Below are positions 1 to 64,000 of a stretch of 64,000 nucleotides of DNA, in pieces. The notes beneath the pieces were generated by a model, which saw only the letters and a list, made by a program, of their open reading frames with translations, was not told where the DNA came from and ran no database searches. Source of the stretch: Paroceanicella profunda (GTDB lineage Bacteria; Pseudomonadota; Alphaproteobacteria; Rhodobacterales; Rhodobacteraceae); the NCBI RefSeq assembly GCF_005887635.2, contig NZ_CP040818.1, forward strand, positions 3,874,501 to 3,938,500, written 5' to 3'. The translations under genes were made by a program, and so were the position numbers. Every line of letters starts with the position of its first letter. Position 1 is the stretch's first letter.

Positions 1-50
1 TGGGGCTGGACTGGGACGCGGACGCCCCCCACCCGCTGGAGGAGGCATGA
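1..50 (+). CDS. ABC transporter ATP-binding protein, C-terminal tail only (partial)
   Basis: The first 50 bases read as the last 15 codons of a frame ending in TGA, which overlaps the ATG of the following permease as ATGA. The tail reads [17 protein letters not shown]-x-x-x-D ending of this kind is common at the end of the TOBE domain of PotA-type ATPases. The overlap and the two PotB/PotC-like permeases that follow make an ATPase the expected gene here. The rest lies outside the window, so the identity is an inference. Confidence 0.5.
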   Translation, partial: GLDWDADAPHPLEEA

Positions 51-961
51 GCGCCCTCGCCGGCCGCCTGTCGGATGCGTTCTGGCGCCGGCCGGGGCTG
101 CTGCTCACACTCCTGCTGCTGCCGCCGCTGCTCTGGCTGGGCATCGTCTACGTGGGCGCGCTGCTGGCCCTGCTGCTGCAGAGCTTCTTCTCGATCGACG
201 AGTTCTCCGGGCTGATCAACCGCGAGCTCACCCTCAAGAGCTACGCCGAGCTGCTGCGCCCCTCCAACTTCGACATCCTGCTGCGCACGGTGCTGATGGC
301 GGCGGCCGTCACCGTGGCGGCGGCGGTGCTGGCGCTGCCGGTGGCCTGGTTCGCGGCGCGCTACGCGCGGGGCCGCTGGAAGGCGCTGTTCTACCTCGGG
401 GTGATGCTGCCGCTCTGGTCGAGCTACCTGGTGAAGGTCTACGCCTGGAAGCTGATCCTGGCGCGGGAGGGCATCGTCACCTGGGCCTTCGAGGGCCTCG
501 GCCTCACCTGGGCGCTGAACGCGGTGCTGGCCATCCCGGTGATCGGGGGAAACGCGCTGTCGGTGAGCTACATCGGCACCTTCCTCGTCTTCCTCTACGT
601 CTGGCTGCCCTTCATGATCCTGCCGGTGCAGGCGGCGCTGGAGCGGGTACCTGCCAGCCTGCTGGAAGCCTCGGACGATCTCGGCGCCCGCCCGGGCCAG
701 ACGCTGCGCCACGTGGTGCTGCCGCTGGCGCTGCCGGGGCTCGCCGCGGGCTCCATCTTCACCTTCTCACTCACGCTGGGGGATTACATCATCCCGCAGA
801 TCATCGGCTCCTCCCGGCTGTTCATCGGCCAGGCGGTCTATTCCTACCAGGGCACGGCGGGGAACATCCCGCTCGCGGCCGCCTTCTCGGTGGTGCCGAT
901 CGTGATCATGGGGATCTACCTCGCCGCCGCGCGGCGCCTGGGGGCCTTCGATGCGCTCTGA
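47..961 (+). CDS. Spermidine/putrescine-type ABC transporter permease (PotB-like)
   Basis: Inner-membrane permease of 304 residues, the usual PotB size, with about six hydrophobic segments starting near residue 17. The ATPase-contacting EAA loop reads [20 protein letters not shown] near residues 204-225, the class-typical form. It overlaps the upstream ATPase tail by ATGA and the downstream permease by 11 bases, so the genes are translationally coupled. The substrate is probably a polyamine or a related cation such as an opine or amino-acid derivative. The binding protein is not in the window, so specificity cannot be fixed. Confidence 0.88.
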
Positions 962-1742
962 ACCCTCCTTCGCCCTGAAACTCGCCGCGGGCGCGGTGCT
1001 GGTCTTCCTGCACCTGCCGATCCTGCTCATCTTCCTCTACGCCTTCACCACGGAGGAGCGCAGCTACCAGTTCCCGCCGCCCGGCCTCACGCTGAAATGG
1101 TTCGCGGTCACCTGGAACCGGCCGGACGTGTGGGACGCGCTGGAGCTGTCCTTCAAGGTGGCCTGCGCGGCCACGGCGCTGGCGCTGGTGCTGGGCACGC
1201 TCTCGGCCGCCGCCCTGTCGCGCGCGCGGTTCTTCGGCCGCGAGACCGTGTCCCTGCTGGTGATCCTGCCCATCGCCCTGCCGGGCATCGTCACCGGCAT
1301 CGCACTGCGCTCGGCCTTCTCCATCGCCGACATCCCCTTCTCCACCCTCACCATCGTGCTGGGGCATGCCACCTTCTGCATCGTGGTGGTGCACAACAAC
1401 GCGGTGGCGCGGTTCCGCCGCCTCTCCGGCCCGCTGCTGGAGGCCTCCGCCGACCTGGGCGCCACCTCCTTCCAGACCTTCCGCCACATCATCCTGCCCA
1501 ACCTGGGCTCGGCGCTGCTGGCCGGCGGCATGCTGGCCTTCGCGCTGAGTTTCGACGAGGTGATCGTCACCACCTTCACCGCCGGCCAGCAGCAGACCCT
1601 GCCGATCTGGATGCTGGAGGAACTGGTGCGCCCGCGCCAGCGCCCGGTCACCAATGTGGTGGCGATGGTGGTGGTGATCGCCACCTTCCTGCCCATCCTC
1701 GCGGCCTACTACCTCACCCGCGGCGCCGAGAGCCGCTCCTGA
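951..1742 (+). CDS. Spermidine/putrescine-type ABC transporter permease (PotC-like)
   Basis: Second permease of the same importer, 263 residues, matching PotC length. A first membrane helix is at residues 8-31, and the EAA loop reads [20 protein letters not shown] near residues 162-182. [12 protein letters not shown] segment near residue 200 is typical of PotC-type proteins. The start ATG lies inside the end of the PotB-like gene. It would pair with that protein to form the membrane channel energised by the partial ATPase upstream. It is the last gene of the operon; about 320 bp without a clear gene follow. Confidence 0.88.
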
Positions 1743-2065
1743 CCGCGGCCCCCTGCGCACACGGGCCCGCGCCGCGCGGCCCGCCGCGAACCAGGTGAGA
1801 CCCCCGGCCCGCCGGCGGACGCGGGCCGGGACATCCCCCGTCGGCCCGCCCCCGCCGCACGCGGCGGGTCCCTCATCTCCCCGCGTGCCCGCAGTGCCCG
1901 GGGCACAGGAGACGCCGCCTCCGTACAGGCCTGCCGCTGCCCGCGCCCATGCGTGCCACGGCCCGCGCCCGTGCGGGGCATGCGGCCGCGCCCTGCGCGC
2001 AGGCCGTTCGCCGGCGTGGCGCGTTGCGGGAGGATGAGATGCGGGGGGGAGCGCGCCGGGCCGGA
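1743..2065. other. Intergenic, GC-rich, no feature recognised
   Basis: About 320 bp of very GC-rich sequence between the PotC-like gene and a gene on the opposite strand. Open frames here have atypical composition (Arg/Pro/Ala-rich) and no start context. I see no clean terminator, promoter or array, although short GC-rich words recur. Confidence 0.4.
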
Positions 2066-2569
2066 TCAGAGGCCGGGGCGGCGGCGCCAGATGCGGGAGG
2101 GCAGATGCAGTTCGGCCTGGTAGGACTGGGCGCCGCTGTCTTCCCAGAGCCGCGCGCCCAAGATGCCGGCGGAGAGATGGTCCGGGCTCGCCATGCCGCG
2201 ATCCTCCGGCATGTCCGCCGCGCCGGTCTCACGCCAGACGATGCCGAGCCAGGGGCCGTCGATGTACCAGCACAGCGAGGCGCGGCCCTCGGGCGCGATC
2301 TCGTCCATCTTCCGGGTCCAGCCGAGCAGAATGAGCGCCACCACGGCGTCCGACCCCTGGAGCAGCTCCGGCGAGCCATCGCCCTCCAGGCATGTCACGT
2401 CGAGATGGGGACGTCGCGCGCGCACCACACGGTCGATCAGGGCTCTGAGCGGAACTCCGGGCGGCAGCAGGAACGTGGTGCCATCCGGGCCTGTCTCGGG
2501 CAGTCTGCGGACATTCCCGAACCCGAGATGTGTCTCGTCCCACTCCCTGGCGCCTCGAACAAGTTCCAT
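2066..2569 (-). CDS. Hypothetical protein
   Basis: A 167-residue protein if translation starts at the ATG at 2569; an in-frame TTG 60 bases further upstream would add 20 residues. The ATG is preferred because GAGGGG lies just ahead of it. No family is recognised. The sequence is soluble, without signal peptide or membrane helix, and ends in a basic tryptophan/arginine-rich stretch (SRIWRRRPGL). It is divergent from pqiA across an AT-rich gap containing the short inverted repeat GTATT-C-AATAC at 2615-2625. Function unknown. Confidence 0.55.
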   Translation of the reverse strand: MELVRGAREWDETHLGFGNVRRLPETGPDGTTFLLPPGVPLRALIDRVVRARRPHLDVTCLEGDGSPELLQGSDAVVALILLGWTRKMDEIAPEGRASLCWYIDGPWLGIVWRETGAADMPEDRGMASPDHLSAGILGARLWEDSGAQSYQAELHLPSRIWRRRPGL

Positions 2570-2786
2570 GGCCCCCTCATACAAACACCATAAACCGTCT
2601 GTAGCGGCGAGAATGTATTCAATACGCAATAAATGCTATCAATTTTTCTCGCTGCGGCACCGATCGCGCAAAATTCCTCGACGCATGCCCCATGCAACCG
2701 CTAATCAGGGCGGAACCGAACCGCGCTGCACCGCAAAATCAGCGGCGCCAGCCACATATCACCCAGACCGGGAGACCGCGGCCTTC

Positions 2787-3395
2787 ATGGAGTCCGACCT
2801 GCAGGGACTGACCGCCTGCCACATCTGCGACGCCCTGTGCCGTGACGAGCGGCCGGCGCCCGGACAGCGCGTGCGCTGCCCGCGCTGCGGCACGCCCCTG
2901 CGCACCTGGCGCAACCGGGCCATCGACCAGCTCCTGGCGATTTCCCTCGCGGTGCTGGTGCTGATGGGCACGGCGCTCACCCTGCCCTTCCTCGGGCTGG
3001 AGGGCGGCGGACTGGCGCAGGAAGCCACGGTGATCGATGCGGCGGAGGCCATCGGCAGCGGCCGGGCCTGGCCGCTGGGCATCGCCGTCGGCGGGCTGAT
3101 CTTCGCGGTGCCGCTGCTGCGCGCCCTGGCGCTGTGCTACGTGCTGCTGCCGCTGCGCGAGGGCCACCCGCCCCGGCGCCACGCGCGCGGCGCCTTCCGG
3201 CTCGCGATCGAGCTCAGGCCTTGGTCGATGGCGGAAATCTTCGTCATCGGGGTGGCGGTGGCGCTGGTGAAGATCTCCGGTCTCGCCTCCGTCACTCTGG
3301 GGCCGGCGTTCTGGATCTTCGTGCTGCTCGCGGTGCTGGTCACGCTGGAGGACATCTCCATGTGCCGCCGGTCGATCTGGAGCCTGATCGGATGA
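2787..3395 (+). CDS. pqiA: PqiA-domain membrane protein, first half of a split PqiA
   Basis: Inner-membrane protein of 202 residues of the paraquat-inducible protein A family, which works with the MCE protein PqiB in lipid transport across the periplasm. It has a zinc-ribbon-like N-terminus (CHICDAL, then CPRCGTPL) and about four hydrophobic segments. The PqiA signature WSMAEIFVIGVAVALVKI is near residue 148. Classical PqiA carries two such modules in one chain of about 420 residues; here each module is a separate gene. The ATG at 2787 was chosen because it directly precedes the zinc ribbon. An ATG at 2685 is in frame, but the added residues are not PqiA-like. It overlaps the next gene by ATGA. 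Confidence 0.82.
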   Translation: MESDLQGLTACHICDALCRDERPAPGQRVRCPRCGTPLRTWRNRAIDQLLAISLAVLVLMGTALTLPFLGLEGGGLAQEATVIDAAEAIGSGRAWPLGIAVGGLIFAVPLLRALALCYVLLPLREGHPPRRHARGAFRLAIELRPWSMAEIFVIGVAVALVKISGLASVTLGPAFWIFVLLAVLVTLEDISMCRRSIWSLIG

Positions 3396-4081
3396 GTCCT
3401 CCCACCCAGCCCCCCACCTCGGTGGACGAGATCCTCGGCACCACGCGGGCGCACCGGGCGCATGATGCCCCGGTGCTCACCGCGCGCGCGGCGGGGCTGG
3501 TGGGCTGCACCATCTGCGGCAAGGTGGAGCGGACCGGCGTGGCACGGTGCCCGCGCTGCGGCGCGCAGATGCAGTCGCGCCCGCGCGGGGGCATGCAGCC
3601 GGTCTGGGCGTGGTTCTTCGCCGGGCTGGTATTCTACATTCCCGCCAATCTCTATCCGATGCTGATCACCCGCACCCTGGGGCAGGAGATGGCCAGCACC
3701 ATCATCGGCGGCGCGCTGGAGCTGATCGAATACGGCTCCTGGGGCGTGGGCATCATCGTGCTGGTGGCCAGCGTGGGCATCCCGATCGGCAAGTTCTTCG
3801 CCATCGCGCTGCTGGCCCTCGCGGTGGACAACCACTGGCGCATGGACAAGCACCGCCTGCTGCAGCTCTACGAGGTGGTGGAATTCATCGGGCGCTGGTC
3901 GATGATCGACATCTTCGTGGTCGCGGTGCTCTCGGCGCTGGTGCAGCTCGGCTTCGTGGCCTCGCTGTCGCCCGGGCCGGCCGCTGCCTGTTTCGCAAGC
4001 TCGGTTGCCTTTACCATGCTCTCCGCGCGCGCCTTCGACACAAGACTGATCTGGGACCGGATTGGAGAACAGAGTGACTGA
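3392..4081 (+). CDS. pqiA: PqiA-domain membrane protein, second half of a split PqiA
   Basis: Second PqiA module, 229 residues. It opens with its own zinc ribbon (CTICGKVERTG, then CPRCGAQM). Hydrophobic segments follow, with the conserved stretches FYIPANLYPMLITRTLG and RWSMIDIFVVAVLSALVQLG. The start ATG overlaps the stop of the first half (ATGA), so the two halves are translationally coupled and presumably assemble as one PqiA-like unit. It in turn overlaps pqiB. Family knowledge says PqiA anchors PqiB at the inner membrane; the assembly of two half-size subunits is my inference. Confidence 0.84.
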   Translation: MSPPTQPPTSVDEILGTTRAHRAHDAPVLTARAAGLVGCTICGKVERTGVARCPRCGAQMQSRPRGGMQPVWAWFFAGLVFYIPANLYPMLITRTLGQEMASTIIGGALELIEYGSWGVGIIVLVASVGIPIGKFFAIALLALAVDNHWRMDKHRLLQLYEVVEFIGRWSMIDIFVVAVLSALVQLGFVASLSPGPAAACFASSVAFTMLSARAFDTRLIWDRIGEQSD

Positions 4082-6752
4082 CGAGACCCCCGAACCGGAA
4101 GCCCCGACGATCCAGGACAGAAGGCGCCTGCCCTCGGTCGTCTGGCTGGTGCCGCTGGGGGCGATCGCGGTGTCGCTGTTCCTGCTGTGGCAGAACTTCG
4201 CCGACCGTGGCCCCCTCATCGAGATCAGCTTCGCCAAGGCCTCCGGCATCACCCCGGGCCAGACCCGGATCAAGTACCGCGATGTCGACGTGGGACATGT
4301 GGAGACCGTCAGCTTCTCACGCGATCTCGAACGCGTGGTGGTGACGGCGCGGATGGACAAGACCGTGGCGCCCTTCCTCGACGACAGCGCCCGCTTCTGG
4401 GTGGTCCGCCCGCAGATCACCGCGCAGGGGATCACCGGGCTCGATACCGTGATCTCCGGCAGCTACATCGAGGGCGCCTGGGACAACGTGCCCGGCGATG
4501 AGCAGAGCACCTTCAAGGGGCTCGACGAATCCCCCCTCACGCCCGCCGACACGCCGGGCCTGCGCGTGGTGCTGCGCGGCACCGATGGCGGCTCGCTGAG
4601 CGTGGGCGCCCCGGTGATGTTCCGCGGCGTGGAAGTGGGCAAGGTGGAGAGCAAGCGCCTCACGGCGGACGGCCGCGCGGTGGAATTCGACGTGTTCATC
4701 AACGCGCCGAACTCCGAGCGCCTGTCCACCAGCACCCGGTTCTGGAACGTCTCGGGGGTGAAGTTCACCCTCGGGCCGCAGGGCGCGCAGCTTCAGGTGG
4801 CCAGCCTCGCCTCGCTCATCCAGGGCGGCGCCTCCTTCGACGAGATCGGCACAGGCGCGCCGGCCGAGGAGGTGGAGGAGGGCCATGTCTACACCCTGTT
4901 CAACTCCGAGACCGAGGCCCGCGACCTGGTGATCGAGGGCGACCTCGAGGACCAGCTCCAGCTCGCCGTGCTGTTTACCGGCTCCGTGCGCGGCCTCTCC
5001 GCCGGCGCGAACGTGGAATACCGCGGCATCAAGGTGGGCCAGGTGGTGGACGTCTTCGCCTCCGTGGACCCCACCGACAGCAGCTTCCGCACCCGCACCA
5101 CAATCGCCCTGCAGCCCCAGCGGCTGGGGCTGGAGCGTGGCGACCGGCAGGCCACGCTCGACTTCGTCCGCCAGGCGGTGCGCAACGGGCTGCGCGCCAA
5201 GCTCGCCATGGGCAACCTGCTCACCGGCGCGCTCTACGTGGATCTCGTCGACGACCCGAGGGCCCAGCCCGCCAGTCTCGACGAGAGCCAGCGCCCCTAC
5301 CCGATGCTACCCTCCGTGCCCTCCGACCTCGCCGAGATCACCGGCTCCGTGGAAGGCGTGCTCGACCGGGTGAACAACCTGCCGATCGAAGCGCTGCTCA
5401 ACAACGCCGTCACCCTGCTCGACAACATGAATGCCATCGTGGCCTCCGAGGGCACGCGCGAGGCGCCCGCGCGCATCGCCGGCATCCTCGCCTCGGTGGA
5501 GAAGCTGGTCTCCGACCCCGCGCTGCAGCAGAGCCTCACGGACACGCAGGCCGCGCTCTCCGCCGTGCGCCGCTTCGCCGAATCCCCGGAGTTGCAGTCC
5601 AGCCCGGCCACGCTCTCGGCCCTGCTCACCACCATCGACGGCATGGCCAGCCGGCTGCAGCAGAGCGGCGCGGTGGACAACATCACCGCCGCCGTCGCCG
5701 CCCTGCGCGGCCTCGCCGAGGACCCGGACCTCGCCGCCCTGCCCGCCTCGGTGCGCGGCGGCGTGGACGCGCTCACCGCGCTGCTGGAGGACCCGGAGAT
5801 GAAGGCGCTGCCGGGGCGGATCTCCGCCAGCCTCGACAGCCTGCGCAGCCTGCTGGACCAGCCGTCCACGAAGCAGCTCCCCGAGGAGATCAACGCCTCG
5901 CTCGCCGCCCTGCGCGCCCGTCTGGCCGATCCGAAACTGGCCGAGGCCGTCGCCGCGATCCCGCCGACGCTCGACGCCGCGCGCCAGACCCTGTCGCAGT
6001 TCTCGCAGAACGCCGATCCGGTGCTGGCCTCGCTGCGCCGGATCCTCGACGACCCGGGCACGAAGGCCCTGCCGGGCGACGCGGCAAGCGCCCTGCGCGC
6101 GGCGCGCGACCTGATGGATGACGCCGGGCTGCGCGCGGCCGTGGGCGAGGCCGGCGGCACCCTCGCCGCCCTGCGCCGCATCCTGGACCAGGACAGCGCC
6201 CGGGCCACGCCGCAACAGCTCTCCGACACGCTGCAATCGGCGCGCGATCTGCTGGCCTCGCTGGAGAAGGAGGGGGCCGCGAAGAACCTCTCCGCCGCCC
6301 TTGCCTCGGCCCGCACCCTGCTGGACGACCCGGCGCTGCGCGAGGTCACGACCCAGCTCAGCCAGACGCTGGAGGCCCTGCGCGCCGTGCTGGGCGCCCC
6401 GGGGGTGGACGAGCTGCCCACGGCCACCCGCGACGCCCTGCGCTCGGCCACCGCGCTGCTCGACGACCTGCAGCGCGAGAAGCTCGGCGAGGCCGCCTCC
6501 GCGGCCCTGCGCGGCGTGCAGGAGACGACCGTGGTCGCCCGGCAGGCGCTGAACGAGCTGCCCGGCCTTCTGCGCCAGCTCGCCTCCCTGTCCCGCGAGG
6601 CGGACCAGGTGCTCGCCTCGGTGAGCGTGGGGTCGGAGCTGAACTACGAGGCGGTGACCGCGATCCGCGAGATCCGCGACGCCGCCCGCGCGGTGACCGA
6701 CCTTGCCGAGCTGATCCAGCAGCAGCCGAACTCGCTCATCATCGGCAAATGA
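4074..6752 (+). CDS. pqiB: MCE-domain protein PqiB with long 23-residue-repeat tail
   Basis: Intermembrane lipid-transport protein. One N-terminal membrane helix (about residues 20-40) is followed by three MCE domains, with cores near residues 65 (IKYRDVDVGHVETV), 177 (VMFRGVEVGKVESK) and 312 (VEYRGIKVGQVVDV). From about residue 432 to 817 the chain is built of 23-residue units: 16 full copies and one of 18, many starting L-L-x-D-P and ending A-L-R-x. In PqiB this region forms a helical needle through the periplasm. The start is taken as GTG at 4074, six bases after GGAG and overlapping the pqiA stop; a TTG at 4062 is the alternative. At 892 residues it is far longer than E. coli PqiB (about 546). 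Confidence 0.88.
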   Translation: MTDETPEPEAPTIQDRRRLPSVVWLVPLGAIAVSLFLLWQNFADRGPLIEISFAKASGITPGQTRIKYRDVDVGHVETVSFSRDLERVVVTARMDKTVAPFLDDSARFWVVRPQITAQGITGLDTVISGSYIEGAWDNVPGDEQSTFKGLDESPLTPADTPGLRVVLRGTDGGSLSVGAPVMFRGVEVGKVESKRLTADGRAVEFDVFINAPNSERLSTSTRFWNVSGVKFTLGPQGAQLQVASLASLIQGGASFDEIGTGAPAEEVEEGHVYTLFNSETEARDLVIEGDLEDQLQLAVLFTGSVRGLSAGANVEYRGIKVGQVVDVFASVDPTDSSFRTRTTIALQPQRLGLERGDRQATLDFVRQAVRNGLRAKLAMGNLLTGALYVDLVDDPRAQPASLDESQRPYPMLPSVPSDLAEITGSVEGVLDRVNNLPIEALLNNAVTLLDNMNAIVASEGTREAPARIAGILASVEKLVSDPALQQSLTDTQAALSAVRRFAESPELQSSPATLSALLTTIDGMASRLQQSGAVDNITAAVAALRGLAEDPDLAALPASVRGGVDALTALLEDPEMKALPGRISASLDSLRSLLDQPSTKQLPEEINASLAALRARLADPKLAEAVAAIPPTLDAARQTLSQFSQNADPVLASLRRILDDPGTKALPGDAASALRAARDLMDDAGLRAAVGEAGGTLAALRRILDQDSARATPQQLSDTLQSARDLLASLEKEGAAKNLSAALASARTLLDDPALREVTTQLSQTLEALRAVLGAPGVDELPTATRDALRSATALLDDLQREKLGEAASAALRGVQETTVVARQALNELPGLLRQLASLSREADQVLASVSVGSELNYEAVTAIREIRDAARAVTDLAELIQQQPNSLIIGK
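5367..6524 (+). repeat. In-gene tandem repeat encoding 23-residue units (69 bp)
   Basis: Within pqiB the translated units align without gaps at 69-bp steps from 5367 to 5987, then one 54-bp unit at 5988-6041, then 69-bp steps again to 6524. Examples are the units beginning LLEDPEMKALPG, LLDQPSTKQLPE, ILDDPGTKALPG and LLDDPALREVTT. The DNA copies have diverged while the protein pattern is retained, which points to selection on the protein rather than recent slippage. Confidence 0.85.
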
Positions 6753-6759
6753 TCCGCCG

Positions 6760-6785
6760 CCGGCCCCCTTTCGGAGGGGGGCCGG
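6760..6785 (+). terminator. GC-rich hairpin after pqiB
   Basis: Arms CCGGCCCCC (6760-6768) and GGGGGCCGG (6777-6785) flank an 8-base loop, eight bases after the pqiB stop codon. There is no T-run, so it may be a terminator or a 3' end stabiliser. Confidence 0.5.
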
Positions 6786-7263
6786 CCGCCATTCCGCCCC
6801 GGAGCCCCCGCCCGCACGCGCCCCACCGCCCCGGACACGCCCCCGCCTGCGCGGCGCGGACAGGGCTGCGCATTGCGGAGGCTGCGGAGATCACGCGGAG
6901 CGGGGGCGTGGAGGCGGCGCGGCCGCCCCGTCCGCACCCAGAGGACAGCGGGGACGATGCCCCAGCCGGGCGCACCCGCGAAACCGGCGCGGGGCCGCCT
7001 GACCGCGCTTCGGCGACACCCGCGCGCCCGGCGCGCAGACGGAGGTGGACCGCGCTGCGGACCACTGCCCCCTGCCCGGCGGGCCGTTGCGATCGCTCCG
7101 CCGGTGGCGCCCCCGTTTCCACACGCCAGCGGCCCTTGAACGGCCCCGGGAGCCGCCGAACCCATCCACAGAGCCGCCGGGAGCCGTTCGGGGCGGCAAA
7201 ACGCCCGATTCAGCGGGCCCGGCGGAGGCAGCCGCGACCGCTCCTCTGCACAGGGCAGCCGAA

Positions 7264-7577
7264 TTGTCCACATCGCGCTCTTGCGGCGCTCGCGTTATTC
7301 CACCGGCGCCGGCGGCGAAGGGGCCATCGGGCCGCCCCGGAGCGTGTCAGATGCTGAACATTGATTTTCTTGGGTTTTCCGCAGCTTCCACCCTGTTGTT
7401 ACAGCGCGCCGGTGCGGCCCGCCCACAGGCCGCCAACAGGGTTGCCACCAGACAGTCCCGGAGATGCCCACAGAGTTATCCACAATTTGGTTAACCGCTG
7501 GTTAACATGACTTGCGCACAGCCCGCCCACAGGTTGCAAACCGCACACGCACAGGCCTGCCCACAGACTTATCCACA
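7264..7577 (+). promoter_or_regulatory. Cluster of DnaA-box-like 9-mers
   Basis: TTATCCACA, the canonical DnaA box, occurs exactly at 7476-7484 and 7569-7577, and with one mismatch (TTGTCCACA) at 7264-7272. Weaker relatives are at 7162-7170 (CCATCCACA) and 7512-7520 (TTGCGCACA). All lie on the same strand. The cluster surrounds a CtrA-type site. That arrangement resembles alphaproteobacterial replication origins, but no replication gene is near. Confidence 0.45.
7491..7506. promoter_or_regulatory. CtrA-type double site TTAA-N7-TTAAC
   Basis: TTAA at 7491-7494, seven bases, then TTAAC at 7502-7506. This is the full consensus for the cell-cycle regulator CtrA. It is also a direct repeat of GGTTAAC spaced by 11 bp. 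It sits 6 bp from one exact DnaA box and 62 bp from the next, upstream of pqiC. Confidence 0.5.
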
Positions 7578-7675
7578 GCCGGCGCCCCGCTGCACGCATC
7601 GCGATGCTCGACCCGCGCCGCACACGTGTTAAGGAAGACCGTATCCGCACAGCGACACCAACCGGGGAAGACACG

Positions 7676-8290
7676 ATGCCGGACCTCCTGACCGCCTGCC
7701 GCAGCTGCCTGCGCCATTTCGCCCTGTCTGCGGCCCTGCTGGCGCTCGCGGCCTGCAGCGAGGCCACGGGGCCGGCCTACTACCTCCTCGAACCGCCGCA
7801 ATCCGAGGTGTCCACCGGCGAGCAGGACGCCAACGGCACGCTGATCGGGCTGCGCGAGGTGGGGCTGCCGCTCTATGCCCGCCGCCCGCAGATCGCCAGC
7901 CTGCAGCCGGACGGCACCATCCTCGCCTCCGACGCGAACCGCTGGGCCTCCGACCCGGCCCGCGGCGCGACGATCCTGCTGTCGCGCGAACTGTCGAACC
8001 GGCTCGCGACCCCCGTGGTCACCGAGCCCTGGCCGCTGGGCACCCGGCCCGAGCAGCTTGTGCAGGTGGAGGTGGATTACTTCGCCGGCAGCCTGGGCGG
8101 GGAGCTGCGCCTCTCCGGGCAGGTGCGGGTCTCGGCCTACGGGCGCGGCGACGACACCCGCAGCCGCGGCTTCGACATCCGCGTCCCCGTCGACGGGGAG
8201 ACCTACGGCGCGCTGGCCCGGGCGCATGGCGTGGCGCTGGCCCGGCTGGCGGACGACATCAGCGCGATGATGGCCCCGGCCGCGCGCTGA
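7676..8290 (+). CDS. pqiC: PqiC-like outer-membrane lipoprotein (ABC-type transport auxiliary lipoprotein)
   Basis: 204 residues with a lipoprotein signal peptide: hydrophobic stretch at about residues 14-24 and lipobox LALAAC. The body carries the auxiliary-lipoprotein pattern, with YYLLEPP after the lipid site, GLPLYARRPQI near residue 60, and RELSNRLATPVV near residue 102. In the pqi system this lipoprotein sits under the outer membrane and contacts PqiB. The ATG at 7676 was chosen because GGGGAAG lies five bases ahead. It is followed by a strong hairpin. It is separated from pqiB by about 0.9 kb and is probably transcribed on its own. Confidence 0.82.
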   Translation: MPDLLTACRSCLRHFALSAALLALAACSEATGPAYYLLEPPQSEVSTGEQDANGTLIGLREVGLPLYARRPQIASLQPDGTILASDANRWASDPARGATILLSRELSNRLATPVVTEPWPLGTRPEQLVQVEVDYFAGSLGGELRLSGQVRVSAYGRGDDTRSRGFDIRVPVDGETYGALARAHGVALARLADDISAMMAPAAR

Positions 8291-8298
8291 CCGGCGCC

Positions 8299-8315
8299 GG
8301 GGCCCGCCGGGCCCC
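8299..8315 (+). terminator. Hairpin after pqiC
   Basis: Perfect 7-bp stem GGGGCCC / GGGCCCC with loop GCC, nine bases after the pqiC stop. No T-run follows. Confidence 0.5.
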
Positions 8316-8418
8316 TGCCCCCCCCAGCTCTCCCCGCCGCGCACGGGATTTCACCGCACTGAACAGCCCGCCCCGGCGCAGCGTTGCGCGGGGCGGAAAC
8401 GTTCCCTCCTCACCCGAA

Positions 8419-8447
8419 TTTGACAGTCAGCGTCAAACATCTACCAT
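8419..8447 (+). promoter_or_regulatory. Promoter of the thu operon with overlapping operator-like inverted repeat
   Basis: TTGACA (8420-8425), 16 bases, then TACCAT (8442-8447) fits a sigma-70 promoter. The inverted repeat TTTGAC-N7-GTCAAA (8419-8437) covers the -35 box, a placement expected of a repressor. Thu-type sugar operons often have a LacI-family regulator, but none is in the window. Confidence 0.55.
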
Positions 8448-8449
8448 TC

Positions 8450-8482
8450 AGGGCAAGCAAAATCATGCCCTGAGGGCATTTT
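8450..8482 (+). promoter_or_regulatory. Two mutually exclusive hairpins in the thuE leader
   Basis: AGGGCA (8450-8455) can pair with TGCCCT (8466-8471). Alternatively TGCCC (8466-8470) can pair with GGGCA (8474-8478), and that second hairpin is followed directly by TTTT (8479-8482). The shared arm means only one can form. The geometry is that of an attenuator, but a 3-base loop and a short T-run make it weak. Confidence 0.35.
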
Positions 8483-8504
8483 CCCATGGGAGAGGAACTT
8501 AGCC

Positions 8505-9767
<1,263 letters not shown>

Positions 9768-9776
9768 GCGCGGCCC

Positions 9777-10684
9777 ATGCAGGGATCGGAACTCACCCGC
9801 GCCAAGGTGCGCTCGGCGCTGGTCTTCCTCGCGCCGATGCTCCTGGCGCTCGCCCTGGCGGCCGGCTGGCCGCTGGGGCGCACGCTGTGGTTCGCCTTCA
9901 CCGACGCCACCCTCACCGACACCGGCAGCTATGCCTTCGTCGGGTTCGAGAACTTCTGGAACCCGGACTGGGGCGGCCTGCTGGAGGACGCCAACTGGTG
10001 GACCGCGGTGGGCAACACGCTCTACTTCACCGTGCTTTCGGTGACGCTGGAGACCATCCTGGGCGTGGGAATCGCACTGGCGCTGGACGTGCCCTTCCGG
10101 GGCCGGGCCATCGTGCGCGCCGCGGTGCTCATCCCCTGGGCGATCCCCACCATCGTCTCGGCGAAGATGTGGGGCTGGATGCTGCATGACCAGTTCGGCC
10201 TGATCAACGATCTGGGCATGAAACTCGGCCTGATCGACCAGCCGGTGGCCTGGATGGCGAGTTCCGCCACCGCCCTCACCGCCATCGTGGCGGTGGACGT
10301 GTGGAAGACCACGCCCTTCATGGCGCTGCTGGTGCTCGCCGCCCTGCAGATGCTCCCGCGCGACATCTACGAGGCCGCGCGCATCGACGGCATCCACCCG
10401 GTGCGGGTGTTCTTCCGCGTCACCCTGCCGCTCATCCGCCCGGCGCTGATGGTGGCGGTGATCTTCCGCGGCCTCGACGCCCTGCGCGCCTTCGACCTCA
10501 TGTACGCGATGACCGGCAACAACGAGAGCACGATGACCATGTCGGTCTTCGCCCGCCAGCAGCTGGTGGATTTCCAGGACGTGGGCTACGGCTCCGCCGC
10601 CGCGGCGCTGCTGTTCGTGATGGTGGCCGTGCTCACCGCCGCGGTGCTCACGCTCGGCCGGGTGCGGCTGACGGGAGGTGTGCG

Positions 10685-10688
<4 letters not shown>
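9777..10688 (+). CDS. thuF: Sugar ABC transporter permease (MalF/ThuF type)
   Basis: 303 residues with six predicted membrane segments. The EAA loop reads [20 protein letters not shown] near residues 200-220, typical of the MalF side of carbohydrate importers. It starts nine bases after the thuE stop and overlaps the next permease by ATGA. With thuG it forms the transmembrane channel for the sugar delivered by ThuE. Confidence 0.86.
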
Positions 10689-11515
<827 letters not shown>

Positions 11516-11522
11516 CTGACAC

Positions 11523-12653
<1,131 letters not shown>

Positions 12654-12722
12654 GCGAGGCGCGATCAGGCAACCGCCGCGCAGGCCGGCCCCTCCCCCGG
12701 GGGCTGCGGCAGGCGCCGCCGT

Positions 12723-13064
12723 TCAGGGTGCGGCGAGGTAGGAGGCGACGGCGAGGAAGCCAAGCCCTATCAGCAGCATGAGCGCCTCCATCCACAGGCT
12801 GCGCGCCCGCGGGGTGCCGCGGCGGCGGGCGCGGATGCTGGCATATCGCCCCACGCCGCCGCACAGCGCCAGCGTGCCGGACACCGTGGCCAGCCACAAC
12901 GCGCTCTGGCCGCTGTAGCGGTCATCACTCACCGCCCCGGCCAGCAGGAAACCCGCGCAGGGCATCAGGGCAATCGCGGTGAGCAGCGCCAGCCATCCCG
13001 AACTCCGGGCGAATGTCGGCAGCAGGAAGAGCAATGCGGCAATGGAAAGAACCGGCGCGTACAT
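12723..13064 (-). CDS. Small hypothetical membrane protein
   Basis: 113 residues with about four hydrophobic stretches (near 5-15, 22-40, 52-66 and 90-110) and a basic loop RARRRGTPRARSLW before the last. The ATG at 13064 is preferred over the GTG at 13070 because GAGG lies five bases upstream of it. It is convergent with thuK. No family recognised. The hydrophobic pattern and consistent coding frame make it a likely real inner-membrane protein of unknown function. Confidence 0.5.
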   Translation of the reverse strand: MYAPVLSIAALLFLLPTFARSSGWLALLTAIALMPCAGFLLAGAVSDDRYSGQSALWLATVSGTLALCGGVGRYASIRARRRGTPRARSLWMEALMLLIGLGFLAVASYLAAP

Positions 13065-13645
13065 GGTCACCTCTGTCTGGAAGGCAACCGCGCTGCACGC
13101 AGGCGCCGCCTCCTCACCCCCCGGGTCGCACCGGCGCCCTGTCCGGGAACCGGGGGGCAGCGCCCCGCGCGCGCATCACGCAATGGCCAGACTAACCGAT
13201 CGTGGAGATTTCGCCAGTCCTCGCGACCGCACGCGCGGCCCACGCGAGACGGGCACGGCCCTGGCAAGATGGGCACGGCCCACGCGAGACGAGCGCCCTC
13301 CCCGCGCGGCGGGGCCCGGTCCGGGCAGGACAGCCGCGGCCAGGCAGCACGGGCCCGGTCCCGGCGCGGCCAACTCCTCCACCCGGGAAGAACGGACGTG
13401 GCCAGACAGAATAGGCACGGGCGCGCACGACAGTCCGGGTCGGGCACGACAGTTCCGGGCGCGCACGACAGTCCCCGGCGGGTACGACAGGTACGGCGGG
13501 CAGGACAAGCCAGACCGGCACGGCCGGCGCGACAGCCCTGTCCACGCAGCGCGGGCGCGGCCCGCCCCGGGCAGGAGCGGGCCGCGCGTGGAAGATCCGG
13601 CCGGCACGGGTGCGGGGAGCGGGCCGTGCCGGCCGGGGGCTGCTC
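13065..13645. repeat. Intergenic gap with degenerate 20-bp and 19-bp tandem repeats
   Basis: Two short arrays lie in this gap. At 13221-13300 four 20-bp units alternate forms such as CACGCGAGACGGGCACGGCC and CTGGCAAGATGGGCACGGCC. At about 13421-13510 units spaced exactly 19 bp share the word ACGACAG (at 13427, 13446, 13465 and 13484), followed by a diverged copy near 13502. Open frames across the gap are repeat artefacts. The gap lies between the divergent start of the small membrane protein gene and the 3' end of the acyltransferase gene. Confidence 0.6.
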
Positions 13646-14881
13646 CTATTCCGGGCCCGGCGCATAGGCCGCGCGCAGAGGGCCCGTCCGGACGGCCGGT
13701 GCCATGCGCGGCCCGGCCGCCACCGCGCCCCGTGCCGGGCGGCGGCTGCGGCGCAGCGGGGCGCCGTTGAACAGGAACAGCATGAGCCGCGACTGCGCGA
13801 TGGCCTCGTGCAACAGCAGCGGCAGGACGATCCCCACGCAGCACAGCGCGAGGAATTCGAGGAACACGTTGCCCTCCACCGTGGTCAGCCACGCCCCCAT
13901 CAGGCAGACGACGGGCATGTGGAACAGGTAGATGGTGTAGGACGCCCGGCTCATCCGCGAGACAAGCCGGTTCTCCCGGTTGCAATACCGCCGGAACAGC
14001 CGCATCAGCTCGAAGGACACCAGCACGGAGAGCACCGCGGAGGTGGAGTACCACAGCAGCTTGCTGATCTCGCCGGGCTGGTTGAACGCCGTCGCGCAGC
14101 CCAGTGCCATCACGCCGGTGATCACGAAGCGGCTGCGCCCCGCCTCGGTGAGGTCCAGATAGCGGAACAGGAACCCGGTGGCGAAATAGGGCAGGAACAG
14201 CGCCCAGGCCTCCAGGTTCACGATGCCGAACAGGCGGAAGTCGAACCCGGTCAGCCGCTCCACGCCGTAGGTGCCCAGCCGCACCGCGAGCGTGTAGAGC
14301 ATGATGCCCACGCAGAACACGTAGAGATTCACCGGCCGCGCGGTGAGCTGTCGGAGCCCGCGCAGCGCGGCACTGTCGCGCAGGCTGTGCAGCGTGGCCG
14401 CGACGAGGAAGTAGAACACCAGCGCATAGAGGAACCACAGGTGGCCGACCCAGTTCTGGTTCACCTGCCGCAATTCGTGCAGGTATCCGGGCAGGATCAC
14501 GCCATCCGCCTCGCCCGAGGCGCGGAAATACTGGTGGGCCAGCATCACCACCGGGCTGATGAGCAGCGTGGCCACCGCCAGCGGCACCAGCAGCCGGGTG
14601 AGGCGCGACATCGTCCAGGCCCGGGTCGACATCTTGTGCAGCGTCAAGAAGGCCAGGATGCCGGAAATCATGAAGAAGGCCGGCATGCGGAAACTGTTGA
14701 TGAGGGAGGCGAAGTAGGTGAGCAACGCGCTCTTGTCATCTGAATGGATGAACCACTCCGTTCCCTGTGAATAGATGAGCGCCGCGTGATAGGGCACCCC
14801 GAGCGTCATCAGGAAGGCGCGCATCCAGTCGATGTGATGCATGCGCGGCTTGCCCGGCGCCGTCGCCGACGGTGAGGTCAT
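13646..14881 (-). CDS. Acyltransferase family 3 membrane protein
   Basis: 411 residues, about ten membrane helices. The N-terminal signature HIDWMRAFLMTLGVPYHAAL carries the conserved H/D/R pattern of the acyltransferase-3 family (OafA/NodX/OpgC). FRMPAFFMISGILAF near residue 62 is the second family block. Such enzymes move acyl groups onto envelope sugars or glucans at the inner membrane. The window also contains opgGH; a role in substituting those glucans is possible but not supported by proximity. The last 40 residues are low-complexity Arg/Ala/Pro and run into repetitive intergenic DNA. Confidence 0.8.
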   Translation of the reverse strand: MTSPSATAPGKPRMHHIDWMRAFLMTLGVPYHAALIYSQGTEWFIHSDDKSALLTYFASLINSFRMPAFFMISGILAFLTLHKMSTRAWTMSRLTRLLVPLAVATLLISPVVMLAHQYFRASGEADGVILPGYLHELRQVNQNWVGHLWFLYALVFYFLVAATLHSLRDSAALRGLRQLTARPVNLYVFCVGIMLYTLAVRLGTYGVERLTGFDFRLFGIVNLEAWALFLPYFATGFLFRYLDLTEAGRSRFVITGVMALGCATAFNQPGEISKLLWYSTSAVLSVLVSFELMRLFRRYCNRENRLVSRMSRASYTIYLFHMPVVCLMGAWLTTVEGNVFLEFLALCCVGIVLPLLLHEAIAQSRLMLFLFNGAPLRRSRRPARGAVAAGPRMAPAVRTGPLRAAYAPGPE

Positions 14882-16018
14882 GTCGTCATCCGCTTCCGAA
14901 AAGTTGCGATGTGGAACAGGGCGACGCGCCCGGCCGCAGCACGGCAGGGGACAGCGGCGCCGTCAGCACGCAACGGCCCAGGTCATCATGAAAAATGTGA
15001 AGAACTGGCAAATACGAACAGCAAGCATTCCGCGCGTAAGCTTTCGGGAACACTTCTATCGAAAAGCAAATCCGTACACGTGGCCGGCCGGGCAAACGCC
15101 CGGGGCATCCGCTCCCGTCATCGTCGATGACAGTTCACTGATCCCTGCAGGGTGGCTCCGGAACCGACCGGCACGACGCCCCTCATCCGCGGGATCTCCC
15201 CTCTCACCAGAATAGTTAAGAGGTATTTTTTCATAGTCAATTTAAATGAGAAATCTGCGGCGCCACCCCTCAAGGTTGTCCCGGACCGTTTATCGGCGGA
15301 TATTTGCCAGTGCTTTCAACCTTCAGGCATGTTTCTGCCGGATGCGCGCCAAGGTTGCAGAAATATGGAAACAGCCACTGGGCTTCGGGCGACGCCGTTC
15401 CCGGCATCGGGACAGCGGGCCGCGCGCTGCGCGGGCCGCCCGCGGGAGGGCGCGACATGGTGTCATCGCCCGGACCCTCGGGCCGGGGAGGCGGCGCATC
15501 GGCGCGCGGGAACCGATTCGCGGCCCGTGCCGCCGCGGCCCGGCACGGCGGCGCCCGCGCCGGCCCGGCCAGGCGCGGAACAGGCGCCGCGGCGCCGCCA
15601 CGGCCGCAGCCCCTTTCCACACCCCAAGGTTGAGGGATTTTGCCCAATACGTTGACAGGCAGCGCCCGAGGTGGATTAGTCTCGGTGACATGCCGTTATC
15701 GCACCCGGTGTCGAGTCGTTCTCCGGTCCGGTCCGACAGCGCAGAACGCACGGCTCCGGGAGGGAGACAGGTCGCCCAGCGCAGGGCCGCCGGACCACCC
15801 CCCCACCGAGCGAACGCCTGAAGCAGCGGCGCATGCACGCACCGCCGAGTAGTGTTTTTGAACAGGGCATGGAACGTGTGGAAAGAAGACGGACCGATGT
15901 GTCGCGCGTGTAGAGCGGGTCGCCTGTCCCGAACCCCGTCGGTGCTTCGCCGCCGCCGCGGGCCCGCCGCGCGGGCCGCACGACCGACACGCTCTCCGCC
16001 TCCGGCGCGGCCCTGCGC
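14882..16018. other. Long intergenic gap, no gene recognised
   Basis: About 1.1 kb between divergent genes. It contains an unusually AT-rich patch at about 15205-15270 within otherwise GC-rich DNA. A promoter-like TTGACA at 15652-15657 has TTAGTC 18 bases further on. GCGGGCCG words repeat near 15415-15440. Open frames here are Arg/Pro-rich and lack start signals. A regulatory RNA cannot be excluded, but I see no specific evidence for one. Confidence 0.4.
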
Positions 16019-18079
16019 ATGAGCGACACGCACCTCCTCCCGCCCGACTTCTCCGCGAGCCCCGTGATCGCCCGGGTGCGCCGCTCCGCGCTGGTCCTGG
16101 CCGCGATGGCCGCGGTGATCGCGCTGTTCACCCTGTTGCTGGGCTGGATAGCGGGCGTGCAGGCCCTGGTGCGCCTGGACCCGGATTTCCCCGCCATGGT
16201 TCCCGAAACCGCGCTGTGCATCATGCTCGGCGGACTCGGCGTGATATGGACGATCTGGAGGCCGCGACAGCTCGTGGTGCCGCAGGTCTGCGGCGGGCTG
16301 ATCCTTGTGCTGGTGGCCATGGCCCTCACCCAGCCCATCCGCACCATCGCCTTCCGCCCGCTGGACAGCATGTCCGTGGCCACCGCCCTGGCCAGCGTGC
16401 TGGTGGCCACGTGCCTGATGCTGCCGCGCGAGGGCGACCCGTCCCTCGCCCGGCTGCACACCACGCTGCAATCGCTCGGCCTGTCGGTGGTGATGGTGCC
16501 GGTGCTGGGATACATCTTCGACGCCGAAGCGCTGTTCGCGAATGCCGTCTACACCTCGATGGCCCTGCACACGGCGCTGGGGTTTCTCGCGCTCTTCCTT
16601 GCGCTGCTGTGCGAGCGGCCCGCCCAGGGCTGGGTGGGGGTGTTGCTGTCCCCCGAGCGCGGCAGCGAGATGGTGCGGCGCATCCTGCCGGTGATCATCT
16701 TCGGCCCGATCATCATGTGCAGCCTCACGCTCTACGCCACCTACCACGAATTCATGACGCCGAATTTCCGCCTGGCGGTGCTCACCTTCATGATGATCTG
16801 CGCCACCGGGGTGGCGGCGCTCCTCTTCGCGCACCAGACCAATCTCTCCGAGCGCCGGGCCGCGGCGGTGGAGGCCTCGCTGCGCCGCAGCGAACTGGCC
16901 CGCGCGCAGACGGAACTGGCCATGTCGCGCAGCCAGAAGGTAGAGGCCCTGGGAAAGCTGGTCGGCGGGGTGGCGCATGACTTCAACAATTCGCTGGCCG
17001 TGATCCTGGGAAATCTCGAGCTGCTGGAGGAGGATGACAGCGCCGCGGCGCGCCAGCGCTACATTTCGGAGGCCATTGCCGCCTCCAACAGCGCCGCCCA
17101 TCTCACCCGCCAGCTTCTGGCCTACGGGCGCCGGTCCCGGCTGGAATCCCTGCCCAACGTGCTTGACGATCTCATCACTCCCACGCTGGAGATGTTCCGC
17201 AGGGTGAACCCCGCGAACATCGAGATCGTCACCGACCTGGACACCGACCATGCCATCGTGATGCTCGACAGCGCCAACTTCCAGCAGGCGCTGCTCAACC
17301 TGCTCATCAACGCGCGTGACGCGATGCCGGCGGGCGGGCGGATCACCCTCTCCACCCGGGTGGAAACCCTCGCGCAGGAGAGCGTGGCGGGCTTCGACCA
17401 GTCGGAGGACCTGCCCCCCGGCACCTATGTCACCGTGAGCGTGCGCGACAACGGCACAGGCATGGACGCCGCCACGCTGAACCGCGCGGACGAGCCCTTC
17501 TTCACCACCAAGGGCATCCACGAGGGCACCGGGCTGGGCCTCTCCGTGGTGTCGGGCTTCTGCCGCCAGTCCGAAGGCGGCCTGCGCCTGCGCAGCGCCC
17601 CGGGGGCGGGCACCACGGTGTCGATGGCCTTCCCCCTCGCGCAATACGCGGACCCCCTGCCCGCCGTGCCGCGTCCCAGGCCCAGCGTGACCCCCGGGGC
17701 CGGCGCGGACATCCTCATCGTGGACGACGAGATCCGGGTGTCGCGCGTGATGGCGCGGCAGTTGCAGCTGGACGGCCACCGGGTGCGCATCGCCCTCAAC
17801 GCCGAGCAGGCGCTGAACGTGCTCAGCACCGAGGACGCCCCGGACCTGGTGCTCTCCGACCTGGTGATGCCCGGCGACATGCAGGGCCACGCGCTGGCCG
17901 AAACCATCCGCGAGCGCTGGCCGCAAACCCGGATCGTGCTGATGTCCGGCTACGAATCCGCGCGCCGACGCCGGGAGATCTTCGGGCTGCGCGACCTCGT
18001 CTTCCTGCAGAAGCCGGTGGACCGCGCCACGCTGCGCGCCACCGTCCTGCAGGCCCTCAACGGCGATGAGGCCGGCTGA
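16019..18079 (+). CDS. Hybrid sensor histidine kinase with C-terminal receiver domain
   Basis: 686 residues. The N-terminal third holds six to seven membrane helices (to about residue 275) and no recognisable periplasmic ligand domain. A short coiled coil leads to the phospho-acceptor box GGVAHDFNNSLAVILGNLEL (His near residue 320), then N, G1 (DNGTGMD) and G2 (GTGLGLSVVSGF) boxes of the ATPase domain. A receiver domain follows, with IVDDE, phospho-acceptor Asp in LVLSDLVMPG near residue 614, MSGY and LQKPV. The H-box is of the HDFNN class found in hybrid kinases. No partner regulator is adjacent, so the input and output are unknown. Confidence 0.88.
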   Translation: MSDTHLLPPDFSASPVIARVRRSALVLAAMAAVIALFTLLLGWIAGVQALVRLDPDFPAMVPETALCIMLGGLGVIWTIWRPRQLVVPQVCGGLILVLVAMALTQPIRTIAFRPLDSMSVATALASVLVATCLMLPREGDPSLARLHTTLQSLGLSVVMVPVLGYIFDAEALFANAVYTSMALHTALGFLALFLALLCERPAQGWVGVLLSPERGSEMVRRILPVIIFGPIIMCSLTLYATYHEFMTPNFRLAVLTFMMICATGVAALLFAHQTNLSERRAAAVEASLRRSELARAQTELAMSRSQKVEALGKLVGGVAHDFNNSLAVILGNLELLEEDDSAAARQRYISEAIAASNSAAHLTRQLLAYGRRSRLESLPNVLDDLITPTLEMFRRVNPANIEIVTDLDTDHAIVMLDSANFQQALLNLLINARDAMPAGGRITLSTRVETLAQESVAGFDQSEDLPPGTYVTVSVRDNGTGMDAATLNRADEPFFTTKGIHEGTGLGLSVVSGFCRQSEGGLRLRSAPGAGTTVSMAFPLAQYADPLPAVPRPRPSVTPGAGADILIVDDEIRVSRVMARQLQLDGHRVRIALNAEQALNVLSTEDAPDLVLSDLVMPGDMQGHALAETIRERWPQTRIVLMSGYESARRRREIFGLRDLVFLQKPVDRATLRATVLQALNGDEAG

Positions 18080-18109
18080 CACGCCCTGAGGCCGCATCCC
18101 CCGCCCAGG

Positions 18110-18340
18110 CCCCGCCGCCACTGGCGGCAGCCAAGGCTCCCCGGCGCCACCGGCGACAGGAATGTCTCCCACCGCAACCGGCGGCAAGCACGTCTCCTCA
18201 CCGCCACCGGCGGCCGCCACGTCCCCCACCGCCACCGGCGGCAAGCACGTCCCCCACCGCCACCGGCGGCCGCCATGTCCCCCACCGGCACCGGCGCGGG
18301 ACAGTCGCCCCGCCGCCACCAGTGGCAGGAAGGTCTTCCC
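18110..18340 (+). repeat. Tandem array of 28-29 bp hairpin units (8 copies)
   Basis: The word ACCGG (or ACTGG/ACCAG) recurs at 18120, 18149, 18177, 18206, 18234, 18262, 18290 and 18318, so steps are 28 or 29 bp. The core of most units is CCGCC-ACC-GGCGG, a 5-bp stem with a 3-base loop, followed by AAGCACGTCCCC or CCGCCACGTCCCC. The array starts about 40 bp after the stop of the histidine kinase gene. There are no spacers, so it is not a CRISPR array. The rest of the gap to 18574 is GC-rich with decayed similar words. Confidence 0.8.
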
Positions 18341-18574
18341 GGCGGGTGGCAGCGGAGGCTTGCCGGCGCTCCCGCCGGCCCCGACGGCCCGCCATGCGGC
18401 CCGATGGCCACCGCACCGCTCCTCCGGCCGGTCCGGCGCAGCACGGCGGCAGCCGGGCTGGCGGGAGTGTGCCCGCGGCGGGGACACGGTCTGGACATTC
18501 CGGCCCCGGGCCGTCAATTTCGAGGCATATCCGTCATCGCCCCGCCGGAGAGCCGCCTGTGCGCCGGATGAGCG

Positions 18575-19501
18575 ATGTCCAGCGCAAACACGCGCCCGCA
18601 GGGCCGCGCCCTCAAGGTCATGCTGCAGACGATGCCCAACCCCTCGCCCCAGGACGCTGCGGATCTCGCCACCGCTCCCGCCCGGACCGACGGTGCGCTG
18701 TCCGCCGCCGCGCGCAACCGCACGGCCGGCGCCGACGGGTTCCCCGACCCCGACACCTCCGGCTTCCTGCGCCTGAGAGCGGACAAGTCCGGGCGCGAGA
18801 CCCTCTCCGCCTGCGGCATCAGAATCGCGCCGGGGGCCGACCTGTCGAACACCGTGCTGCTGCACCCCGATCTCAGGCGCAGCCCGCTGAAGCTGGATTT
18901 CGGGCGCACCCGCGACAACCTGGTGGTGCTCGGCCATGCAAGGCGCATCTCCGGCGCGATGCATTTCACGGGGAACGCGAACACCTGCGTGCTCTACGGC
19001 TGCAAGATGCAGAAGGGCCGGCACGGCTCCTACACCCTCAGCCTGCGCGTCGTGGGCGAGGGCTGCACCTTCTACGCCGGGCCGAACACCACCATGGGCG
19101 GCGTGAACGCCTGGCTGCAGGGCGCGGCCAGCACCCTGCTGATCGGCGAGGATTGCATGCTCTCCTGGGACGTGATGCTGCGCACCGGGGACGCCCACAG
19201 CGTGATCGACGTGGGCAACCGCGAAGTCACCAACCTCGCGCGGGACCTGCTGATCGGCCCGCATGTCTGGCTGGGATACGATGTCCACGTGATGAAGGGC
19301 GTGGAGATCGGCGCGGGATCTCTCGTCAGCTCGATGTCGGTGGTCACCCGCAGCATTCCGCCGCTCACGGCCGCCGCCGGCATCCCCGCGAAACCGATCC
19401 GCTCCGGCACCACCTGGTCGCGCGCCGAGCACGCCACGCCCGAGCAGATCGAGGAGATCCTCGCCCGGCCCTACCTCGCCGTGCACGCCCCCGCCCCCTG
19501 A
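18575..19501 (+). CDS. Left-handed beta-helix (hexapeptide) acyltransferase-like protein
   Basis: 308 residues. The middle and C-terminal parts show hexapeptide-type turns, for example LLIGEDCMLSWDVMLRTGD and LLIGPHVWLGYDVHVMKGVE, ending in IPAKPIRSGTTWS, a common ending of the LbH acetyltransferase fold. His/Asp residues in RTGDAHSVIDV and the H in LIGPHVWLG could be catalytic. The first 60 residues are low-complexity, and an ATG at 18620 would remove 15 of them. Proteins of this type acylate sugars in surface polysaccharides. The substrate is unknown and no polysaccharide genes are adjacent. Confidence 0.72.
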   Translation: MSSANTRPQGRALKVMLQTMPNPSPQDAADLATAPARTDGALSAAARNRTAGADGFPDPDTSGFLRLRADKSGRETLSACGIRIAPGADLSNTVLLHPDLRRSPLKLDFGRTRDNLVVLGHARRISGAMHFTGNANTCVLYGCKMQKGRHGSYTLSLRVVGEGCTFYAGPNTTMGGVNAWLQGAASTLLIGEDCMLSWDVMLRTGDAHSVIDVGNREVTNLARDLLIGPHVWLGYDVHVMKGVEIGAGSLVSSMSVVTRSIPPLTAAAGIPAKPIRSGTTWSRAEHATPEQIEEILARPYLAVHAPAP

Positions 19502-19650
19502 GGCCGCGCGCCCTGGTCTCCTGCCCCGGCCGCGCCGTGCACAGGCGCGCTATTCTTTAACGCATCCGGTGCAAAATCAGGGTATACATGCAGGCAGGGG
19601 TTTGTCCGTGTGCGAACGGGATCGGGTGCGGAGTGAGGGAGCACATCCAG

Positions 19651-20091
19651 ATGACGGAGTACCAGAAATGGCTCGATACGATCAGTGCGAGCTACAAGGA
19701 CGGCGATTACGACACTTACGTTGAGTGCTTCGAGCTGCCGTTCACCGTGATTACCAACACCGCGAACATTCTTGTGACGGAGAAGGACGAGCTGCGGGCG
19801 GGCTTCGACGCGCTGTGCCACATGCTGCGCGGCGAGGGAATCACCGATTCGATCCGGATCGCCTCCAATGTCCGCAACCTCGGCCCGAACCTGATGATCG
19901 GCCGGTACGACACCCACCTGCTGCGCGGCGCCAACCGGGTGTTCGACCCGCTGCTGAGCGCCACCACCCTGCGGCGCAGCCCGGACGGGCAGTGGCGGGC
20001 CTGCAGCTTCACGCTGGATCTCGGGAATGCGCAGTGGCCCTTCTACACGCTGATGCTGCCGCAGACATCCGCCACGATCGTCGCCGCCTGA
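19651..20091 (+). CDS. NTF2-like (SnoaL-type) hypothetical protein
   Basis: 146 residues from the ATG at 19651, which has GGGAG eight bases upstream; a longer frame from 19588 adds an unlikely cysteine-rich leader. The pattern WLDTISASYKDGDYDTYVECFELPF, followed by a beta-rich second half (NLMIGRYDTHLL, DGQWRACSFTLDL), resembles the cone-shaped NTF2/SnoaL fold. Members may be small enzymes or ligand-binding proteins, so no function can be assigned. It is followed by a 7-bp hairpin. Confidence 0.62.
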   Translation: MTEYQKWLDTISASYKDGDYDTYVECFELPFTVITNTANILVTEKDELRAGFDALCHMLRGEGITDSIRIASNVRNLGPNLMIGRYDTHLLRGANRVFDPLLSATTLRRSPDGQWRACSFTLDLGNAQWPFYTLMLPQTSATIVAA

Positions 20092-20135
20092 TCCGGCCCC
20101 GCGGAGCCCTTCCGTGGATGATTGGCAGGCCTGAC

Positions 20136-20154
20136 GAGAGAGCATTACTCTCTC
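20136..20154 (+). terminator. Hairpin terminator-like element after the NTF2-like gene
   Basis: Perfect 7-bp stem GAGAGAG / CTCTCTC with loop CATTA, followed by TTGTC. It lies 44 bases after the stop codon. Confidence 0.45.
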
Positions 20155-20246
20155 TTGTCGAAATCGGCTAAGTGTCCGCCGACCGGGTGCCCACCGGTGC
20201 CGTGACTCGACTTCAACGCCACTCCGAGAGTTCACACCGCGCCGCA

Positions 20247-20615
20247 ATGGACACACAGAACGATCACCCTTACGACCCCCTCTCCGCCGGCGACCCCGCT
20301 CCGGACCCGGAGTCCGCCTGCGGACAGGGCGTGGACGACGCCAGCCTCTCCCGCAGCATCAGCCTGCTTGCCGGCGTCATGCAGCGCAGCCCCAAGGCCG
20401 TCGCCGGCTCGCGGGACGCGCTGATCGCCAGCCTGTCGGAGCAACTGGTCCGCATGCCGGGAGCAACGGGAACATCGCCCGAGGGGGCTGCCCCGCTGCC
20501 CCCCAGCATGACCCCCTGCCAGACGCCCCGCCCCCGCAAGACCGGCTGCAACGACGATCATTGCGGCCTGCAGATCGACGGTCACTGCTCCTTCGTCCGC
20601 CCCCCGACCGGCTGA
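20247..20615 (+). CDS. Hypothetical protein, doubtful
   Basis: A 122-residue frame from the ATG at 20247; a GTG at 20172 would extend it. The middle (SLSRSISLLAGVMQRSPKAVAGSRDALIASLSEQLVR) looks like a normal amphipathic protein segment. The tail contains CNDDHCGLQIDGHC, a possible metal-binding Cys/His cluster. No family is recognised. It ends about 50 bp before a long 7-mer microsatellite. It could be a real small gene or chance. Confidence 0.35.
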   Translation: MDTQNDHPYDPLSAGDPAPDPESACGQGVDDASLSRSISLLAGVMQRSPKAVAGSRDALIASLSEQLVRMPGATGTSPEGAAPLPPSMTPCQTPRPRKTGCNDDHCGLQIDGHCSFVRPPTG

Positions 20616-20666
20616 CATCCGTGCCGCCCCGGCCGGCCGCCGTCGCCTCGCGCCCGCTGGTCCCAC

Positions 20667-20860
20667 GGCTGGTGGCTGGTGGCTGGTGGCTGGTGGCTGG
20701 TGGCTGGTGGCTGGTGGCTGGTGGCTGGTGGCTGGTGGCTGGTGGCTGGTGGCTGGTGGCTGGTGGCTGGTGGCTGGTGGCTGGTGGCTGGTGGCTGGTG
20801 GCTGGTGGCTGGTGGCTGGTGGCTGGTGGCTGGTGGCTGGTGGCTGGTGGCTGGTGGCTG
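20667..20860 (+). repeat. Heptanucleotide microsatellite, 27.7 perfect copies
   Basis: GGCTGGT is repeated without error from 20667 to 20855 (27 copies), plus five more bases to 20860, 194 bp in all. The array begins about 50 bp after a doubtful ORF and ends 56 bp before the ATG of the MarR-GNAT gene. Seven is not a multiple of three, so any frame running through it cycles through three registers. Open frames across it (GGWWLVA repeats) are artefacts. Perfect identity indicates recent expansion by slippage. Confidence 0.95.
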
Positions 20861-20897
20861 TGAATGCCGCGCGGGCCGCTTGACCGCAAGATATTAT

Positions 20898-20911
20898 CTG
20901 ACGTAAGTCAG
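20898..20911. promoter_or_regulatory. Palindromic operator candidate before the MarR-GNAT gene
   Basis: CTGAC-GTAA-GTCAG, a perfect 5-bp inverted repeat, ends five bases before the ATG at 20917 and lies in the only AT-rich stretch of the gap. MarR regulators commonly bind such sites at their own promoters. Confidence 0.5.
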
Positions 20912-20916
20912 GTATC

Positions 20917-21795
20917 ATGACCATCACGCCCGTCGCCCGCTTCCGTCGCTTCAACCGTGCCGTCACCACCGAGGTGGGCGCGCTGGACAGCTCGTTTCTG
21001 GGCCGCGGCCGCCCGTTGGGCGCGGCGCGGGTGCTCAATGCCGTCGGACACGGGCATGCGGATATCGCCGATCTGCGCGCCTATCTCGGGCTCGATTCCG
21101 GGCTGATGAGCCGCCTCCTGCGCGGGCTGGAGGCCGAGGGCCTCCTCTCCACCGCCCCGCATCCGCAGGACGCCCGGCGCCGCGTCGCCGCGCTGACCGC
21201 CGCGGGAAGGCGCGAGTTCGAGGCCTACGAGACACTCTCGGATGCCCATGCCGAGGCGCTGCTCGCCAGCCACCCGCACCCGGAGGCGCTGCTGGCCGCG
21301 ATGGACCTGGTGGCCTCCGCCCTCGGCCGGTCCCGGATTGCGATCCACCGCACCGACCCGCTCAGCGACACGGCGCGCCACTGCCTCGGCGCCTATTACG
21401 CGGAGCTTGGCCGGCGCTTCGCGCAGGGGTTCGACGTGGCGCGCTCGCGCGATCCGGAGGCCGCGGACATGATCGCCCCGCGCGGCGCCTTCCTCGTGGC
21501 GCTGTCGGACGGCCTGCCCATCGGCTGTGCCGCGCTGAAGGGCACCGGTGGCGCGGTGGGGGAGGTGAAGCGGGTCTGGGTGGCGCCCGCGGCGCGGGGG
21601 CTCGGGCTGGCCCGGCAACTCATGCAGGAGGTGGAGGACGCGGCCCGCGCGCTCGGCATGACCACCCTGCGGCTGGACACGAACCGCGCCGCGCTGCCCG
21701 AGGCGGTCCGGCTCTACCAGCGCAGCGGCTGGACGGAGATCGACCGGTTCAACGACGATCCCTACCCCGACACCTTCTTCGAAAAGCCGCTCTGA
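20917..21795 (+). CDS. MarR-type regulator fused to a GNAT acetyltransferase
   Basis: 292 residues. The N-terminal half is a winged helix of MarR type: RFRRFNRAVTTEVGAL dimer helix, recognition region LDSGLMSRLLRGLEAEGLL, wing HPQDARRRVAALTAAG. The C-terminal half is a GNAT fold with acetyl-CoA loop VAPAARGLGLARQLMQ near residue 225 and the closing LYQRSGWTEIDRFNDDPYPD. This MarR-GNAT fusion is a known two-domain family of uncertain substrate. The gene is monocistronic, with a palindrome next to its start and a 7-mer microsatellite just upstream. Confidence 0.85.
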   Translation: MTITPVARFRRFNRAVTTEVGALDSSFLGRGRPLGAARVLNAVGHGHADIADLRAYLGLDSGLMSRLLRGLEAEGLLSTAPHPQDARRRVAALTAAGRREFEAYETLSDAHAEALLASHPHPEALLAAMDLVASALGRSRIAIHRTDPLSDTARHCLGAYYAELGRRFAQGFDVARSRDPEAADMIAPRGAFLVALSDGLPIGCAALKGTGGAVGEVKRVWVAPAARGLGLARQLMQEVEDAARALGMTTLRLDTNRAALPEAVRLYQRSGWTEIDRFNDDPYPDTFFEKPL

Positions 21796-21845
21796 AGCGC
21801 GGATGCCCGCGCCCCTCCGCCAGCCGCACCGCGCTGCCGGCGCCT

Positions 21846-21863
21846 GCCCCGGAAAAGCGGGGC
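21846..21863. terminator. Hairpin between the MarR-GNAT gene and tRNA-Pro
   Basis: GCCCCG / CGGGGC with loop GAAAAG, placed between converging transcripts. It may end either one. Confidence 0.4.
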
Positions 21864-21879
21864 CCGGTGAATGAGGAGA

Positions 21880-21956
21880 TGGTCGGGGCGAGAAGATTCG
21901 AACTTCCGGCCTCTGGTACCCAAAACCAGCGCGCTACCAAACTGCGCCACGCCCCG
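21880..21956 (-). tRNA. tRNA-Pro (anticodon TGG)
   Basis: On the minus strand the sequence starts CGGGGCGTGGCGCAG and folds as a cloverleaf: 7-bp acceptor stem CGGGGCG / CGCCCCG, D-arm with GGTAGCGC, anticodon stem CTGGT / ACCAG with loop TTTGGGT (anticodon TGG, proline), and T-arm with GTTCGAATC. The discriminator is A and the CCA end is encoded (complement of TGG at 21880-21882). Confidence 0.95.
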
Positions 21957-22001
21957 ACATGCGCCCATGTACCCCGGAGTCTCCCGGAAGGGAAGAGCGC
22001 A

Positions 22002-22493
22002 TCACTCGCCCGAGCAGGGCCAGGCGGCGACCGCGGGGTCGAAGGCCGGGTGGCGCATCACGTCGCCCGCCTTCAGCCCCAGCCGCGCGGCGAGACCGCC
22101 GTTGATCTCCAGCACCGCCAGCGCCGGGCCTTCGGAGGGGATGGGTGTGAGATCCCCCGGCACCGCCTGAGGATGGATGTGCCGCACCGTGCCCGTGGCG
22201 TCCAGAAACAGCATGTCGAGCGGAATCAGCGTGTTCTTCATCCAGAAATGCGCCTCGGCGGGCTGGTCGTAGACGAACAGCATCCCGGAGAATTTCGGCA
22301 TGCTCTCGCGGAACATCAGCCCCTGCGCCCGCTCGGCGGCATCATCGGCAAGTTCGACGGAGAAGCGCACTGTCCCGAAGCCGCCGCGCAGATCGGCCGT
22401 GTCGGGGGCACAGGCGGCGGAGGCGGCGCCACTGGCCGCGAGGATCAGGGCAACGCCCAGGGCGGCAGCCAGTCGGGCCGGGGATTTCCTCAT
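22002..22493 (-). CDS. DUF192 family exported protein
   Basis: 163 residues with a Sec signal peptide (hydrophobic core 8-22, cleavage after ASAA near 27). The DUF192 core is present: [20 protein letters not shown], then [17 protein letters not shown], and [18 protein letters not shown] near the end. The family is widespread and its biochemical role is not settled. It forms a same-strand pair with the cold-shock protein gene across a 34-bp gap. Confidence 0.85.
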
Positions 22494-22527
22494 TCACGCA
22501 CTCCGTTCGCGCCGGCGGCTCCGGAGG

Positions 22528-23082
22528 TCAGGCGATGGTGCCGCCCCGGGCCTGGTTCTCACCGATGGCCCTCTCCCAGACACAGACCTCGGCGGCCATG
22601 TGCCCGCGCGGGCCCTCGATGATGCGTACCGCCACAGCCTCGCCCGGCGCAAGGTCCCCGATCGCACTGCAGCGCAGCACTTCCATGTGAACGAAGACGT
22701 CGCTGGGGTCTCCGAACACGTTCACGAAGCCGAAGCCCTTCACCTTGTCGAACCATTTCACCCGCGCGGGCTGCAACGGCGTGTCGACATCCGCGGCCGC
22801 GACCAGTTCGGTCGGCCGGGGTTCCCTGTTCTGGGTCGGGATATCGGCAGCGGCGGGCTTCTCCATGGACAGGATGCTCACGGCTTGCCGGCCCCTGTCC
22901 GTCGTCTGCGTCTCGAGAGTAACCGCGCTCCCCTCGACCGCGGTCGCGTATCCGTGCGCCCGCAATATGTTTGCATGGAGCAGGATATCTCCCCCTCCAT
23001 CGTCAGCTATCACGAAGCCGTAACCCTTCGAGGTGTCGTACCATTTGACGACACCCACAACAACTTTGCCCAAATCAGGCAT
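22528..23082 (-). CDS. Protein with two cold-shock domains
   Basis: 184 residues with two nucleic-acid-binding cold-shock domains. The first contains GVVKWYDTSKGYGFVIADD (RNP1 KGYGFV) near the N-terminus. The second contains ARVKWFDKVKGFGFVN near residue 105, with DVFVHMEVL as RNP2. Two ATG codons are adjacent. The second (23082) is used because GGAGGG lies three bases upstream of it but abuts the first. Double-CSD proteins are typical of alphaproteobacteria and act on RNA structure under cold or stationary stress. The upstream region to 23256 is relatively AT-rich. Confidence 0.88.
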   Translation of the reverse strand: MPDLGKVVVGVVKWYDTSKGYGFVIADDGGGDILLHANILRAHGYATAVEGSAVTLETQTTDRGRQAVSILSMEKPAAADIPTQNREPRPTELVAAADVDTPLQPARVKWFDKVKGFGFVNVFGDPSDVFVHMEVLRCSAIGDLAPGEAVAVRIIEGPRGHMAAEVCVWERAIGENQARGGTIA

Positions 23083-23256
23083 CATCCCTCCGATTGCAGA
23101 ACCGGATATCGCGCAAAGCATCCGCGATTATTCCAAACCCATTTGAAACCAATGCAGTCGCCGCCAACACGGCAAAAAACCTTGACTGCAATAATGCGCG
23201 ACAAGGGTTTGAAAGCAAGATAATGTTTCCGAAACGACAGCAGGCAAGACGCATCT

Positions 23257-24069
23257 ATGACATACCGCAAGGCTCGACAGGGCCGGAGTTTCCCGTTCCT
23301 CGTACTGGCGTCACTGCTCGCGTCCTGCGCCGCACCGGACCCGTCGTCAGCCCCCGCCGTCGCGGCGCCGCAGCGTTTCCTGCTGGCAGAGACCCTTCCC
23401 GACCTCATCGTGGACGATGCCGCGTCACAGCGGGATGCCGCGGCGATCGTGGCCCGCGTGGCGGCGCTCGGTCCGCGTCCGCGCATCGATGCGCTGGCGC
23501 CGGAGTTCGTTCCGCTCTTGTTCAACGCACCTGCCGGGCGCGATTTTCTCGGCCTCGCCGAGCCGAAGGTGCTGGTGTCCGGCAGCCCGGCGCTGCAATG
23601 CCCGGCGCTCGAGCCCGGGGCGGGCGCAACGCCCGAGGCCGCGATGGCGGACGGGGTGCAGGCCTGCCGGGCCGCCCTGCGCGCGGCCGGCGCGCCGGAA
23701 AGCTGCGGGTGCCGCCTGCTGGCCGCGGACCATGTCCTCACCGGCAGCCGCGAGGATTACGCCTATGCCCGGGGCATCCCGGCGCGCCAGACCATCGGCG
23801 GCAAGCTCTCTTCGCTGCGCATGGTGGCCGAGCAGCAGGGCGCGCACGCGCTGGTGCTCTACGCCGGCAAGCAGCCCGTGTGGGAAGTGGGAGAGCCGGA
23901 AGCCGGCCGCGCCACGCTGCGGGCCCTCTCCGCCGACGGGCCGGTGACCGCCGGCACCCGCATCGAGGCCCGCCGCCGCCGCGTGGGCCTGGACCGGGGC
24001 CGCTACGCCGAACGCATCGACGCCACTCTCGCTGACGGCCGGGATCTCACCCTGCTCATCGGCCAGTAA
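23257..24069 (+). CDS. Hypothetical lipoprotein
   Basis: 270 residues with a lipoprotein signal (FPFLVLASLLASC, lipid Cys near residue 24) and an Ala/Pro-rich linker. The rest is soluble. It carries a Cys cluster (CRAALRAAGAPESCGCRLL near residue 130-148) and a second domain with QQGAHALVLYAGKQPVWEVGE. No family recognised. It is monocistronic and followed 53 bp later by a pentanucleotide microsatellite. Confidence 0.7.
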   Translation: MTYRKARQGRSFPFLVLASLLASCAAPDPSSAPAVAAPQRFLLAETLPDLIVDDAASQRDAAAIVARVAALGPRPRIDALAPEFVPLLFNAPAGRDFLGLAEPKVLVSGSPALQCPALEPGAGATPEAAMADGVQACRAALRAAGAPESCGCRLLAADHVLTGSREDYAYARGIPARQTIGGKLSSLRMVAEQQGAHALVLYAGKQPVWEVGEPEAGRATLRALSADGPVTAGTRIEARRRRVGLDRGRYAERIDATLADGRDLTLLIGQ

Positions 24070-24122
24070 CCCCCCGCCTGCCCGCGCCGAGGCGCGCAAG
24101 CGCAGTGTATCCGGCCGGACTT

Positions 24123-24232
24123 CGGTGCGGTGCGGTGCGGTGCGGTGCGGTGCGGTGCGGTGCGGTGCGGTGCGGTGCGGTGCGGTGCGGTGCGGTGCGG
24201 TGCGGTGCGGTGCGGTGCGGTGCGGTGCGGTG
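24123..24232 (+). repeat. Pentanucleotide microsatellite, 22 perfect copies
   Basis: CGGTG is repeated 22 times without error over 110 bp. It begins 54 bp after the stop of the lipoprotein gene and ends about 90 bp before the 3' end of the SDR gene on the other strand. It therefore lies between convergent genes, and frames through it are artefacts. Confidence 0.95.
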
Positions 24233-24322
24233 ACCATCCCGCCGCCGGGAACCGCGCGCAACCCGGGAGTTGGCGCGTGGTCCTCCGGCAGGGGCGGGGC
24301 CGCCCCTGCCGGGCGCCCGCCT

Positions 24323-25066
24323 TCAGACGTGCTGGCCGCCGTTGATCTCGATCTCCACGCCGGAGACGTAGGAGCTTTCCGGCGTGCACAGGTAATAGAT
24401 CGTGCGCGCCACTTCCTCGGGGCGTCCCAGCCGGCGCAGGGGGATGTCCGCGGCCAGCTCGGCGGTGCCCGGCGACAGGATGTCCGTCTCGATCTCCCCC
24501 GGCGCGATGGCGTTCACCCGGATGCCGTAGGGCCCGAAATCATTGGCCATTTCGCGGGTGAGGCCGGTGAGCGCCGCCTTGGACGTGGCATAGGCGGAGC
24601 CCGCGAACGGGTGCACCCGCGCCCCGGCGATGGAGGTCACGTTCACCACCGCGCCCTTCGCCGCCTTCAGTTCCTCGATCAGCCCGCGCGCCAGCACGAT
24701 GGGCGCGAAGAAGTTCACGTGGAAGACCTGCCCCCAGGTGCGCAGGTCGGTGTCGATGGTGTTGAGGCGCGCGCCGCCCTCGCCCTTGGGCGAGATGCCG
24801 GCATTGTTCACGAGCGCGTCGAGCCGCCCTCCGGGAAGCCGCCTGCGGATCTCGCCCACGGCGGCCATGGTGGCATTGGGGTCGGCCAGATCGACCTGGA
24901 TGTGATCCTCCGGGCCCATCTCCCAGGGGCAATCCTCCGGGAACGGCTGGCGTGAACAGGAGATCACCCGCCATCCCGCCGAGGAGAAGCGCTTCACCGT
25001 GGCATGGCCTATGCCCCGGCTGGCGCCGGTCAGAAGCAGAGTCTTGCGCTGGTTGCTGTCGGGCAT
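24323..25066 (-). CDS. SDR-family NAD(P)-dependent oxidoreductase
   Basis: 247 residues, the usual length for a classical short-chain dehydrogenase/reductase. Features: cofactor loop TGASRGIGHATV, NNAGIS near residue 95, catalytic Ser in VVNVTSIAGA, Tyr-Lys in YATSKAAL, and IRVNAIAPGEIETDIL. The ATG at 25066 directly precedes the Rossmann fold; a longer frame adds only low-complexity residues. The substrate is unknown. It lies downstream of pdxH on the same strand, separated by a 10-unit hairpin array. Confidence 0.86.
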   Translation of the reverse strand: MPDSNQRKTLLLTGASRGIGHATVKRFSSAGWRVISCSRQPFPEDCPWEMGPEDHIQVDLADPNATMAAVGEIRRRLPGGRLDALVNNAGISPKGEGGARLNTIDTDLRTWGQVFHVNFFAPIVLARGLIEELKAAKGAVVNVTSIAGARVHPFAGSAYATSKAALTGLTREMANDFGPYGIRVNAIAPGEIETDILSPGTAELAADIPLRRLGRPEEVARTIYYLCTPESSYVSGVEIEINGGQHV

Positions 25067-25183
25067 TGGGTCTCCGATGGAATGGGGTACGGGGGTGAGA
25101 GTGGTGCCGGCCCGGGGGAAAGGCAAGGCCCCCCGGGGCCCGCTGGGCCGCGCCCGCGGCAGACCCGCCGCGCCGCCGGGCCA

Positions 25184-25455
25184 AGTGCACCTCCGGTGCA
25201 GCCTCAGGCAAAGCGCATCTCCGGTACGGCTTCAGGCAAAGCGCACCTCCGGTGCGGCTTCAGACAAAGCGCACCTCCGGTGCGATGTCGGACCACGCGC
25301 GCCTCCGGTGGGACGTCGGAACAGGCGCGCCTCCGGTGCGGCCTCAGGCCCGCGCACCTGCGGTGCAATCTCAGGTCAGCGCACCTGCGGTGCAATCTCA
25401 GGTCAGCGCACCTGCGGTGCAATCTCAGGTCAGCGCACCTGCGGTGCGACGTCAG
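25184..25455. repeat. Tandem array of 27-28 bp hairpin units (10 copies)
   Basis: CGGT recurs at 25194, 25222, 25250, 25278, 25306, 25334, 25361, 25388, 25415 and 25442: five steps of 28 bp, then four of 27 bp. Units 7-9 are identical (25361-25441), while units 1-6 differ from each other. The core is GCACC-TCC-GGTGC or GCACC-TGC-GGTGC, a 5-bp stem with a 3-base loop. The last unit contains the pdxH stop codon (25452-25454), so the array grows directly out of the 3' end of pdxH. Confidence 0.9.
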
Positions 25456-26069
25456 GGATTGAGACGCGCCACCTCCCATTCCGTCGCGGAAGGGTCCGCC
25501 CGGGTCCAGCGAAAGCGGTCGTGCAGGCGGTGCGCGCCGTCGGCCCAGAACTCGATCTCCACCGGGCGGATGCGGAACCCGCCCCAGTGCGGCGGACGCG
25601 GCGGGTTGGGGCCCTTGAGGGCCGTTACCTTCGCCACCTCGGCCATCAGCGCCCCGCGCGACTTCAGCGGGCGGGACTGTTTCGAGGCCCAGGCCCCGAG
25701 GCGGCTGGCAAGCGAGCGGGAGGCGTAATAGGCGTCGGCGGCCGGGCCGTCCTCCTTCTCCACCAGCCCGCGCACCCGCACCTGCCGGCGCAGGCTCTTC
25801 CAATGCATCACGAAGGCGGCCTTGCCGGTGGCGAGGATCTCGCCGGCCTTCGCGCTCTCGTAATTGGTGTAGAACACGAATGCGTCATCCTCGATGTCCT
25901 TGAGCAGGACCATGCGCACGTTCGGCAGGCCCTCGGGAGACACCGTGGCAAGGGCGATGGCGTTCGGGTCGTTGATCTCGCTCGCCGTGGCCTCGGCAAG
26001 CCAGTCGCGCACCAGCGCAAACGGGTCCGTGGCGGCGAATTTCCCCGATGGGGCCTCTGTCTGCGACAT
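25452..26069 (-). CDS. pdxH: Pyridoxamine 5'-phosphate oxidase
   Basis: 205 residues, normal PdxH length. It oxidises pyridoxamine or pyridoxine 5'-phosphate to the cofactor PLP using FMN and O2. Seen: [26 protein letters not shown] (FMN site; first part quoted in two pieces, [14 protein letters not shown] and [11 protein letters not shown]), [14 protein letters not shown], the [11 protein letters not shown] segment, [10 protein letters not shown], and a C-terminal block [16 protein letters not shown] followed by R and LNP. The start MSQTEAPSG at 26069 fits family N-termini; the longer frame is low-complexity. Its 3' end coincides with the hairpin array. Confidence 0.93.
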
Positions 26070-26266
26070 GCTCTGTCCTCGTGTCTGCGGGGCCCCGTGA
26101 CGGGGCGTCCGGGACGTGGCGCGGGGCCTGGCCGGGGGGCTGTTCCGGCCTCCGGTCCGGGGCGAAAATACTTTCCCCGACGCACATGTCCATGCCCCAT
26201 CGTTCTTGCGGCGGCCTTCCAAACACCTTAAAGGCAGGGAAACCAGAAGATAAATGCGAGGTCGGA

Positions 26267-27094
26267 ATGGTCGGTGCGGCGGGTTTGATGAGCGGCAAGC
26301 GCGGGCTGATCATGGGTGTTGCCAATGATAAGTCCATTGCCTGGGGGATTGCCCGGGAATGTGCGGCCGCAGGCGCCGAGATAGCCTTCACCTTCCAGGG
26401 TGAGGCACTGGAGCGGCGTGTGCGCCCGCTGGCGGAATCCATCGGGTCGGACATGATCCTGCCCTGCGACGTGACGGACCCCGCATCGATCGACGCGGCC
26501 TTCGCCGCGATCGAGGCGCGATGGGGCAAGCTGGACTTCATCGTCCACGCGATCGGCTTTTCGGACAAGAACGAGCTGCGCGGCCGCTACGTGGACACCA
26601 GCTACGCGAATTTCGAGCTGACGATGAACGTCTCCGTCTATTCCTTCACGGCTGTCGCGCAGCGCGCCGAGAAGCTGATGGGCGACGGCGGCTCGATGCT
26701 CACCCTCACCTATTACGGCTCCGAGCGGGTGATGCCGCATTACAACGTGATGGGCATCGCGAAATCGGCGCTGGAATGCTCCGTGCGCTACATGGCGATG
26801 GACCTCGGGCCGCGCGGCATCCGGGTGAACTCGCTCTCCGCCGGGCCGATCAAGACGCTGGCGGCCTCGGGCATCGGCGATTTCCGCTACATCCTGAAGT
26901 GGAATGAGCTGAACTCCCCCCTGCGCCGCAACGTGACCACCACGGACGTGGGCAAGGCCGGGATGTACCTGCTCTCCGACCTCTCCTCCGGCGTGACGGG
27001 CGAGAACCACCATGTCGATTCCGGATACCACGTCGTGGGCATGAAGGCCGAGGACGCACCGGACATCGACGTCGTTTCGGGGCGCAAGGAATGA
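26267..27094 (+). CDS. fabI: Enoyl-[acyl-carrier-protein] reductase (NADH)
   Basis: 275 residues. It catalyses the last step of each fatty-acid elongation round. FabI hallmarks: [14 protein letters not shown] at the NADH loop, [25 protein letters not shown], the catalytic Y-x6-K (Tyr and Lys in [12 protein letters not shown]), and [15 protein letters not shown] lies five bases before the ATG at 26267; the ATG at 26288 (MSGKRGL) is an alternative start. It overlaps gpt by ATGA. It is divergent from pdxH across about 200 bp. Confidence 0.95.
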
Positions 27095-27594
27095 CCGACC
27101 GGCTGCCGCACGAGAAAGGGTTCCACGTCTCCTGGGACCAGATCCACCGCGACAGCCGCGCGCTCGCCTGGCGGCTGGACCACCAGGGCCCGGGCGAAGG
27201 CGGGGTGTGGACGGCCGTGGTCGCCATCACCCGCGGCGGCATGGCCCCGGCGATGATCCTCGCCCGCGAGCTCGACATCCGCGTCGTCGACACGATCTCG
27301 GTGAAGAGCTACGATCACCAGACCCAGGCCGAGGCCCATGTCCTGAAGGCGCCCGACGCGGCGATGATGGGCGACGGCACCGGCATCCTCGTGGTCGACG
27401 ACCTGGTGGATTCCGGCAAGACCCTCGAACTGGTGCGCAGCCTCTACCCGAAGGCGCATTTCGCCACCGTCTACGCCAAGCCCAAGGGCCGGCCGATGGT
27501 CGACACCTACGTGACCGAGGTGAGCCAGGACACCTGGATCTTCTTCCCCTGGGACATGGCGCTGCAATACGTCGAGCCCTACCGGGGCCGCTGA
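27091..27594 (+). CDS. gpt: Xanthine-guanine phosphoribosyltransferase
   Basis: 167 residues, close to the E. coli Gpt length. It salvages xanthine and guanine using PRPP. The PRPP-binding motif [14 protein letters not shown] is near residue 107, with [17 protein letters not shown] near the N-terminus and the C-terminal purine-site stretch [12 protein letters not shown]. It is co-transcribed with fabI through the ATGA overlap. A hairpin spans its stop codon. Confidence 0.92.
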
Positions 27595-27600
27595 GCCCCG
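27583..27600 (+). terminator. Hairpin spanning the gpt stop codon
   Basis: CGGGGC (27583-27588) and GCCCCG (27595-27600) with a 6-base loop that includes the TGA. No T-run. Confidence 0.35.
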
Positions 27601-27639
27601 CCCGACCGCCGGGCGCTCTTCTTGAGCGTGTCCGGCAGC

Positions 27640-28105
27640 CCACGGTCTCTGCTCCGCCTCCCCCGGGCCCCTCTCCCCCGCGCACGTCGCGCCGCCCGGT
27701 CTCGGCCTCCGCGCATGGCCCGTCTCTCCTGCGCGTGCGGCGTCAGCCGGTCTCTCCTCCGCGTAGCGCGCCTCGCCAGCGCGCTTGGCAGCGCCCGGTC
27801 TCCCCCACGGGCACGGCCCGTCTCTCCTTCGCGCGGGGCTCCGGCCGGCCCCTCCTCCGCCTCCCGAGCAGCGCGTCCCTCCAGCGCGCCCGGCGGCGCC
27901 CGGTCTCCCCTCACGGGCCCGGCCCGTCTCTCCCTCGCGTGGGGCTCCGGCCGGTCCCTCCTCCGCCACCCACGTAGCGCGTCCCTCCAGCGCGCCCGGC
28001 GGTGCCCGCCCCCCTCACGCGCATGGCCCCTGCTTCGGGCGCGGCGGCTGCCGGCCTCTCCTCAGTGTCCCGAGCGGGGCGCGTCTCTGCCGCGCGCCCG
28101 GTGCC
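27640..28105. repeat. Long-period tandem repeat (about 99-106 bp, 4+ copies)
   Basis: The word CCCGGT or its variant recurs at 27695, 27794, 27899, 28005 and 28097. The copies starting at 27791 and 27896 are nearly identical over about 105 bp. Inside each copy are four shorter blocks of about 26 bp around GCCCGTCTCTCC and GCGCGG. The array fills the gap between gpt and the TerB-like gene. The proline/arginine/serine-rich frames here follow the repeat and are not genes. Confidence 0.75.
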
Positions 28106-28202
28106 GCCCAAGCGCCCTCACGGCGGATCACGCGCCATCACGGCCCCGGGGCCGGGCCCGCGCGCGCTTGAGGCTGGCGGCGGGGGCGTTATATCGTGGG
28201 GC

Positions 28203-28691
28203 ATGTTCAGCAATTTCTTCGAATCGCTCATGGCCGCCTCCGGTGGCGAGCGCCGCCTCCACGCCGATGACGAACGCCTCGCGCTCGCGGCGCTGCTGGT
28301 GCGCGTCGCCCGGGCCGACGGCGTGTACGAGGCCTCCGAACGCGCCGAGATCGACCGGGTGCTCGCCGCCCGCTTCGCCCTCTCCACGCCCGACACCGAG
28401 GCCCTGCGCAGGTCGGCTGAGGCGGTGGAGAACGACGCGCCGGACACCGTGCGCTTCACCCGCACCCTCAAGGACGCCGTGCCCTACGAGCAGCGCCTCG
28501 GGCTGGTGGAGGCGCTGTGGCAGGTGGCCCTGGCCGATGACCGGCGCTCCAACGCGGAGAACAACCTGCTGCGGCTGGTGGTGAACCTGCTGGGCGTGTC
28601 GGACCGCGACAGCGGCATCGCCCGCCAGACCGTGCAGGACCGGCTCGGCGCAGGCGGCCCGGCCACACAGGGCGGCCCCTGGGGCGCCTGA
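28203..28691 (+). CDS. TerB-family protein
   Basis: 162 residues, all-helical. The TerB core is seen as LALAALLVRVARADGVYEASE (ends LLVRVARADGVYE) near residue 28, then a second acidic helix pair with LVEALWQVALADDRRSNAE. Both carry the D-G/D-D pattern of this tellurite-resistance-like domain. TerB domains bind metal and are often stress-linked; a specific role is not known. A low-complexity upstream extension in frame was discarded in favour of the ATG at 28203. A paralogue lies at 47299. Confidence 0.8.
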   Translation: MFSNFFESLMAASGGERRLHADDERLALAALLVRVARADGVYEASERAEIDRVLAARFALSTPDTEALRRSAEAVENDAPDTVRFTRTLKDAVPYEQRLGLVEALWQVALADDRRSNAENNLLRLVVNLLGVSDRDSGIARQTVQDRLGAGGPATQGGPWGA

Positions 28692-28839
28692 GCGACGCTC
28701 CCTCTCCGTCTCGCCGCACTCCCGAAGCAGGACCTGTTCCTGGTGCCCGCCCTTGCGGCTGCCTCGGGACACTCACTGGCGGCGTCTCCCGCCATCTGCA
28801 GGCCCTCATCCTCACCGGCCCTCTCCAGAAAATCCGGCT

Positions 28840-29115
28840 CGCGTTACCAGCCTTGCGCCCGGCGGAGGCTGTTTCCGTCACCAGCCGTGCGCCTGGCGGA
28901 GGTCGCTCCCGTCACCGGCCGTGCGGCCGGCGGGGCCTGCTCAGGTCCCCAGCTTTGCGCCAGGCGGGGATTGCTCCCGTCACCAGCCGTGCGCCCGGCG
29001 GGGGTTGCTCCGGTCCCCAGCTCTGCGCCGGGCGGGGGCTGCTCCGGTCCCCAGCTTTGCACCGGGCGGGCGCTGCTCCCGTGATCGGCCGTGCACCCGG
29101 CGGGGGCCCTTGCCC
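28840..29115. repeat. Tandem array with exact 34-bp period (8 copies)
   Basis: GGCGG recurs at 28861, 28895, 28929, 28963, 28997, 29031, 29065 and 29099, exactly 34 bp each time. The unit is close to TGCGCCCGGCGGGGGTTGCT followed by CCCGTCACCAGCC, with two alternating endings (CCGTCACCAGCC and CGGTCCCCAGCT). It lies between the TerB-like gene and the 3' end of the dctPQM operon. There are no spacers and no coding potential, since 34 is not a multiple of 3. Confidence 0.88.
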
Positions 29116-29183
29116 TCGGGGGCATCGAGCCCCGTCGGGCGCCCGGCGGCGGCGGCGCGCCCGGGCGCCTCTCTCCGGACAGG

Positions 29184-29209
29184 AAAAGGCCCGGCAGGGC
29201 CGGGCCTTT
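29184..29209 (-). terminator. Terminator of the dctPQM operon
   Basis: An 8-bp GC stem, GGCCCGGC / GCCGGGCC with loop AGG, has AAAA on the left and TTT on the right. On the minus strand it reads as a classic stem followed by a T-run, 43 bp after the dctM stop. It could work in both directions. Confidence 0.75.
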
Positions 29210-29251
29210 CGCGGGTCAGGATGCGGCAGCGGGGCGCGGCCCCGGCGCCGG

Positions 29252-30643
29252 TCACTTCACGATGATCTCCGGCCCCATGCGCGAGTTCGGCAGCCAGGTG
29301 CTGAGCGCGGGAATGTAGGTGACCATGATGAGGAAGACGAAGAGCACCGCCACGAAGGGCAGAGCCGCCTTCACCACCCGCATCACCGACATGCCGGCCA
29401 CGCCGGAGGTGACGAAGAGGTTCAGCCCCACCGGCGGCGTGATCATGCCGATCTCCATGTTCACCACCATGATGATGCCCAGATGGATCGGGTCGATACC
29501 CAGGTCCACCGCGATCGGGAAGATCAGCGGCGCGACGATCACGATCAGGCCCGAGGGCTCCATGAACTGCCCGCCGATGAGCAGGATCACGTTCACCACG
29601 ATGAGGAAGCTCCACCAGCTCAGGCCCGCGTCGAGCAGCGAGGCGGCGAGTTCCTGGGGGATCTGCTCATCGGTGAGCACGTGCTTGAGGATGAGCGCGT
29701 TGGCGATGATGAACATCAGCATCACCGTGAGCTTGCCGCTCTCGAACAGCGCCTTGCGGGTGTCGGGGTGGAAGAAGGCGGTGACCGGGCTGAGCGGGCG
29801 GCGATGGAACGGGAGCGGACGGCCGTCCGTCCCGGCCAGCGGGCCCATGTCGCGGTAGACGAAGTTCGCCACGAAGAAGGCGTAGACGGCGGCGACGGCG
29901 GCGGCCTCCGTGGGGGTGAACAGCGCGGGCGTGAGGCCCGGCACGCCGTAGATGCCCACCATGATGACCACGATCAGCAGCAGGCCCCAGAAGGCGTCAC
30001 GCGCGCCGGTGCCCACCTCACCCCAGCCCTGCCACTCCCCGCGCGGCAGGTTGCGCAGGCGGGCGACGACGTAGATCGCCAGCATCAGCATGAAACCGGC
30101 CAGGATGCCGGGGATCACGCCGGCGAGGAACATCCGCCCCACGGAGACATCCGTGGCCGCGGCATAGACCACCATCACGATGGAGGGCGGGATCAGGATG
30201 CCCAGCGTGCCCGCGTTGCAGATCACCCCGGCGGCGAAGTCCTTCGAATAGCCCTGCTGGCGCATGGCGGTGATCACGATGGAGCCGATGGCGACCACGG
30301 TGGCCGGGGAGGAGCCCGAGAGCGCCGCGAACATCATGCAGGAGAACACGCCGGCGATGGCGAGCCCGCCGGGCATGTGCCCCACGCAGGCGATGGCGAA
30401 GCGGATGATGCGCCGCGCCACGCCGCCGGTGGACATGAAGGTGGAGGCCAGCACGAAGAACGGGATGGCGGTGAGGGTGTAATGCCCGGCCATCGCGTTG
30501 AAGAAGGTCTGCGCCACGGCGCCCAGCGAGGTGTCCGACAGCACCAGCAGGAAGACCATCGAGGAGAAGCCGAGCGCCACGGCGATCGGCACGCCGACCA
30601 GCAGCAGGCCGACGATCATGATGAAGAGCAGTGCGACGTCCAT
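29252..30643 (-). CDS. dctM: TRAP transporter large permease
   Basis: 463 residues, about twelve membrane helices, DctM family. Seen: SGSSPATVVAIGSIVITAMR near residue 115-135 and GTLGILIPPSIVMVVYA near 150, both conserved in large TRAP permeases, and MITPPVGLNLFVTSGVAGM near the C-terminus. It carries the sodium-coupled transport path for a C4-dicarboxylate or related organic acid. A loop of about 60 residues before the C-terminal helices (MGPLAGTDGRPLPFHRRPL) is longer than usual. It begins four bases after dctQ and ends the operon. Confidence 0.93.
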   Translation of the reverse strand: MDVALLFIMIVGLLLVGVPIAVALGFSSMVFLLVLSDTSLGAVAQTFFNAMAGHYTLTAIPFFVLASTFMSTGGVARRIIRFAIACVGHMPGGLAIAGVFSCMMFAALSGSSPATVVAIGSIVITAMRQQGYSKDFAAGVICNAGTLGILIPPSIVMVVYAAATDVSVGRMFLAGVIPGILAGFMLMLAIYVVARLRNLPRGEWQGWGEVGTGARDAFWGLLLIVVIMVGIYGVPGLTPALFTPTEAAAVAAVYAFFVANFVYRDMGPLAGTDGRPLPFHRRPLSPVTAFFHPDTRKALFESGKLTVMLMFIIANALILKHVLTDEQIPQELAASLLDAGLSWWSFLIVVNVILLIGGQFMEPSGLIVIVAPLIFPIAVDLGIDPIHLGIIMVVNMEIGMITPPVGLNLFVTSGVAGMSVMRVVKAALPFVAVLFVFLIMVTYIPALSTWLPNSRMGPEIIVK

Positions 30644-30647
30644 TGGA

Positions 30648-31355
30648 TCAGCCTTCCTTGTCGGCGCGCGCGGCCGCGTCTTCGACGAGTTCCTCGGCCT
30701 CGTGGCTCGCGATCACGTTCTCGATCTCGCCGCGCCCCAGCCGCACCGCGGCCTGCACGAAACGGAAGGTGAGCAGCGCGAAGCCCAGCGGCAGGATGAG
30801 ATAGGGCAGCACCCGGGGGATCTTCTCGTACTCGTCGCCGTCATTGAACCAGCCGGAGAGGAACTCCAGGAACCCCGGCATGGGAATGTCGCTCACCTCG
30901 TACCAGCCCTGCGGCAGGAACTGCGGCACGAAGCCGGTGGGCAGCCAGCGCCCGGTGGTGGGGGGGAGATTGGCGAACGGCGCCCAGTAATCCCACGAGC
31001 CCTTCAGCAGCAGCAGCGCGTAGAGGATGCACACCAGCACGGCGAACCCGCCGAACATCCGGCGCACCGGCAGCGGAAACACCATGATCAGCGCATCCAC
31101 CCCGAGGTTGGCGGAGACCTTCACGCAATAGCTGATGCCGAAGATCACCAGCCAGGCGAAGAGATACCCTGTCATCTCCACCGCCCAGAGGAACTCCACC
31201 TGCGGCAGGATCACCCCGTTGAACAGGTAGCGGATCGGCACGTTGATGAAGGTGATGAGCGTCATCAGCCCGAGCAGAACCGCGATCGCCGTCTCCTCGA
31301 ACCCGTTCACGAAGCGCGCCACGGGGCCCGCTGGCTCGATTGTCTTGCCGGACAT
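30648..31355 (-). CDS. dctQ: TRAP transporter small permease
   Basis: 235 residues, four membrane helices, DctQ family. The core starts GFEETAIAVLLGLMTLITF, with FAWLVIFGISYCVKVSANLG near residue 70, the most conserved part. A periplasmic insertion of about 60 residues (WAPFANLPPTTGRWLPTG onward) makes it longer than the typical 160-190 residues. The C-terminus carries a charged helix ending AEELVEDAAARADKEG. It pairs with DctM in the inner membrane. Confidence 0.9.
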   Translation of the reverse strand: MSGKTIEPAGPVARFVNGFEETAIAVLLGLMTLITFINVPIRYLFNGVILPQVEFLWAVEMTGYLFAWLVIFGISYCVKVSANLGVDALIMVFPLPVRRMFGGFAVLVCILYALLLLKGSWDYWAPFANLPPTTGRWLPTGFVPQFLPQGWYEVSDIPMPGFLEFLSGWFNDGDEYEKIPRVLPYLILPLGFALLTFRFVQAAVRLGRGEIENVIASHEAEELVEDAAARADKEG

Positions 31356-31412
31356 GGCCGGTCCTCCTCCCCTGTTGTCATCCGATGCGCGCCGGCAATG
31401 GGCGCCGGACAG

Positions 31413-31439
31413 GGAGAGGCGGCCCGGGGCCGCCTCTCC
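31413..31439 (-). terminator. Strong hairpin between dctP and dctQ (partial terminator or stabiliser)
   Basis: Perfect 13-bp arms (31413-31425 and 31427-31439) made of GGAGAGGCGGCCC and its complement, lying in the 103-bp dctP-dctQ gap about 20 bases after the dctP stop. Such intercistronic hairpins after binding-protein genes commonly raise the binding protein relative to the permease. Confidence 0.65.
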
Positions 31440-31458
31440 GCTCTCGCCTGCGCGGGGA

Positions 31459-32457
31459 TCAGTGCTTGTCGTTGATGCTCTGGGCCAGCGCGATGAACTC
31501 CGGGCTCACGTCCTTCTCGAACTGCTCCCAGACCGGCTTCATCGCCACCACCCAGTCCTTGCGCTGCTCGGGGGTGAGCTCGCGGATCACGCCGCCGGCG
31601 TCGAGGATGGCCTGGCGCGCGGCCATGTCCACCGCGTTCACCTCGGCGTTGCGCTCATCCGTCACCTCGTCGAGGATCTGGGAGATCTGGGTGCGCACGT
31701 CCTCCGGCAGGCCCATCCACCACTGGGCGTTCACCGCCACCAGGTAGTCGAGCAGGCCGTGGTTGGTCTCGGTGGAGCCGTCCTGCACCTCGAAGAACTT
31801 CTGGCCGTAGATGTTGGACCAGGTGTTCTCCTGCCCGTCGACGACACCGGTCTGCAGCGCGCCGTAGACCTCCGAGAAGGCCATCTTCTGCGGGCTCGCA
31901 CCCAGCGCCGACATCTGCGCCACCAGCACGTCGGAGGATTGCACGCGGAACTTCAGCCCCTTCGCGTCCTCCGGCTCCAGAAGCGGCTTGTTGGCGGAGA
32001 ACTGCTTCAGCCCGTTGTGCCAGAACCGCAGGCCCATCACGCCGCGCTTGACCATGCTGGACTTGAGTTCCTGGATCTCGTCGGTGCCCTGGAACTCGTC
32101 CACCGCTTCCATGTTCTTGAACATGAAGGGCAGGTCGAAGATGCGGAACTTCTTGGTGAACTGCTCGAACTTGGAGAGCGAGGGCGCGATCATCTGCACG
32201 TCGCCGAGCAGCAGGGCCTCCATCTCCTTGTCATCGCCGTAGAGCGAGGAGTTCGGGAACACCTCCACGCACACCTTGCCGTTCATCTCCTCGTTCACGC
32301 GCTGGGCGAAGAGGGCGGCCGCGAGGCCCTTGGGATGCTTGTCGGCATTGGTGACATGGCTGAACTTGATCACGGTCTCGCCGGGGTCGCACTGGGCGAA
32401 GGCCGAACCGGCCGCGAGGGTGAGAGCCGCCGCGGCGGCAAAGGTCGCAAGACGCAT
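31459..32457 (-). CDS. dctP: TRAP transporter solute-binding protein
   Basis: 332 residues with a Sec signal peptide (cleavage near residue 21, GSAFAQ). DctP family features: VIKFSHVTNADKHPKGLAA, LFAQRVNEEMNGKV, the ligand-binding arginine in GLKFRVQSSDVL near residue 150, and FSEVYGALQTGVVDGQENTW near 178, the family signature. It delivers dicarboxylates or similar acids to DctQM from the periplasm. GGGAGGA lies upstream of the ATG. The leader contains four CCGGC words about 10-11 bp apart (32486-32521). Confidence 0.93.
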   Translation of the reverse strand: MRLATFAAAAALTLAAGSAFAQCDPGETVIKFSHVTNADKHPKGLAAALFAQRVNEEMNGKVCVEVFPNSSLYGDDKEMEALLLGDVQMIAPSLSKFEQFTKKFRIFDLPFMFKNMEAVDEFQGTDEIQELKSSMVKRGVMGLRFWHNGLKQFSANKPLLEPEDAKGLKFRVQSSDVLVAQMSALGASPQKMAFSEVYGALQTGVVDGQENTWSNIYGQKFFEVQDGSTETNHGLLDYLVAVNAQWWMGLPEDVRTQISQILDEVTDERNAEVNAVDMAARQAILDAGGVIRELTPEQRKDWVVAMKPVWEQFEKDVSPEFIALAQSINDKH

Positions 32458-33210
32458 GGATGTATCCTCCCAGGATCTTCATTGGCCGGCATCTGCCGGC
32501 ATTCGGCCGGCGTTGACCGGCTCACGCAGGGATAACAGCAGAGCGGAGGGCCGCCGCGCAAGCATCACGATCACGCCGCTTTGAGGCGGGCTTTTTCATT
32601 TCATTTCAATATCTTGCCTTACCATGCACATACCGCACCGCACCATGCGGAAGACAGGGTGTGGAAAATCGCACGGATCGCCGCCGGGCATTCCGATTTC
32701 CCGCCCGCGGCCTGACAGCGCACCGAATCACGCCCCGCGCATCGCCCCCGCGAAGCGCGGCCACACGTCGGCGCGGCCCGCGGCCGCCCACGGGCCCGGG
32801 CATCGGGCGCATCGGGCGCCTCGCGACATGCGCGGGACGCGTGGCCGCGGTTGCGCACCGTGCAAGTGCACACCCGAATGCCCCGCCCCTGACCGGGGAG
32901 CACAGCGGGGGCGACGCGCCGCGACATGCGCAGGGAGACTGCACGCGGGAGCGCCGCCTGGCATGCGGGCAGAGCGGCGCCCACCGGTCGCCGTGCGGCA
33001 CGCGCGCGGCACCGCCGGTGCGTTCCGAAGGCGTGTGCGCAGGGCGTCGCCCACGGGGCGCCGCGCGGCATGCGCGCGCGGCGCCGCCAGTGCGCTCTGG
33101 TGACAGGTGAAAAGAACGGACCTCGCAGGCACTTTGCGGCACGCCGGGGCACGCGGCGCCGGCGGTGCGCTCCGACGGCGGTGCACTCCGGCGGCGGGGG
33201 TCGCCTCCGG
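32458..33210. repeat. Intergenic gap between dctP and dctD with degenerate 70-bp repeats
   Basis: About 750 bp. The part next to dctP (32480-32640) is the leader and probable promoter region, with an AT-rich patch at 32590-32625. From about 32920 the sequence is repetitive: GCGGCA recurs at 32995, 33065 and 33136, and CGCCCAC at 32978 and 33048, giving a period of 70-71 bp over three copies. Frames across it are Arg/Ala-rich repeat artefacts. No sigma-54 consensus (GG-N10-GC type) was found by eye before dctP. Confidence 0.55.
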
Positions 33211-34514
<1,304 letters not shown>

Positions 34515-34518
<4 letters not shown>

Positions 34519-36344
34519 GCGGCTTCCTCGCGCGCGCCTTCGGTGAGGGTCACGGTGAACACCGCGCCACCGTCGGGATGGGTGGCCCCGCGGATCACGC
34601 CGCCGAAGCTCTGCACGATGCCGTAGGAGATCGACAGGCCAAGGCCCAGGCCATGCCCCTCCCCCACCTGCTTGGTGGTGTAGAACGGGTCGAACAGCCG
34701 GCCGGCGGCATCCTCGGAAAGGCCGGGGCCGCTGTCACGCACGCTCAGGCTCACCCGCCCGTCGCCGGCGCGCGTGGCACTGATCCCGATGTGCGGCGCG
34801 GGTTGGCCGCGCATCGCGTCCGCGGCGTTGGAGAGCAGGTTCACCAGCACCTGCGCGAGGCGCACGCCGCCGCCGCGCACCACGATGCCGCCGGGCGCCC
34901 AGTCCACCGTCACCCCCTCCTCGGCGAAGCGGCCCTCGAGCAGGCCCAGGCTGTCGGCCACCACCTGGTCCAGCGCCACGTCGCGCAGTTCCTCGCCCTC
35001 CCGGCGCACGAAGGCGCGCAGGTTGCGGATGATCCGGGCCATGCGGGCGGTGAGATCGGCGATCTGGGTGAGGTTCTCGCGCGCCTCCGCCTCGCGGCCA
35101 CGGTCGAGCAGGATGGTGCCGTTCTCCGCGAAGGAGCGGATGGCGGCAAGCGGCTGGTTCAGCTCGTGGCTGATGCCGGCAGACATCTGCCCGAGGGCGG
35201 AGAGCTTGCCCGCCTGAACGAGGTCGTCCTGCGCGCGGCGCAGCGCCTCCTCCGCCGCGCGGCGCTCGGCCACCTCGCCGATCAGCCGGTGGTTGGTGCG
35301 GGTGAGCTCGCGCGTGCGCTCGCCCACCAGGCGCGAGAGCTCGGCGCGGGTGTCCTCCTCAAACTGCAGCCGGGCGGCCAGCGCGGCCCGGCGCTGCGCC
35401 AGCAGCAGCCAGCCCAGCCCCAGCACCAGCACCACGGCGCCGGAGGACACGCCCGTCAGCCGGGCGCCGGACAGCACCTCCCCGGTGTCGAGCAGGATAT
35501 GGGCGTCGAACCCCAGCGGGTTCACCGGCTGCGACAGGTGCAGCACCGTGCCCGGGCGCAGGCCGAACTCCGCCCAGGGCGCGCCCACCGTCCAGGTTTC
35601 CCGGCCCTCGATGCTGCCGCGGCCGAACTCCGGCAGGTTGCGCAGCGGCGCCCGGTCATACTGGCGCGACAGGATCATCTCGGTCAGCTCACGGTCCGGC
35701 AGCAGTGCCGTGGTGCGGAACACCAGCCCGGGTTTCGAGGCGATGAACACCACGGAATTGCGGTCCGTGAACCAGATCAGGTCCTGCTCGTCCTGCCAGC
35801 CGGCCTCCAGCACCTCCACGTCCACCTTCACCGCCACGACGCCGATCACCGTGTTGTCGGGCGCGCGCACGGGGCTGGCGAAGAAATAGCCGCGCAGCGC
35901 GGTGATGGAGCCCCGGGCGTGGTAGCGGCCCAGCCCCCCGGCCAGCGCGTCGCGGAAATAGGGGCGGAAAGTGTAGTTGTTGCCGATGAACGTGGGCTCG
36001 CGGCGCCAGTTGGAGGCGGCGATGGTGAGCCCGTCCGGGCGCATCAGGTAGATGTCGAGCGCGCCGGTGAAACCCGCGAGCCGCTCCATCAGCTCGTTCG
36101 CCTCCGGGATGGCGCCGGGCATGTCGCCGAGGCTGCGCGCGATCACCGGCATCTCCGCCACCAGGCGCGGCAGGGCGCGGTAGCGGTCGATCTGGCCTTC
36201 CAGGCGGTCGCGCGCCAGGCGCAGGGTGTTCTCGCCCCGCGCGGCAAGGCGGTCCATGCCGGTGCTGCGCCCGGCCCACCACCCCACGCCGCCCGCCAGC
36301 AGCGTGGCCGCGAGGATCAGGCAGAACGGCAGATAGCGGCGCAT
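34515..36344 (-). CDS. dctB: DctB-like C4-dicarboxylate sensor histidine kinase
   Basis: 609 residues. One membrane helix at 4-24, a long periplasmic double-Cache domain (GNNYTFRPYFRDALAG and GYFFASPVRAPDNTVIGVVAV are typical of DctB ligand pockets), and a second helix near 305-320. A coiled coil and the H-box ALGQMSAGISHELNQPLAAI (His near residue 391) come next, then the ATPase boxes NLLSNAADAM, DSGPGLS and GHGLGLGLSISYGIV. GGAGG precedes the ATG. It senses the dicarboxylate in the periplasm and phosphorylates DctD, whose gene overlaps it. Confidence 0.93.
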
Positions 36345-36469
36345 GGCACCTCCGGTTCGCGGCGAGGGCGGCAGATTAGGGGCTTCCCCCGTTGCGCGGA
36401 AGTCCCCATGGTCGACAAGCCGGCCCGGGCTGGTTAACCATGTGCCCGGTCCGGGAGGAGAACCACTAC

Positions 36470-37411
36470 ATGAAACCTGAAATCCTGATGATGGGCCCCA
36501 TGCACCCGGTGTGCATGACGGCCCTGGAAGACGCCTACACCATCCACCGTTACTGGGAAGCGGACAACAAGACCGCCTTCCTGGCCGAGAACGGCCCCGG
36601 CATCCGCGCCGTGGCCACCAATGGCCACCTGGGCTGCCCGGAAGCGATCATCACCGCGCTGCCGAAACTGGAGATCATCTCCAGCTACGGCGTGGGCTAT
36701 GACGCGATCCCGGTGAAATTCGCCATCGAGCATGGCGCGAGGATCACCAACACGCCGAACGTGCTGAACGACGCCGTGGCCGAGATGGCGCTGGGGCTGA
36801 TGCTGGCGCTGTGCCGGCGCATCCCGCAGGCCGATGCCTTCATGCGCGAGGGCAAATGGGCCAAGGGCGGCTATCCGCTCACCGGCGAGCTGACCGACCG
36901 CAAGGTGGGCATCCTCGGGCTGGGGCGGATCGGCAAGGAAATCGCGAAGCGCTGCGAGGCGTTCAAGATGACCGTGGTCTATCACGGCCGCCGCGCCCAG
37001 GAGGGCGTGGAGTGGCAGTATTACGGCGATCTCGAGGAGATGGCCCGTGACGTGGACTGGCTGGTGGTCATCGCCCCCGGCTCGGCCGAGACGAAGGGCA
37101 TCGTGAGCCGCAAGGTGCTGGAGGCCCTCGGGCCGGACGGCGCCATCGTGAACGTGGCCCGCGGCGCGCTGATCGACGAGGCGGCGATGGCCGAGCTGCT
37201 GGCCAGCGGCGGCCTGGGCGGCGCGGCCCTCGACGTGTTCGAGGAGGAGCCCCTGCCGGACGTCACGCCCTTCCTGCTCGACAATGTCGTGCTCTCGCCC
37301 CACCAGGGCTCGGCCACCTACAAGACCCGGGCGGCCATGGGCCAGCTGGTGGTGGACAATCTCGCCGCGCATTTCGCCGGCAAGCCGCTGATCTCCGAAG
37401 TCACGGAGTGA
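36470..37411 (+). CDS. D-isomer-specific 2-hydroxyacid dehydrogenase (glyoxylate/hydroxypyruvate reductase type)
   Basis: 313 residues from the ATG at 36470, which has GGAGGAG nine bases upstream. NAD(P)-binding loop GILGLGRIGKEIAKR near residue 145, followed by VVYHGRRAQEGV; an Arg pair after the loop suggests NADPH preference. Catalytic Arg in NVARGALIDE, Glu in EEEPLPDV, and His in LSPHQGSATYKTR. It probably reduces glyoxylate, hydroxypyruvate or a related 2-keto acid. A CtrA-like half site TTAACCAT lies at 36434-36441. It is convergent with emrB across a perfect hairpin. Confidence 0.9.
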   Translation: MKPEILMMGPMHPVCMTALEDAYTIHRYWEADNKTAFLAENGPGIRAVATNGHLGCPEAIITALPKLEIISSYGVGYDAIPVKFAIEHGARITNTPNVLNDAVAEMALGLMLALCRRIPQADAFMREGKWAKGGYPLTGELTDRKVGILGLGRIGKEIAKRCEAFKMTVVYHGRRAQEGVEWQYYGDLEEMARDVDWLVVIAPGSAETKGIVSRKVLEALGPDGAIVNVARGALIDEAAMAELLASGGLGGAALDVFEEEPLPDVTPFLLDNVVLSPHQGSATYKTRAAMGQLVVDNLAAHFAGKPLISEVTE

Positions 37412-37417
37412 GGCCGC

Positions 37418-37443
37418 CGGCCCCGCCCACCCGGGCGGGGCCG
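37418..37443. terminator. Bidirectional hairpin between convergent genes
   Basis: Perfect 11-bp stem (CGGCCCCGCCC and complement) with loop ACCC, between the stops of the hydroxyacid dehydrogenase gene and emrB, which are only 40 bp apart. Confidence 0.7.
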
Positions 37444-37451
37444 ACACGCGC

Positions 37452-39008
37452 TCAGTGCGCCGGCGCGCCGCCGCCTTCCGCCGCGGGCTTGCGCACCAGC
37501 GGCAGCATGAACAGCATCAGCGCGAACATCACCCCCAGCAGCAGGAACACGTCGGCGAAGGACATCACCATCGCCTGCTGCTGCACGATGCCGGCAAGCT
37601 GGCTCAGCGCCGCCTGCTCCGCGTTGCCGCCCAGCACCGGGGTGAAGGCGGCCGTGATGTTCTCGAGCTGCTGTTCGGCCCAGGGCGCGCCCCAGGAAAC
37701 ATGCTCGGACAGCCGCTCGTAGTGCATGTCGGTGCGCGAATTGAGCATGGTGTTGATCCAGGCGAGGCCGAAGGCGCCGCCGAGGTTCCGCGTGAGGTTG
37801 AACAGGCCCGAGGCGTTCTTGATCCGGTCCGGCGGCAGGGTGCCGAGGGCGAGCACGTTGATCGGGATCATGCACAGCATCAGCGAGACGCCACGCAGGG
37901 CCTGGGGGAAGAACAACTCCCAGAACGCCCAGTCCTTGGTGATGGGCGTGAGCTCGTAGCACGAGGCCGCGAAACCGAAGAGCCCGGTGCCGATGATGTA
38001 GCGCGGGTCCACCTTTCGGGCGAGGTTGCCCACGATGGGCGCGGTGAGGAACATGAACAGCCCGCTCACGAACACCGTCTCGCCGATCTGCAGCGCCGAA
38101 TAGTCCCGCACCCGGCTGAGGTAGAGCGGGTAGAGATAGGTGAGCCCGTAGAGCCCCACGCCCAGCACGAAGGTCATCAGCGAGCCCACGGCGAAGTTCC
38201 GGTCCGAGAAGGCGCCGAGGTCGACGATCGGCGTCTCGCGCGTGAAGGCCCGCCAGAAGAAGATCAGCGCGCCGATGGTGCTGGCCACCGCCAGGATCAC
38301 GATGGTCCGGTCCTGGAACCAGTCGTCCTTCTCCCCCTCCTCCAGCACGTATTCCAGCGCGCCGAGGAACACCGCCATGGCCGCGAGGCCGACATAGTCG
38401 AACCGGCGCAGGAGCGCGTGGTCCGGCTCGTCGAAATCCACCAGGAACCAGGCCAGCAGCGTGGCGGCGATGCCGGGGATGACGTTCACCAGGAACAGCC
38501 AGTGCCAGGAGAAGATCTCGGTGAGATAGCCGCCCACCGTGGGCCCGATGGTGGGCGCGAGCGTGACCGTGAGCCCCACCACCGCCATCACCGGCCCCTG
38601 CAGGCGCTTGGGGAAGATCGTGTAGGAGGCCGCGAAGGCCGTGGGGATCATGCCGCCGCCGATGAAGCCCTGGATGGCGCGGTAGAGGATCATCTCGTTG
38701 ATCGAGGTCGCCGTGGCGCAGAGCACGCTGGCCGCGGTGAAGCCCGCCGCGGAGATGGTGAAGAGCACCCGTGTCGACAGCCCCCGCGACAGGAACCCCG
38801 AGAGCGGGATCATGATCACCTCGGCGATCAGGTAGCTCGTCTGCACCCAGGAAATCTCGTCCGGCGAGGCCGAGAGCCCCGCCTGGATCTCCGAGAGGGA
38901 GGAGGAGACGATCTGGATGTCCAGGATCGCCATGAACATGCCGAAGACCAGCGCCGCGAAGGCAATGATCTTGCGCGGCGTGACTTCCGGTTCGCCCGGT
39001 GCGGCCAT
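37452..39008 (-). CDS. emrB: DHA2-family MFS multidrug efflux permease (EmrB type)
   Basis: 518 residues, 14 membrane helices, as in EmrB. Motif A-like GFLSRGLSTR near residue 66; motif C-like VGLTVTLAPTIGPTVGGYLT near 142, typical of drug:H+ antiporters; and the DHA2 opening FGMFMAILDIQIVSSSLSEI. Together with EmrA and an outer-membrane factor it would pump hydrophobic compounds out. It lies 23 bp downstream of emrA and shares its TetR-operator-controlled promoter. Confidence 0.92.
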   Translation of the reverse strand: MAAPGEPEVTPRKIIAFAALVFGMFMAILDIQIVSSSLSEIQAGLSASPDEISWVQTSYLIAEVIMIPLSGFLSRGLSTRVLFTISAAGFTAASVLCATATSINEMILYRAIQGFIGGGMIPTAFAASYTIFPKRLQGPVMAVVGLTVTLAPTIGPTVGGYLTEIFSWHWLFLVNVIPGIAATLLAWFLVDFDEPDHALLRRFDYVGLAAMAVFLGALEYVLEEGEKDDWFQDRTIVILAVASTIGALIFFWRAFTRETPIVDLGAFSDRNFAVGSLMTFVLGVGLYGLTYLYPLYLSRVRDYSALQIGETVFVSGLFMFLTAPIVGNLARKVDPRYIIGTGLFGFAASCYELTPITKDWAFWELFFPQALRGVSLMLCMIPINVLALGTLPPDRIKNASGLFNLTRNLGGAFGLAWINTMLNSRTDMHYERLSEHVSWGAPWAEQQLENITAAFTPVLGGNAEQAALSQLAGIVQQQAMVMSFADVFLLLGVMFALMLFMLPLVRKPAAEGGGAPAH

Positions 39009-39031
39009 GGCTCAGCCCTCCCCCTGCCCGC

Positions 39032-40201
39032 TCAGGGCGCCCGGCGCGTGTCGGCCGTCACCACCACGGAGAGGCCCGGGCGCAGCCAGCCGGCATCCGC
39101 CACGTCCTGCGGCACGGTGATGCGCACGGGCAGGCGCTGGACGACCTTGGTGAAGTTGCCGGTGGCATTCTCCGGCGGCAGCATGCTGAACACCGCACCG
39201 GAGGCGGGCGAGAGGCCCTGCACATGGCCGGTCACGTGGCGGTCCGGGAACGCGTCCACGGTGATGTCGACCGGCGTGCCCGGGGTGAGCTTGCCGATCT
39301 GCGTCTCCTTGAAGTTCGCCTCGATGTAGATCGCGCCCAGCGGCACAACCGCCATCAGCCGCCGGCCCGGCGAGATGTAATCCCCCGCCACCACCGAGCT
39401 GTTGCCCACCACGCCGTCGAAGGGCGCGCGCAGCACGGTGGCATCGAGGTCGCGCTGGGCCTGGTCGCGCTGGGCTTCCAGCCCGGCGAGGGAGGCCTCG
39501 GCCTCGGTCTTCTGGGCCTTCACCACCGCGAGATTGGCCTTGGCGGAGGCCACCCCGGCCTCGGCGGCCTTCACCCCGGCGCGCGCGGTGGCGAGCGAGG
39601 TTTCCGCCTCCTGCTTCTGCTGGACGGACGCGGCCTTGGTGGTGGCGAGATTGGCGTAGCGGTCGTAGTCGATACGGGCGAAATCGGCGCTGGCACGGGC
39701 CGATTCGAGCTCGGCATCCGCCTGGTCGATGCCCACGCGGGCCGCCTCCACCTGCTGGGTGATGCGATCGACCGACGCGCGCTGCGCGGCGATCTGCGCC
39801 TCGGCCTGGCGCAGCGCGATCCGGTAATCGCCGTCATCCATCTCCACCAGCGGATCGCCGGCCTTCACGGCCTGGTTGTCGACCACCGGAACCCGGGCCA
39901 CGTAGCCGGTGATCCGGGGCGAGAGAATGGAGTAATCGGCCTGGACATAGGCGTCGTCCGTCTCCTCCAGGAAGCGGCCGACGGTCCAGTACTGATAGCC
40001 GTACCATGCGCCCGCGGCGATTGCGGCGGCGAGAATCGCGAAGAGGACGATGCGCCTGCGCCCGCCTTTCGGCGGCTTCGCCTGTTCCGCGCCGCCGGCC
40101 GTACCGGTCGCGACGGTCTCGGTGCCCTGCGCGGGCGGACGCGCGCCGGGCGCCTCCTGCCGGTCCTGCGGGCCCTTTTCGCTTTCGTAATCCCTGGCCA
40201 T
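39032..40201 (-). CDS. emrA: HlyD-family membrane fusion protein (EmrA type)
   Basis: 389 residues. A cytoplasmic basic N-terminus of about 48 residues, one membrane helix (IVLFAILAAAIAAGAWYGY, 49-67), a split lipoyl domain (SPRITGYVARVPVVDNQAVKAG and VLRAPFDGVVGNSSVVAGDY; each quoted in part), and a long alpha-helical hairpin rich in AEAE/AASV repeats. A beta-barrel region follows with GTPVDITVDAFPDRHVTGHV. It bridges EmrB to an outer-membrane channel. It is divergent from the TetR gene; two palindromes lie in the 220-bp gap. Confidence 0.92.
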   Translation of the reverse strand: MARDYESEKGPQDRQEAPGARPPAQGTETVATGTAGGAEQAKPPKGGRRRIVLFAILAAAIAAGAWYGYQYWTVGRFLEETDDAYVQADYSILSPRITGYVARVPVVDNQAVKAGDPLVEMDDGDYRIALRQAEAQIAAQRASVDRITQQVEAARVGIDQADAELESARASADFARIDYDRYANLATTKAASVQQKQEAETSLATARAGVKAAEAGVASAKANLAVVKAQKTEAEASLAGLEAQRDQAQRDLDATVLRAPFDGVVGNSSVVAGDYISPGRRLMAVVPLGAIYIEANFKETQIGKLTPGTPVDITVDAFPDRHVTGHVQGLSPASGAVFSMLPPENATGNFTKVVQRLPVRITVPQDVADAGWLRPGLSVVVTADTRRAP

Positions 40202-40249
40202 GGATCAATCCCCGGTACGCATTCAGCTTGGATTCAGATGACAGTCGCG

Positions 40250-40268
40250 TGACCGAACGGTTCGGTCA
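40250..40268. promoter_or_regulatory. TetR-type operator 1 (emrA side)
   Basis: TGACCGAAC-G-GTTCGGTCA, a perfect 9-bp inverted repeat with a one-base centre, 48 bp upstream of emrA. Near-identical to operator 2, 57 bp away. Confidence 0.8.
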
Positions 40269-40306
40269 GGGGGTTGACTTAGAGCCTCCGACGCCCGATT
40301 TCAAGA

Positions 40307-40325
40307 TGACTGAACGGTTCGGTCA
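40307..40325. promoter_or_regulatory. TetR-type operator 2 (regulator side)
   Basis: TGACTGAAC-G-GTTCGGTCA, the same palindrome with one changed base, 98 bp upstream of the TetR gene. A promoter-like TTGACT lies between the two operators at 40274-40279. Confidence 0.8.
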
Positions 40326-40423
40326 ACGATTTGCGTTCATGGATGCATCCGGCCCCCGCTCGGTGCACGATGGGCCCGACACACCGGATGACGACAGACG
40401 CTCCGGATGGACACAGAGGTGGG

Positions 40424-41062
40424 ATGCACACGGTGGATGATACGCTCGAAGACGGCTCGGCCAGCACCGACACCGCCAAGCGTCGACAGATCCTGAACGG
40501 CGCCGCGGAGATGTTCCTCGCCCAGGGGTTCGACGCGACCTCCATGGGCCAGATCGCGAAGCACGCCGGGGTGTCGAAGGGCACGCTCTACGTGTACTTC
40601 GACAGCAAGGAGACGCTCTTCAGCGCGATGGTGGCCTGCCACAAGGAGCGCACCGCCGAGCAATGGCTGCTGCCCGATCCGGAGTGTACCGATGTCGAGG
40701 CCACGCTGCTGGAGCTGTCCTGCAACCACATCGAGCGGCTGACCGACCCGAAGCACGTGAAGCTGGTGCGCATGGTCATCGCCGCCTCCGAGCGCTTCCC
40801 TGTGGTGGGACAGCGCTTCTACGAGGCCGGGCCGGCGCTGGGGGCGCGGCGACTGGCGGGCTGGCTGGACACCCAGGTGGCGCGCGGCTCGCTGGTCATC
40901 CCGGACACCACCCAGGCCGCCTGGCAGCTTCTCGGCATGCTCCACCACCCCACGCTCGTCGCCGTGGCGATGGGCGGCCATCCCCGCCCCCCGCGGGAGG
41001 ACATGCAGGAGGTCGCGCGCGGCGCCGTGCGCACCTTCATGGCCGCCTACGGGCCGCGCTGA
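40424..41062 (+). CDS. TetR-family transcriptional repressor of emrAB
   Basis: 212 residues from the ATG at 40424 (GAGGT just upstream). The N-terminal helix-turn-helix is canonical: RRQILNGAAEMFLAQGFDAT, then SMGQIAKHAGVSKGTLYVYF. The C-terminal ligand domain resembles the AefR-like type. It is divergent from emrAB with two near-identical palindromic operators between, which is strong context for a local, autoregulated drug-responsive repressor. Ligand unknown. Confidence 0.9.
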   Translation: MHTVDDTLEDGSASTDTAKRRQILNGAAEMFLAQGFDATSMGQIAKHAGVSKGTLYVYFDSKETLFSAMVACHKERTAEQWLLPDPECTDVEATLLELSCNHIERLTDPKHVKLVRMVIAASERFPVVGQRFYEAGPALGARRLAGWLDTQVARGSLVIPDTTQAAWQLLGMLHHPTLVAVAMGGHPRPPREDMQEVARGAVRTFMAAYGPR

Positions 41063-41080
41063 GACGCCCCTGCCACCCGC

Positions 41081-43507
41081 TCAGCCGCGCATGCGCGCCC
41101 CGTCGGCGTCGAACAGCGGCGTGGTGACGAGGCGCGCGGGCCGCATGCGCCCGAGGATCTCGATCTCCACTTCCAGCCCCTCGGACGCCAGCTCCGCCGG
41201 CACGAAGCCCAGCGCCACGGAGGCCTGCGCATGGTGCGCATACCCCCCCGAGGTCACGAAGCCCCGCACCCGGCCGTCGATCCAGATCGGCTCATAGGCC
41301 ACCACGTCGGCCTCGTCCGCCTTCACCACGAAGGCGCAGAGCCGGCGGGCGGGCTCCTCCTCCGCCGCCGCCTCCGCGCCGATGAACCCGCCGCGTGCAT
41401 GGTCCACGAAACGGCCCAGCCCGGTCTCGCCGGGCATGTAGTCCGGCCCGTATTCGCGCAGCCAGGAGCCGAAGAACTTCTCCAGCCGCAGGCTCATCAT
41501 TGCCCGCATGCCGAAGGGCCTTGCCTCCAGCCCCTCGGAGGCCGCCATGAGCTGGTTGTAGAGGGCGAGCTGGCTCTCCCAGTCCACGTGCAGCTCGTAG
41601 CCGAGGTCGCCGGTGTAGGAGACACGCTGCACCAGGGCGCGCACCGGGCCGATGTCCATCTCCCGCGCATCCATGAAGCGCAGCCCGTCCACGTCGCCAT
41701 GCGCCACGCGCCCCAGCCACTCCCGCGCCCTGGGCCCCGCGATCTGGAAGCCGATGCGCCGGGTGGAGACATTCTCCACCCGCACCCCGGAAGGCGGCAG
41801 GTGGCTCTCGAACCAGCGCATGTGGAAGGCCTGCGCGCCGAAACTGGCGGTGAGCTGGTAGCGCTGCGGCCCGAGGCAGGTGATGGTGAAATCGCCGATG
41901 ATCCGCCCGCGCGGGCTGAGCATGGGCGAGAGGGTGATGCGGCCCGGCTTCGGCAGGCGCCCGGCCATCACCTGCGCCAGCCAGCCCTCCGCGCCCGGGC
42001 CGGTGACGAGGTACTTGCCGAAATTGTGGATCTCGTTGAGCCCCACCGCCCCGCGCACCGCGGCGCATTCACCCGCCACCGCCTCGAAGGCGTTCGAGCG
42101 CCGGAAGGAGGGCACCTCGTGCGGCAGGTCGCCCGGCCGGGCGAAGTAGTTCACCACCTCCATGCCCGAATGCGCGCCGAAGACCGCCCCCTGCGCCTTC
42201 CACGCGGCATAGACCGGGGTGGTCTGGAAGGGGCGCGCGGCCGGCAGCTCCTCATTCGGATAGCTCACCGAGAAGCGGCGCTGGTAATTCTCCTTCACCT
42301 TCAGGCGGGTATACCCGGGGGTGATCCAGCGCCCGGCCGTCGCGTCGCGGTGGAGCATGCCGAAGCGGGCGACATCCATGGCGAAGACATCGCGCTCCGG
42401 CTCGCCCTCGATCATCCATTGCGCCAGCGACAGGCCCACGCCGCCGCCCTGGCTGAAACCGGCCATCACCGCGCAGGCCGACCAGTAGTTGCGCAGGCCC
42501 GGCACCGGGCCCACCAGCGGGTTTCCGTCCGGCGCGAAGGTGAAGGGGCCGTTGATGATGGTTTTTATCCCCGCGCGCTGCAGCACGGGGAAGCGGCGAT
42601 AGGCGAATTCCACCGAGTCGGAGATCCGGTCGAGCTTGTTCTCCAGCAGCTCGTGGCCGAAGTCCGCGGGGGTGCCGTCCACCGCCCAGGGGTCGCAGGG
42701 CTGCTCGTAGAAGCCGATGCACAGGCCCCTGCCCTCCTGGCGCAGGTAGCTTTCGCCGCCGGGGTCCATCACGTGCGGCAGCTCGGCGCCGCGCTCGTAT
42801 ACCTCCGGGGTCTCCTCGGTGACGAGATACTGGTGCTCCATCGGGTGCAGCGGCAGGGTGAGCCCGGCGAGCGCCCCCACCTCCCGCGCCCAGAGGCCGG
42901 CGGCATTCACCACATGCTCGGCATGGATGGTGCCGGCGGGGGTGACCACGTCCCAGGTGCCGTCGGGGCGCGGGTTGGTCTCGAGCACCGGGGTGCGCAG
43001 GATGATCTCGGCGCCGGCCAGGCGGGCGGCCTTCGCATAGGCATGCGTGGTGCCCGAGGGGTCGAGATGGCCGTCGAGCGGATCGTAGAGCGCACCGAGC
43101 ACGCCCTCGGTGTTGGTGATGGGGGATAGGGCGCGGATCTCCTCGGGGCCGATGATCTCCGTCTCCAGCCCCATGTAGCGGTGCTTGGCGCGCTCGGCCT
43201 TGAGGTAGTCGAGCCGCTCGGGCGTGTCCGCAAGCGTCACGCCGCCCACGTGGTGAAGGCCGCAGCTCATGCCGGTGATCTCCTCCAGCTCGCGGTAGAG
43301 GCGGATGGTGTAGCCCTGCAGCGCTGCCATGTTGGTGTCGGCGTTGAGCGTGTGGAACCCTCCCGCCGCGTGCCAGGTGGAGCCGGAGGTGAGCTCGGAG
43401 CGCTCCACCAGCACCACGTCCGACCAGCCCAGCCGGGTGAGGTGGTAGAGCACCGAGCAGCCGACCACCCCGCCGCCGATCACCACAACGCGCGCCTGTG
43501 TTCTCAT
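41081..43507 (-). CDS. Dimethylglycine/sarcosine dehydrogenase-like FAD enzyme with GcvT domain
   Basis: 808 residues, as in the DMGDH/SARDH family. The N-terminal DAO domain carries the FAD motif VVVIGGGVVGCSVLYHLT, and STWHAAGGFHTLN, whose His corresponds to the covalently flavinylated one in the family. The C-terminal half is a GcvT-type folate-binding domain (TGDLGYELHVDWESQLALYN; FVTSGGYAHHAQASVALGFV), which takes the one-carbon unit to tetrahydrofolate. It would demethylate dimethylglycine, sarcosine or a related N-methyl amine. It is monocistronic, convergent with the TetR gene and 18 bp from it. The precise substrate cannot be told from sequence. Confidence 0.9.
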   Translation of the reverse strand: MRTQARVVVIGGGVVGCSVLYHLTRLGWSDVVLVERSELTSGSTWHAAGGFHTLNADTNMAALQGYTIRLYRELEEITGMSCGLHHVGGVTLADTPERLDYLKAERAKHRYMGLETEIIGPEEIRALSPITNTEGVLGALYDPLDGHLDPSGTTHAYAKAARLAGAEIILRTPVLETNPRPDGTWDVVTPAGTIHAEHVVNAAGLWAREVGALAGLTLPLHPMEHQYLVTEETPEVYERGAELPHVMDPGGESYLRQEGRGLCIGFYEQPCDPWAVDGTPADFGHELLENKLDRISDSVEFAYRRFPVLQRAGIKTIINGPFTFAPDGNPLVGPVPGLRNYWSACAVMAGFSQGGGVGLSLAQWMIEGEPERDVFAMDVARFGMLHRDATAGRWITPGYTRLKVKENYQRRFSVSYPNEELPAARPFQTTPVYAAWKAQGAVFGAHSGMEVVNYFARPGDLPHEVPSFRRSNAFEAVAGECAAVRGAVGLNEIHNFGKYLVTGPGAEGWLAQVMAGRLPKPGRITLSPMLSPRGRIIGDFTITCLGPQRYQLTASFGAQAFHMRWFESHLPPSGVRVENVSTRRIGFQIAGPRAREWLGRVAHGDVDGLRFMDAREMDIGPVRALVQRVSYTGDLGYELHVDWESQLALYNQLMAASEGLEARPFGMRAMMSLRLEKFFGSWLREYGPDYMPGETGLGRFVDHARGGFIGAEAAAEEEPARRLCAFVVKADEADVVAYEPIWIDGRVRGFVTSGGYAHHAQASVALGFVPAELASEGLEVEIEILGRMRPARLVTTPLFDADGARMRG

Positions 43508-43653
43508 GGATCATCCCCCTGCCATGCCGGACATGCCCCGAGCCTAGGCGCAGATCGGCGGCGGCGGATCGCTCTTTGCGACATCCGCACGCCCCGCGCC
43601 GACCTGCCGCACCCGGAGCCGTCTTGGACGCACTCAGCCGAACTCGGCCGAAC

Positions 43654-44100
43654 TCAGACGGAGGAGCCCCCGGCCTCCACGATGCGCACGCCGTCGATGC
43701 GCCAGCCGTCCTCGGTCTCGATCATGGTGTATTCCGCGACATAGGACATGCCGCGGGCGTCGCGCAGGAAGACGGTCTGCACCGGGCGGCCCTCGCGCAT
43801 CACCACCGGGCCCATGGTGACCTCCTCCGGCCGCCAGACCATCGGGTAGCCGTTGCGCACCATGGCGCCGAAGTTCCGCGCGTCATGGAACATCCGGCGG
43901 ATCATCGGGGAAGCGAAGGCGAAGGCGCCCTCGAGATCCTCGGCGCGGAACGCCTCGATCTGCCGGGTGACCACCGCGGCCATGGCCTCCTCGCGCTCAC
44001 CGGCCGTGGCCGTGCCCACAGGCACCGCCATCGCCATGACCAGCGCACAGGCCCGCGTCACCGCGCCCAGGGCCTCCGCGACATTCGATCGTCCCGACAT
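43654..44100 (-). CDS. DUF4864-type exported protein
   Basis: 148 residues from the ATG at 44100, which has GGAAGGAAACC upstream. Sec signal peptide (TRACALVMAMAVPVGTATAG). The body has VVTRQIEAFRAEDLEGAFAFASPMIRRMF (opening quoted as VVTRQIEAFRAEDLEGAF), then WRPEEVTMGPVVMREGRPVQ, and ends with DGWRIDGVRIVE. This is the DUF4864 pattern, an NTF2-like fold of unknown role common in Rhodobacterales. The longer upstream frame is discarded. Confidence 0.75.
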   Translation of the reverse strand: MSGRSNVAEALGAVTRACALVMAMAVPVGTATAGEREEAMAAVVTRQIEAFRAEDLEGAFAFASPMIRRMFHDARNFGAMVRNGYPMVWRPEEVTMGPVVMREGRPVQTVFLRDARGMSYVAEYTMIETEDGWRIDGVRIVEAGGSSV

Positions 44101-44182
44101 CCGGTTTCCTTCCGCTCCGCCTGGGCCCAGCATGCGGCCGGACCGGCGCGAACCCAAGCGCAAACATCGCGGCCGCACGGGG

Positions 44183-44212
44183 TTTACACATTCACATAAA
44201 TGAATACATACT
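44183..44212 (+). promoter_or_regulatory. Promoter with SqrR/BigR-type operator ATTC-N8-GAAT
   Basis: ATTC (44190-44193), eight bases, GAAT (44202-44205). This is the motif reported for the sulfide/persulfide-responsive repressor SqrR of Rhodobacter. It lies between a TTTACA -35-like box (44183-44188) and a CATACT -10-like box (44207-44212), so binding would block transcription of the two YeeE/YedE genes that follow. The regulator gene is not in the window. Confidence 0.65.
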
Positions 44213-44243
44213 CCGGACAAGGCGACAGGCGGAAGGACCACAC

Positions 44244-44666
44244 ATGCCACAGGACTGGGTGAACGGGCTGACGGGCGGCGGGCTGATCGGGCTGGCCGCG
44301 GCGCTCTACCTGCTGATGAACGGGCGCATCATGGGGGTGAGCGGCATCCTGGGAGGGCTGCTGGCGCCGGGGCCGCGCGCGGAGCGGGCGGAGCGCGCGC
44401 TGTTCGTGGCCGGCGTGATCGTGGCACCGCTGGCGCTGACGGCCTTCGGCGACGGATTGCATCTCGAGGTGACCGCCGCCCCGGCGCTGCTGGTGGCCGG
44501 CGGGCTGCTGGTGGGGGTCGGCACACGGATGGGTTCGGGCTGCACGTCGGGACACGGCGTGTGCGGGCTCTCGCGGCTGTCGCGGCGCAGCGTCGTGGCG
44601 GTGGCGCTGTTCATGATCAGCGCCGGGGCGACGGTGGCGGTGCTGCGGCTGGCGGGGGGCCTGTGA
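44244..44666 (+). CDS. YeeE/YedE-family membrane protein, first half
   Basis: 140 residues with four membrane helices. It carries the conserved Cys/Gly block GTRMGSGCTSGHGVCGLSRL near residue 92-111, whose cysteines line the path for thiosulfate or sulfur species in YeeE proteins. GGAAGGA precedes the ATG. It overlaps the next gene by one base (TGATG), so the two halves are coupled and presumably form one YeeE-like transporter. The upstream operator supports a role in sulfide or thiosulfate handling. Confidence 0.88.
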   Translation: MPQDWVNGLTGGGLIGLAAALYLLMNGRIMGVSGILGGLLAPGPRAERAERALFVAGVIVAPLALTAFGDGLHLEVTAAPALLVAGGLLVGVGTRMGSGCTSGHGVCGLSRLSRRSVVAVALFMISAGATVAVLRLAGGL

Positions 44667-45094
44667 TGCTGCGCGCGGTCATGGCCTTCGCCTGCGGGCT
44701 GGTGTTCTCGGCGGGGCTGATCCTGTCGGACATGGTGAACCCGGCCCGGGTGCAGGCCTTTCTCGACATCGGCGGGGCCTGGGACCCGACGCTGGCCTTC
44801 GTGATGGGGGGCGCGGTCTGCGTGGCGGCCCTCGGCTGGGCGCTGGCGCGCGGCCGCCGCACGGCCGTGCTGGGCGGGCCGCTGCCCGGCCCGCCGGCAG
44901 GGCGCGTCGACGGTCGGCTGGCCTTGGGCGCGGTGCTCTTCGGCGTCGGCTGGGGGCTGGTGGGCTTCTGCCCCGGACCGGCCCTGGCCGCCCTGGGCGC
45001 CGGACGGCCCGAACCCTGGATCTTCGCGGCCGCGATGCTGGCCGGCATGCTGGGCTGGCAGATGGCCGCCGCCCTGCGCGGAAGATCCGGCTGA
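44666..45094 (+). CDS. YeeE/YedE-family membrane protein, second half
   Basis: 142 residues with four membrane helices. The conserved block is FGVGWGLVGFCPGPALAALG near residue 98-117, containing the second-half cysteine. It opens LRAVMAFACGLVFSAGLILS with the SGMVNP-like DMVNPARVQAFLD, also typical. It starts within the stop of the first half. Split YeeE pairs of about 140 residues each are common in alphaproteobacteria and are often next to sulfur-oxidation or SqrR/BigR-controlled genes. Confidence 0.88.
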   Translation: MLRAVMAFACGLVFSAGLILSDMVNPARVQAFLDIGGAWDPTLAFVMGGAVCVAALGWALARGRRTAVLGGPLPGPPAGRVDGRLALGAVLFGVGWGLVGFCPGPALAALGAGRPEPWIFAAAMLAGMLGWQMAAALRGRSG

Positions 45095-45597
45095 GCGCAT
45101 GCGAAAGGCCCGCACGCCGCCGCCTTCGCCCCGGCGCCTGCGCGAAGGCCCCGGACGCGGGCAACGCCCGAACCAAGCCCGTGCGACCTCACCGGGGGAC
45201 ACCCCGGGGCAGGCTCCACGACACGCAGCAGTGTCCGGAGCGCCGATTGCAGGTTTCATCGAGAGGTTTCGCGGCCCGGGCAGCTTCCGCACGGGCTCAC
45301 GGCCGGGAGGATGTGGCCACGGGATGTCCCGGCAACTCCCGACCTGCTTCTCCACCGGGGAGCGTTGGGTCGGCGGCGAAGCCCGCAGATGCTGCCCGAT
45401 CGGAAAATGCGGCACCGGGGTGTCCCCGCGGAACCAGCACGGATCCCCCGGCCGGGAGGAGAAGCGGCACCGCCAGCGCGCCGGCGGAACCGGCGCCTCG
45501 GGGGGCATCGAGCCCCCGCTCGGCGCCCGCCGCCCGGACGGGCCGGGCGGCGCGCGGCGTCACCGGCCCGCGAGAGGCCGGCGCGCCGCCGCGGCGG
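45095..45597. other. Intergenic gap after the YeeE pair, no gene recognised
   Basis: About 500 bp between convergent genes. It contains two copies in opposite orientation of the 12-mer GGGGACACCCCG (near 45194 and 45417), a CGGGGGG-CATCGA-GCCCCCG-type hairpin (45500-45518, also found at 29118-29134) and a strong hairpin at 45528-45552. Frames are low-complexity. Confidence 0.45.
45528..45552 (-). terminator. Hairpin after lysK
   Basis: Perfect 10-bp stem CGCCGCCCGG / CCGGGCGGCG with loop ACGGG, 46 bp after the lysK stop on the minus strand. No T-run. Confidence 0.5.
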
Positions 45598-47187
45598 TCA
45601 GTCGGCGAGCGCCCCTTCGAGCGCCCGGTCGATCAGCGCCACCGTTTCCGGCACGCCGTAAAGCGCGATGAACCCGCCGAAGCGCGGCCCCTGGCTGGCG
45701 CCGAGCAGCACTTCGTAGATGGCCTTGAACCAGTCGCGCAGCGGCTCGAACCCATGGGCGTTGCCGACGGCGAAGACCTCGTCCTGCAGGGCTTCCGCAT
45801 CCGCACCGCCGGTCCAGACGGCGAGACGGGCGCGCAGCTCCTCCAGCGCGGCACGCTCCCGCTCCTCCGGCGCGCGGAAGCGCTTGCCGGGTTTCACGTG
45901 ATCGTTGAAGTAGCGCACGGCCTGGGCGGCGGCGGCATCCAGGCCCGGGTGGCTCTCCGGGCCCGCGTCGGGCGCATATTTGCGGATGAAGCCCCACATC
46001 GTCTCCGCGGTCTCGGCCGAGGCGGCGGAGGCGAGGTTCAGCAGCATGGAGTAGGACACCACCATGTCGGACTCCGGAACCTTGCCGCCGTGGATGTGCC
46101 AGACGGGGTTGGCGAGCTGCTGCTCCGGGCTCTGGCCGGCAAAGGCGCGCAGATGGGCGTGGTACTCGTCCACGGCCTTGGGGATCACGTCCCAGTGCAG
46201 GCGCTTCGCGGTCTTGGGCTTCTGGAACATGAACAGGCTGAGGCTCTCGGGGCTGGCATAGGTGAGCCAGTCCTCGATGGACAGCCCGTTGCCCTTCGAC
46301 TTGGAGATCTTCTGGCCGGTGCCGTCCAGGAAGAGCTCGTAGTTGTAAAGCTCCGGCGCCGGGCGGCCCAGCGCGCGGCAGATCTTCGTGCCCAGCTCGG
46401 CCGAGGGGATCAGGTCCTTGCCATGCATCTCGTAATCGACGCCGAGGGCGGCCCAGCGCATCGCCCAGTCCGGCTTCCACTGCAGCTTCACATGGCCGCC
46501 GGTGACCGGCACCTCGATGCGCTCGCCGTCCGGCTCGGCATAGACGATGGTGCCCTTCTGCAGGTTGCGCTCCAGTGTGGGCACTTGCAGCACCTTGCCG
46601 CTCTTCGGGCTGACGGGCAGGAAAGGCGAATAGGTCTCACGCCGCTCCTCGTTCACGCCGCCGAGGGTGGGGAGCATGATCTCCATCACCTTGTCATACT
46701 GCGCCAGCACGCTGAGCAGCATCTCGTCGAAGCGCCCGGCCTTGTAATACTCGGTCGCGGAGGCGAACGCGTACTCGAAGCCGAAGGCGTCGAGGAAGGC
46801 CCGCAGCCGGGCGTTGTTGTGCTCGCCGAAGGAGGGATGCGTGCCGAACGGGTCGCGCACCTTCGTGAGCGGCAGGTCCAGGTCCAGCGCCAGTTCCTCG
46901 CGGTTGGGAACGTTGCCGGGCACCTTGCGCAACCCGTCCATGTCATCGGAGAAACACAGCAGCCGGGTGGGAATGTCGGACAGGGTCTCGAAGGCATGGC
47001 GGACCATCGTGGTGCGCGCCACCTCCCCGAAGGTGCCGATATGCGGCAGGCCGGAGGGGCCGTAGCCGGTCTCGAACAGCACATAGCCCTTCTCGGGCGC
47101 CCGTTTCTCATAGCGTTTGACCAGACGCAGGGCCTCCTGGAAAGGCCAGGCCTTGGAGTTGAGGGCAATGTCGCGCAATCCGGTCAT
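45598..47187 (-). CDS. lysK: Lysyl-tRNA synthetase, class I
   Basis: 529 residues, class I (archaeal-type) LysRS. It charges tRNA-Lys. ATP-site signatures: [13 protein letters not shown] near residue 44 (HIGH motif as HIGT) and KISKSKGN near residue 296 (KMSKS motif). [18 protein letters not shown] is typical of this class. It is unrelated to the class II LysS of most bacteria; the class I form is standard in alphaproteobacteria. Divergent from a TerB-like gene across 110 bp. Confidence 0.95.
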
Positions 47188-47298
47188 ATCTCTGATCCTC
47201 GGAGACCCCCGGGACTGTCCCGGGTGGGCGGACTCCTATTGCCCCTCAGGGCCATGGTCAATAATGTCCGCCGCGATCGCAACCACCGGAGACCCCTC

Positions 47299-47727
47299 AT
47301 GGACGTGGAACATTCCTTTTCCCCCCAGGACGCACTTGTTGCCGTGATGGTGGCAACCTCGGCGGCGGACGAAAACCTCTCCACGACCGAGCTGCTGGTC
47401 ATCACCCGTATCATCGACACGCTGCCGGTCTTCGCGGGATATGACGGCGACCGGGTCAAGACCGTCTCGCAATCGGTGTTCGACCTGTTCGAGGTCGAGG
47501 ACGGGATCGAGGCGCTGCTCGGGCTGGTGCGCGAAGCCCTGCCCGAAGGCTTCAACGAGACCGCCTACGCGCTGGCCTGCGACGTGGCCGCGGCGGACGG
47601 CAACGTGAAGATGTCGGAACTGGAGTTCCTGCAGATCCTGCGCCACGACCTCGGTGTCGGCCGGCTGGCGGGCGCGGCCATCGAGCGCGGCGCCCGGGCC
47701 CGGTTCCAGCGCCTGCCGGCGGAGTGA
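47299..47727 (+). CDS. TerB-family protein
   Basis: 142 residues from the ATG at 47299 with GGAG seven bases upstream. All-helical TerB fold: ALVAVMVATSAADENLSTTE near the N-terminus and ALACDVAAADGNVKMSELEF near residue 92, each with the acidic metal-site pattern. Its frame runs far upstream through the lysK antisense, which is not coding. It is a paralogue of the gene at 28203, with low similarity. The role is likely a metal- or stress-related adaptor, not established. Confidence 0.8.
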   Translation: MDVEHSFSPQDALVAVMVATSAADENLSTTELLVITRIIDTLPVFAGYDGDRVKTVSQSVFDLFEVEDGIEALLGLVREALPEGFNETAYALACDVAAADGNVKMSELEFLQILRHDLGVGRLAGAAIERGARARFQRLPAE

Positions 47728-47805
47728 CCCCCCCCGACCGGGGCAATGGAGCAACGGTCTGCACCGGAATTGATGCAGCGCGGAACAATTCCCCTTCACG
47801 CTGAC

Positions 47806-47836
47806 GTTTACCCCCTGTAAACCAGAATTCACTGGT
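47806..47836 (+). promoter_or_regulatory. Two inverted repeats upstream of the 29-codon ORF
   Basis: GTTTAC-N5-GTAAAC (47806-47822) is followed at once by ACCAG-N6-CTGGT (47821-47836), in an AT-richer patch directly before the small ORF. They look like operator or leader elements; no binding protein can be named. Confidence 0.4.
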
Positions 47837-47851
47837 CCTTGGGGGAATTCA

Positions 47852-47941
47852 ATGTCGCTCTATCTTCGTGTGTCGCTCTTCGTCGCCGCCCATGCAGGGT
47901 TCATCGCCCTCATCGCGCTGGTGGCGCGCGGCGCGCTCTGA
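47852..47941 (+). CDS. Small single-helix membrane protein (29 residues)
   Basis: The frame reads MSLYLRVSLFVAAHAGFIAL then IALVARGAL, one membrane helix with a short basic end. GGGGGA lies six to eight bases before the ATG. A repeat-rich leader precedes it and a 17-bp perfect hairpin follows 50 bp after the stop, so it has the look of a complete small transcription unit. No family recognised. Too short for composition tests, so it could be chance. Confidence 0.45.
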   Translation: MSLYLRVSLFVAAHAGFIALIALVARGAL

Positions 47942-47990
47942 GCCCCGGTCGGGTGCGCCCCGCGCACCCGTCCTGCAGGTGACGGAACAT

Positions 47991-48029
47991 TCATCACGCG
48001 CCCCGGATCCGCTCCGGGGCGCGTGATGA
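47991..48029. terminator. Very strong 17-bp hairpin
   Basis: Perfect 17-bp arms at 47991-48007 and 48013-48029 (TCATCACGCGCCCCGGA and complement) with loop TCCGC. It lies between the 29-codon ORF and the 3' end of the carboxypeptidase gene, which converge here. There is no T-run. Confidence 0.7.
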
Positions 48030-48080
48030 CTCCGGGTCCGGAATTCCGCGGCCCTGCGGGCGCTTCCCGCTGGCCCGGTG

Positions 48081-49598
48081 TCAGGCCGCAAACCGCGCCA
48101 CCCAGGAGCGCAGCAACATGCGTTCCTGGTAGCGTGAGCGGGCAATCCACGGCCGGCTGCCCGGCGGGGTCTCAACTGAATCATTCGCCGCCTTGCTGCG
48201 CGCCTCCATCTCCGCCGAGAAGATCGCGAAAGCGTAGCGCCGGCCGTTCGGTCCTTCGAAATACCCGGCCAGCCCGCGCACGAAATTGAGCGTCCCCGTC
48301 TTGGCAGCGGCGATGCCGGTGAACGGGATCTCCCGCTCCCGCGGCCCGGCCTGCAAGGGCACGTCGTGCATCAGCCCCCGAAGCCTGCCGGGCGTGCGCC
48401 GCTCCGCCGCCGCGAGCAGGGTCACCATCTGCAGGGGCGAGACGCGCGTGTCAGACGTGAGGCCCGAATGGTTGGCGAAATTGACCGGGCCCTTCAGCCC
48501 GGCATAGTCGCGCAGCCAGGCGGTCATCGCGGCGCCACTCTCCGCGAGGGTCTGCGGTGCGAGGCCGCGCGCCCGGCTGGCGGTGAGGCCCAGGGCCTCC
48601 GCGGTGATGTTGGTCGAATACCGCAACATGTCGCGGATGATGGTGTCCAGCCGGTCGCTCTCCCAGCGGCCGAGCTCCGCCCCCGCCGTCACCCCCGGCG
48701 TGCCGCGCGGAAGGGTCAGCCCCTGCACCTGGGCCACGTGGCGAAACACGTCCGACGCGTAGCCGACAGGGTTGCGCACCGGCAGCCAGCGCCCGCCATC
48801 CTTGCCCAGCGCCCGCTCAGACACCGTCCAGATCTCCTTCGGCGCCTGCCAGTTCCACACGAAGACCGGCGACTGGCTGGGCACGGCGGAAATCGAGATG
48901 CCGGTCACCTCCGGGCTGAACCGGCGGGCTCGGGCCTCGAGGCTGAGCTCGCGCGCGCCCCCCGCCTTGTCCCACTGGAAGAACACCCGGTTGTAATTCA
49001 CGTTCAGGCCGGAGATCGACGGGTTGTAGGCCACGTACTCCGGCTGCTGCGGGTCGATTTCGCGCAGCAGCGGCAGCGCTGACGCATCGATGTTCAGGCG
49101 CCCCGTGATATCGGTCACCCCGGCGCGGACCGCCTGGTCGGCAAGGGCCGCGAGACCGTCCGTGTCCAGCGTCGGGTCACCACTGCCCGAGAGCACGAGA
49201 TCACCGTCCAGGCCACGGCCGCTCAACAGCCCGGTGGCGCACAGCCGGGTGACAAACCGGTGGTCCGTACCAAGGGTCTCCAGAGCGTACAGCGTGGTCG
49301 GCACCTTCGACACCGATGCCGGGATGAACTGGCCGTCCGGGTCGAAGGCCTCCAGAACCGTGCCGCTCTCCACGTCCATCACCGCGAAGCCGGTGCGGCC
49401 GGCGAGACCGACCTCACGGCGAATATCCTCAGCGCTCGAGAAACCGGAGACCCGCGTCGACGGCGTTGCCGCCCCCCGGCCCGGTCGGTCCCGCGGGTTG
49501 AGCGCTCTCAAGGGCGCGCCCGCGCTCACGGCGCCGGGAACAAGCGCTGCAAGGCCGCTGAGGATTACGGACCGACGGGAAGGGGTTACGCTGCTCAC
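48081..49598 (-). CDS. dacB: D-alanyl-D-alanine carboxypeptidase/endopeptidase (PBP4 family)
   Basis: 505 residues from a GTG at 49598. The N-terminus reads VSSVTPSRRSVILSGLAALV, a signal peptide with a twin-arginine look. Active-site motifs of class C penicillin-binding proteins: SVSK (Ser near residue 95), YSTN near 329 (SxN), and AKTGTLN near 434 (KTG). A PBP4-type insert domain lies between the first two. It trims or cleaves peptidoglycan cross-links in the periplasm. A longer frame to 49778 has no signal-peptide logic. Monocistronic. Confidence 0.88.
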   Translation of the reverse strand: MSSVTPSRRSVILSGLAALVPGAVSAGAPLRALNPRDRPGRGAATPSTRVSGFSSAEDIRREVGLAGRTGFAVMDVESGTVLEAFDPDGQFIPASVSKVPTTLYALETLGTDHRFVTRLCATGLLSGRGLDGDLVLSGSGDPTLDTDGLAALADQAVRAGVTDITGRLNIDASALPLLREIDPQQPEYVAYNPSISGLNVNYNRVFFQWDKAGGARELSLEARARRFSPEVTGISISAVPSQSPVFVWNWQAPKEIWTVSERALGKDGGRWLPVRNPVGYASDVFRHVAQVQGLTLPRGTPGVTAGAELGRWESDRLDTIIRDMLRYSTNITAEALGLTASRARGLAPQTLAESGAAMTAWLRDYAGLKGPVNFANHSGLTSDTRVSPLQMVTLLAAAERRTPGRLRGLMHDVPLQAGPREREIPFTGIAAAKTGTLNFVRGLAGYFEGPNGRRYAFAIFSAEMEARSKAANDSVETPPGSRPWIARSRYQERMLLRSWVARFAA

Positions 49599-49893
49599 TT
49601 CATCACTCTTGTGCTGGATGACCGGAGATCTCACCGTCTCCGCTGCGAAAGAAGTAGCAGAATGCCCGACCGCACAAAAGCTCTTGCGCGCAAGTCCGCC
49701 TTCACACTTCACCGCCCCGCCCCACCGTAACGCGCCCCCGGTGCAAGCGAACCGGGCGCTTCTCCCCAACCGCTTCACACTCCACCCTTCGCGCGCAACA
49801 TTTCAGTACAACCTCGCGGTTCAGTCGATCCGCGGCAGCATCGTGGACACAGCCGCAACGGAGATCTCTGCCGACCTGGCCCGCCCAGCGGCT
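49599..49893. other. Intergenic gap between dacB and the chemoreceptor gene
   Basis: About 295 bp between the start of dacB and the 3' end of the chemoreceptor gene, both on the minus strand. It must contain the dacB promoter, but no clear -35/-10 pair was found by eye. Confidence 0.4.
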
Positions 49894-52623
49894 TCATGCC
49901 ACTTTGAGATCAGTGCGCGCTGGCACATCCTGCTTGATGCGGAAAGCTGTCACCAGCGATGCCAGTTCGCCGATTTCCTGAGACAAGCTGAGGGCTGTCG
50001 ATGCGGACTGATCTGCCAGGCCGGAATTTTGCTGCGTCATCTGGTCCATATGCGAGATCGACTGGTTCACCTCTTCGATCCCGATGGCCTGTTCGCGGCC
50101 CGCCGAAGCCACATCCGCAATTGCAGCGAGCAGCGGGCGGATGGAGTCGGAGATGTCAGTGAGCGCGGCACTTGTTGCCCGCACACTCGACACACCGGCT
50201 GTCACCTGGTGACCGCTTTGCTTGATCAGCTTCCCGATCTCGCTTGCCGCTTCCGCCGAGCGTTGGGCCAGCGTGCGCACCTCGGAGGCCACCACCGCAA
50301 AACCCTTGCCCGCATCGCCGGCGCGAGCGGCTTCCACGGCCGCGTTGAGGGCAAGCAGATTGGTCTGGAAAGAAATCGACTCGATGACCGTGATAATGTC
50401 CGTGATCTGGGCCGAGCTTTTCTCCACTTGCGCCATCGTGCTGACGGCCACATCCGCGGCGCGCGCTCCCGCTTCAGTCTTGTTCGACACGCTGCTCGAC
50501 AATTCCTCGGCCCGCGAAAGGCTTTCCGAATTGGATCGTACAGTGGATGCCATTTGCTCCATCGCGGCAGCGGTCTCCTGAAGTGCGGCAGCCTGGGTTT
50601 CAGTACGGCTGGAGAGTTGGCCGGCGCCATCGGCAATTTCGTGCGCCCGACCGGCAGTATCCGTGGCACTGTCGCGGATGCGCCCGATGAGTTCGGCCAG
50701 TCTGTCGGCCGTGGATTGCGCGTCCTCGCGCAGTTCAGCAAAGGCTCCCTCCAGGTCGGCACGCATCCGGTAGGTGAGATCGGCCTTGGCAAAGGCGGCC
50801 AGCACCTTGCGGATTTCTCCGATGCCGGACTCCGTGCTGTCCATCAGGGTGTTCACGTCATCGGCCAGCGACTGGATCTGCGGGTCTTCGAACCTTGAGG
50901 CAACCCGGGTGGTGAAGTCGCCTCGAGAGGCAGCCATCACGACGGAACCGATGCCCTCGGCGAGATCGCGGAACATTGCGGTGCGCTGTTCCTTGGCTCG
51001 ACGCTCATTCTCCTCGTTCGTGCGGTTCAACTCCTCAACCTTGAGCGAATTTTCCCTGAAAACCGCCAGAGAACGCCCCATGCTGGCAATCTCTTGAGCA
51101 TTCCGCTCGTAGCTGGGGATCGGGCTCATGTCTCCGGTGGAGAGACGCGCCGTGGCGGAGGTGAGGTCGTTGAGGGGGCGGACGACGGTGCGCAACATCA
51201 TCACCAGCGCGCCGAGGGCCGTGAGTATGCCGATGGCGCCCAGCACCATCACGCCGGAGCGGGCTTCGGAGATCTGCTTGTACACGGCATCCCCGGAGGC
51301 GGCGATGAGGTCCATGCTGCGGATGTTCAGCTGACTGACCTTGTCGGCCATCTGCCGGATTCCATCAATAGCGGTGGCCTGCAGGGCTTCGGCCCGCTCT
51401 TCCGTTTCAAAAACCGTCCGCATCCGCGCGGGAATGCCGGTCTGGGGATCGCCGGCGACCAGCAGCCCGTCGAGGATCGGAATGAATTCGGGGCCCGCAG
51501 CGATGCTGAGGCTGTTGAGATCCATCGCGGCGAGAGACAGTACCTCTTCCGCGGCGTCGAGTTCGCCAGGAGCGGTGGAGGCTGCGGCCCGCAAGCCGGT
51601 GGCAACGTAACTTTCCAGAGACGCCTTGAGGCTGAGCATGCGCCGAATCTGCTCGACCTGCCCCCGGATCAGCGCATGAATGGTTTCCTCGTTCTCGGTG
51701 GCTGCCGCATCGGCGCTCATGGTGAGGTCGAAGATCTGATCGTCAAGCTCGGTGGCGAGGACGAGCTCCGCGTCACGCCGCGCGGTGAGGAAGGCGTTGC
51801 GCTGTTCGGGAGTGAAACGGCGCGTGTTGCGGATTTCATCGTAGAGATCGAGAATGCGATGCAGGGCCGAGAGGCCCTCTTCCGGGAAGCCGGACGTCTG
51901 CAGCGGGCCAAGACGGCCGTTGAGACGCTCGGCGGCCCCGAGACCGAGATCGCGCAGGATGGACTGCAGGGCGGCTTCCGGTGAGAAGGTTTCCCCGACG
52001 GCCATGCCGGTGAGCAGGTTCATCTCGGCCTGGGTGGAAAGCAGCAGGCGGACGTGGGAAAAATCCTCGTCCACCAGCTTCGCGAGCGTACCTCCGATGC
52101 GCCCGATCGCGGCCTGACCCCCGCGGAGCACATCGAAGTTGGCAGTGTTGACCCTGGGCGAGATGAACTCATCTGCCTCCAGCGAGTATTTTGCCAGGTC
52201 GTCCATGAGGTCCATGACTGCCCGGCGAGCGGCGATCTGGCTGGCGACGGCGTCTCCGAGGTCATCAATCTCGGAGGCGGCTTTGGTGAGCAGGCCGGAA
52301 AGCGCGGGGCTGTCATTGATGCTGGGGCTCGCGATCCGGGTGGCGACATCGTCGGCCTGGGCCTTGAAGGCTTTTCGGGCGGCGGCGAGCTGATCCTGAT
52401 TATGGACGGCTTCGAAGGCCGTGACGGTTTCGATCAGCTTGCTGGTGGAGATCATCACGTTCGAGGCGGCCCGCATTTCCGGCAAGCGCTCTTCGGAGAG
52501 ATGCGCGAAGACGCGCTCGATCGCAGTGAATGCGAGCAGGCTGAGCCCGATCGTGGTGGCGATCACCAGAGCGAGGCTCACGAGCGCCACCGTCACGCGG
52601 CTGCGGATCGTCCTGAAACCCAT
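49894..52623 (-). CDS. Methyl-accepting chemotaxis protein with very large helical periplasmic domain
   Basis: About 909 residues from the ATG at 52623 (GAGGA eight bases upstream; ATGs at 52629 and 52638 are alternatives). Membrane helices are near 10-33 and 455-480. The roughly 420-residue periplasmic part is helical, resembling TorS-type sensors rather than a Cache domain. A HAMP domain follows ([20 protein letters not shown]), then a second HAMP-like region and the signalling hairpin [20 protein letters not shown] near 759. There is no clear C-terminal CheR pentapeptide. It follows a periplasmic binding protein gene by about 60 bp, suggesting sensing through that protein. Confidence 0.9.
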
Positions 52624-52687
52624 CGTCATTTTCCTCATCTTCGGGAACCCTTGCCGTGCGAGCGCACGCCACCCCTTTCGTCGCTGG

Positions 52688-53848
52688 TCAAGATGCCGGG
52701 CCGGTGGAGATCGACTCGAACCCGCCACCTGCCGTTATGCGTGTGAGAAAGACCTCCTCGAGCCCCTGATTGTCGCCGGGCGCGAAGTGCATCGGCAGGC
52801 CGCCAAGGTCGATCTGGCCGAGTGCGCGAAAGGCGGAGAGGAAGCCGTCGCGCGTGGGATCGGGCCCTGCCTGCTCGAGGGCCGCGAGCGTGAGCCGCCC
52901 GACGAGATAGCCTTCGAGCGTCACGAAGCCCGGGTGTGCGTCCGGGTTCAGAGTGACGAGCGCGGCGTGATAGTCCGCCACGACCGGCAACCTGTCATCC
53001 CAGGGGAAGGGAACGACCTGGCTGATGATCACGCCCTCCCCCGCGTCTCCCAGTGCCTGGGCCAGTGCGTCGGAGCCCACGAAGGAGATGGTGACGAAGA
53101 TCGGCGAGAACTTCAGCGTGCGCGACACCTGGATGAACCTGGCGATGGGCGCGTAGGCGCCCACCATCACCACGGCCTGTGGGCGGAGCTGCCGGAGTTC
53201 GAGCAGGGCGGCCTTCACTGCCGTGGTGTTGCGTACGTAGGCGCCCTGCCCCACCAGCGTCATGTCGCGGCGCGCCAGCGCCTCACGCACGCCGGCCAGG
53301 CCCACGCGGCCGAAGCCGTCATCCTGATAGAGGATGGCGATCTTCTTCATTCCCAGCTTGTCGACGAGATGGGCGATCCACGCCTCCGTCTCGGCGCCGT
53401 AACTGGCGCGCAGGTTGATCACGTTGTCGAGGGCGCCGTTGCGCAGGAAGCCCGCCCCGGTGAACGGGCCGATGTAGGGCATGCCCGCCGCGGTGGCGAC
53501 CGGCTGGCTGGCGGCGGCGGTCGGGGTTCCGACGCTGCCGACGAGGCCGAAGATCTGCCCGCCCTGAATCGCCTCGCGCACCTGGTCGGCGGAGCGTACG
53601 GGCTCGTAACCGTCATCGTGAGAGACGAGTTCGACCTTGCGGCCGTGAACCCCGCCGGCGCGGTTCGCCTCCTCGAAGGCGGCAAGCAGACCCTCTCGCA
53701 TCCCGGATCCGAGGGCGGCGGCCGGCCCGCTGAGCGCGGCGACCTGTCCGAACACCACCCGATCCGGCGTCACGCCGGGTTCGGCCAGCACGGCCCGGCT
53801 TGCCATGAACAGCAGCGCGAGCACTGCGAGCAGTCTGTGCAGGATCAT
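52688..53848 (-). CDS. Periplasmic binding protein (LivK/Peripla_BP_6 type), probable chemoreceptor partner
   Basis: 386 residues with a Sec signal ([20 protein letters not shown], cleavage near 22). Type I periplasmic-binding fold as in branched-chain amino-acid or amide binding proteins: [51 protein letters not shown] and [19 protein letters not shown]. No permease or ATPase accompanies it; the next gene is a chemoreceptor. It may therefore serve as a ligand-capturing partner for the receptor, like TorT for TorS. Ligand unknown. Confidence 0.85.
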
Positions 53849-53939
53849 CTTCGGTGCTCCGTTTGCGGTGAAACCTCAGCGCAAACTGACCGACAGAAGT
53901 TCAGAAAGGATTACGCGCCAGCCCCCTCCGGGCGCCGGC

Positions 53940-54635
53940 TCAGACGGTGAGCCAGCGGCGCACGTCGGCTTCCACCATGTCGGCCCGGGCGCCGGACAGC
54001 ACCACCTCTCCGCGGTCCATCACCACGTAGGTATCGGCGAGGTCACGCGCGAATTCGAAGAACTGCTCCACCAGCACGATGGCCATGTCGCCGCGCCCGC
54101 GCAGGAAGTCGATGGCGCGGCCTATGTCCTTGATGATGGAGGGCTGAATGCCCTCGGTGGGCTCGTCGAGCACCAGCAGTTCGGGGCGGGTGACGAGGGC
54201 GCGGCCGATGGCGAGCTGCTGCTGCTGGCCGCCGGAGAGGTCGCCGCCGCGCCGCCCCATCATCTCGCGCAGCACGGGGAACAGCTCGAACACCTCGTCG
54301 GGCACGTGGCGGTCGCGGCGCGGCAGACGGGCGTAGCCGGTTTCCAGGTTTTCCTTCACGGTGAGCAGCGGAAATATCTCCCGGCCCTGGGGCACGGAGG
54401 CAATGCCGGCGCGGGCCCGATTCTCCGGCGCGAAGCGGGAAATGTCGCGGCCGTTCCACTCAATGGAACCGGCGGAGATGCCCTGCCGCCCGACGATGGC
54501 GCGCATCAGCGAGGTCTTGCCCACGCCGTTGCGGCCCATTACCGTGGTCACCTTGCCCTTCTGCGCGGCGAGCGACACCGATTTCAGCGCCTGTGCGGCG
54601 CCGTAATGCAGGTTGATGCGGTTCACGTTCAGCAT
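53940..54635 (-). CDS. urtE: Urea ABC transporter ATP-binding protein UrtE
   Basis: 231 residues, LivF-like ATPase. Walker A GRNGVGKTSL near residue 35, Q-loop VPQGREIFP, signature LSGGQQQQLAIGRAL near 135, Walker B LLVLDEPTEGIQPSII, and switch region VLVEQFF. The EGIQPSI variant is typical of UrtE. It is the last gene of urtABCDE, three bases after urtD. It energises urea import with UrtD. Confidence 0.93.
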   Translation of the reverse strand: MLNVNRINLHYGAAQALKSVSLAAQKGKVTTVMGRNGVGKTSLMRAIVGRQGISAGSIEWNGRDISRFAPENRARAGIASVPQGREIFPLLTVKENLETGYARLPRRDRHVPDEVFELFPVLREMMGRRGGDLSGGQQQQLAIGRALVTRPELLVLDEPTEGIQPSIIKDIGRAIDFLRGRGDMAIVLVEQFFEFARDLADTYVVMDRGEVVLSGARADMVEADVRRWLTV

Positions 54636-54638
54636 GGT

Positions 54639-55376
54639 TCAGCGCCCCAGATAGACTTCGACGACCTGCGGATTGGCCGAGACATGGTCCAGCGAGCCCT
54701 CCGCCAGCACCGCGCCCTGGTGCAGCACGGTCACCTTGCAGTCGAGCGCACGGACGAACTCCATGTCATGCTCCACCACCACCACGGTGTGGCTGCCGGC
54801 GAGGCTGCGCAAGAGCTCGGCGGTGCGCATGGTCTCGTCGTCGGTCATGCCGGCGGCGGGCTCATCGACCAGCAGCAGCTCCGGTTCCTGCGCCAGCAGC
54901 ATGCCGATCTCCAGCCATTGCTTCTGGCCGTGGCTGAGGTCCGCGGCGGAGCGGCGGCGGTCCGCCGTCAGGCGCACGAGGTCGAGCAATTCGGTCACCC
55001 GTCCGGCCTGTTCGGCGGACTGGCGGTTCAGCAGCGTGCCGAACACCGAGCGGTCGTCTTTCAGCGAAATGGCGATGTTCTCCTCCACCGTGAGGCTCTC
55101 GATCACCGTGGGTTTCTGGAACTTGCGCCCGATGCCCAGCCGGGCGGAGCCGGCCTCGTCGACCTTGGTGAGATCGACGGTGCCGTTCCAGAACACCTCT
55201 CCGGTGTCCGGCCGGGTCTTGCCGGTGATGATGTCCATCATCGTGGTCTTGCCGGCGCCGTTCGGGCCGATCACCGCGCGCAACTCGCCCTTGTCGATGG
55301 CAAGGCTGAGGCCGTTGATGGCCTTGAACCCGTCGAAGCTGCGGTGGACGTCGTTGAGATAGAGCTGGACACTCAT
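54639..55376 (-). CDS. urtD: Urea ABC transporter ATP-binding protein UrtD
   Basis: 245 residues, LivG-like ATPase. Walker A GPNGAGKTTMMDIITGKTRP near residue 37, FQKPTVIESLTVEENI (UrtD-typical), signature LSHGQKQWLEIGMLL near 149, Walker B LLLVDEPAAGMTDDE, and switch VVVEHDMEFVR. The degenerate signature LSHGQ is normal for UrtD. The start ATG overlaps the urtC stop (ATGA). Confidence 0.93.
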   Translation of the reverse strand: MSVQLYLNDVHRSFDGFKAINGLSLAIDKGELRAVIGPNGAGKTTMMDIITGKTRPDTGEVFWNGTVDLTKVDEAGSARLGIGRKFQKPTVIESLTVEENIAISLKDDRSVFGTLLNRQSAEQAGRVTELLDLVRLTADRRRSAADLSHGQKQWLEIGMLLAQEPELLLVDEPAAGMTDDETMRTAELLRSLAGSHTVVVVEHDMEFVRALDCKVTVLHQGAVLAEGSLDHVSANPQVVEVYLGR

Positions 55377-56476
55377 GCCTCGGCCTCCTTGGGCGGCGTG
55401 CGCCGCCGTGCCCTGCCCATGCCGCCCTCGATGGCGCCGAGCACGCCCTGCGGCAGGAAGATGGTGACGAAGATGAACAGTGCCCCCAGCGCGTAGAGCC
55501 AGGCCTCCGGCAGCCAGCCGGTGAGGAGGGTCTTCGCCAGCACCACGATGATGGCGCCCATGGCAGCCCCCACCAGCGTGCCGCGCCCGCCGAGCGCCAC
55601 CCAGATCACGATCTCGATGGAGTTCGCGGGGGAGAATTCGCCGGGGTTGATGATGCCCACCTGCGGCGCGTAGAGGGCGCCGGCCACGCCCGCCATCATC
55701 GCCGAGACCACGAAGACGAAGAGCTTGTAGCCCTCCACCCGGTAGCCGATGAAGCGGGTGCGGCTCTCCGCGTCGCGCACGGCGACGAGCACCTTGCCGA
55801 GCTTGGAGGTGGTGATCCATTTCGCCAGCAACAGCCCCCCCGCCAGCGCCACGGCCGAGAGCACGAAGAGCCCGGCGCGGGTGCTGTCGGAGGAGAGGTC
55901 GAAGCCCAGCACGTCCTTGAAATCGGTGAGGCCGTTGTTGCCGCCGAAGCCCATCTCGTTGCGGAAGAAGGCGAGCATCAGCGCATAGGTCATCGCCTGG
56001 GTGATGATGGAGAGATAGACGCCGGTGACGCGGCTGCGGAAGGCGAACCAGCCGAAGACGAAGGCCAGCGCCCCGGGCACCGCCAGCACCATGAGGCAGG
56101 CGAACCAGAACTGGTCGAAGCCGAGCCAGAACCACGGCAGCTCCTGCCAGTTCAGGAACACCATGAAATCCGGCAGCACCGGGTTTCCGTAAACCCCGCG
56201 CGGCCCGATCTCGCGCATCAGATGCATGCCCATGGCGTAGCCGCCGAGCGCGAAGAACGCCCCGTGGCCGAGCGAGAGGATGCCGCAGAAGCCCCAGCAC
56301 AGGTCCAGCGCCACGGCAAGCAGCGCGTAGCACAGGTATTTGCCCAGCAGGGCCACGATGTAGCTGGGCACCACCTTGCCCTCCATGGCCAGGTTGCCCA
56401 TGGGCACCAGCACCACGAAGATGAACAGGACGAGGAGGAAGATCCCCATCCGGAAGTCGATCAGACGACGGAACAT
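55373..56476 (-). CDS. urtC: Urea ABC transporter permease UrtC
   Basis: 367 residues, LivM-like permease with about ten membrane helices. UrtC-typical stretches: CWGFCGILSLGHGAFFALGG near residue 58, FRNEMGFGGNNGLTDFKDVL near 168, and LGKVLVAVRDAESRTRFIGY near 228. The ATG at 56476 follows urtB by one base. It forms the urea channel with UrtB. Confidence 0.94.
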   Translation of the reverse strand: MFRRLIDFRMGIFLLVLFIFVVLVPMGNLAMEGKVVPSYIVALLGKYLCYALLAVALDLCWGFCGILSLGHGAFFALGGYAMGMHLMREIGPRGVYGNPVLPDFMVFLNWQELPWFWLGFDQFWFACLMVLAVPGALAFVFGWFAFRSRVTGVYLSIITQAMTYALMLAFFRNEMGFGGNNGLTDFKDVLGFDLSSDSTRAGLFVLSAVALAGGLLLAKWITTSKLGKVLVAVRDAESRTRFIGYRVEGYKLFVFVVSAMMAGVAGALYAPQVGIINPGEFSPANSIEIVIWVALGGRGTLVGAAMGAIIVVLAKTLLTGWLPEAWLYALGALFIFVTIFLPQGVLGAIEGGMGRARRRTPPKEAEA

Positions 56477-56477
56477 G

Positions 56478-58085
56478 TCAGCCCTCCACCGAGCGGCCAC
56501 GCAGCGCGAACAGCCCGCGCGGACGTTTCTGGATGAACAGGATGATGGCGACGAGCACGATGATCTTGCCCAGTACGGCACCGGTGAACGGCTCGAGGAA
56601 CTTGTTGACCACGCCCAGGGTGAAGGCCCCGGCCAGCGCGCCCCAGAGGTTTCCCGCCCCTCCGAAGACCACCACCATGAAACTGTCCACGATGTAGCTC
56701 TGCCCGAGGTTGGGCGAGACGTTGTCGATCTGGCTCAGCGCCACGCCCGCGAGCCCGGCCACCCCGGCGCCGAGACCGAAGGTCATCGCGTCCACCCATC
56801 CGGTGCGGATGCCCATGTTCGCGGCCATGGCGCGGTTCTGGGTGACGGCGCGCATTTGCAGGCCCATCGGCGTGCGCTTGAGCAGCGCCATCAGCGCGCC
56901 GAACACCACCAGCGCGAAGACGATGATCCACATGCGGTTCCAGGTCACGGTCATCGCCCCCACCTGGAAGGCGCCGGACATGAACTCCGGGTTGCCCACC
57001 TCGCGGTTGTTGGGGCCGAAGAGGGTACGCACCGCCTGCTGGAGGATGAGCGACACGCCCCATGTGGCGAGCAGCGTCTCCAGCGGACGGCCATAGAGGA
57101 AGCGCACGATGCCGCGCTCGATGGCCACGCCCACCGCACCGGCCACCAGGAAGGCGAGCGGGGCCGCGATCAGCAGCGACCAGTCGAACAGCCCCGGCAG
57201 GTGGGTACGGATCACCTCCTGCACCACGAAGGTGGTGTAGGCGCCCAGCATGACGAGCTCGCCATGCGCCATGTTGATCACCCCCATCACCCCGAAGGTG
57301 ATGGCGAGCCCGATGGCCGCCAGCAGCAGCACCGAGCCGAGCGACAGCCCGTACCACACGTCCTGCCCGATGCCCCAGAGGCGCTGCACCCGGGCGATCT
57401 CGTCGATGGCCGCCTGCGCCGCCGCACCCAGGTCCGGGTCGGAGGCATAGCGGGTGAGGATGGACTGGGCCTCGCGGTCGCCCCGGTCGGCCAGCACGTC
57501 GATGGCGCCCAGCCGCTGCTCCACCGGCCGGTCCGACATCAGCATGGCCGCGGCAAGCGCCTGCTCCATCACCGCGCGCACGGAGCCGTCGGTCTCCCTC
57601 GCCAGCGCCTGCTCCAGCGCCGGGATCTGCTCCGCATCGGGGGAGCGGAATCCGGCCTCGGCGGCGGCGCGGCGCTTTTCCGGGTCCGGGTTGGTGAGCG
57701 ACAGCACGCCGATGGCGGCGCGCAGGTCGCGGCGCAGGCCATTGTTCACCCGGATGCGCTCCGTGTCGCGGCTGGTGACCGTGCCGATCTCCTCGCCGGT
57801 CAGCGCATCGGTGGCAATGGCGTCGCGCCCGCGCTTGGACATGATGACGATGCGCCCGTCGGCCTTCATCTGCTCCAGGTCGCCGTTGAGCAGCGCGGTC
57901 AGCACGGCCACGGCGCGCTCGTCGCCCGTTGCGGCGATGGCGGCCGCGGTTTCGCCGCGGTCGGTGTAATTGCCCTCGGGGAGAGCGTTGACGAGGCTGT
58001 CGAAATCCTGTGCGCGGGCGGGCTGGAACAGCGACGCGGCGCAGACCAGAACGAGGGCGATCAGCGGGGCGAGGGCGTGGCGCAT
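56478..58085 (-). CDS. urtB: Urea ABC transporter permease UrtB
   Basis: 535 residues. The N-terminal part of about 230 residues is exported (signal peptide ending near residue 25, ARAQ) and contains helical HEAT-like repeats (AIAATGDERAVAVLTALLNG), a known UrtB extension. The LivH-like permease follows: GVMGVINMAHGELVMLGAYT, GVSLILQQAVRTLFGPNNRE and RAVTQNRAMAANMGIRTGWV. It is separated from urtA by 380 bp holding a hairpin array. Confidence 0.94.
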   Translation of the reverse strand: MRHALAPLIALVLVCAASLFQPARAQDFDSLVNALPEGNYTDRGETAAAIAATGDERAVAVLTALLNGDLEQMKADGRIVIMSKRGRDAIATDALTGEEIGTVTSRDTERIRVNNGLRRDLRAAIGVLSLTNPDPEKRRAAAEAGFRSPDAEQIPALEQALARETDGSVRAVMEQALAAAMLMSDRPVEQRLGAIDVLADRGDREAQSILTRYASDPDLGAAAQAAIDEIARVQRLWGIGQDVWYGLSLGSVLLLAAIGLAITFGVMGVINMAHGELVMLGAYTTFVVQEVIRTHLPGLFDWSLLIAAPLAFLVAGAVGVAIERGIVRFLYGRPLETLLATWGVSLILQQAVRTLFGPNNREVGNPEFMSGAFQVGAMTVTWNRMWIIVFALVVFGALMALLKRTPMGLQMRAVTQNRAMAANMGIRTGWVDAMTFGLGAGVAGLAGVALSQIDNVSPNLGQSYIVDSFMVVVFGGAGNLWGALAGAFTLGVVNKFLEPFTGAVLGKIIVLVAIILFIQKRPRGLFALRGRSVEG

Positions 58086-58464
58086 CTCCGGGATCCGTTC
58101 TTTCCTTGGCCCTGAACGCGCGAATGGCGCCGGGCGAATGCGGTCACGGGCGCACTATGCCGGCTCCCGTGAGGCGGAGGATGCAGGGCGGCGACACGCG
58201 CCCCCGCCCTGCATCGGACCGTCAGCCTGCCGGCGCAGGCCGGTGGCATTCGACCTGCCGGCGGACGCCGGTTTCGGTCAACTTGCCGGCCCGGGCCGGC
58301 GGCTTAAGCATGCCGGCGGGAGCCGGTGCCGTCAGCGTACCGACCGGCACCAGAGCCTTCAGCACGCCGGCGACCATCGGTGCTTCAAGCGTGCCGGCAA
58401 ACACCGGCGGGCCAAAATCCTGCCGGCGGGCTTCAGGCCCGCCGGCGAGACGTTCCGGCGCCGC
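58086..58464. repeat. Tandem GCCGGC-hairpin array between urtA and urtB
   Basis: From 58228 the word TGCCGG (or CGCCGG/TACCGA) recurs at 58228, 58256, 58284, 58311, 58339, 58365, 58392 and 58421, with a partial copy at 58440. Steps are 26-29 bp. Most units form a small hairpin such as GCCGGC-GGGA-GCCGGT. The array ends about 20 bp from the urtA stop, so it is transcribed as the 3' flank of urtA within the operon. The remaining 140 bp next to urtB show nothing clear. Confidence 0.85.
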
Positions 58465-59745
58465 TTACTGCGCGGCCGCGCCACCGCACTGGCCGGTCTT
58501 GGTGTTGAAGTTCCCGCAGGACATCGGCGCGCGCCAGTCGGAGATCAGCACCGCGGATTCCGGCAGGAAGTCCGACCAGGCATCGCCCGGCACCAGGCCC
58601 GGCGTTTCCCAGACCACGTCGAACTGGCCATCGTCCTGGATCTCGCCCACCAGCACCGGCTTGGTGATGTGGTGGTTCGGCATCATCGCGGAATAGCCGC
58701 CGGTGAGGTTGGGAACCGCCACGCCCACGAGGCTGTCGATCACCGCGTCGGTGTCGGTGGTGCCGGCCGCCTCGACCGCCTTCACCCACATGTTGAAGCC
58801 GATGTAATGGGCCTCCATCGGGTCGTTGGTCACGCGGTCATCGTTCTTGATGAAGGCGTGCCAGGCGTCGATGAACTCCGCGTTCGCGTCGGTGTCCACA
58901 GACATGAAGTAGTTCCAGGCCGCGAGATGGCCGACGAGCGGCGCGGTGTCCAGACCGGCCAGCTCCTCCTCACCCACCGAGAAGGCCACGACCGGGATGT
59001 CCTCGGCCGAAATGCCCTGGTTGGCGAGTTCCTTGTAGAAGGGCACGTTCGCGTCGCCGTTGATTGTCGAGACCACGGCGGTCTTCTTGCCGGCGGAGCC
59101 GAAGTTCTTGATGTCGGACACGATCGTCTGCCAGTCGGAATGGCCGAAGGGCGTGTAGTTGATCATGATGTCCTCGGGCGCGACACCCTTGGACTGGAGA
59201 TAGGCTTCCAGGATCTTGTTGGTGGTGCGCGGGTAGACATAGTCCGTGCCCGCCAGCACCCAGCGCTCCACGCTCTCGTTCTCCATCAGGTAGTCGACGG
59301 CCGGGATCGCCTGCTGGTTGGGGGCGGCACCGGTGTAGAACACGTTGCGCTGGCTCTCCTCGCCCTCGTACTGGACCGGGTAGAACAGGATGGAGTTCAG
59401 CTGCTCGAACACCGGCAGGACGGACTTGCGCGACACGGAGGTCCAGCAGCCGAACACCACCGACACGCCGTTGCCCTCGATCAGCTCGCGCGCCTTCTCG
59501 GCGAAGAGCGGCCAGTCGGAGGCGGGGTCGACGACGACGGCCTCGAGCTGCTTGCCCAGCACGCCGCCCTTCTTGTTCTGCTCGTCGATGAGCATCAGCA
59601 TGACGTCCTTCAGGGTCGTCTCGGAAATCGCCATCGTGCCCGAGAGCGAGTGCAGGATCCCCACCTTGATCGTGTCTTCCTGTGCCACCGCCCCGCTCGC
59701 TGCCAGAGCGAGAACGGCAGCCGCCAGCCCCTTGAATACCTTCAT
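58465..59745 (-). CDS. urtA: Urea ABC transporter substrate-binding protein UrtA
   Basis: 426 residues with a Sec signal (MKVFKGLAAAVLALAASGAV, cleavage near 22). UrtA hallmarks: VGILHSLSGTMAISETTLKD, VSVVFGCWTSVSRKSVLPVF, LFYPVQYEGEESQRNVFYTG and GTDYVYPRTTNKILEAYL. It binds urea (or short amides) in the periplasm and feeds UrtBCDE. GGAGA lies before the ATG. Urt operons are usually nitrogen-regulated; I found no clear NtrC or sigma-54 site in the 350 bp upstream. Confidence 0.95.
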   Translation of the reverse strand: MKVFKGLAAAVLALAASGAVAQEDTIKVGILHSLSGTMAISETTLKDVMLMLIDEQNKKGGVLGKQLEAVVVDPASDWPLFAEKARELIEGNGVSVVFGCWTSVSRKSVLPVFEQLNSILFYPVQYEGEESQRNVFYTGAAPNQQAIPAVDYLMENESVERWVLAGTDYVYPRTTNKILEAYLQSKGVAPEDIMINYTPFGHSDWQTIVSDIKNFGSAGKKTAVVSTINGDANVPFYKELANQGISAEDIPVVAFSVGEEELAGLDTAPLVGHLAAWNYFMSVDTDANAEFIDAWHAFIKNDDRVTNDPMEAHYIGFNMWVKAVEAAGTTDTDAVIDSLVGVAVPNLTGGYSAMMPNHHITKPVLVGEIQDDGQFDVVWETPGLVPGDAWSDFLPESAVLISDWRAPMSCGNFNTKTGQCGGAAAQ

Positions 59746-60101
59746 GTAACCGTCTCCAAAATATTGTGCTGCCGGACATGCCGAACCGCCGCAGCCCGCG
59801 CAAAGCGCAAGAAGCGTTGTTTCCCTGGCCTCGGCGTCGGCAGCATTCTTGTTCCCCGCGCACCGCGCGTCTGCCTCCGCGGAGAGGCAGGACGAGGCGC
59901 GCAACCCTGTTACTTCGCCTCCCGGGCTTTTCTTGCCGGGTGCGACCCTCTCATCACACGCTCGCGAGGAAACAAATCAAGCTTATACGCATTGGTTATG
60001 GACCAATAAGCGAAACTGCCCAGAATCTCGGCGAGATTCCGGGCAGGTTGGTCAGTTTTTATGCGACTGTCTTGTGAACGCGCCGCGCTTTACGGCAGAA
60101 T
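59746..60101. other. Intergenic region between opgH and urtA
   Basis: About 355 bp, AT-richer than its surroundings near 59965-60060. It must hold the urtA promoter and the opgH terminator. It contains the inverted repeat ATTGGT-TATGG-ACCAAT (59991-60007), a possible operator, and the hairpin at 60016-60046. Confidence 0.5.
60016..60046. terminator. Hairpin after opgH
   Basis: Arms CTGCCCAGAATCTCG (60016-60030) and CGAGATTCCGGGCAG (60032-60046), 14 of 15 pairs matching. On the minus strand it lies about 55 bp after the opgH stop and is followed by TTTCGCTTATT. Confidence 0.6.
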
Positions 60102-62222
60102 TCAGGCAGGCTTGAATCGCCCCAGCGCTTCCAGCAGGTCCGGTGAGCCGAGCACCGCGGTCGTCTCGGCCCGGTCGAGCCAGGAGAAGGCTTCCTCGGC
60201 GCTCTCCGCCGCCTCGATCTTGGCGCGGGCGGTCAGCCGGGCGAGATGCTCCTCGCCGCGCGGCTGCGGGCGCAGGATCAGCGTGGCGGCATGGCTGTCG
60301 CTCAGCCCGGGCCGGGCCACCAGGTCGCGCAGATGCACCTCGCAGATCGGGGTGAAGGCCTCACGTGCGCTGTCGGCGCGGGTCAGCACCTCCGGCGCGC
60401 GGCGCTCCTCGGGAATGCACAGCAGGCCCAGCCGCTTCAGCCCCTGCCCGATCTCGGGTGAGCCGCTCCAGCGCGACAGGGGGGCGGCCAGCAACAGCCC
60501 CACCAGCACCGGGGACAGCCAGAGCAGCTGCTCTGGCGCGAGATAGGCCAGCCCGATCGCCGGCACGATGGCGATGGCCATGTGCTTCCAGTGCCGGGTG
60601 AACGCCTCGGACCAGGGCATGGCGGCACCCTCGCGGCTCTGCGCGGACCAGCCGGAATCCCGGCCCATGAGGATCTCGGCCACCTGGCTCACCTGCAGCA
60701 GCATCAGCACAGGGGCGTAGAGCGCGGAGAGCAGCACCTCGGTGAGCGCGCCCACCGTGAGGCGGATCGCCCCGCCCATCGCCCGGCGCTTGCGCGTGCT
60801 CAGCAGCGCCGAGAGCAGCCCCAGCGCCTTCGGGAGCAGCAGCATGCCCAGCGACAGCGCGAAGAGATACCACATGCGCTCGGCGTCGAAGACCGGCCAT
60901 TCCGGGAACATCTGGAAGGTCTGCGGGAAATACTGCGGCTGCAGGATCAGCGCCTGCCCGGTGAGCGCGAGGCCCACGATGATCATCGCCAGCCAGATCG
61001 TCGACATGAGGTACGAGCCGATGCCGATGCCGAAATGCGCCCGGTTCGGCCAGCGCAGGCCGGCGGCGCCGATCACCTTGATGTGCTGCAGGTTGCCCTG
61101 GGCCCAGCGCCGGTCACGCACGGAGAGGTCGAGCAGCGAGGGCGGAGAGCCCTCCCAGCTGCCTTCCAGGTCCGGGTCCATGCGCACGTCCCAGCCGCCG
61201 CGGCGGATGAGGGCGGCCTCCACGAAATCATGGCTCATCACATGGCCGCCGAAGGGCAGCCGGCCCGGCAGCAGCGGCAGGCCGCAGTTCTCGGCGAAGG
61301 CGCGCACGCGGATGAGCGCGTTATGGCCCCAGTAATTGCCGTCATTGCCCTGCCAGGCGGCGGTGCCACGGGCGATGGCCGCCCCGTAGACGCAACCGGC
61401 GAACTGCTGCAGCCGGGCGAACAGCGTGCGCCCGCCGCAGAGCATCGGCACGGTCTGCAGGATGCCGAGGTTGGGGGCCGCCTGCATGCGGCGCGCCATC
61501 TCGATCATCGTGTCCGGGTCCATCACGCTGTCGGCGTCGAACACCAGCATGGCGTCGTAGCGCGCGCCCCAGCGCTCCACGAATTCCTGAAGGTTTCCGG
61601 CCTTCTTCGCCACGTTCTTCTCACGCCGGCGGTACCAGACATTGATCTTGCCGCGCAGTTTCTCACGCAGGGCCGCGTAGGCGGTGGTCTCCTGCAGCCA
61701 GGTTTCCGGGTCGCGGGTGTCGGACAGGATGAAGATCTCGAAATCGTCGCCATGCCCGCGCTCGGCGATCATCTCGCCCATGGCGAGCAGGGCGCCGCAG
61801 GTGGTCGCGGCATCCTCGCTGTAGACCGGCATCAGCAGCGCGGTGCGCAGGGTCAGCTCCCCCTCCGCCCGCTTCGGCCGGCGCGCGAAGCGCATCAGGC
61901 TCGACAGCGCCGCGGAGGCCGACAGCGCGATCCAGCCGAAGGTCACGGTGAACAGCACCAGCAGGCAGCCCTGCAGGAAGGAATTCACCTGGCCGCCGAA
62001 CACCAGCATCATCTGCTGGAAGCCGAAGACGGTGAGGGCCACGGCACCGCCGAAGGTGATGAGCCGGGCCACCCAGGTGAGCAGGCTCGCCTGCCGGAAC
62101 CGAACCTTCGGCGCCTCATGCAGCGACTGCGTGGGCATGATGAGGGGCTGTTCGGGCGGGACCGCTGCCATCGAAGTGCCGAGAGCACCGTGATGTGTCA
62201 CGTCGTCCATCGGTACATCCAT
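60102..62222 (-). CDS. opgH: Periplasmic glucan glucosyltransferase OpgH (MdoH)
   Basis: 706 residues, glycosyltransferase family 2, inner membrane. It polymerises glucose from UDP-glucose into osmoregulated periplasmic glucans. Two N-terminal helices (VALTVFGFQQMMLVF and GCLLVLFTVTFGWIALSA), a cytoplasmic catalytic domain with LVFDADSVMDPDTMIEM (D-x-D) near residue 225, the acceptor Asp region, and the R-x-x-R-W type DRRWAQGN near 370. Several C-terminal helices follow. The start ATG lies inside the end of opgG (25-base overlap; 13 if the second ATG at 62210 is used). Confidence 0.93.
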   Translation of the reverse strand: MDVPMDDVTHHGALGTSMAAVPPEQPLIMPTQSLHEAPKVRFRQASLLTWVARLITFGGAVALTVFGFQQMMLVFGGQVNSFLQGCLLVLFTVTFGWIALSASAALSSLMRFARRPKRAEGELTLRTALLMPVYSEDAATTCGALLAMGEMIAERGHGDDFEIFILSDTRDPETWLQETTAYAALREKLRGKINVWYRRREKNVAKKAGNLQEFVERWGARYDAMLVFDADSVMDPDTMIEMARRMQAAPNLGILQTVPMLCGGRTLFARLQQFAGCVYGAAIARGTAAWQGNDGNYWGHNALIRVRAFAENCGLPLLPGRLPFGGHVMSHDFVEAALIRRGGWDVRMDPDLEGSWEGSPPSLLDLSVRDRRWAQGNLQHIKVIGAAGLRWPNRAHFGIGIGSYLMSTIWLAMIIVGLALTGQALILQPQYFPQTFQMFPEWPVFDAERMWYLFALSLGMLLLPKALGLLSALLSTRKRRAMGGAIRLTVGALTEVLLSALYAPVLMLLQVSQVAEILMGRDSGWSAQSREGAAMPWSEAFTRHWKHMAIAIVPAIGLAYLAPEQLLWLSPVLVGLLLAAPLSRWSGSPEIGQGLKRLGLLCIPEERRAPEVLTRADSAREAFTPICEVHLRDLVARPGLSDSHAATLILRPQPRGEEHLARLTARAKIEAAESAEEAFSWLDRAETTAVLGSPDLLEALGRFKPA

Positions 62223-63745
62223 GTTTCCGACGCGGGGCCGTCGGGGGTTTCAAGGAACAGGCTGAACTCGGAACTCGTGGCGTCGCCCGGCACGTATTCG
62301 AAGGCCACACGGACATCGCCGTCCCGCGGGAGCTGCTGGACCACCACGTTGCGCGCCTCCCCGGCGCTGATCTCGAGTTTCGGGGTCACGTCTCGCGCCG
62401 CGGCGGGGCTGCCGCGGAAGTCGATCACGTAGAGGCGGTTGCCGTCGGAGCCGGCGGAGCCGGAGCGCGTGGCCATCACGCGCGCGAGGGCCATCTCGTC
62501 ACGCGTGGCGCCGGACCAGAACAGCCGGTAGCTGTAATCGTAGCGCTCGCCGGCGTGCAGCGGGTCCTTCGGGCGCCAGAAGGCCACGATGTTGTCGTTG
62601 AACTCGTTCTGCAGCGGGATCTCGACCAGCACCACCGCGCCCTCTCCCCAGTCTCCCAACGGTTCCACCCAGGCGGAGGGGCGCCGTTCGTAATGGCCCT
62701 TCACGTCCTGGTAATCATCGAAGGAGCGCTGGCGCTGGGTGAGGCCGAAGCCGGTCGGGTTAAGGTCCTGGAAAGCGGATGTCTGCAAGGTGGTGGGGTT
62801 GGTGAGCGGCCGCCACAGGCGCCGCTCGTGCCCGGTGACCATCTGCAGGCCGGAGCTGTCATGCACCGCGTTGCGGAAATCGTCGATGCGTGAGCGGCGG
62901 TCGGTGCCGAAGAGATACATGGAGGTGAGCGGGGCCACGCCCACCTGCGCGATCTCGTTGCGCGGGAAGAGCACGGAGTGGATGTCCATCGTCGTCTCGC
63001 CGCCGGGACGGATGATGAAATCATAGGCGCCGGTGAGCGAGGCGCTTTCCAGCAGGGCGTGGATGCGCAGGTCCTGCGCGCCGGGCTGCGGGCGGTGCAC
63101 CCAGAACGTGCTGAACCAGGGGAATTCCTCGCCCTTCTGGTCGCCGGTGCCGATGGCGAGCCCCCGGGCGGAGAGGCCGTAGCGCGTGTCGCGGGCGATG
63201 GCGCGGAAATAGCTCGCCCCCTGGAAGATGGCGAAATCGTCGAACCCGTCCGGGCGGTTGAGCGGCGCGTAGAGGCGCAGGCCGGTCCAGGACAGGCCGG
63301 AGGAGCCGTTCGCGTCCGGCCGGCCGCGATTCGCGCCGTCGAACACCGCGGGGTCGAACTCCAGCAGGTCCGGGGTGAAGGGCAGCGGGGTGGCGCCCTC
63401 GGGGCTGACGATGTTGATGGTCACGGGGCGGTCATAGACCATGCCGGGCGCGCGCAGGTCCATCTGGAAGGGCAGATGGTCATTCAGCCACACCCGGGCG
63501 TCGGGCTTGTAGCGAATGGCCTGGTAGTCGCGGATATTCAGGTTCTGGAAAGGTCCGTTGAACGTCATCCGGCGATCATCGTAGGAGTCGCCCGACAGGG
63601 CCCTGGCGCGCTCGACGACCCGCGCGAAGACATCATCCGGCGACAGCCCTGCAAGCTCGTCGGCCTCGCGGGCCCGCGCAACGTGTGATCCCTGAACGAC
63701 GGCGGCACCGGCGAGCGCCGAAAGAATGAAGTTCCGCCGGTTCAT
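62198..63745 (-). CDS. opgG: Periplasmic glucan biosynthesis protein OpgG
   Basis: 515 residues from the ATG at 63745 (GGGGGGTGA upstream). The N-terminus MNRRNFILSALAGAAVV is a twin-arginine-like signal, as in the OpgD branch, whereas classical OpgG has a Sec signal. Family blocks: GDSYDDRRMTFNGPFQNLNI, YRAIARDTRYGLSARGLAIG-like stretch near 205-220, HALLESASLTGAYDFIIRPG, SMYLFGTDRRSRIDDFR and GHYERRPSAWVEPLGDWGEG. It acts in the periplasm on the glucan made by OpgH; the genes overlap. OpgG versus OpgD cannot be settled by eye. Confidence 0.92.
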   Translation of the reverse strand: MNRRNFILSALAGAAVVQGSHVARAREADELAGLSPDDVFARVVERARALSGDSYDDRRMTFNGPFQNLNIRDYQAIRYKPDARVWLNDHLPFQMDLRAPGMVYDRPVTINIVSPEGATPLPFTPDLLEFDPAVFDGANRGRPDANGSSGLSWTGLRLYAPLNRPDGFDDFAIFQGASYFRAIARDTRYGLSARGLAIGTGDQKGEEFPWFSTFWVHRPQPGAQDLRIHALLESASLTGAYDFIIRPGGETTMDIHSVLFPRNEIAQVGVAPLTSMYLFGTDRRSRIDDFRNAVHDSSGLQMVTGHERRLWRPLTNPTTLQTSAFQDLNPTGFGLTQRQRSFDDYQDVKGHYERRPSAWVEPLGDWGEGAVVLVEIPLQNEFNDNIVAFWRPKDPLHAGERYDYSYRLFWSGATRDEMALARVMATRSGSAGSDGNRLYVIDFRGSPAAARDVTPKLEISAGEARNVVVQQLPRDGDVRVAFEYVPGDATSSEFSLFLETPDGPASETWMYRWTT

Positions 63746-64000
63746 GCAGTCACCCCCCGGGCCGCGCCACGCCCATGGCGGCCGTAAATTCCATTCATCA
63801 AGAACTCCTCCAAAATGCACCCCCTGCTCCGGCTCGCGGCATCGTCGGACTGGGTGCATGACCGGGAAAACGTGAAAGCGCCGGAAAAGTTCCCGGCCCG
63901 AAGTAACGTCGACCCGACGCGCCCGGCTCCGCCGTGCGAGCACCGGGACGCTTCTGAACCCGCCCCGACATGCGCCCCCTGTGCGCGAGTCGATCAACGG
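63746..64000. other. Upstream region of opgG, to the window edge
   Basis: About 255 bp. A frame extends through it from 63997 but lacks family similarity, so it is taken as non-coding leader and promoter region of opgG. No specific site recognised. Confidence 0.4.

What the first reader, a model, noticed from the sequence alone, without database searches (positions are those of the whole stretch)
13221..58445. A class of locus-private intergenic tandem arrays, many with small hairpins
At least seven gaps contain imperfect tandem arrays: 13221-13510 (20 and 19 bp), 18110-18340 (28-29 bp), 25184-25455 (27-28 bp), 27640-28105 (about 105 bp), 28840-29115 (34 bp), 32920-33190 (70 bp) and 58228-58445 (26-29 bp). 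Each is homogeneous inside and unlike the others, so they are not copies of one mobile repeat. Three share one design: a 4-6 bp GC stem with a loop of a few bases plus a 10-17 base linker. Most begin within about 60 bp of a stop codon. This looks like repeated local birth and homogenisation of hairpin arrays, perhaps templated by a hairpin at the gene end. Function could be mRNA 3' protection, transcription pausing or nucleoid binding, or none.
Basis: partly seen in the sequence, partly recalled or inferred. Interest (0 to 1): 0.75.

Follow-up and report, generated by a model that had tools for sequence, protein, structure and literature searches.

The report
Private intergenic tandem arrays, newly born
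The gaps between genes of this deep-sea bacterium are rich in short tandem-repeat arrays, nearly every one with its own sequence and most of them missing from its closest sequenced relative, so they look like recently born, fast-changing satellites rather than one mobile repeat or a designed hairpin element.

Summary
The arrays are real. The genome is Paraoceanicella profunda D4M1 (contig sizes match). In 1.08 Mb of chromosome I found 125 intergenic arrays of at least 60 bp. All arrays of at least 80 bp run at 11.1 per 100 kb, against 2.5 in the sister genome and 8 in 1.88 Mb of other relatives. They are nearly all private: 16 of 7750 pairs similar, controls 3-7. Of 278 orthologous gaps, 22 have an array only here, 6 only in the sister, 4 in both (units differ) and 246 in neither; own-only gaps are longer by a median 265 bp, arrayless ones by 0. 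Outgroups suggest two arrays are gains. Arrays are scarce in divergent gaps and common in convergent ones (6 and 44 of 125; expected 24.9 and 26.5). The hairpin design does not hold: stems barely exceed unit shuffles. A second class, perfect 5-9-bp arrays, has 29 members with 29 units. Best reading: ongoing slippage-type birth, expansion and decay of satellites, kept where selection tolerates them. Cause unknown. A strong, unusually recent variant of known bacterial satellites.

The parts
13236..13507 (.). Degenerate 20-bp then 19/38-bp arrays in a tandem gap, 138 bp downstream of the stop of the minus-strand acyltransferase-domain gene 13646-14842
   Evidence: TRF; gene model; Pfam; sister gap 300 bp against 581 here
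18110..18329 (.). 28/57-bp array starting 30 bp after the stop of the hybrid histidine kinase gene 16019-18079
   Evidence: TRF; gene model; Pfam; no orthologous sister gap was available
20667..20860 (.). Perfect 7-bp array, 27.7 copies, in a tandem gap, 51 bp after a gene end (not in the original finding)
   Evidence: TRF; context
24123..24232 (.). Perfect 5-bp array, 22 copies, in a convergent gap; absent from the sister (own gap 253 bp, sister 99 bp); not in the original finding
25179..25456 (.). 27-28-bp array, 10 copies, reaching into the stop codon of pdxH (25452-26069, minus strand); own gap 385 bp, sister 135 bp, two relatives with an SDR-family gene at the same place 3 and 45 bp
27622..28105 (.). 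About 106-bp array (TRF core 27765-28029) after the phosphoribosyltransferase-domain gene 27091-27594; own gap 608 bp, sister 105 bp
28837..29107 (.). 34/102-bp array in the convergent gap between a TerB-domain gene and a DctM transporter gene; own gap 560 bp, sister 215 bp
32920..33197 (.). Highly decayed array with 70-75-bp spacing, ending about 14 bp from the stop of the sigma-54 response-regulator gene 33211-34518; own gap 753 bp, sister 269 bp
58221..58445 (.). 26-29-bp array (TRF core 58221-58290), its far end about 20 bp from the stop of the periplasmic binding protein gene 58465-59745; own gap 379 bp, sister 268 bp

Best explanation
The arrays are bacterial micro- and minisatellites that are continually born, expanded and lost in the intergenic DNA of this genus. 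Shown: nearly all are unique in sequence; most of those that could be compared are absent from the orthologous gap of the sister species, while a smaller number are present only there; where both have one the units differ; the array accounts for most of the extra gap length; two can be polarised as likely gains with outgroups; they are scarce in genes and in divergent (promoter) gaps. Inferred: a chance short duplication or slippage event near a gene end grows by replication slippage or unequal exchange. Short units (5-9 bp) slip often and so stay perfect; long units change seldom and accumulate mutations until they are unrecognisable. Location is set mainly by selection: insertions that break a coding frame, promoter or ribosome-binding site are removed, so survivors sit downstream of stop codons and between convergent genes. 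What raises the rate in this genus over its family is not identified.
For: Empty sites: 278 orthologous gaps give 22 own-only, 6 sister-only, 4 both, 246 neither; median length differences (own minus sister) +265, -87, +340 and 0 bp. In the 4 shared gaps period and consensus differ, e.g. perfect GCTGAGG x22 here and GGCCGAGT x12 in the sister. Clean insertion at C1:3846212: a 352-bp gap, 273 bp of it array, where the sister has a 4-bp gene overlap, with TGAGCG at both ends of the insert; in the 2 of 5 outgroup loci where the same two genes are neighbours the aligned ends are 29 and 36 bp apart, with both termini still to be fitted in, so there is no room for an array. Privacy: 16 of 7750 pairs similar, 3-7 in controls, the strongest being short-unit arrays with similar units; 29 perfect short arrays have 29 different units. 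Density of all arrays of 80 bp or more, coding included: 120 in 1,078,500 bp (11.1 per 100 kb), sister 10 in 404,767 bp (2.5), relatives 7 in 1,477,205 bp and 1 in 400,000 bp. Placement of 125 intergenic arrays: convergent 44 (26.5 expected by gap length), tandem 75 (73.7), divergent 6 (24.9), p=2e-6; in tandem gaps 52 of 75 lie nearer the stop. Copies range from perfect to 65% alike, and single arrays pass from variant copies to a perfect run. Plasmid contigs have them too: 8 arrays of 80 bp or more in six 20-kb stretches.
Against: A seed copy of the unit in the arrayless gap is recognisable in only 3 of 22 cases, so slippage from a pre-existing duplication is not seen directly. Of the own-only arrays, 8 of 24 have adjacent copies 25-32% different, as much as or more than the 24% fourfold-site divergence between the species: those were born near or before the split and lost in the sister, or were imperfect at birth. 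Shared gaps are more frequent than independence gives (4 observed, p=0.009), so some gaps are favoured. No candidate repair loss separates this genus from relatives: MutS, RecJ and XseA are present, and a strong SbcC match is missing here but also in 18 of the 21 genomes searched. Copy-number variation within the species could not be tested.
Confidence: 0.66

Rival explanations
1. The arrays are selected for a function at gene ends, for instance cytosine-rich loading sites for Rho-dependent termination, insulation between convergent genes, or 3' protection of mRNA; hairpins or base skew matter and sequence identity does not.
For: 3' and convergent placement. Arrays in tandem gaps are more pyrimidine-rich on the gene strand than arrayless gaps (0.558 against 0.511, p=5e-5). 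Of 13 terminator-like matches in 13201-33200 (7.1 expected), three fall in or at the edge of arrays: 25270-25284, 13415-13428 and 28834-28850.
Against: Hairpins are barely above unit shuffles. The share of C>G arrays (49 of 75) equals that of arrayless gaps (162 of 247). Of the 26 orthologous gaps with an array here the sister does without one in 22. A terminator-like stem already lies between stop and array at 27599-27615, and another at 29188-29201 between array and gene. Selection against promoter damage alone predicts the placement.
Confidence: 0.12
2. The arrays are old, inherited from the genus ancestor, and the sister has lost them by deletion between copies.
For: 8 of 24 own-only arrays have copies as diverged as the two species are at fourfold sites. 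At C1:3846212 a deletion between the two TGAGCG repeats would give the sister's sequence exactly.
Against: At that locus two outgroups also lack room for an array, and the gap beside pdxH is 3 and 45 bp in two relatives (an SDR-family neighbour, so orthology is likely but not proven). Perfect short-unit arrays are also own-only. The sister has its own private arrays (6 of 278 gaps).
Confidence: 0.12
3. A dedicated enzyme (reverse transcriptase, polymerase or transposase) writes new arrays into gene ends.
For: Abundance limited to this genus in my sample; a clean insertion boundary; one reverse transcriptase in the genome.
Against: Units are nearly all private, so there is no common template. 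The reverse transcriptase matches Drt8, a defence family, in a low-GC stretch, and 12 of 21 genomes searched carry a reverse transcriptase match. No family B polymerase was found in 15 genomes, own included; Ku is absent here and present in the sister.
Confidence: 0.06
4. The arrays are assembly artefacts.
For: Two perfect 7-bp arrays in one gap have exactly equal length (183 bp each), a coincidence I cannot explain.
Against: The published assembly is PacBio plus Illumina at 431-fold (passages read); imperfect arrays are not expected from consensus error; the draft sister also has such arrays.
Confidence: 0.02

Closest known systems
Satellites of satellite-rich bacteria in the survey of Subirana and Messeguer 2019 (PMC6749651; abstract, first part, bacteria and methods sections read), notably Burkholderia pseudomallei/mallei and Clostridioides difficile
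   Same: Many short satellites; GC-rich 6-8-bp microsatellites in Burkholderia; unique, unrelated satellites in C. difficile. The highest bacterial value in their Table 1 is 23 per Mb; my rough version of their criterion (pure short-unit arrays left out) gives 19.5 per Mb here, 7.4 in the sister and 0 in 1.88 Mb of relatives. Units above 30 bp are 9 of 21 here, close to their 42.6% for bacteria.
   Different: Unlike Burkholderia (families of short units, 0-7% above 30 bp) the arrays here are nearly all private and many are long-unit; and the sister's empty sites show that most compared arrays are recent.
Tandem repeats of archaeal Borg elements (PMC9879509; abstract, sections 2.1.2 and 2.1.3 and first part of the discussion read)
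   Same: Pervasive, essentially unique unit in each region, arising independently, rarely conserved in the closest relative, some starting within gene ends.
   Different: Borg arrays are perfect, A-rich, in extrachromosomal archaeal elements, and about half lie in genes; these are GC-rich, mostly imperfect, mostly intergenic and chromosomal.
G-rich heptamer repeats of Xanthomonas and Nostoc (PMC4692102; abstract, introduction and one result section read)
   Same: Heptameric arrays over-represented in intergenic regions, under-represented between divergent genes.
   Different: [quoted passage not shown] here 29 perfect short arrays have 29 units and most compared arrays are not shared.
TAACTGA repeats of Beggiatoaceae (PMC4679880; abstract read)
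   Same: Intergenic heptamer direct repeats.
   Different: One conserved unit, mostly just before start codons; here unrelated units, more often toward stop codons.

Membership tests
Bacterial mini-/microsatellites | Head-to-tail copies of one unit at a locus, above chance | tested here: met
Bacterial mini-/microsatellites | Copy number differs between strains (VNTR) | not testable with these tools
   Only one genome of the species was available; the sister comparison shows presence or absence, not copy number
Satellites by the published criterion (four or more repeats of a decamer, 60% of equal length) | Density in the range of satellite-rich bacteria | tested here: met
   19.5 per Mb by my approximate reimplementation against 2.3-23 per Mb for the bacteria in their Table 1
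Borg-type tandem repeats | Unique unit per region and rarely shared with the closest relative | tested here: met
Borg-type tandem repeats | Perfect, A-enriched units, about half in genes | tested here: not met
   100 of 128 arrays below 90% between copies; GC 75.5% over 76 arrays; 125 intergenic against 23 in predicted genes
Dispersed palindromic repeats (REP-like) or one mobile repeat | Copies of one sequence family at many loci | tested here: not met
   16 of 7750 array pairs similar, controls 3-7
Dispersed palindromic repeats (REP-like) or one mobile repeat | Hairpin as the core of the unit | tested here: not met
   Mean stem 4.35 against 4.06 in unit shuffles; 5 of 84 units at p<=0.05
Xanthomonas/Nostoc G-rich heptamers | One G-rich heptamer type conserved between relatives at the same sites | tested here: not met
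   29 perfect arrays with 29 units; different units in shared gaps

The most novel reading that the evidence does not exclude
The genus has a specific, still unidentified activity, or the loss of one, that makes new tandem arrays in intergenic DNA at a rate far above its family, some of them imperfect at birth: a bacterial chromosome behaving like a Borg element. The Paraoceanicella pair, with paired empty and filled sites, would be a natural model for how satellites begin.
Probability: 0.2. Interest if true: 0.8.

Novelty: new variant of a known kind. Interest (0 to 1): 0.55.

Why it matters
How a satellite starts is hard to study because its empty ancestral site is seldom known. Here a pair of species, 24% apart at fourfold sites, offers 28 orthologous gaps filled in one and empty in the other in the part sampled alone, in a cultured bacterium. 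It also warns against reading function into intergenic hairpins or arrays in very GC-rich genomes, and shows that array content can differ strongly between sister species.

Tried and rejected
Hairpin design: 84 units (one with no defined fold score) against unit shuffles; rejected. Seed in the arrayless gap: 3 of 22 below 0.05; inconclusive. Polar growth: one search used a fixed lag and a wrong assumption on fork direction; repeated with indel tolerance and skew-based direction: homogeneous end toward the stop in 25 of 40 (p=0.15), in fork direction 28 of 68 (p=0.18); rejected as a rule. Mutagenic formation: gene 3' ends beside arrays are less like the sister's (p=0.018; 5' ends p=0.13), but those genes are less conserved throughout and the edge effect is not significant (p=0.28 and 0.54); rejected. 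Loss of repair genes: MutS matches in 21 of 21 genomes, RecJ in 15 of 15 and XseA in 15 of 15, own included; SbcC strong in only 3 of 21, not in own or sister. Family B polymerase 0 of 15; Ku 2 of 15, the sister but not own. One mobile repeat: rejected. My first privacy control compared unordered real pairs with ordered shuffled ones; one search replaces it with like-for-like controls and all 125 arrays, and finds a few more similar pairs (16 of 7750), the strongest between short-unit arrays. Literature searches: in the titles and abstract beginnings listed I saw no paper on these arrays in Paraoceanicella or the Rhodobacterales; three lists were cut (12 of 13, 20 of 77, 12 of 25). The genome paper has no occurrence of 'repeat' or 'intergenic' in its main text. 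Limits: the own sample is 1,078,500 bp of a 4,039,866-bp chromosome and includes the window where the finding was made (regions A and C, picked without regard to it, give 10.0 and 9.5 arrays of 80 bp or more with units of 10 bp or more per 100 kb). The sister sample for densities is two contigs, 404,767 bp, of a draft in which long perfect arrays may be under-represented; one further 20-kb sister stretch, without arrays (L183), was left out. Gaps without collinear neighbours in the sister, overlapping by 150 bp or more there, or over 3 kb were dropped before the count of 278. Genes come from a gene finder I wrote, not from the published annotation. That single-strand exonucleases and SbcCD stabilise repeats and hairpins is recalled knowledge; the names transporter ATPase and hydrolase at C1:3846212 are my reading of the translations.
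Full report
What the window holds. TRF confirms six of the seven listed arrays at score 40 or more and a direct-repeat search confirms the seventh, a decayed array with 70-75-bp spacing. All lie in gaps between predicted genes. Two perfect microsatellites lie in the same stretch, 20667-20860 and 24123-24232. The window is part of a 5,468,583-bp genome in seven contigs whose contig sizes equal those published for Paraoceanicella profunda D4M1, a piezophile from the Mariana Trench, assembled from PacBio and Illumina reads (passages of PMC7002103). The nearest named relative in the genome collection is Oceanicella sp. SM1341 (PdxH 93% identical). Its contig has the same length, 196,103 bp, as contig C82 of G001, the only other genome held for the genus, so I take the two to be the same genome.

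Is it more than chance? In regions A (C1:1-400000) and B (C1:3780001-4038500, including the window) I found 63 and 38 intergenic arrays with units of 10 bp or more, against 6-14 and 4-6 in five dinucleotide shuffles each. Over A-D (1,078,500 bp) there are 125 intergenic arrays of 60 bp or more and 23 in predicted genes. All arrays of 80 bp or more run at 11.1 per 100 kb here and 2.5 in the sister (10 in 404,767 bp); 79 loci of named records around pdxH have 7 in 1,477,205 bp, and 20 stretches of 18 other family members have 1 in 400,000 bp. By an approximate reimplementation of a published satellite criterion the figures are 19.5, 7.4, 0 and 0 per Mb; the highest bacterial value in the published table is 23 per Mb (PMC6749651). 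Plasmid stretches carry them as well (8 arrays in six 20-kb stretches).

Are they private? Among 68 arrays in A and B 4 of 2278 pairs are similar at E<=1e-4. With all 125 intergenic arrays of A-D it is 16 of 7750, against 3-6 with shuffled and 7 with reversed queries; the strongest pairs are short-unit arrays with similar units, and the pdxH array shares 41 nt at 85% with one at C1:152948. So a few may be related, but there is no dominant family. Own-genome searches with two window arrays return the array plus two and one weak hits of 42-46 bits. A second class, perfect arrays with units of 5-9 bp (mode 7), has 29 members of 50 bp or more in 1.08 Mb, with 29 different units; the sister has 4 in 405 kb, and at 60 bp or more the 79 relatives' loci have none with such units.

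Are they new? I compared orthologous gaps with two sister contigs. Of 278 gaps (109 and 169; gaps without collinear neighbours, or over 3 kb, were dropped), 22 have an array only in D4M1, 6 only in the sister, 4 in both, 246 in neither. Own gaps are longer by a median 265 bp in the first class; arrayless gaps differ by a median of 0. The 22 to 6 excess has p=0.004, and shared gaps are more frequent than independence gives (p=0.009). In the 4 shared gaps period and consensus differ; in one of them a 21-bp inverted match at E=0.002 is all that links the two arrays. At C1:3846212 a 352-bp gap, 273 bp of it array, separates a transporter ATPase gene from a hydrolase gene (names by my reading) that overlap by 4 bp in the sister. 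In 2 of 5 outgroup loci the same two genes are neighbours, with aligned ends 29 and 36 bp apart, too close for an array. The gap beside pdxH is 385 bp here, 135 in the sister, 3 and 45 in two relatives whose neighbour is also of the SDR family. So these two look like gains. Against a simple picture, adjacent copies in 8 of 24 own-only arrays differ by 25-32%, at or above the 24% fourfold divergence of the species: these are about as old as the split, or were imperfect when born.

Where do they sit? Convergent gaps hold 44 arrays (26.5 expected by gap length), tandem 75 (73.7), divergent 6 (24.9), p=2e-6; in tandem gaps 52 of 75 lie nearer the upstream stop (p=0.001). Within 60 bp of a stop are 43 of 119, only somewhat above the 34.2 expected from random placement in the same gaps. 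Selection against damage to promoters and start regions explains this without any special targeting. Genes beside arrays are also less conserved throughout, in line with weaker constraint.

Is there a hairpin design? For 84 intergenic arrays with units of 15-60 bp the best stem averages 4.35 bp against 4.06 for shuffled units (p=0.04); 5 of 84 are at p<=0.05, about what chance gives. Arrays in tandem gaps are somewhat pyrimidine-rich on the gene strand, and three of 13 terminator-like matches in a 20-kb stretch fall in or at the edge of arrays: weak leads toward a role in termination that I do not press.

How they most likely arise. The spectrum from perfect short-unit arrays to nearly unreadable long-unit ones, arrays that pass from variant copies to a perfect run, and paired empty sites fit birth by slippage or local duplication, expansion, and decay. 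The step from empty gap to first duplication is inferred: the unit is recognisable in the arrayless gap in only 3 of 22 cases. I found no repair gene whose loss sets the genus apart, no family B polymerase, and one reverse transcriptase, Drt8-like and probably for phage defence.

Comparison with the known. This is the known kind 'bacterial satellite', at a density near the top of the published survey, combined with the private, independent birth described for Borg repeats (abstract, two result sections and the first part of the discussion of PMC9879509 read). It differs from conserved heptamer systems (PMC4692102; PMC4679880, abstract). I rate it a new variant: well supported as a phenomenon, open as to cause and effect.

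Noticed in passing
C1:3870815-3870997 and C1:3871060-3871242 (about 3.7 and 3.4 kb before the window): Two perfect 7-bp arrays with different units in one gap have exactly the same length, 183 bp; probably coincidence.
   Followed up: partly
C1:957524-959161 (L170:7524-9161): A 545-aa reverse transcriptase in a low-GC stretch, best PADLOC match Drt8 (E 2e-148).
   Followed up: partly
G001:C23:116849-117619: The sister genome carries a Ku gene; of the 15 genomes searched only it and one other have one, D4M1 does not.
   Followed up: no
C1:2022511-2023078: In one convergent gap a 7-bp array switches its unit from TGTTCCC to TGAGCCC, followed by a 15-bp array that grades from strongly diverged copies to a perfect run.
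   Followed up: partly
arrays in predicted genes, regions A-D: Of 23 arrays of 60 bp or more that fall in predicted genes, 21 have units divisible by three; 27 bp is the commonest (9).
   Followed up: no
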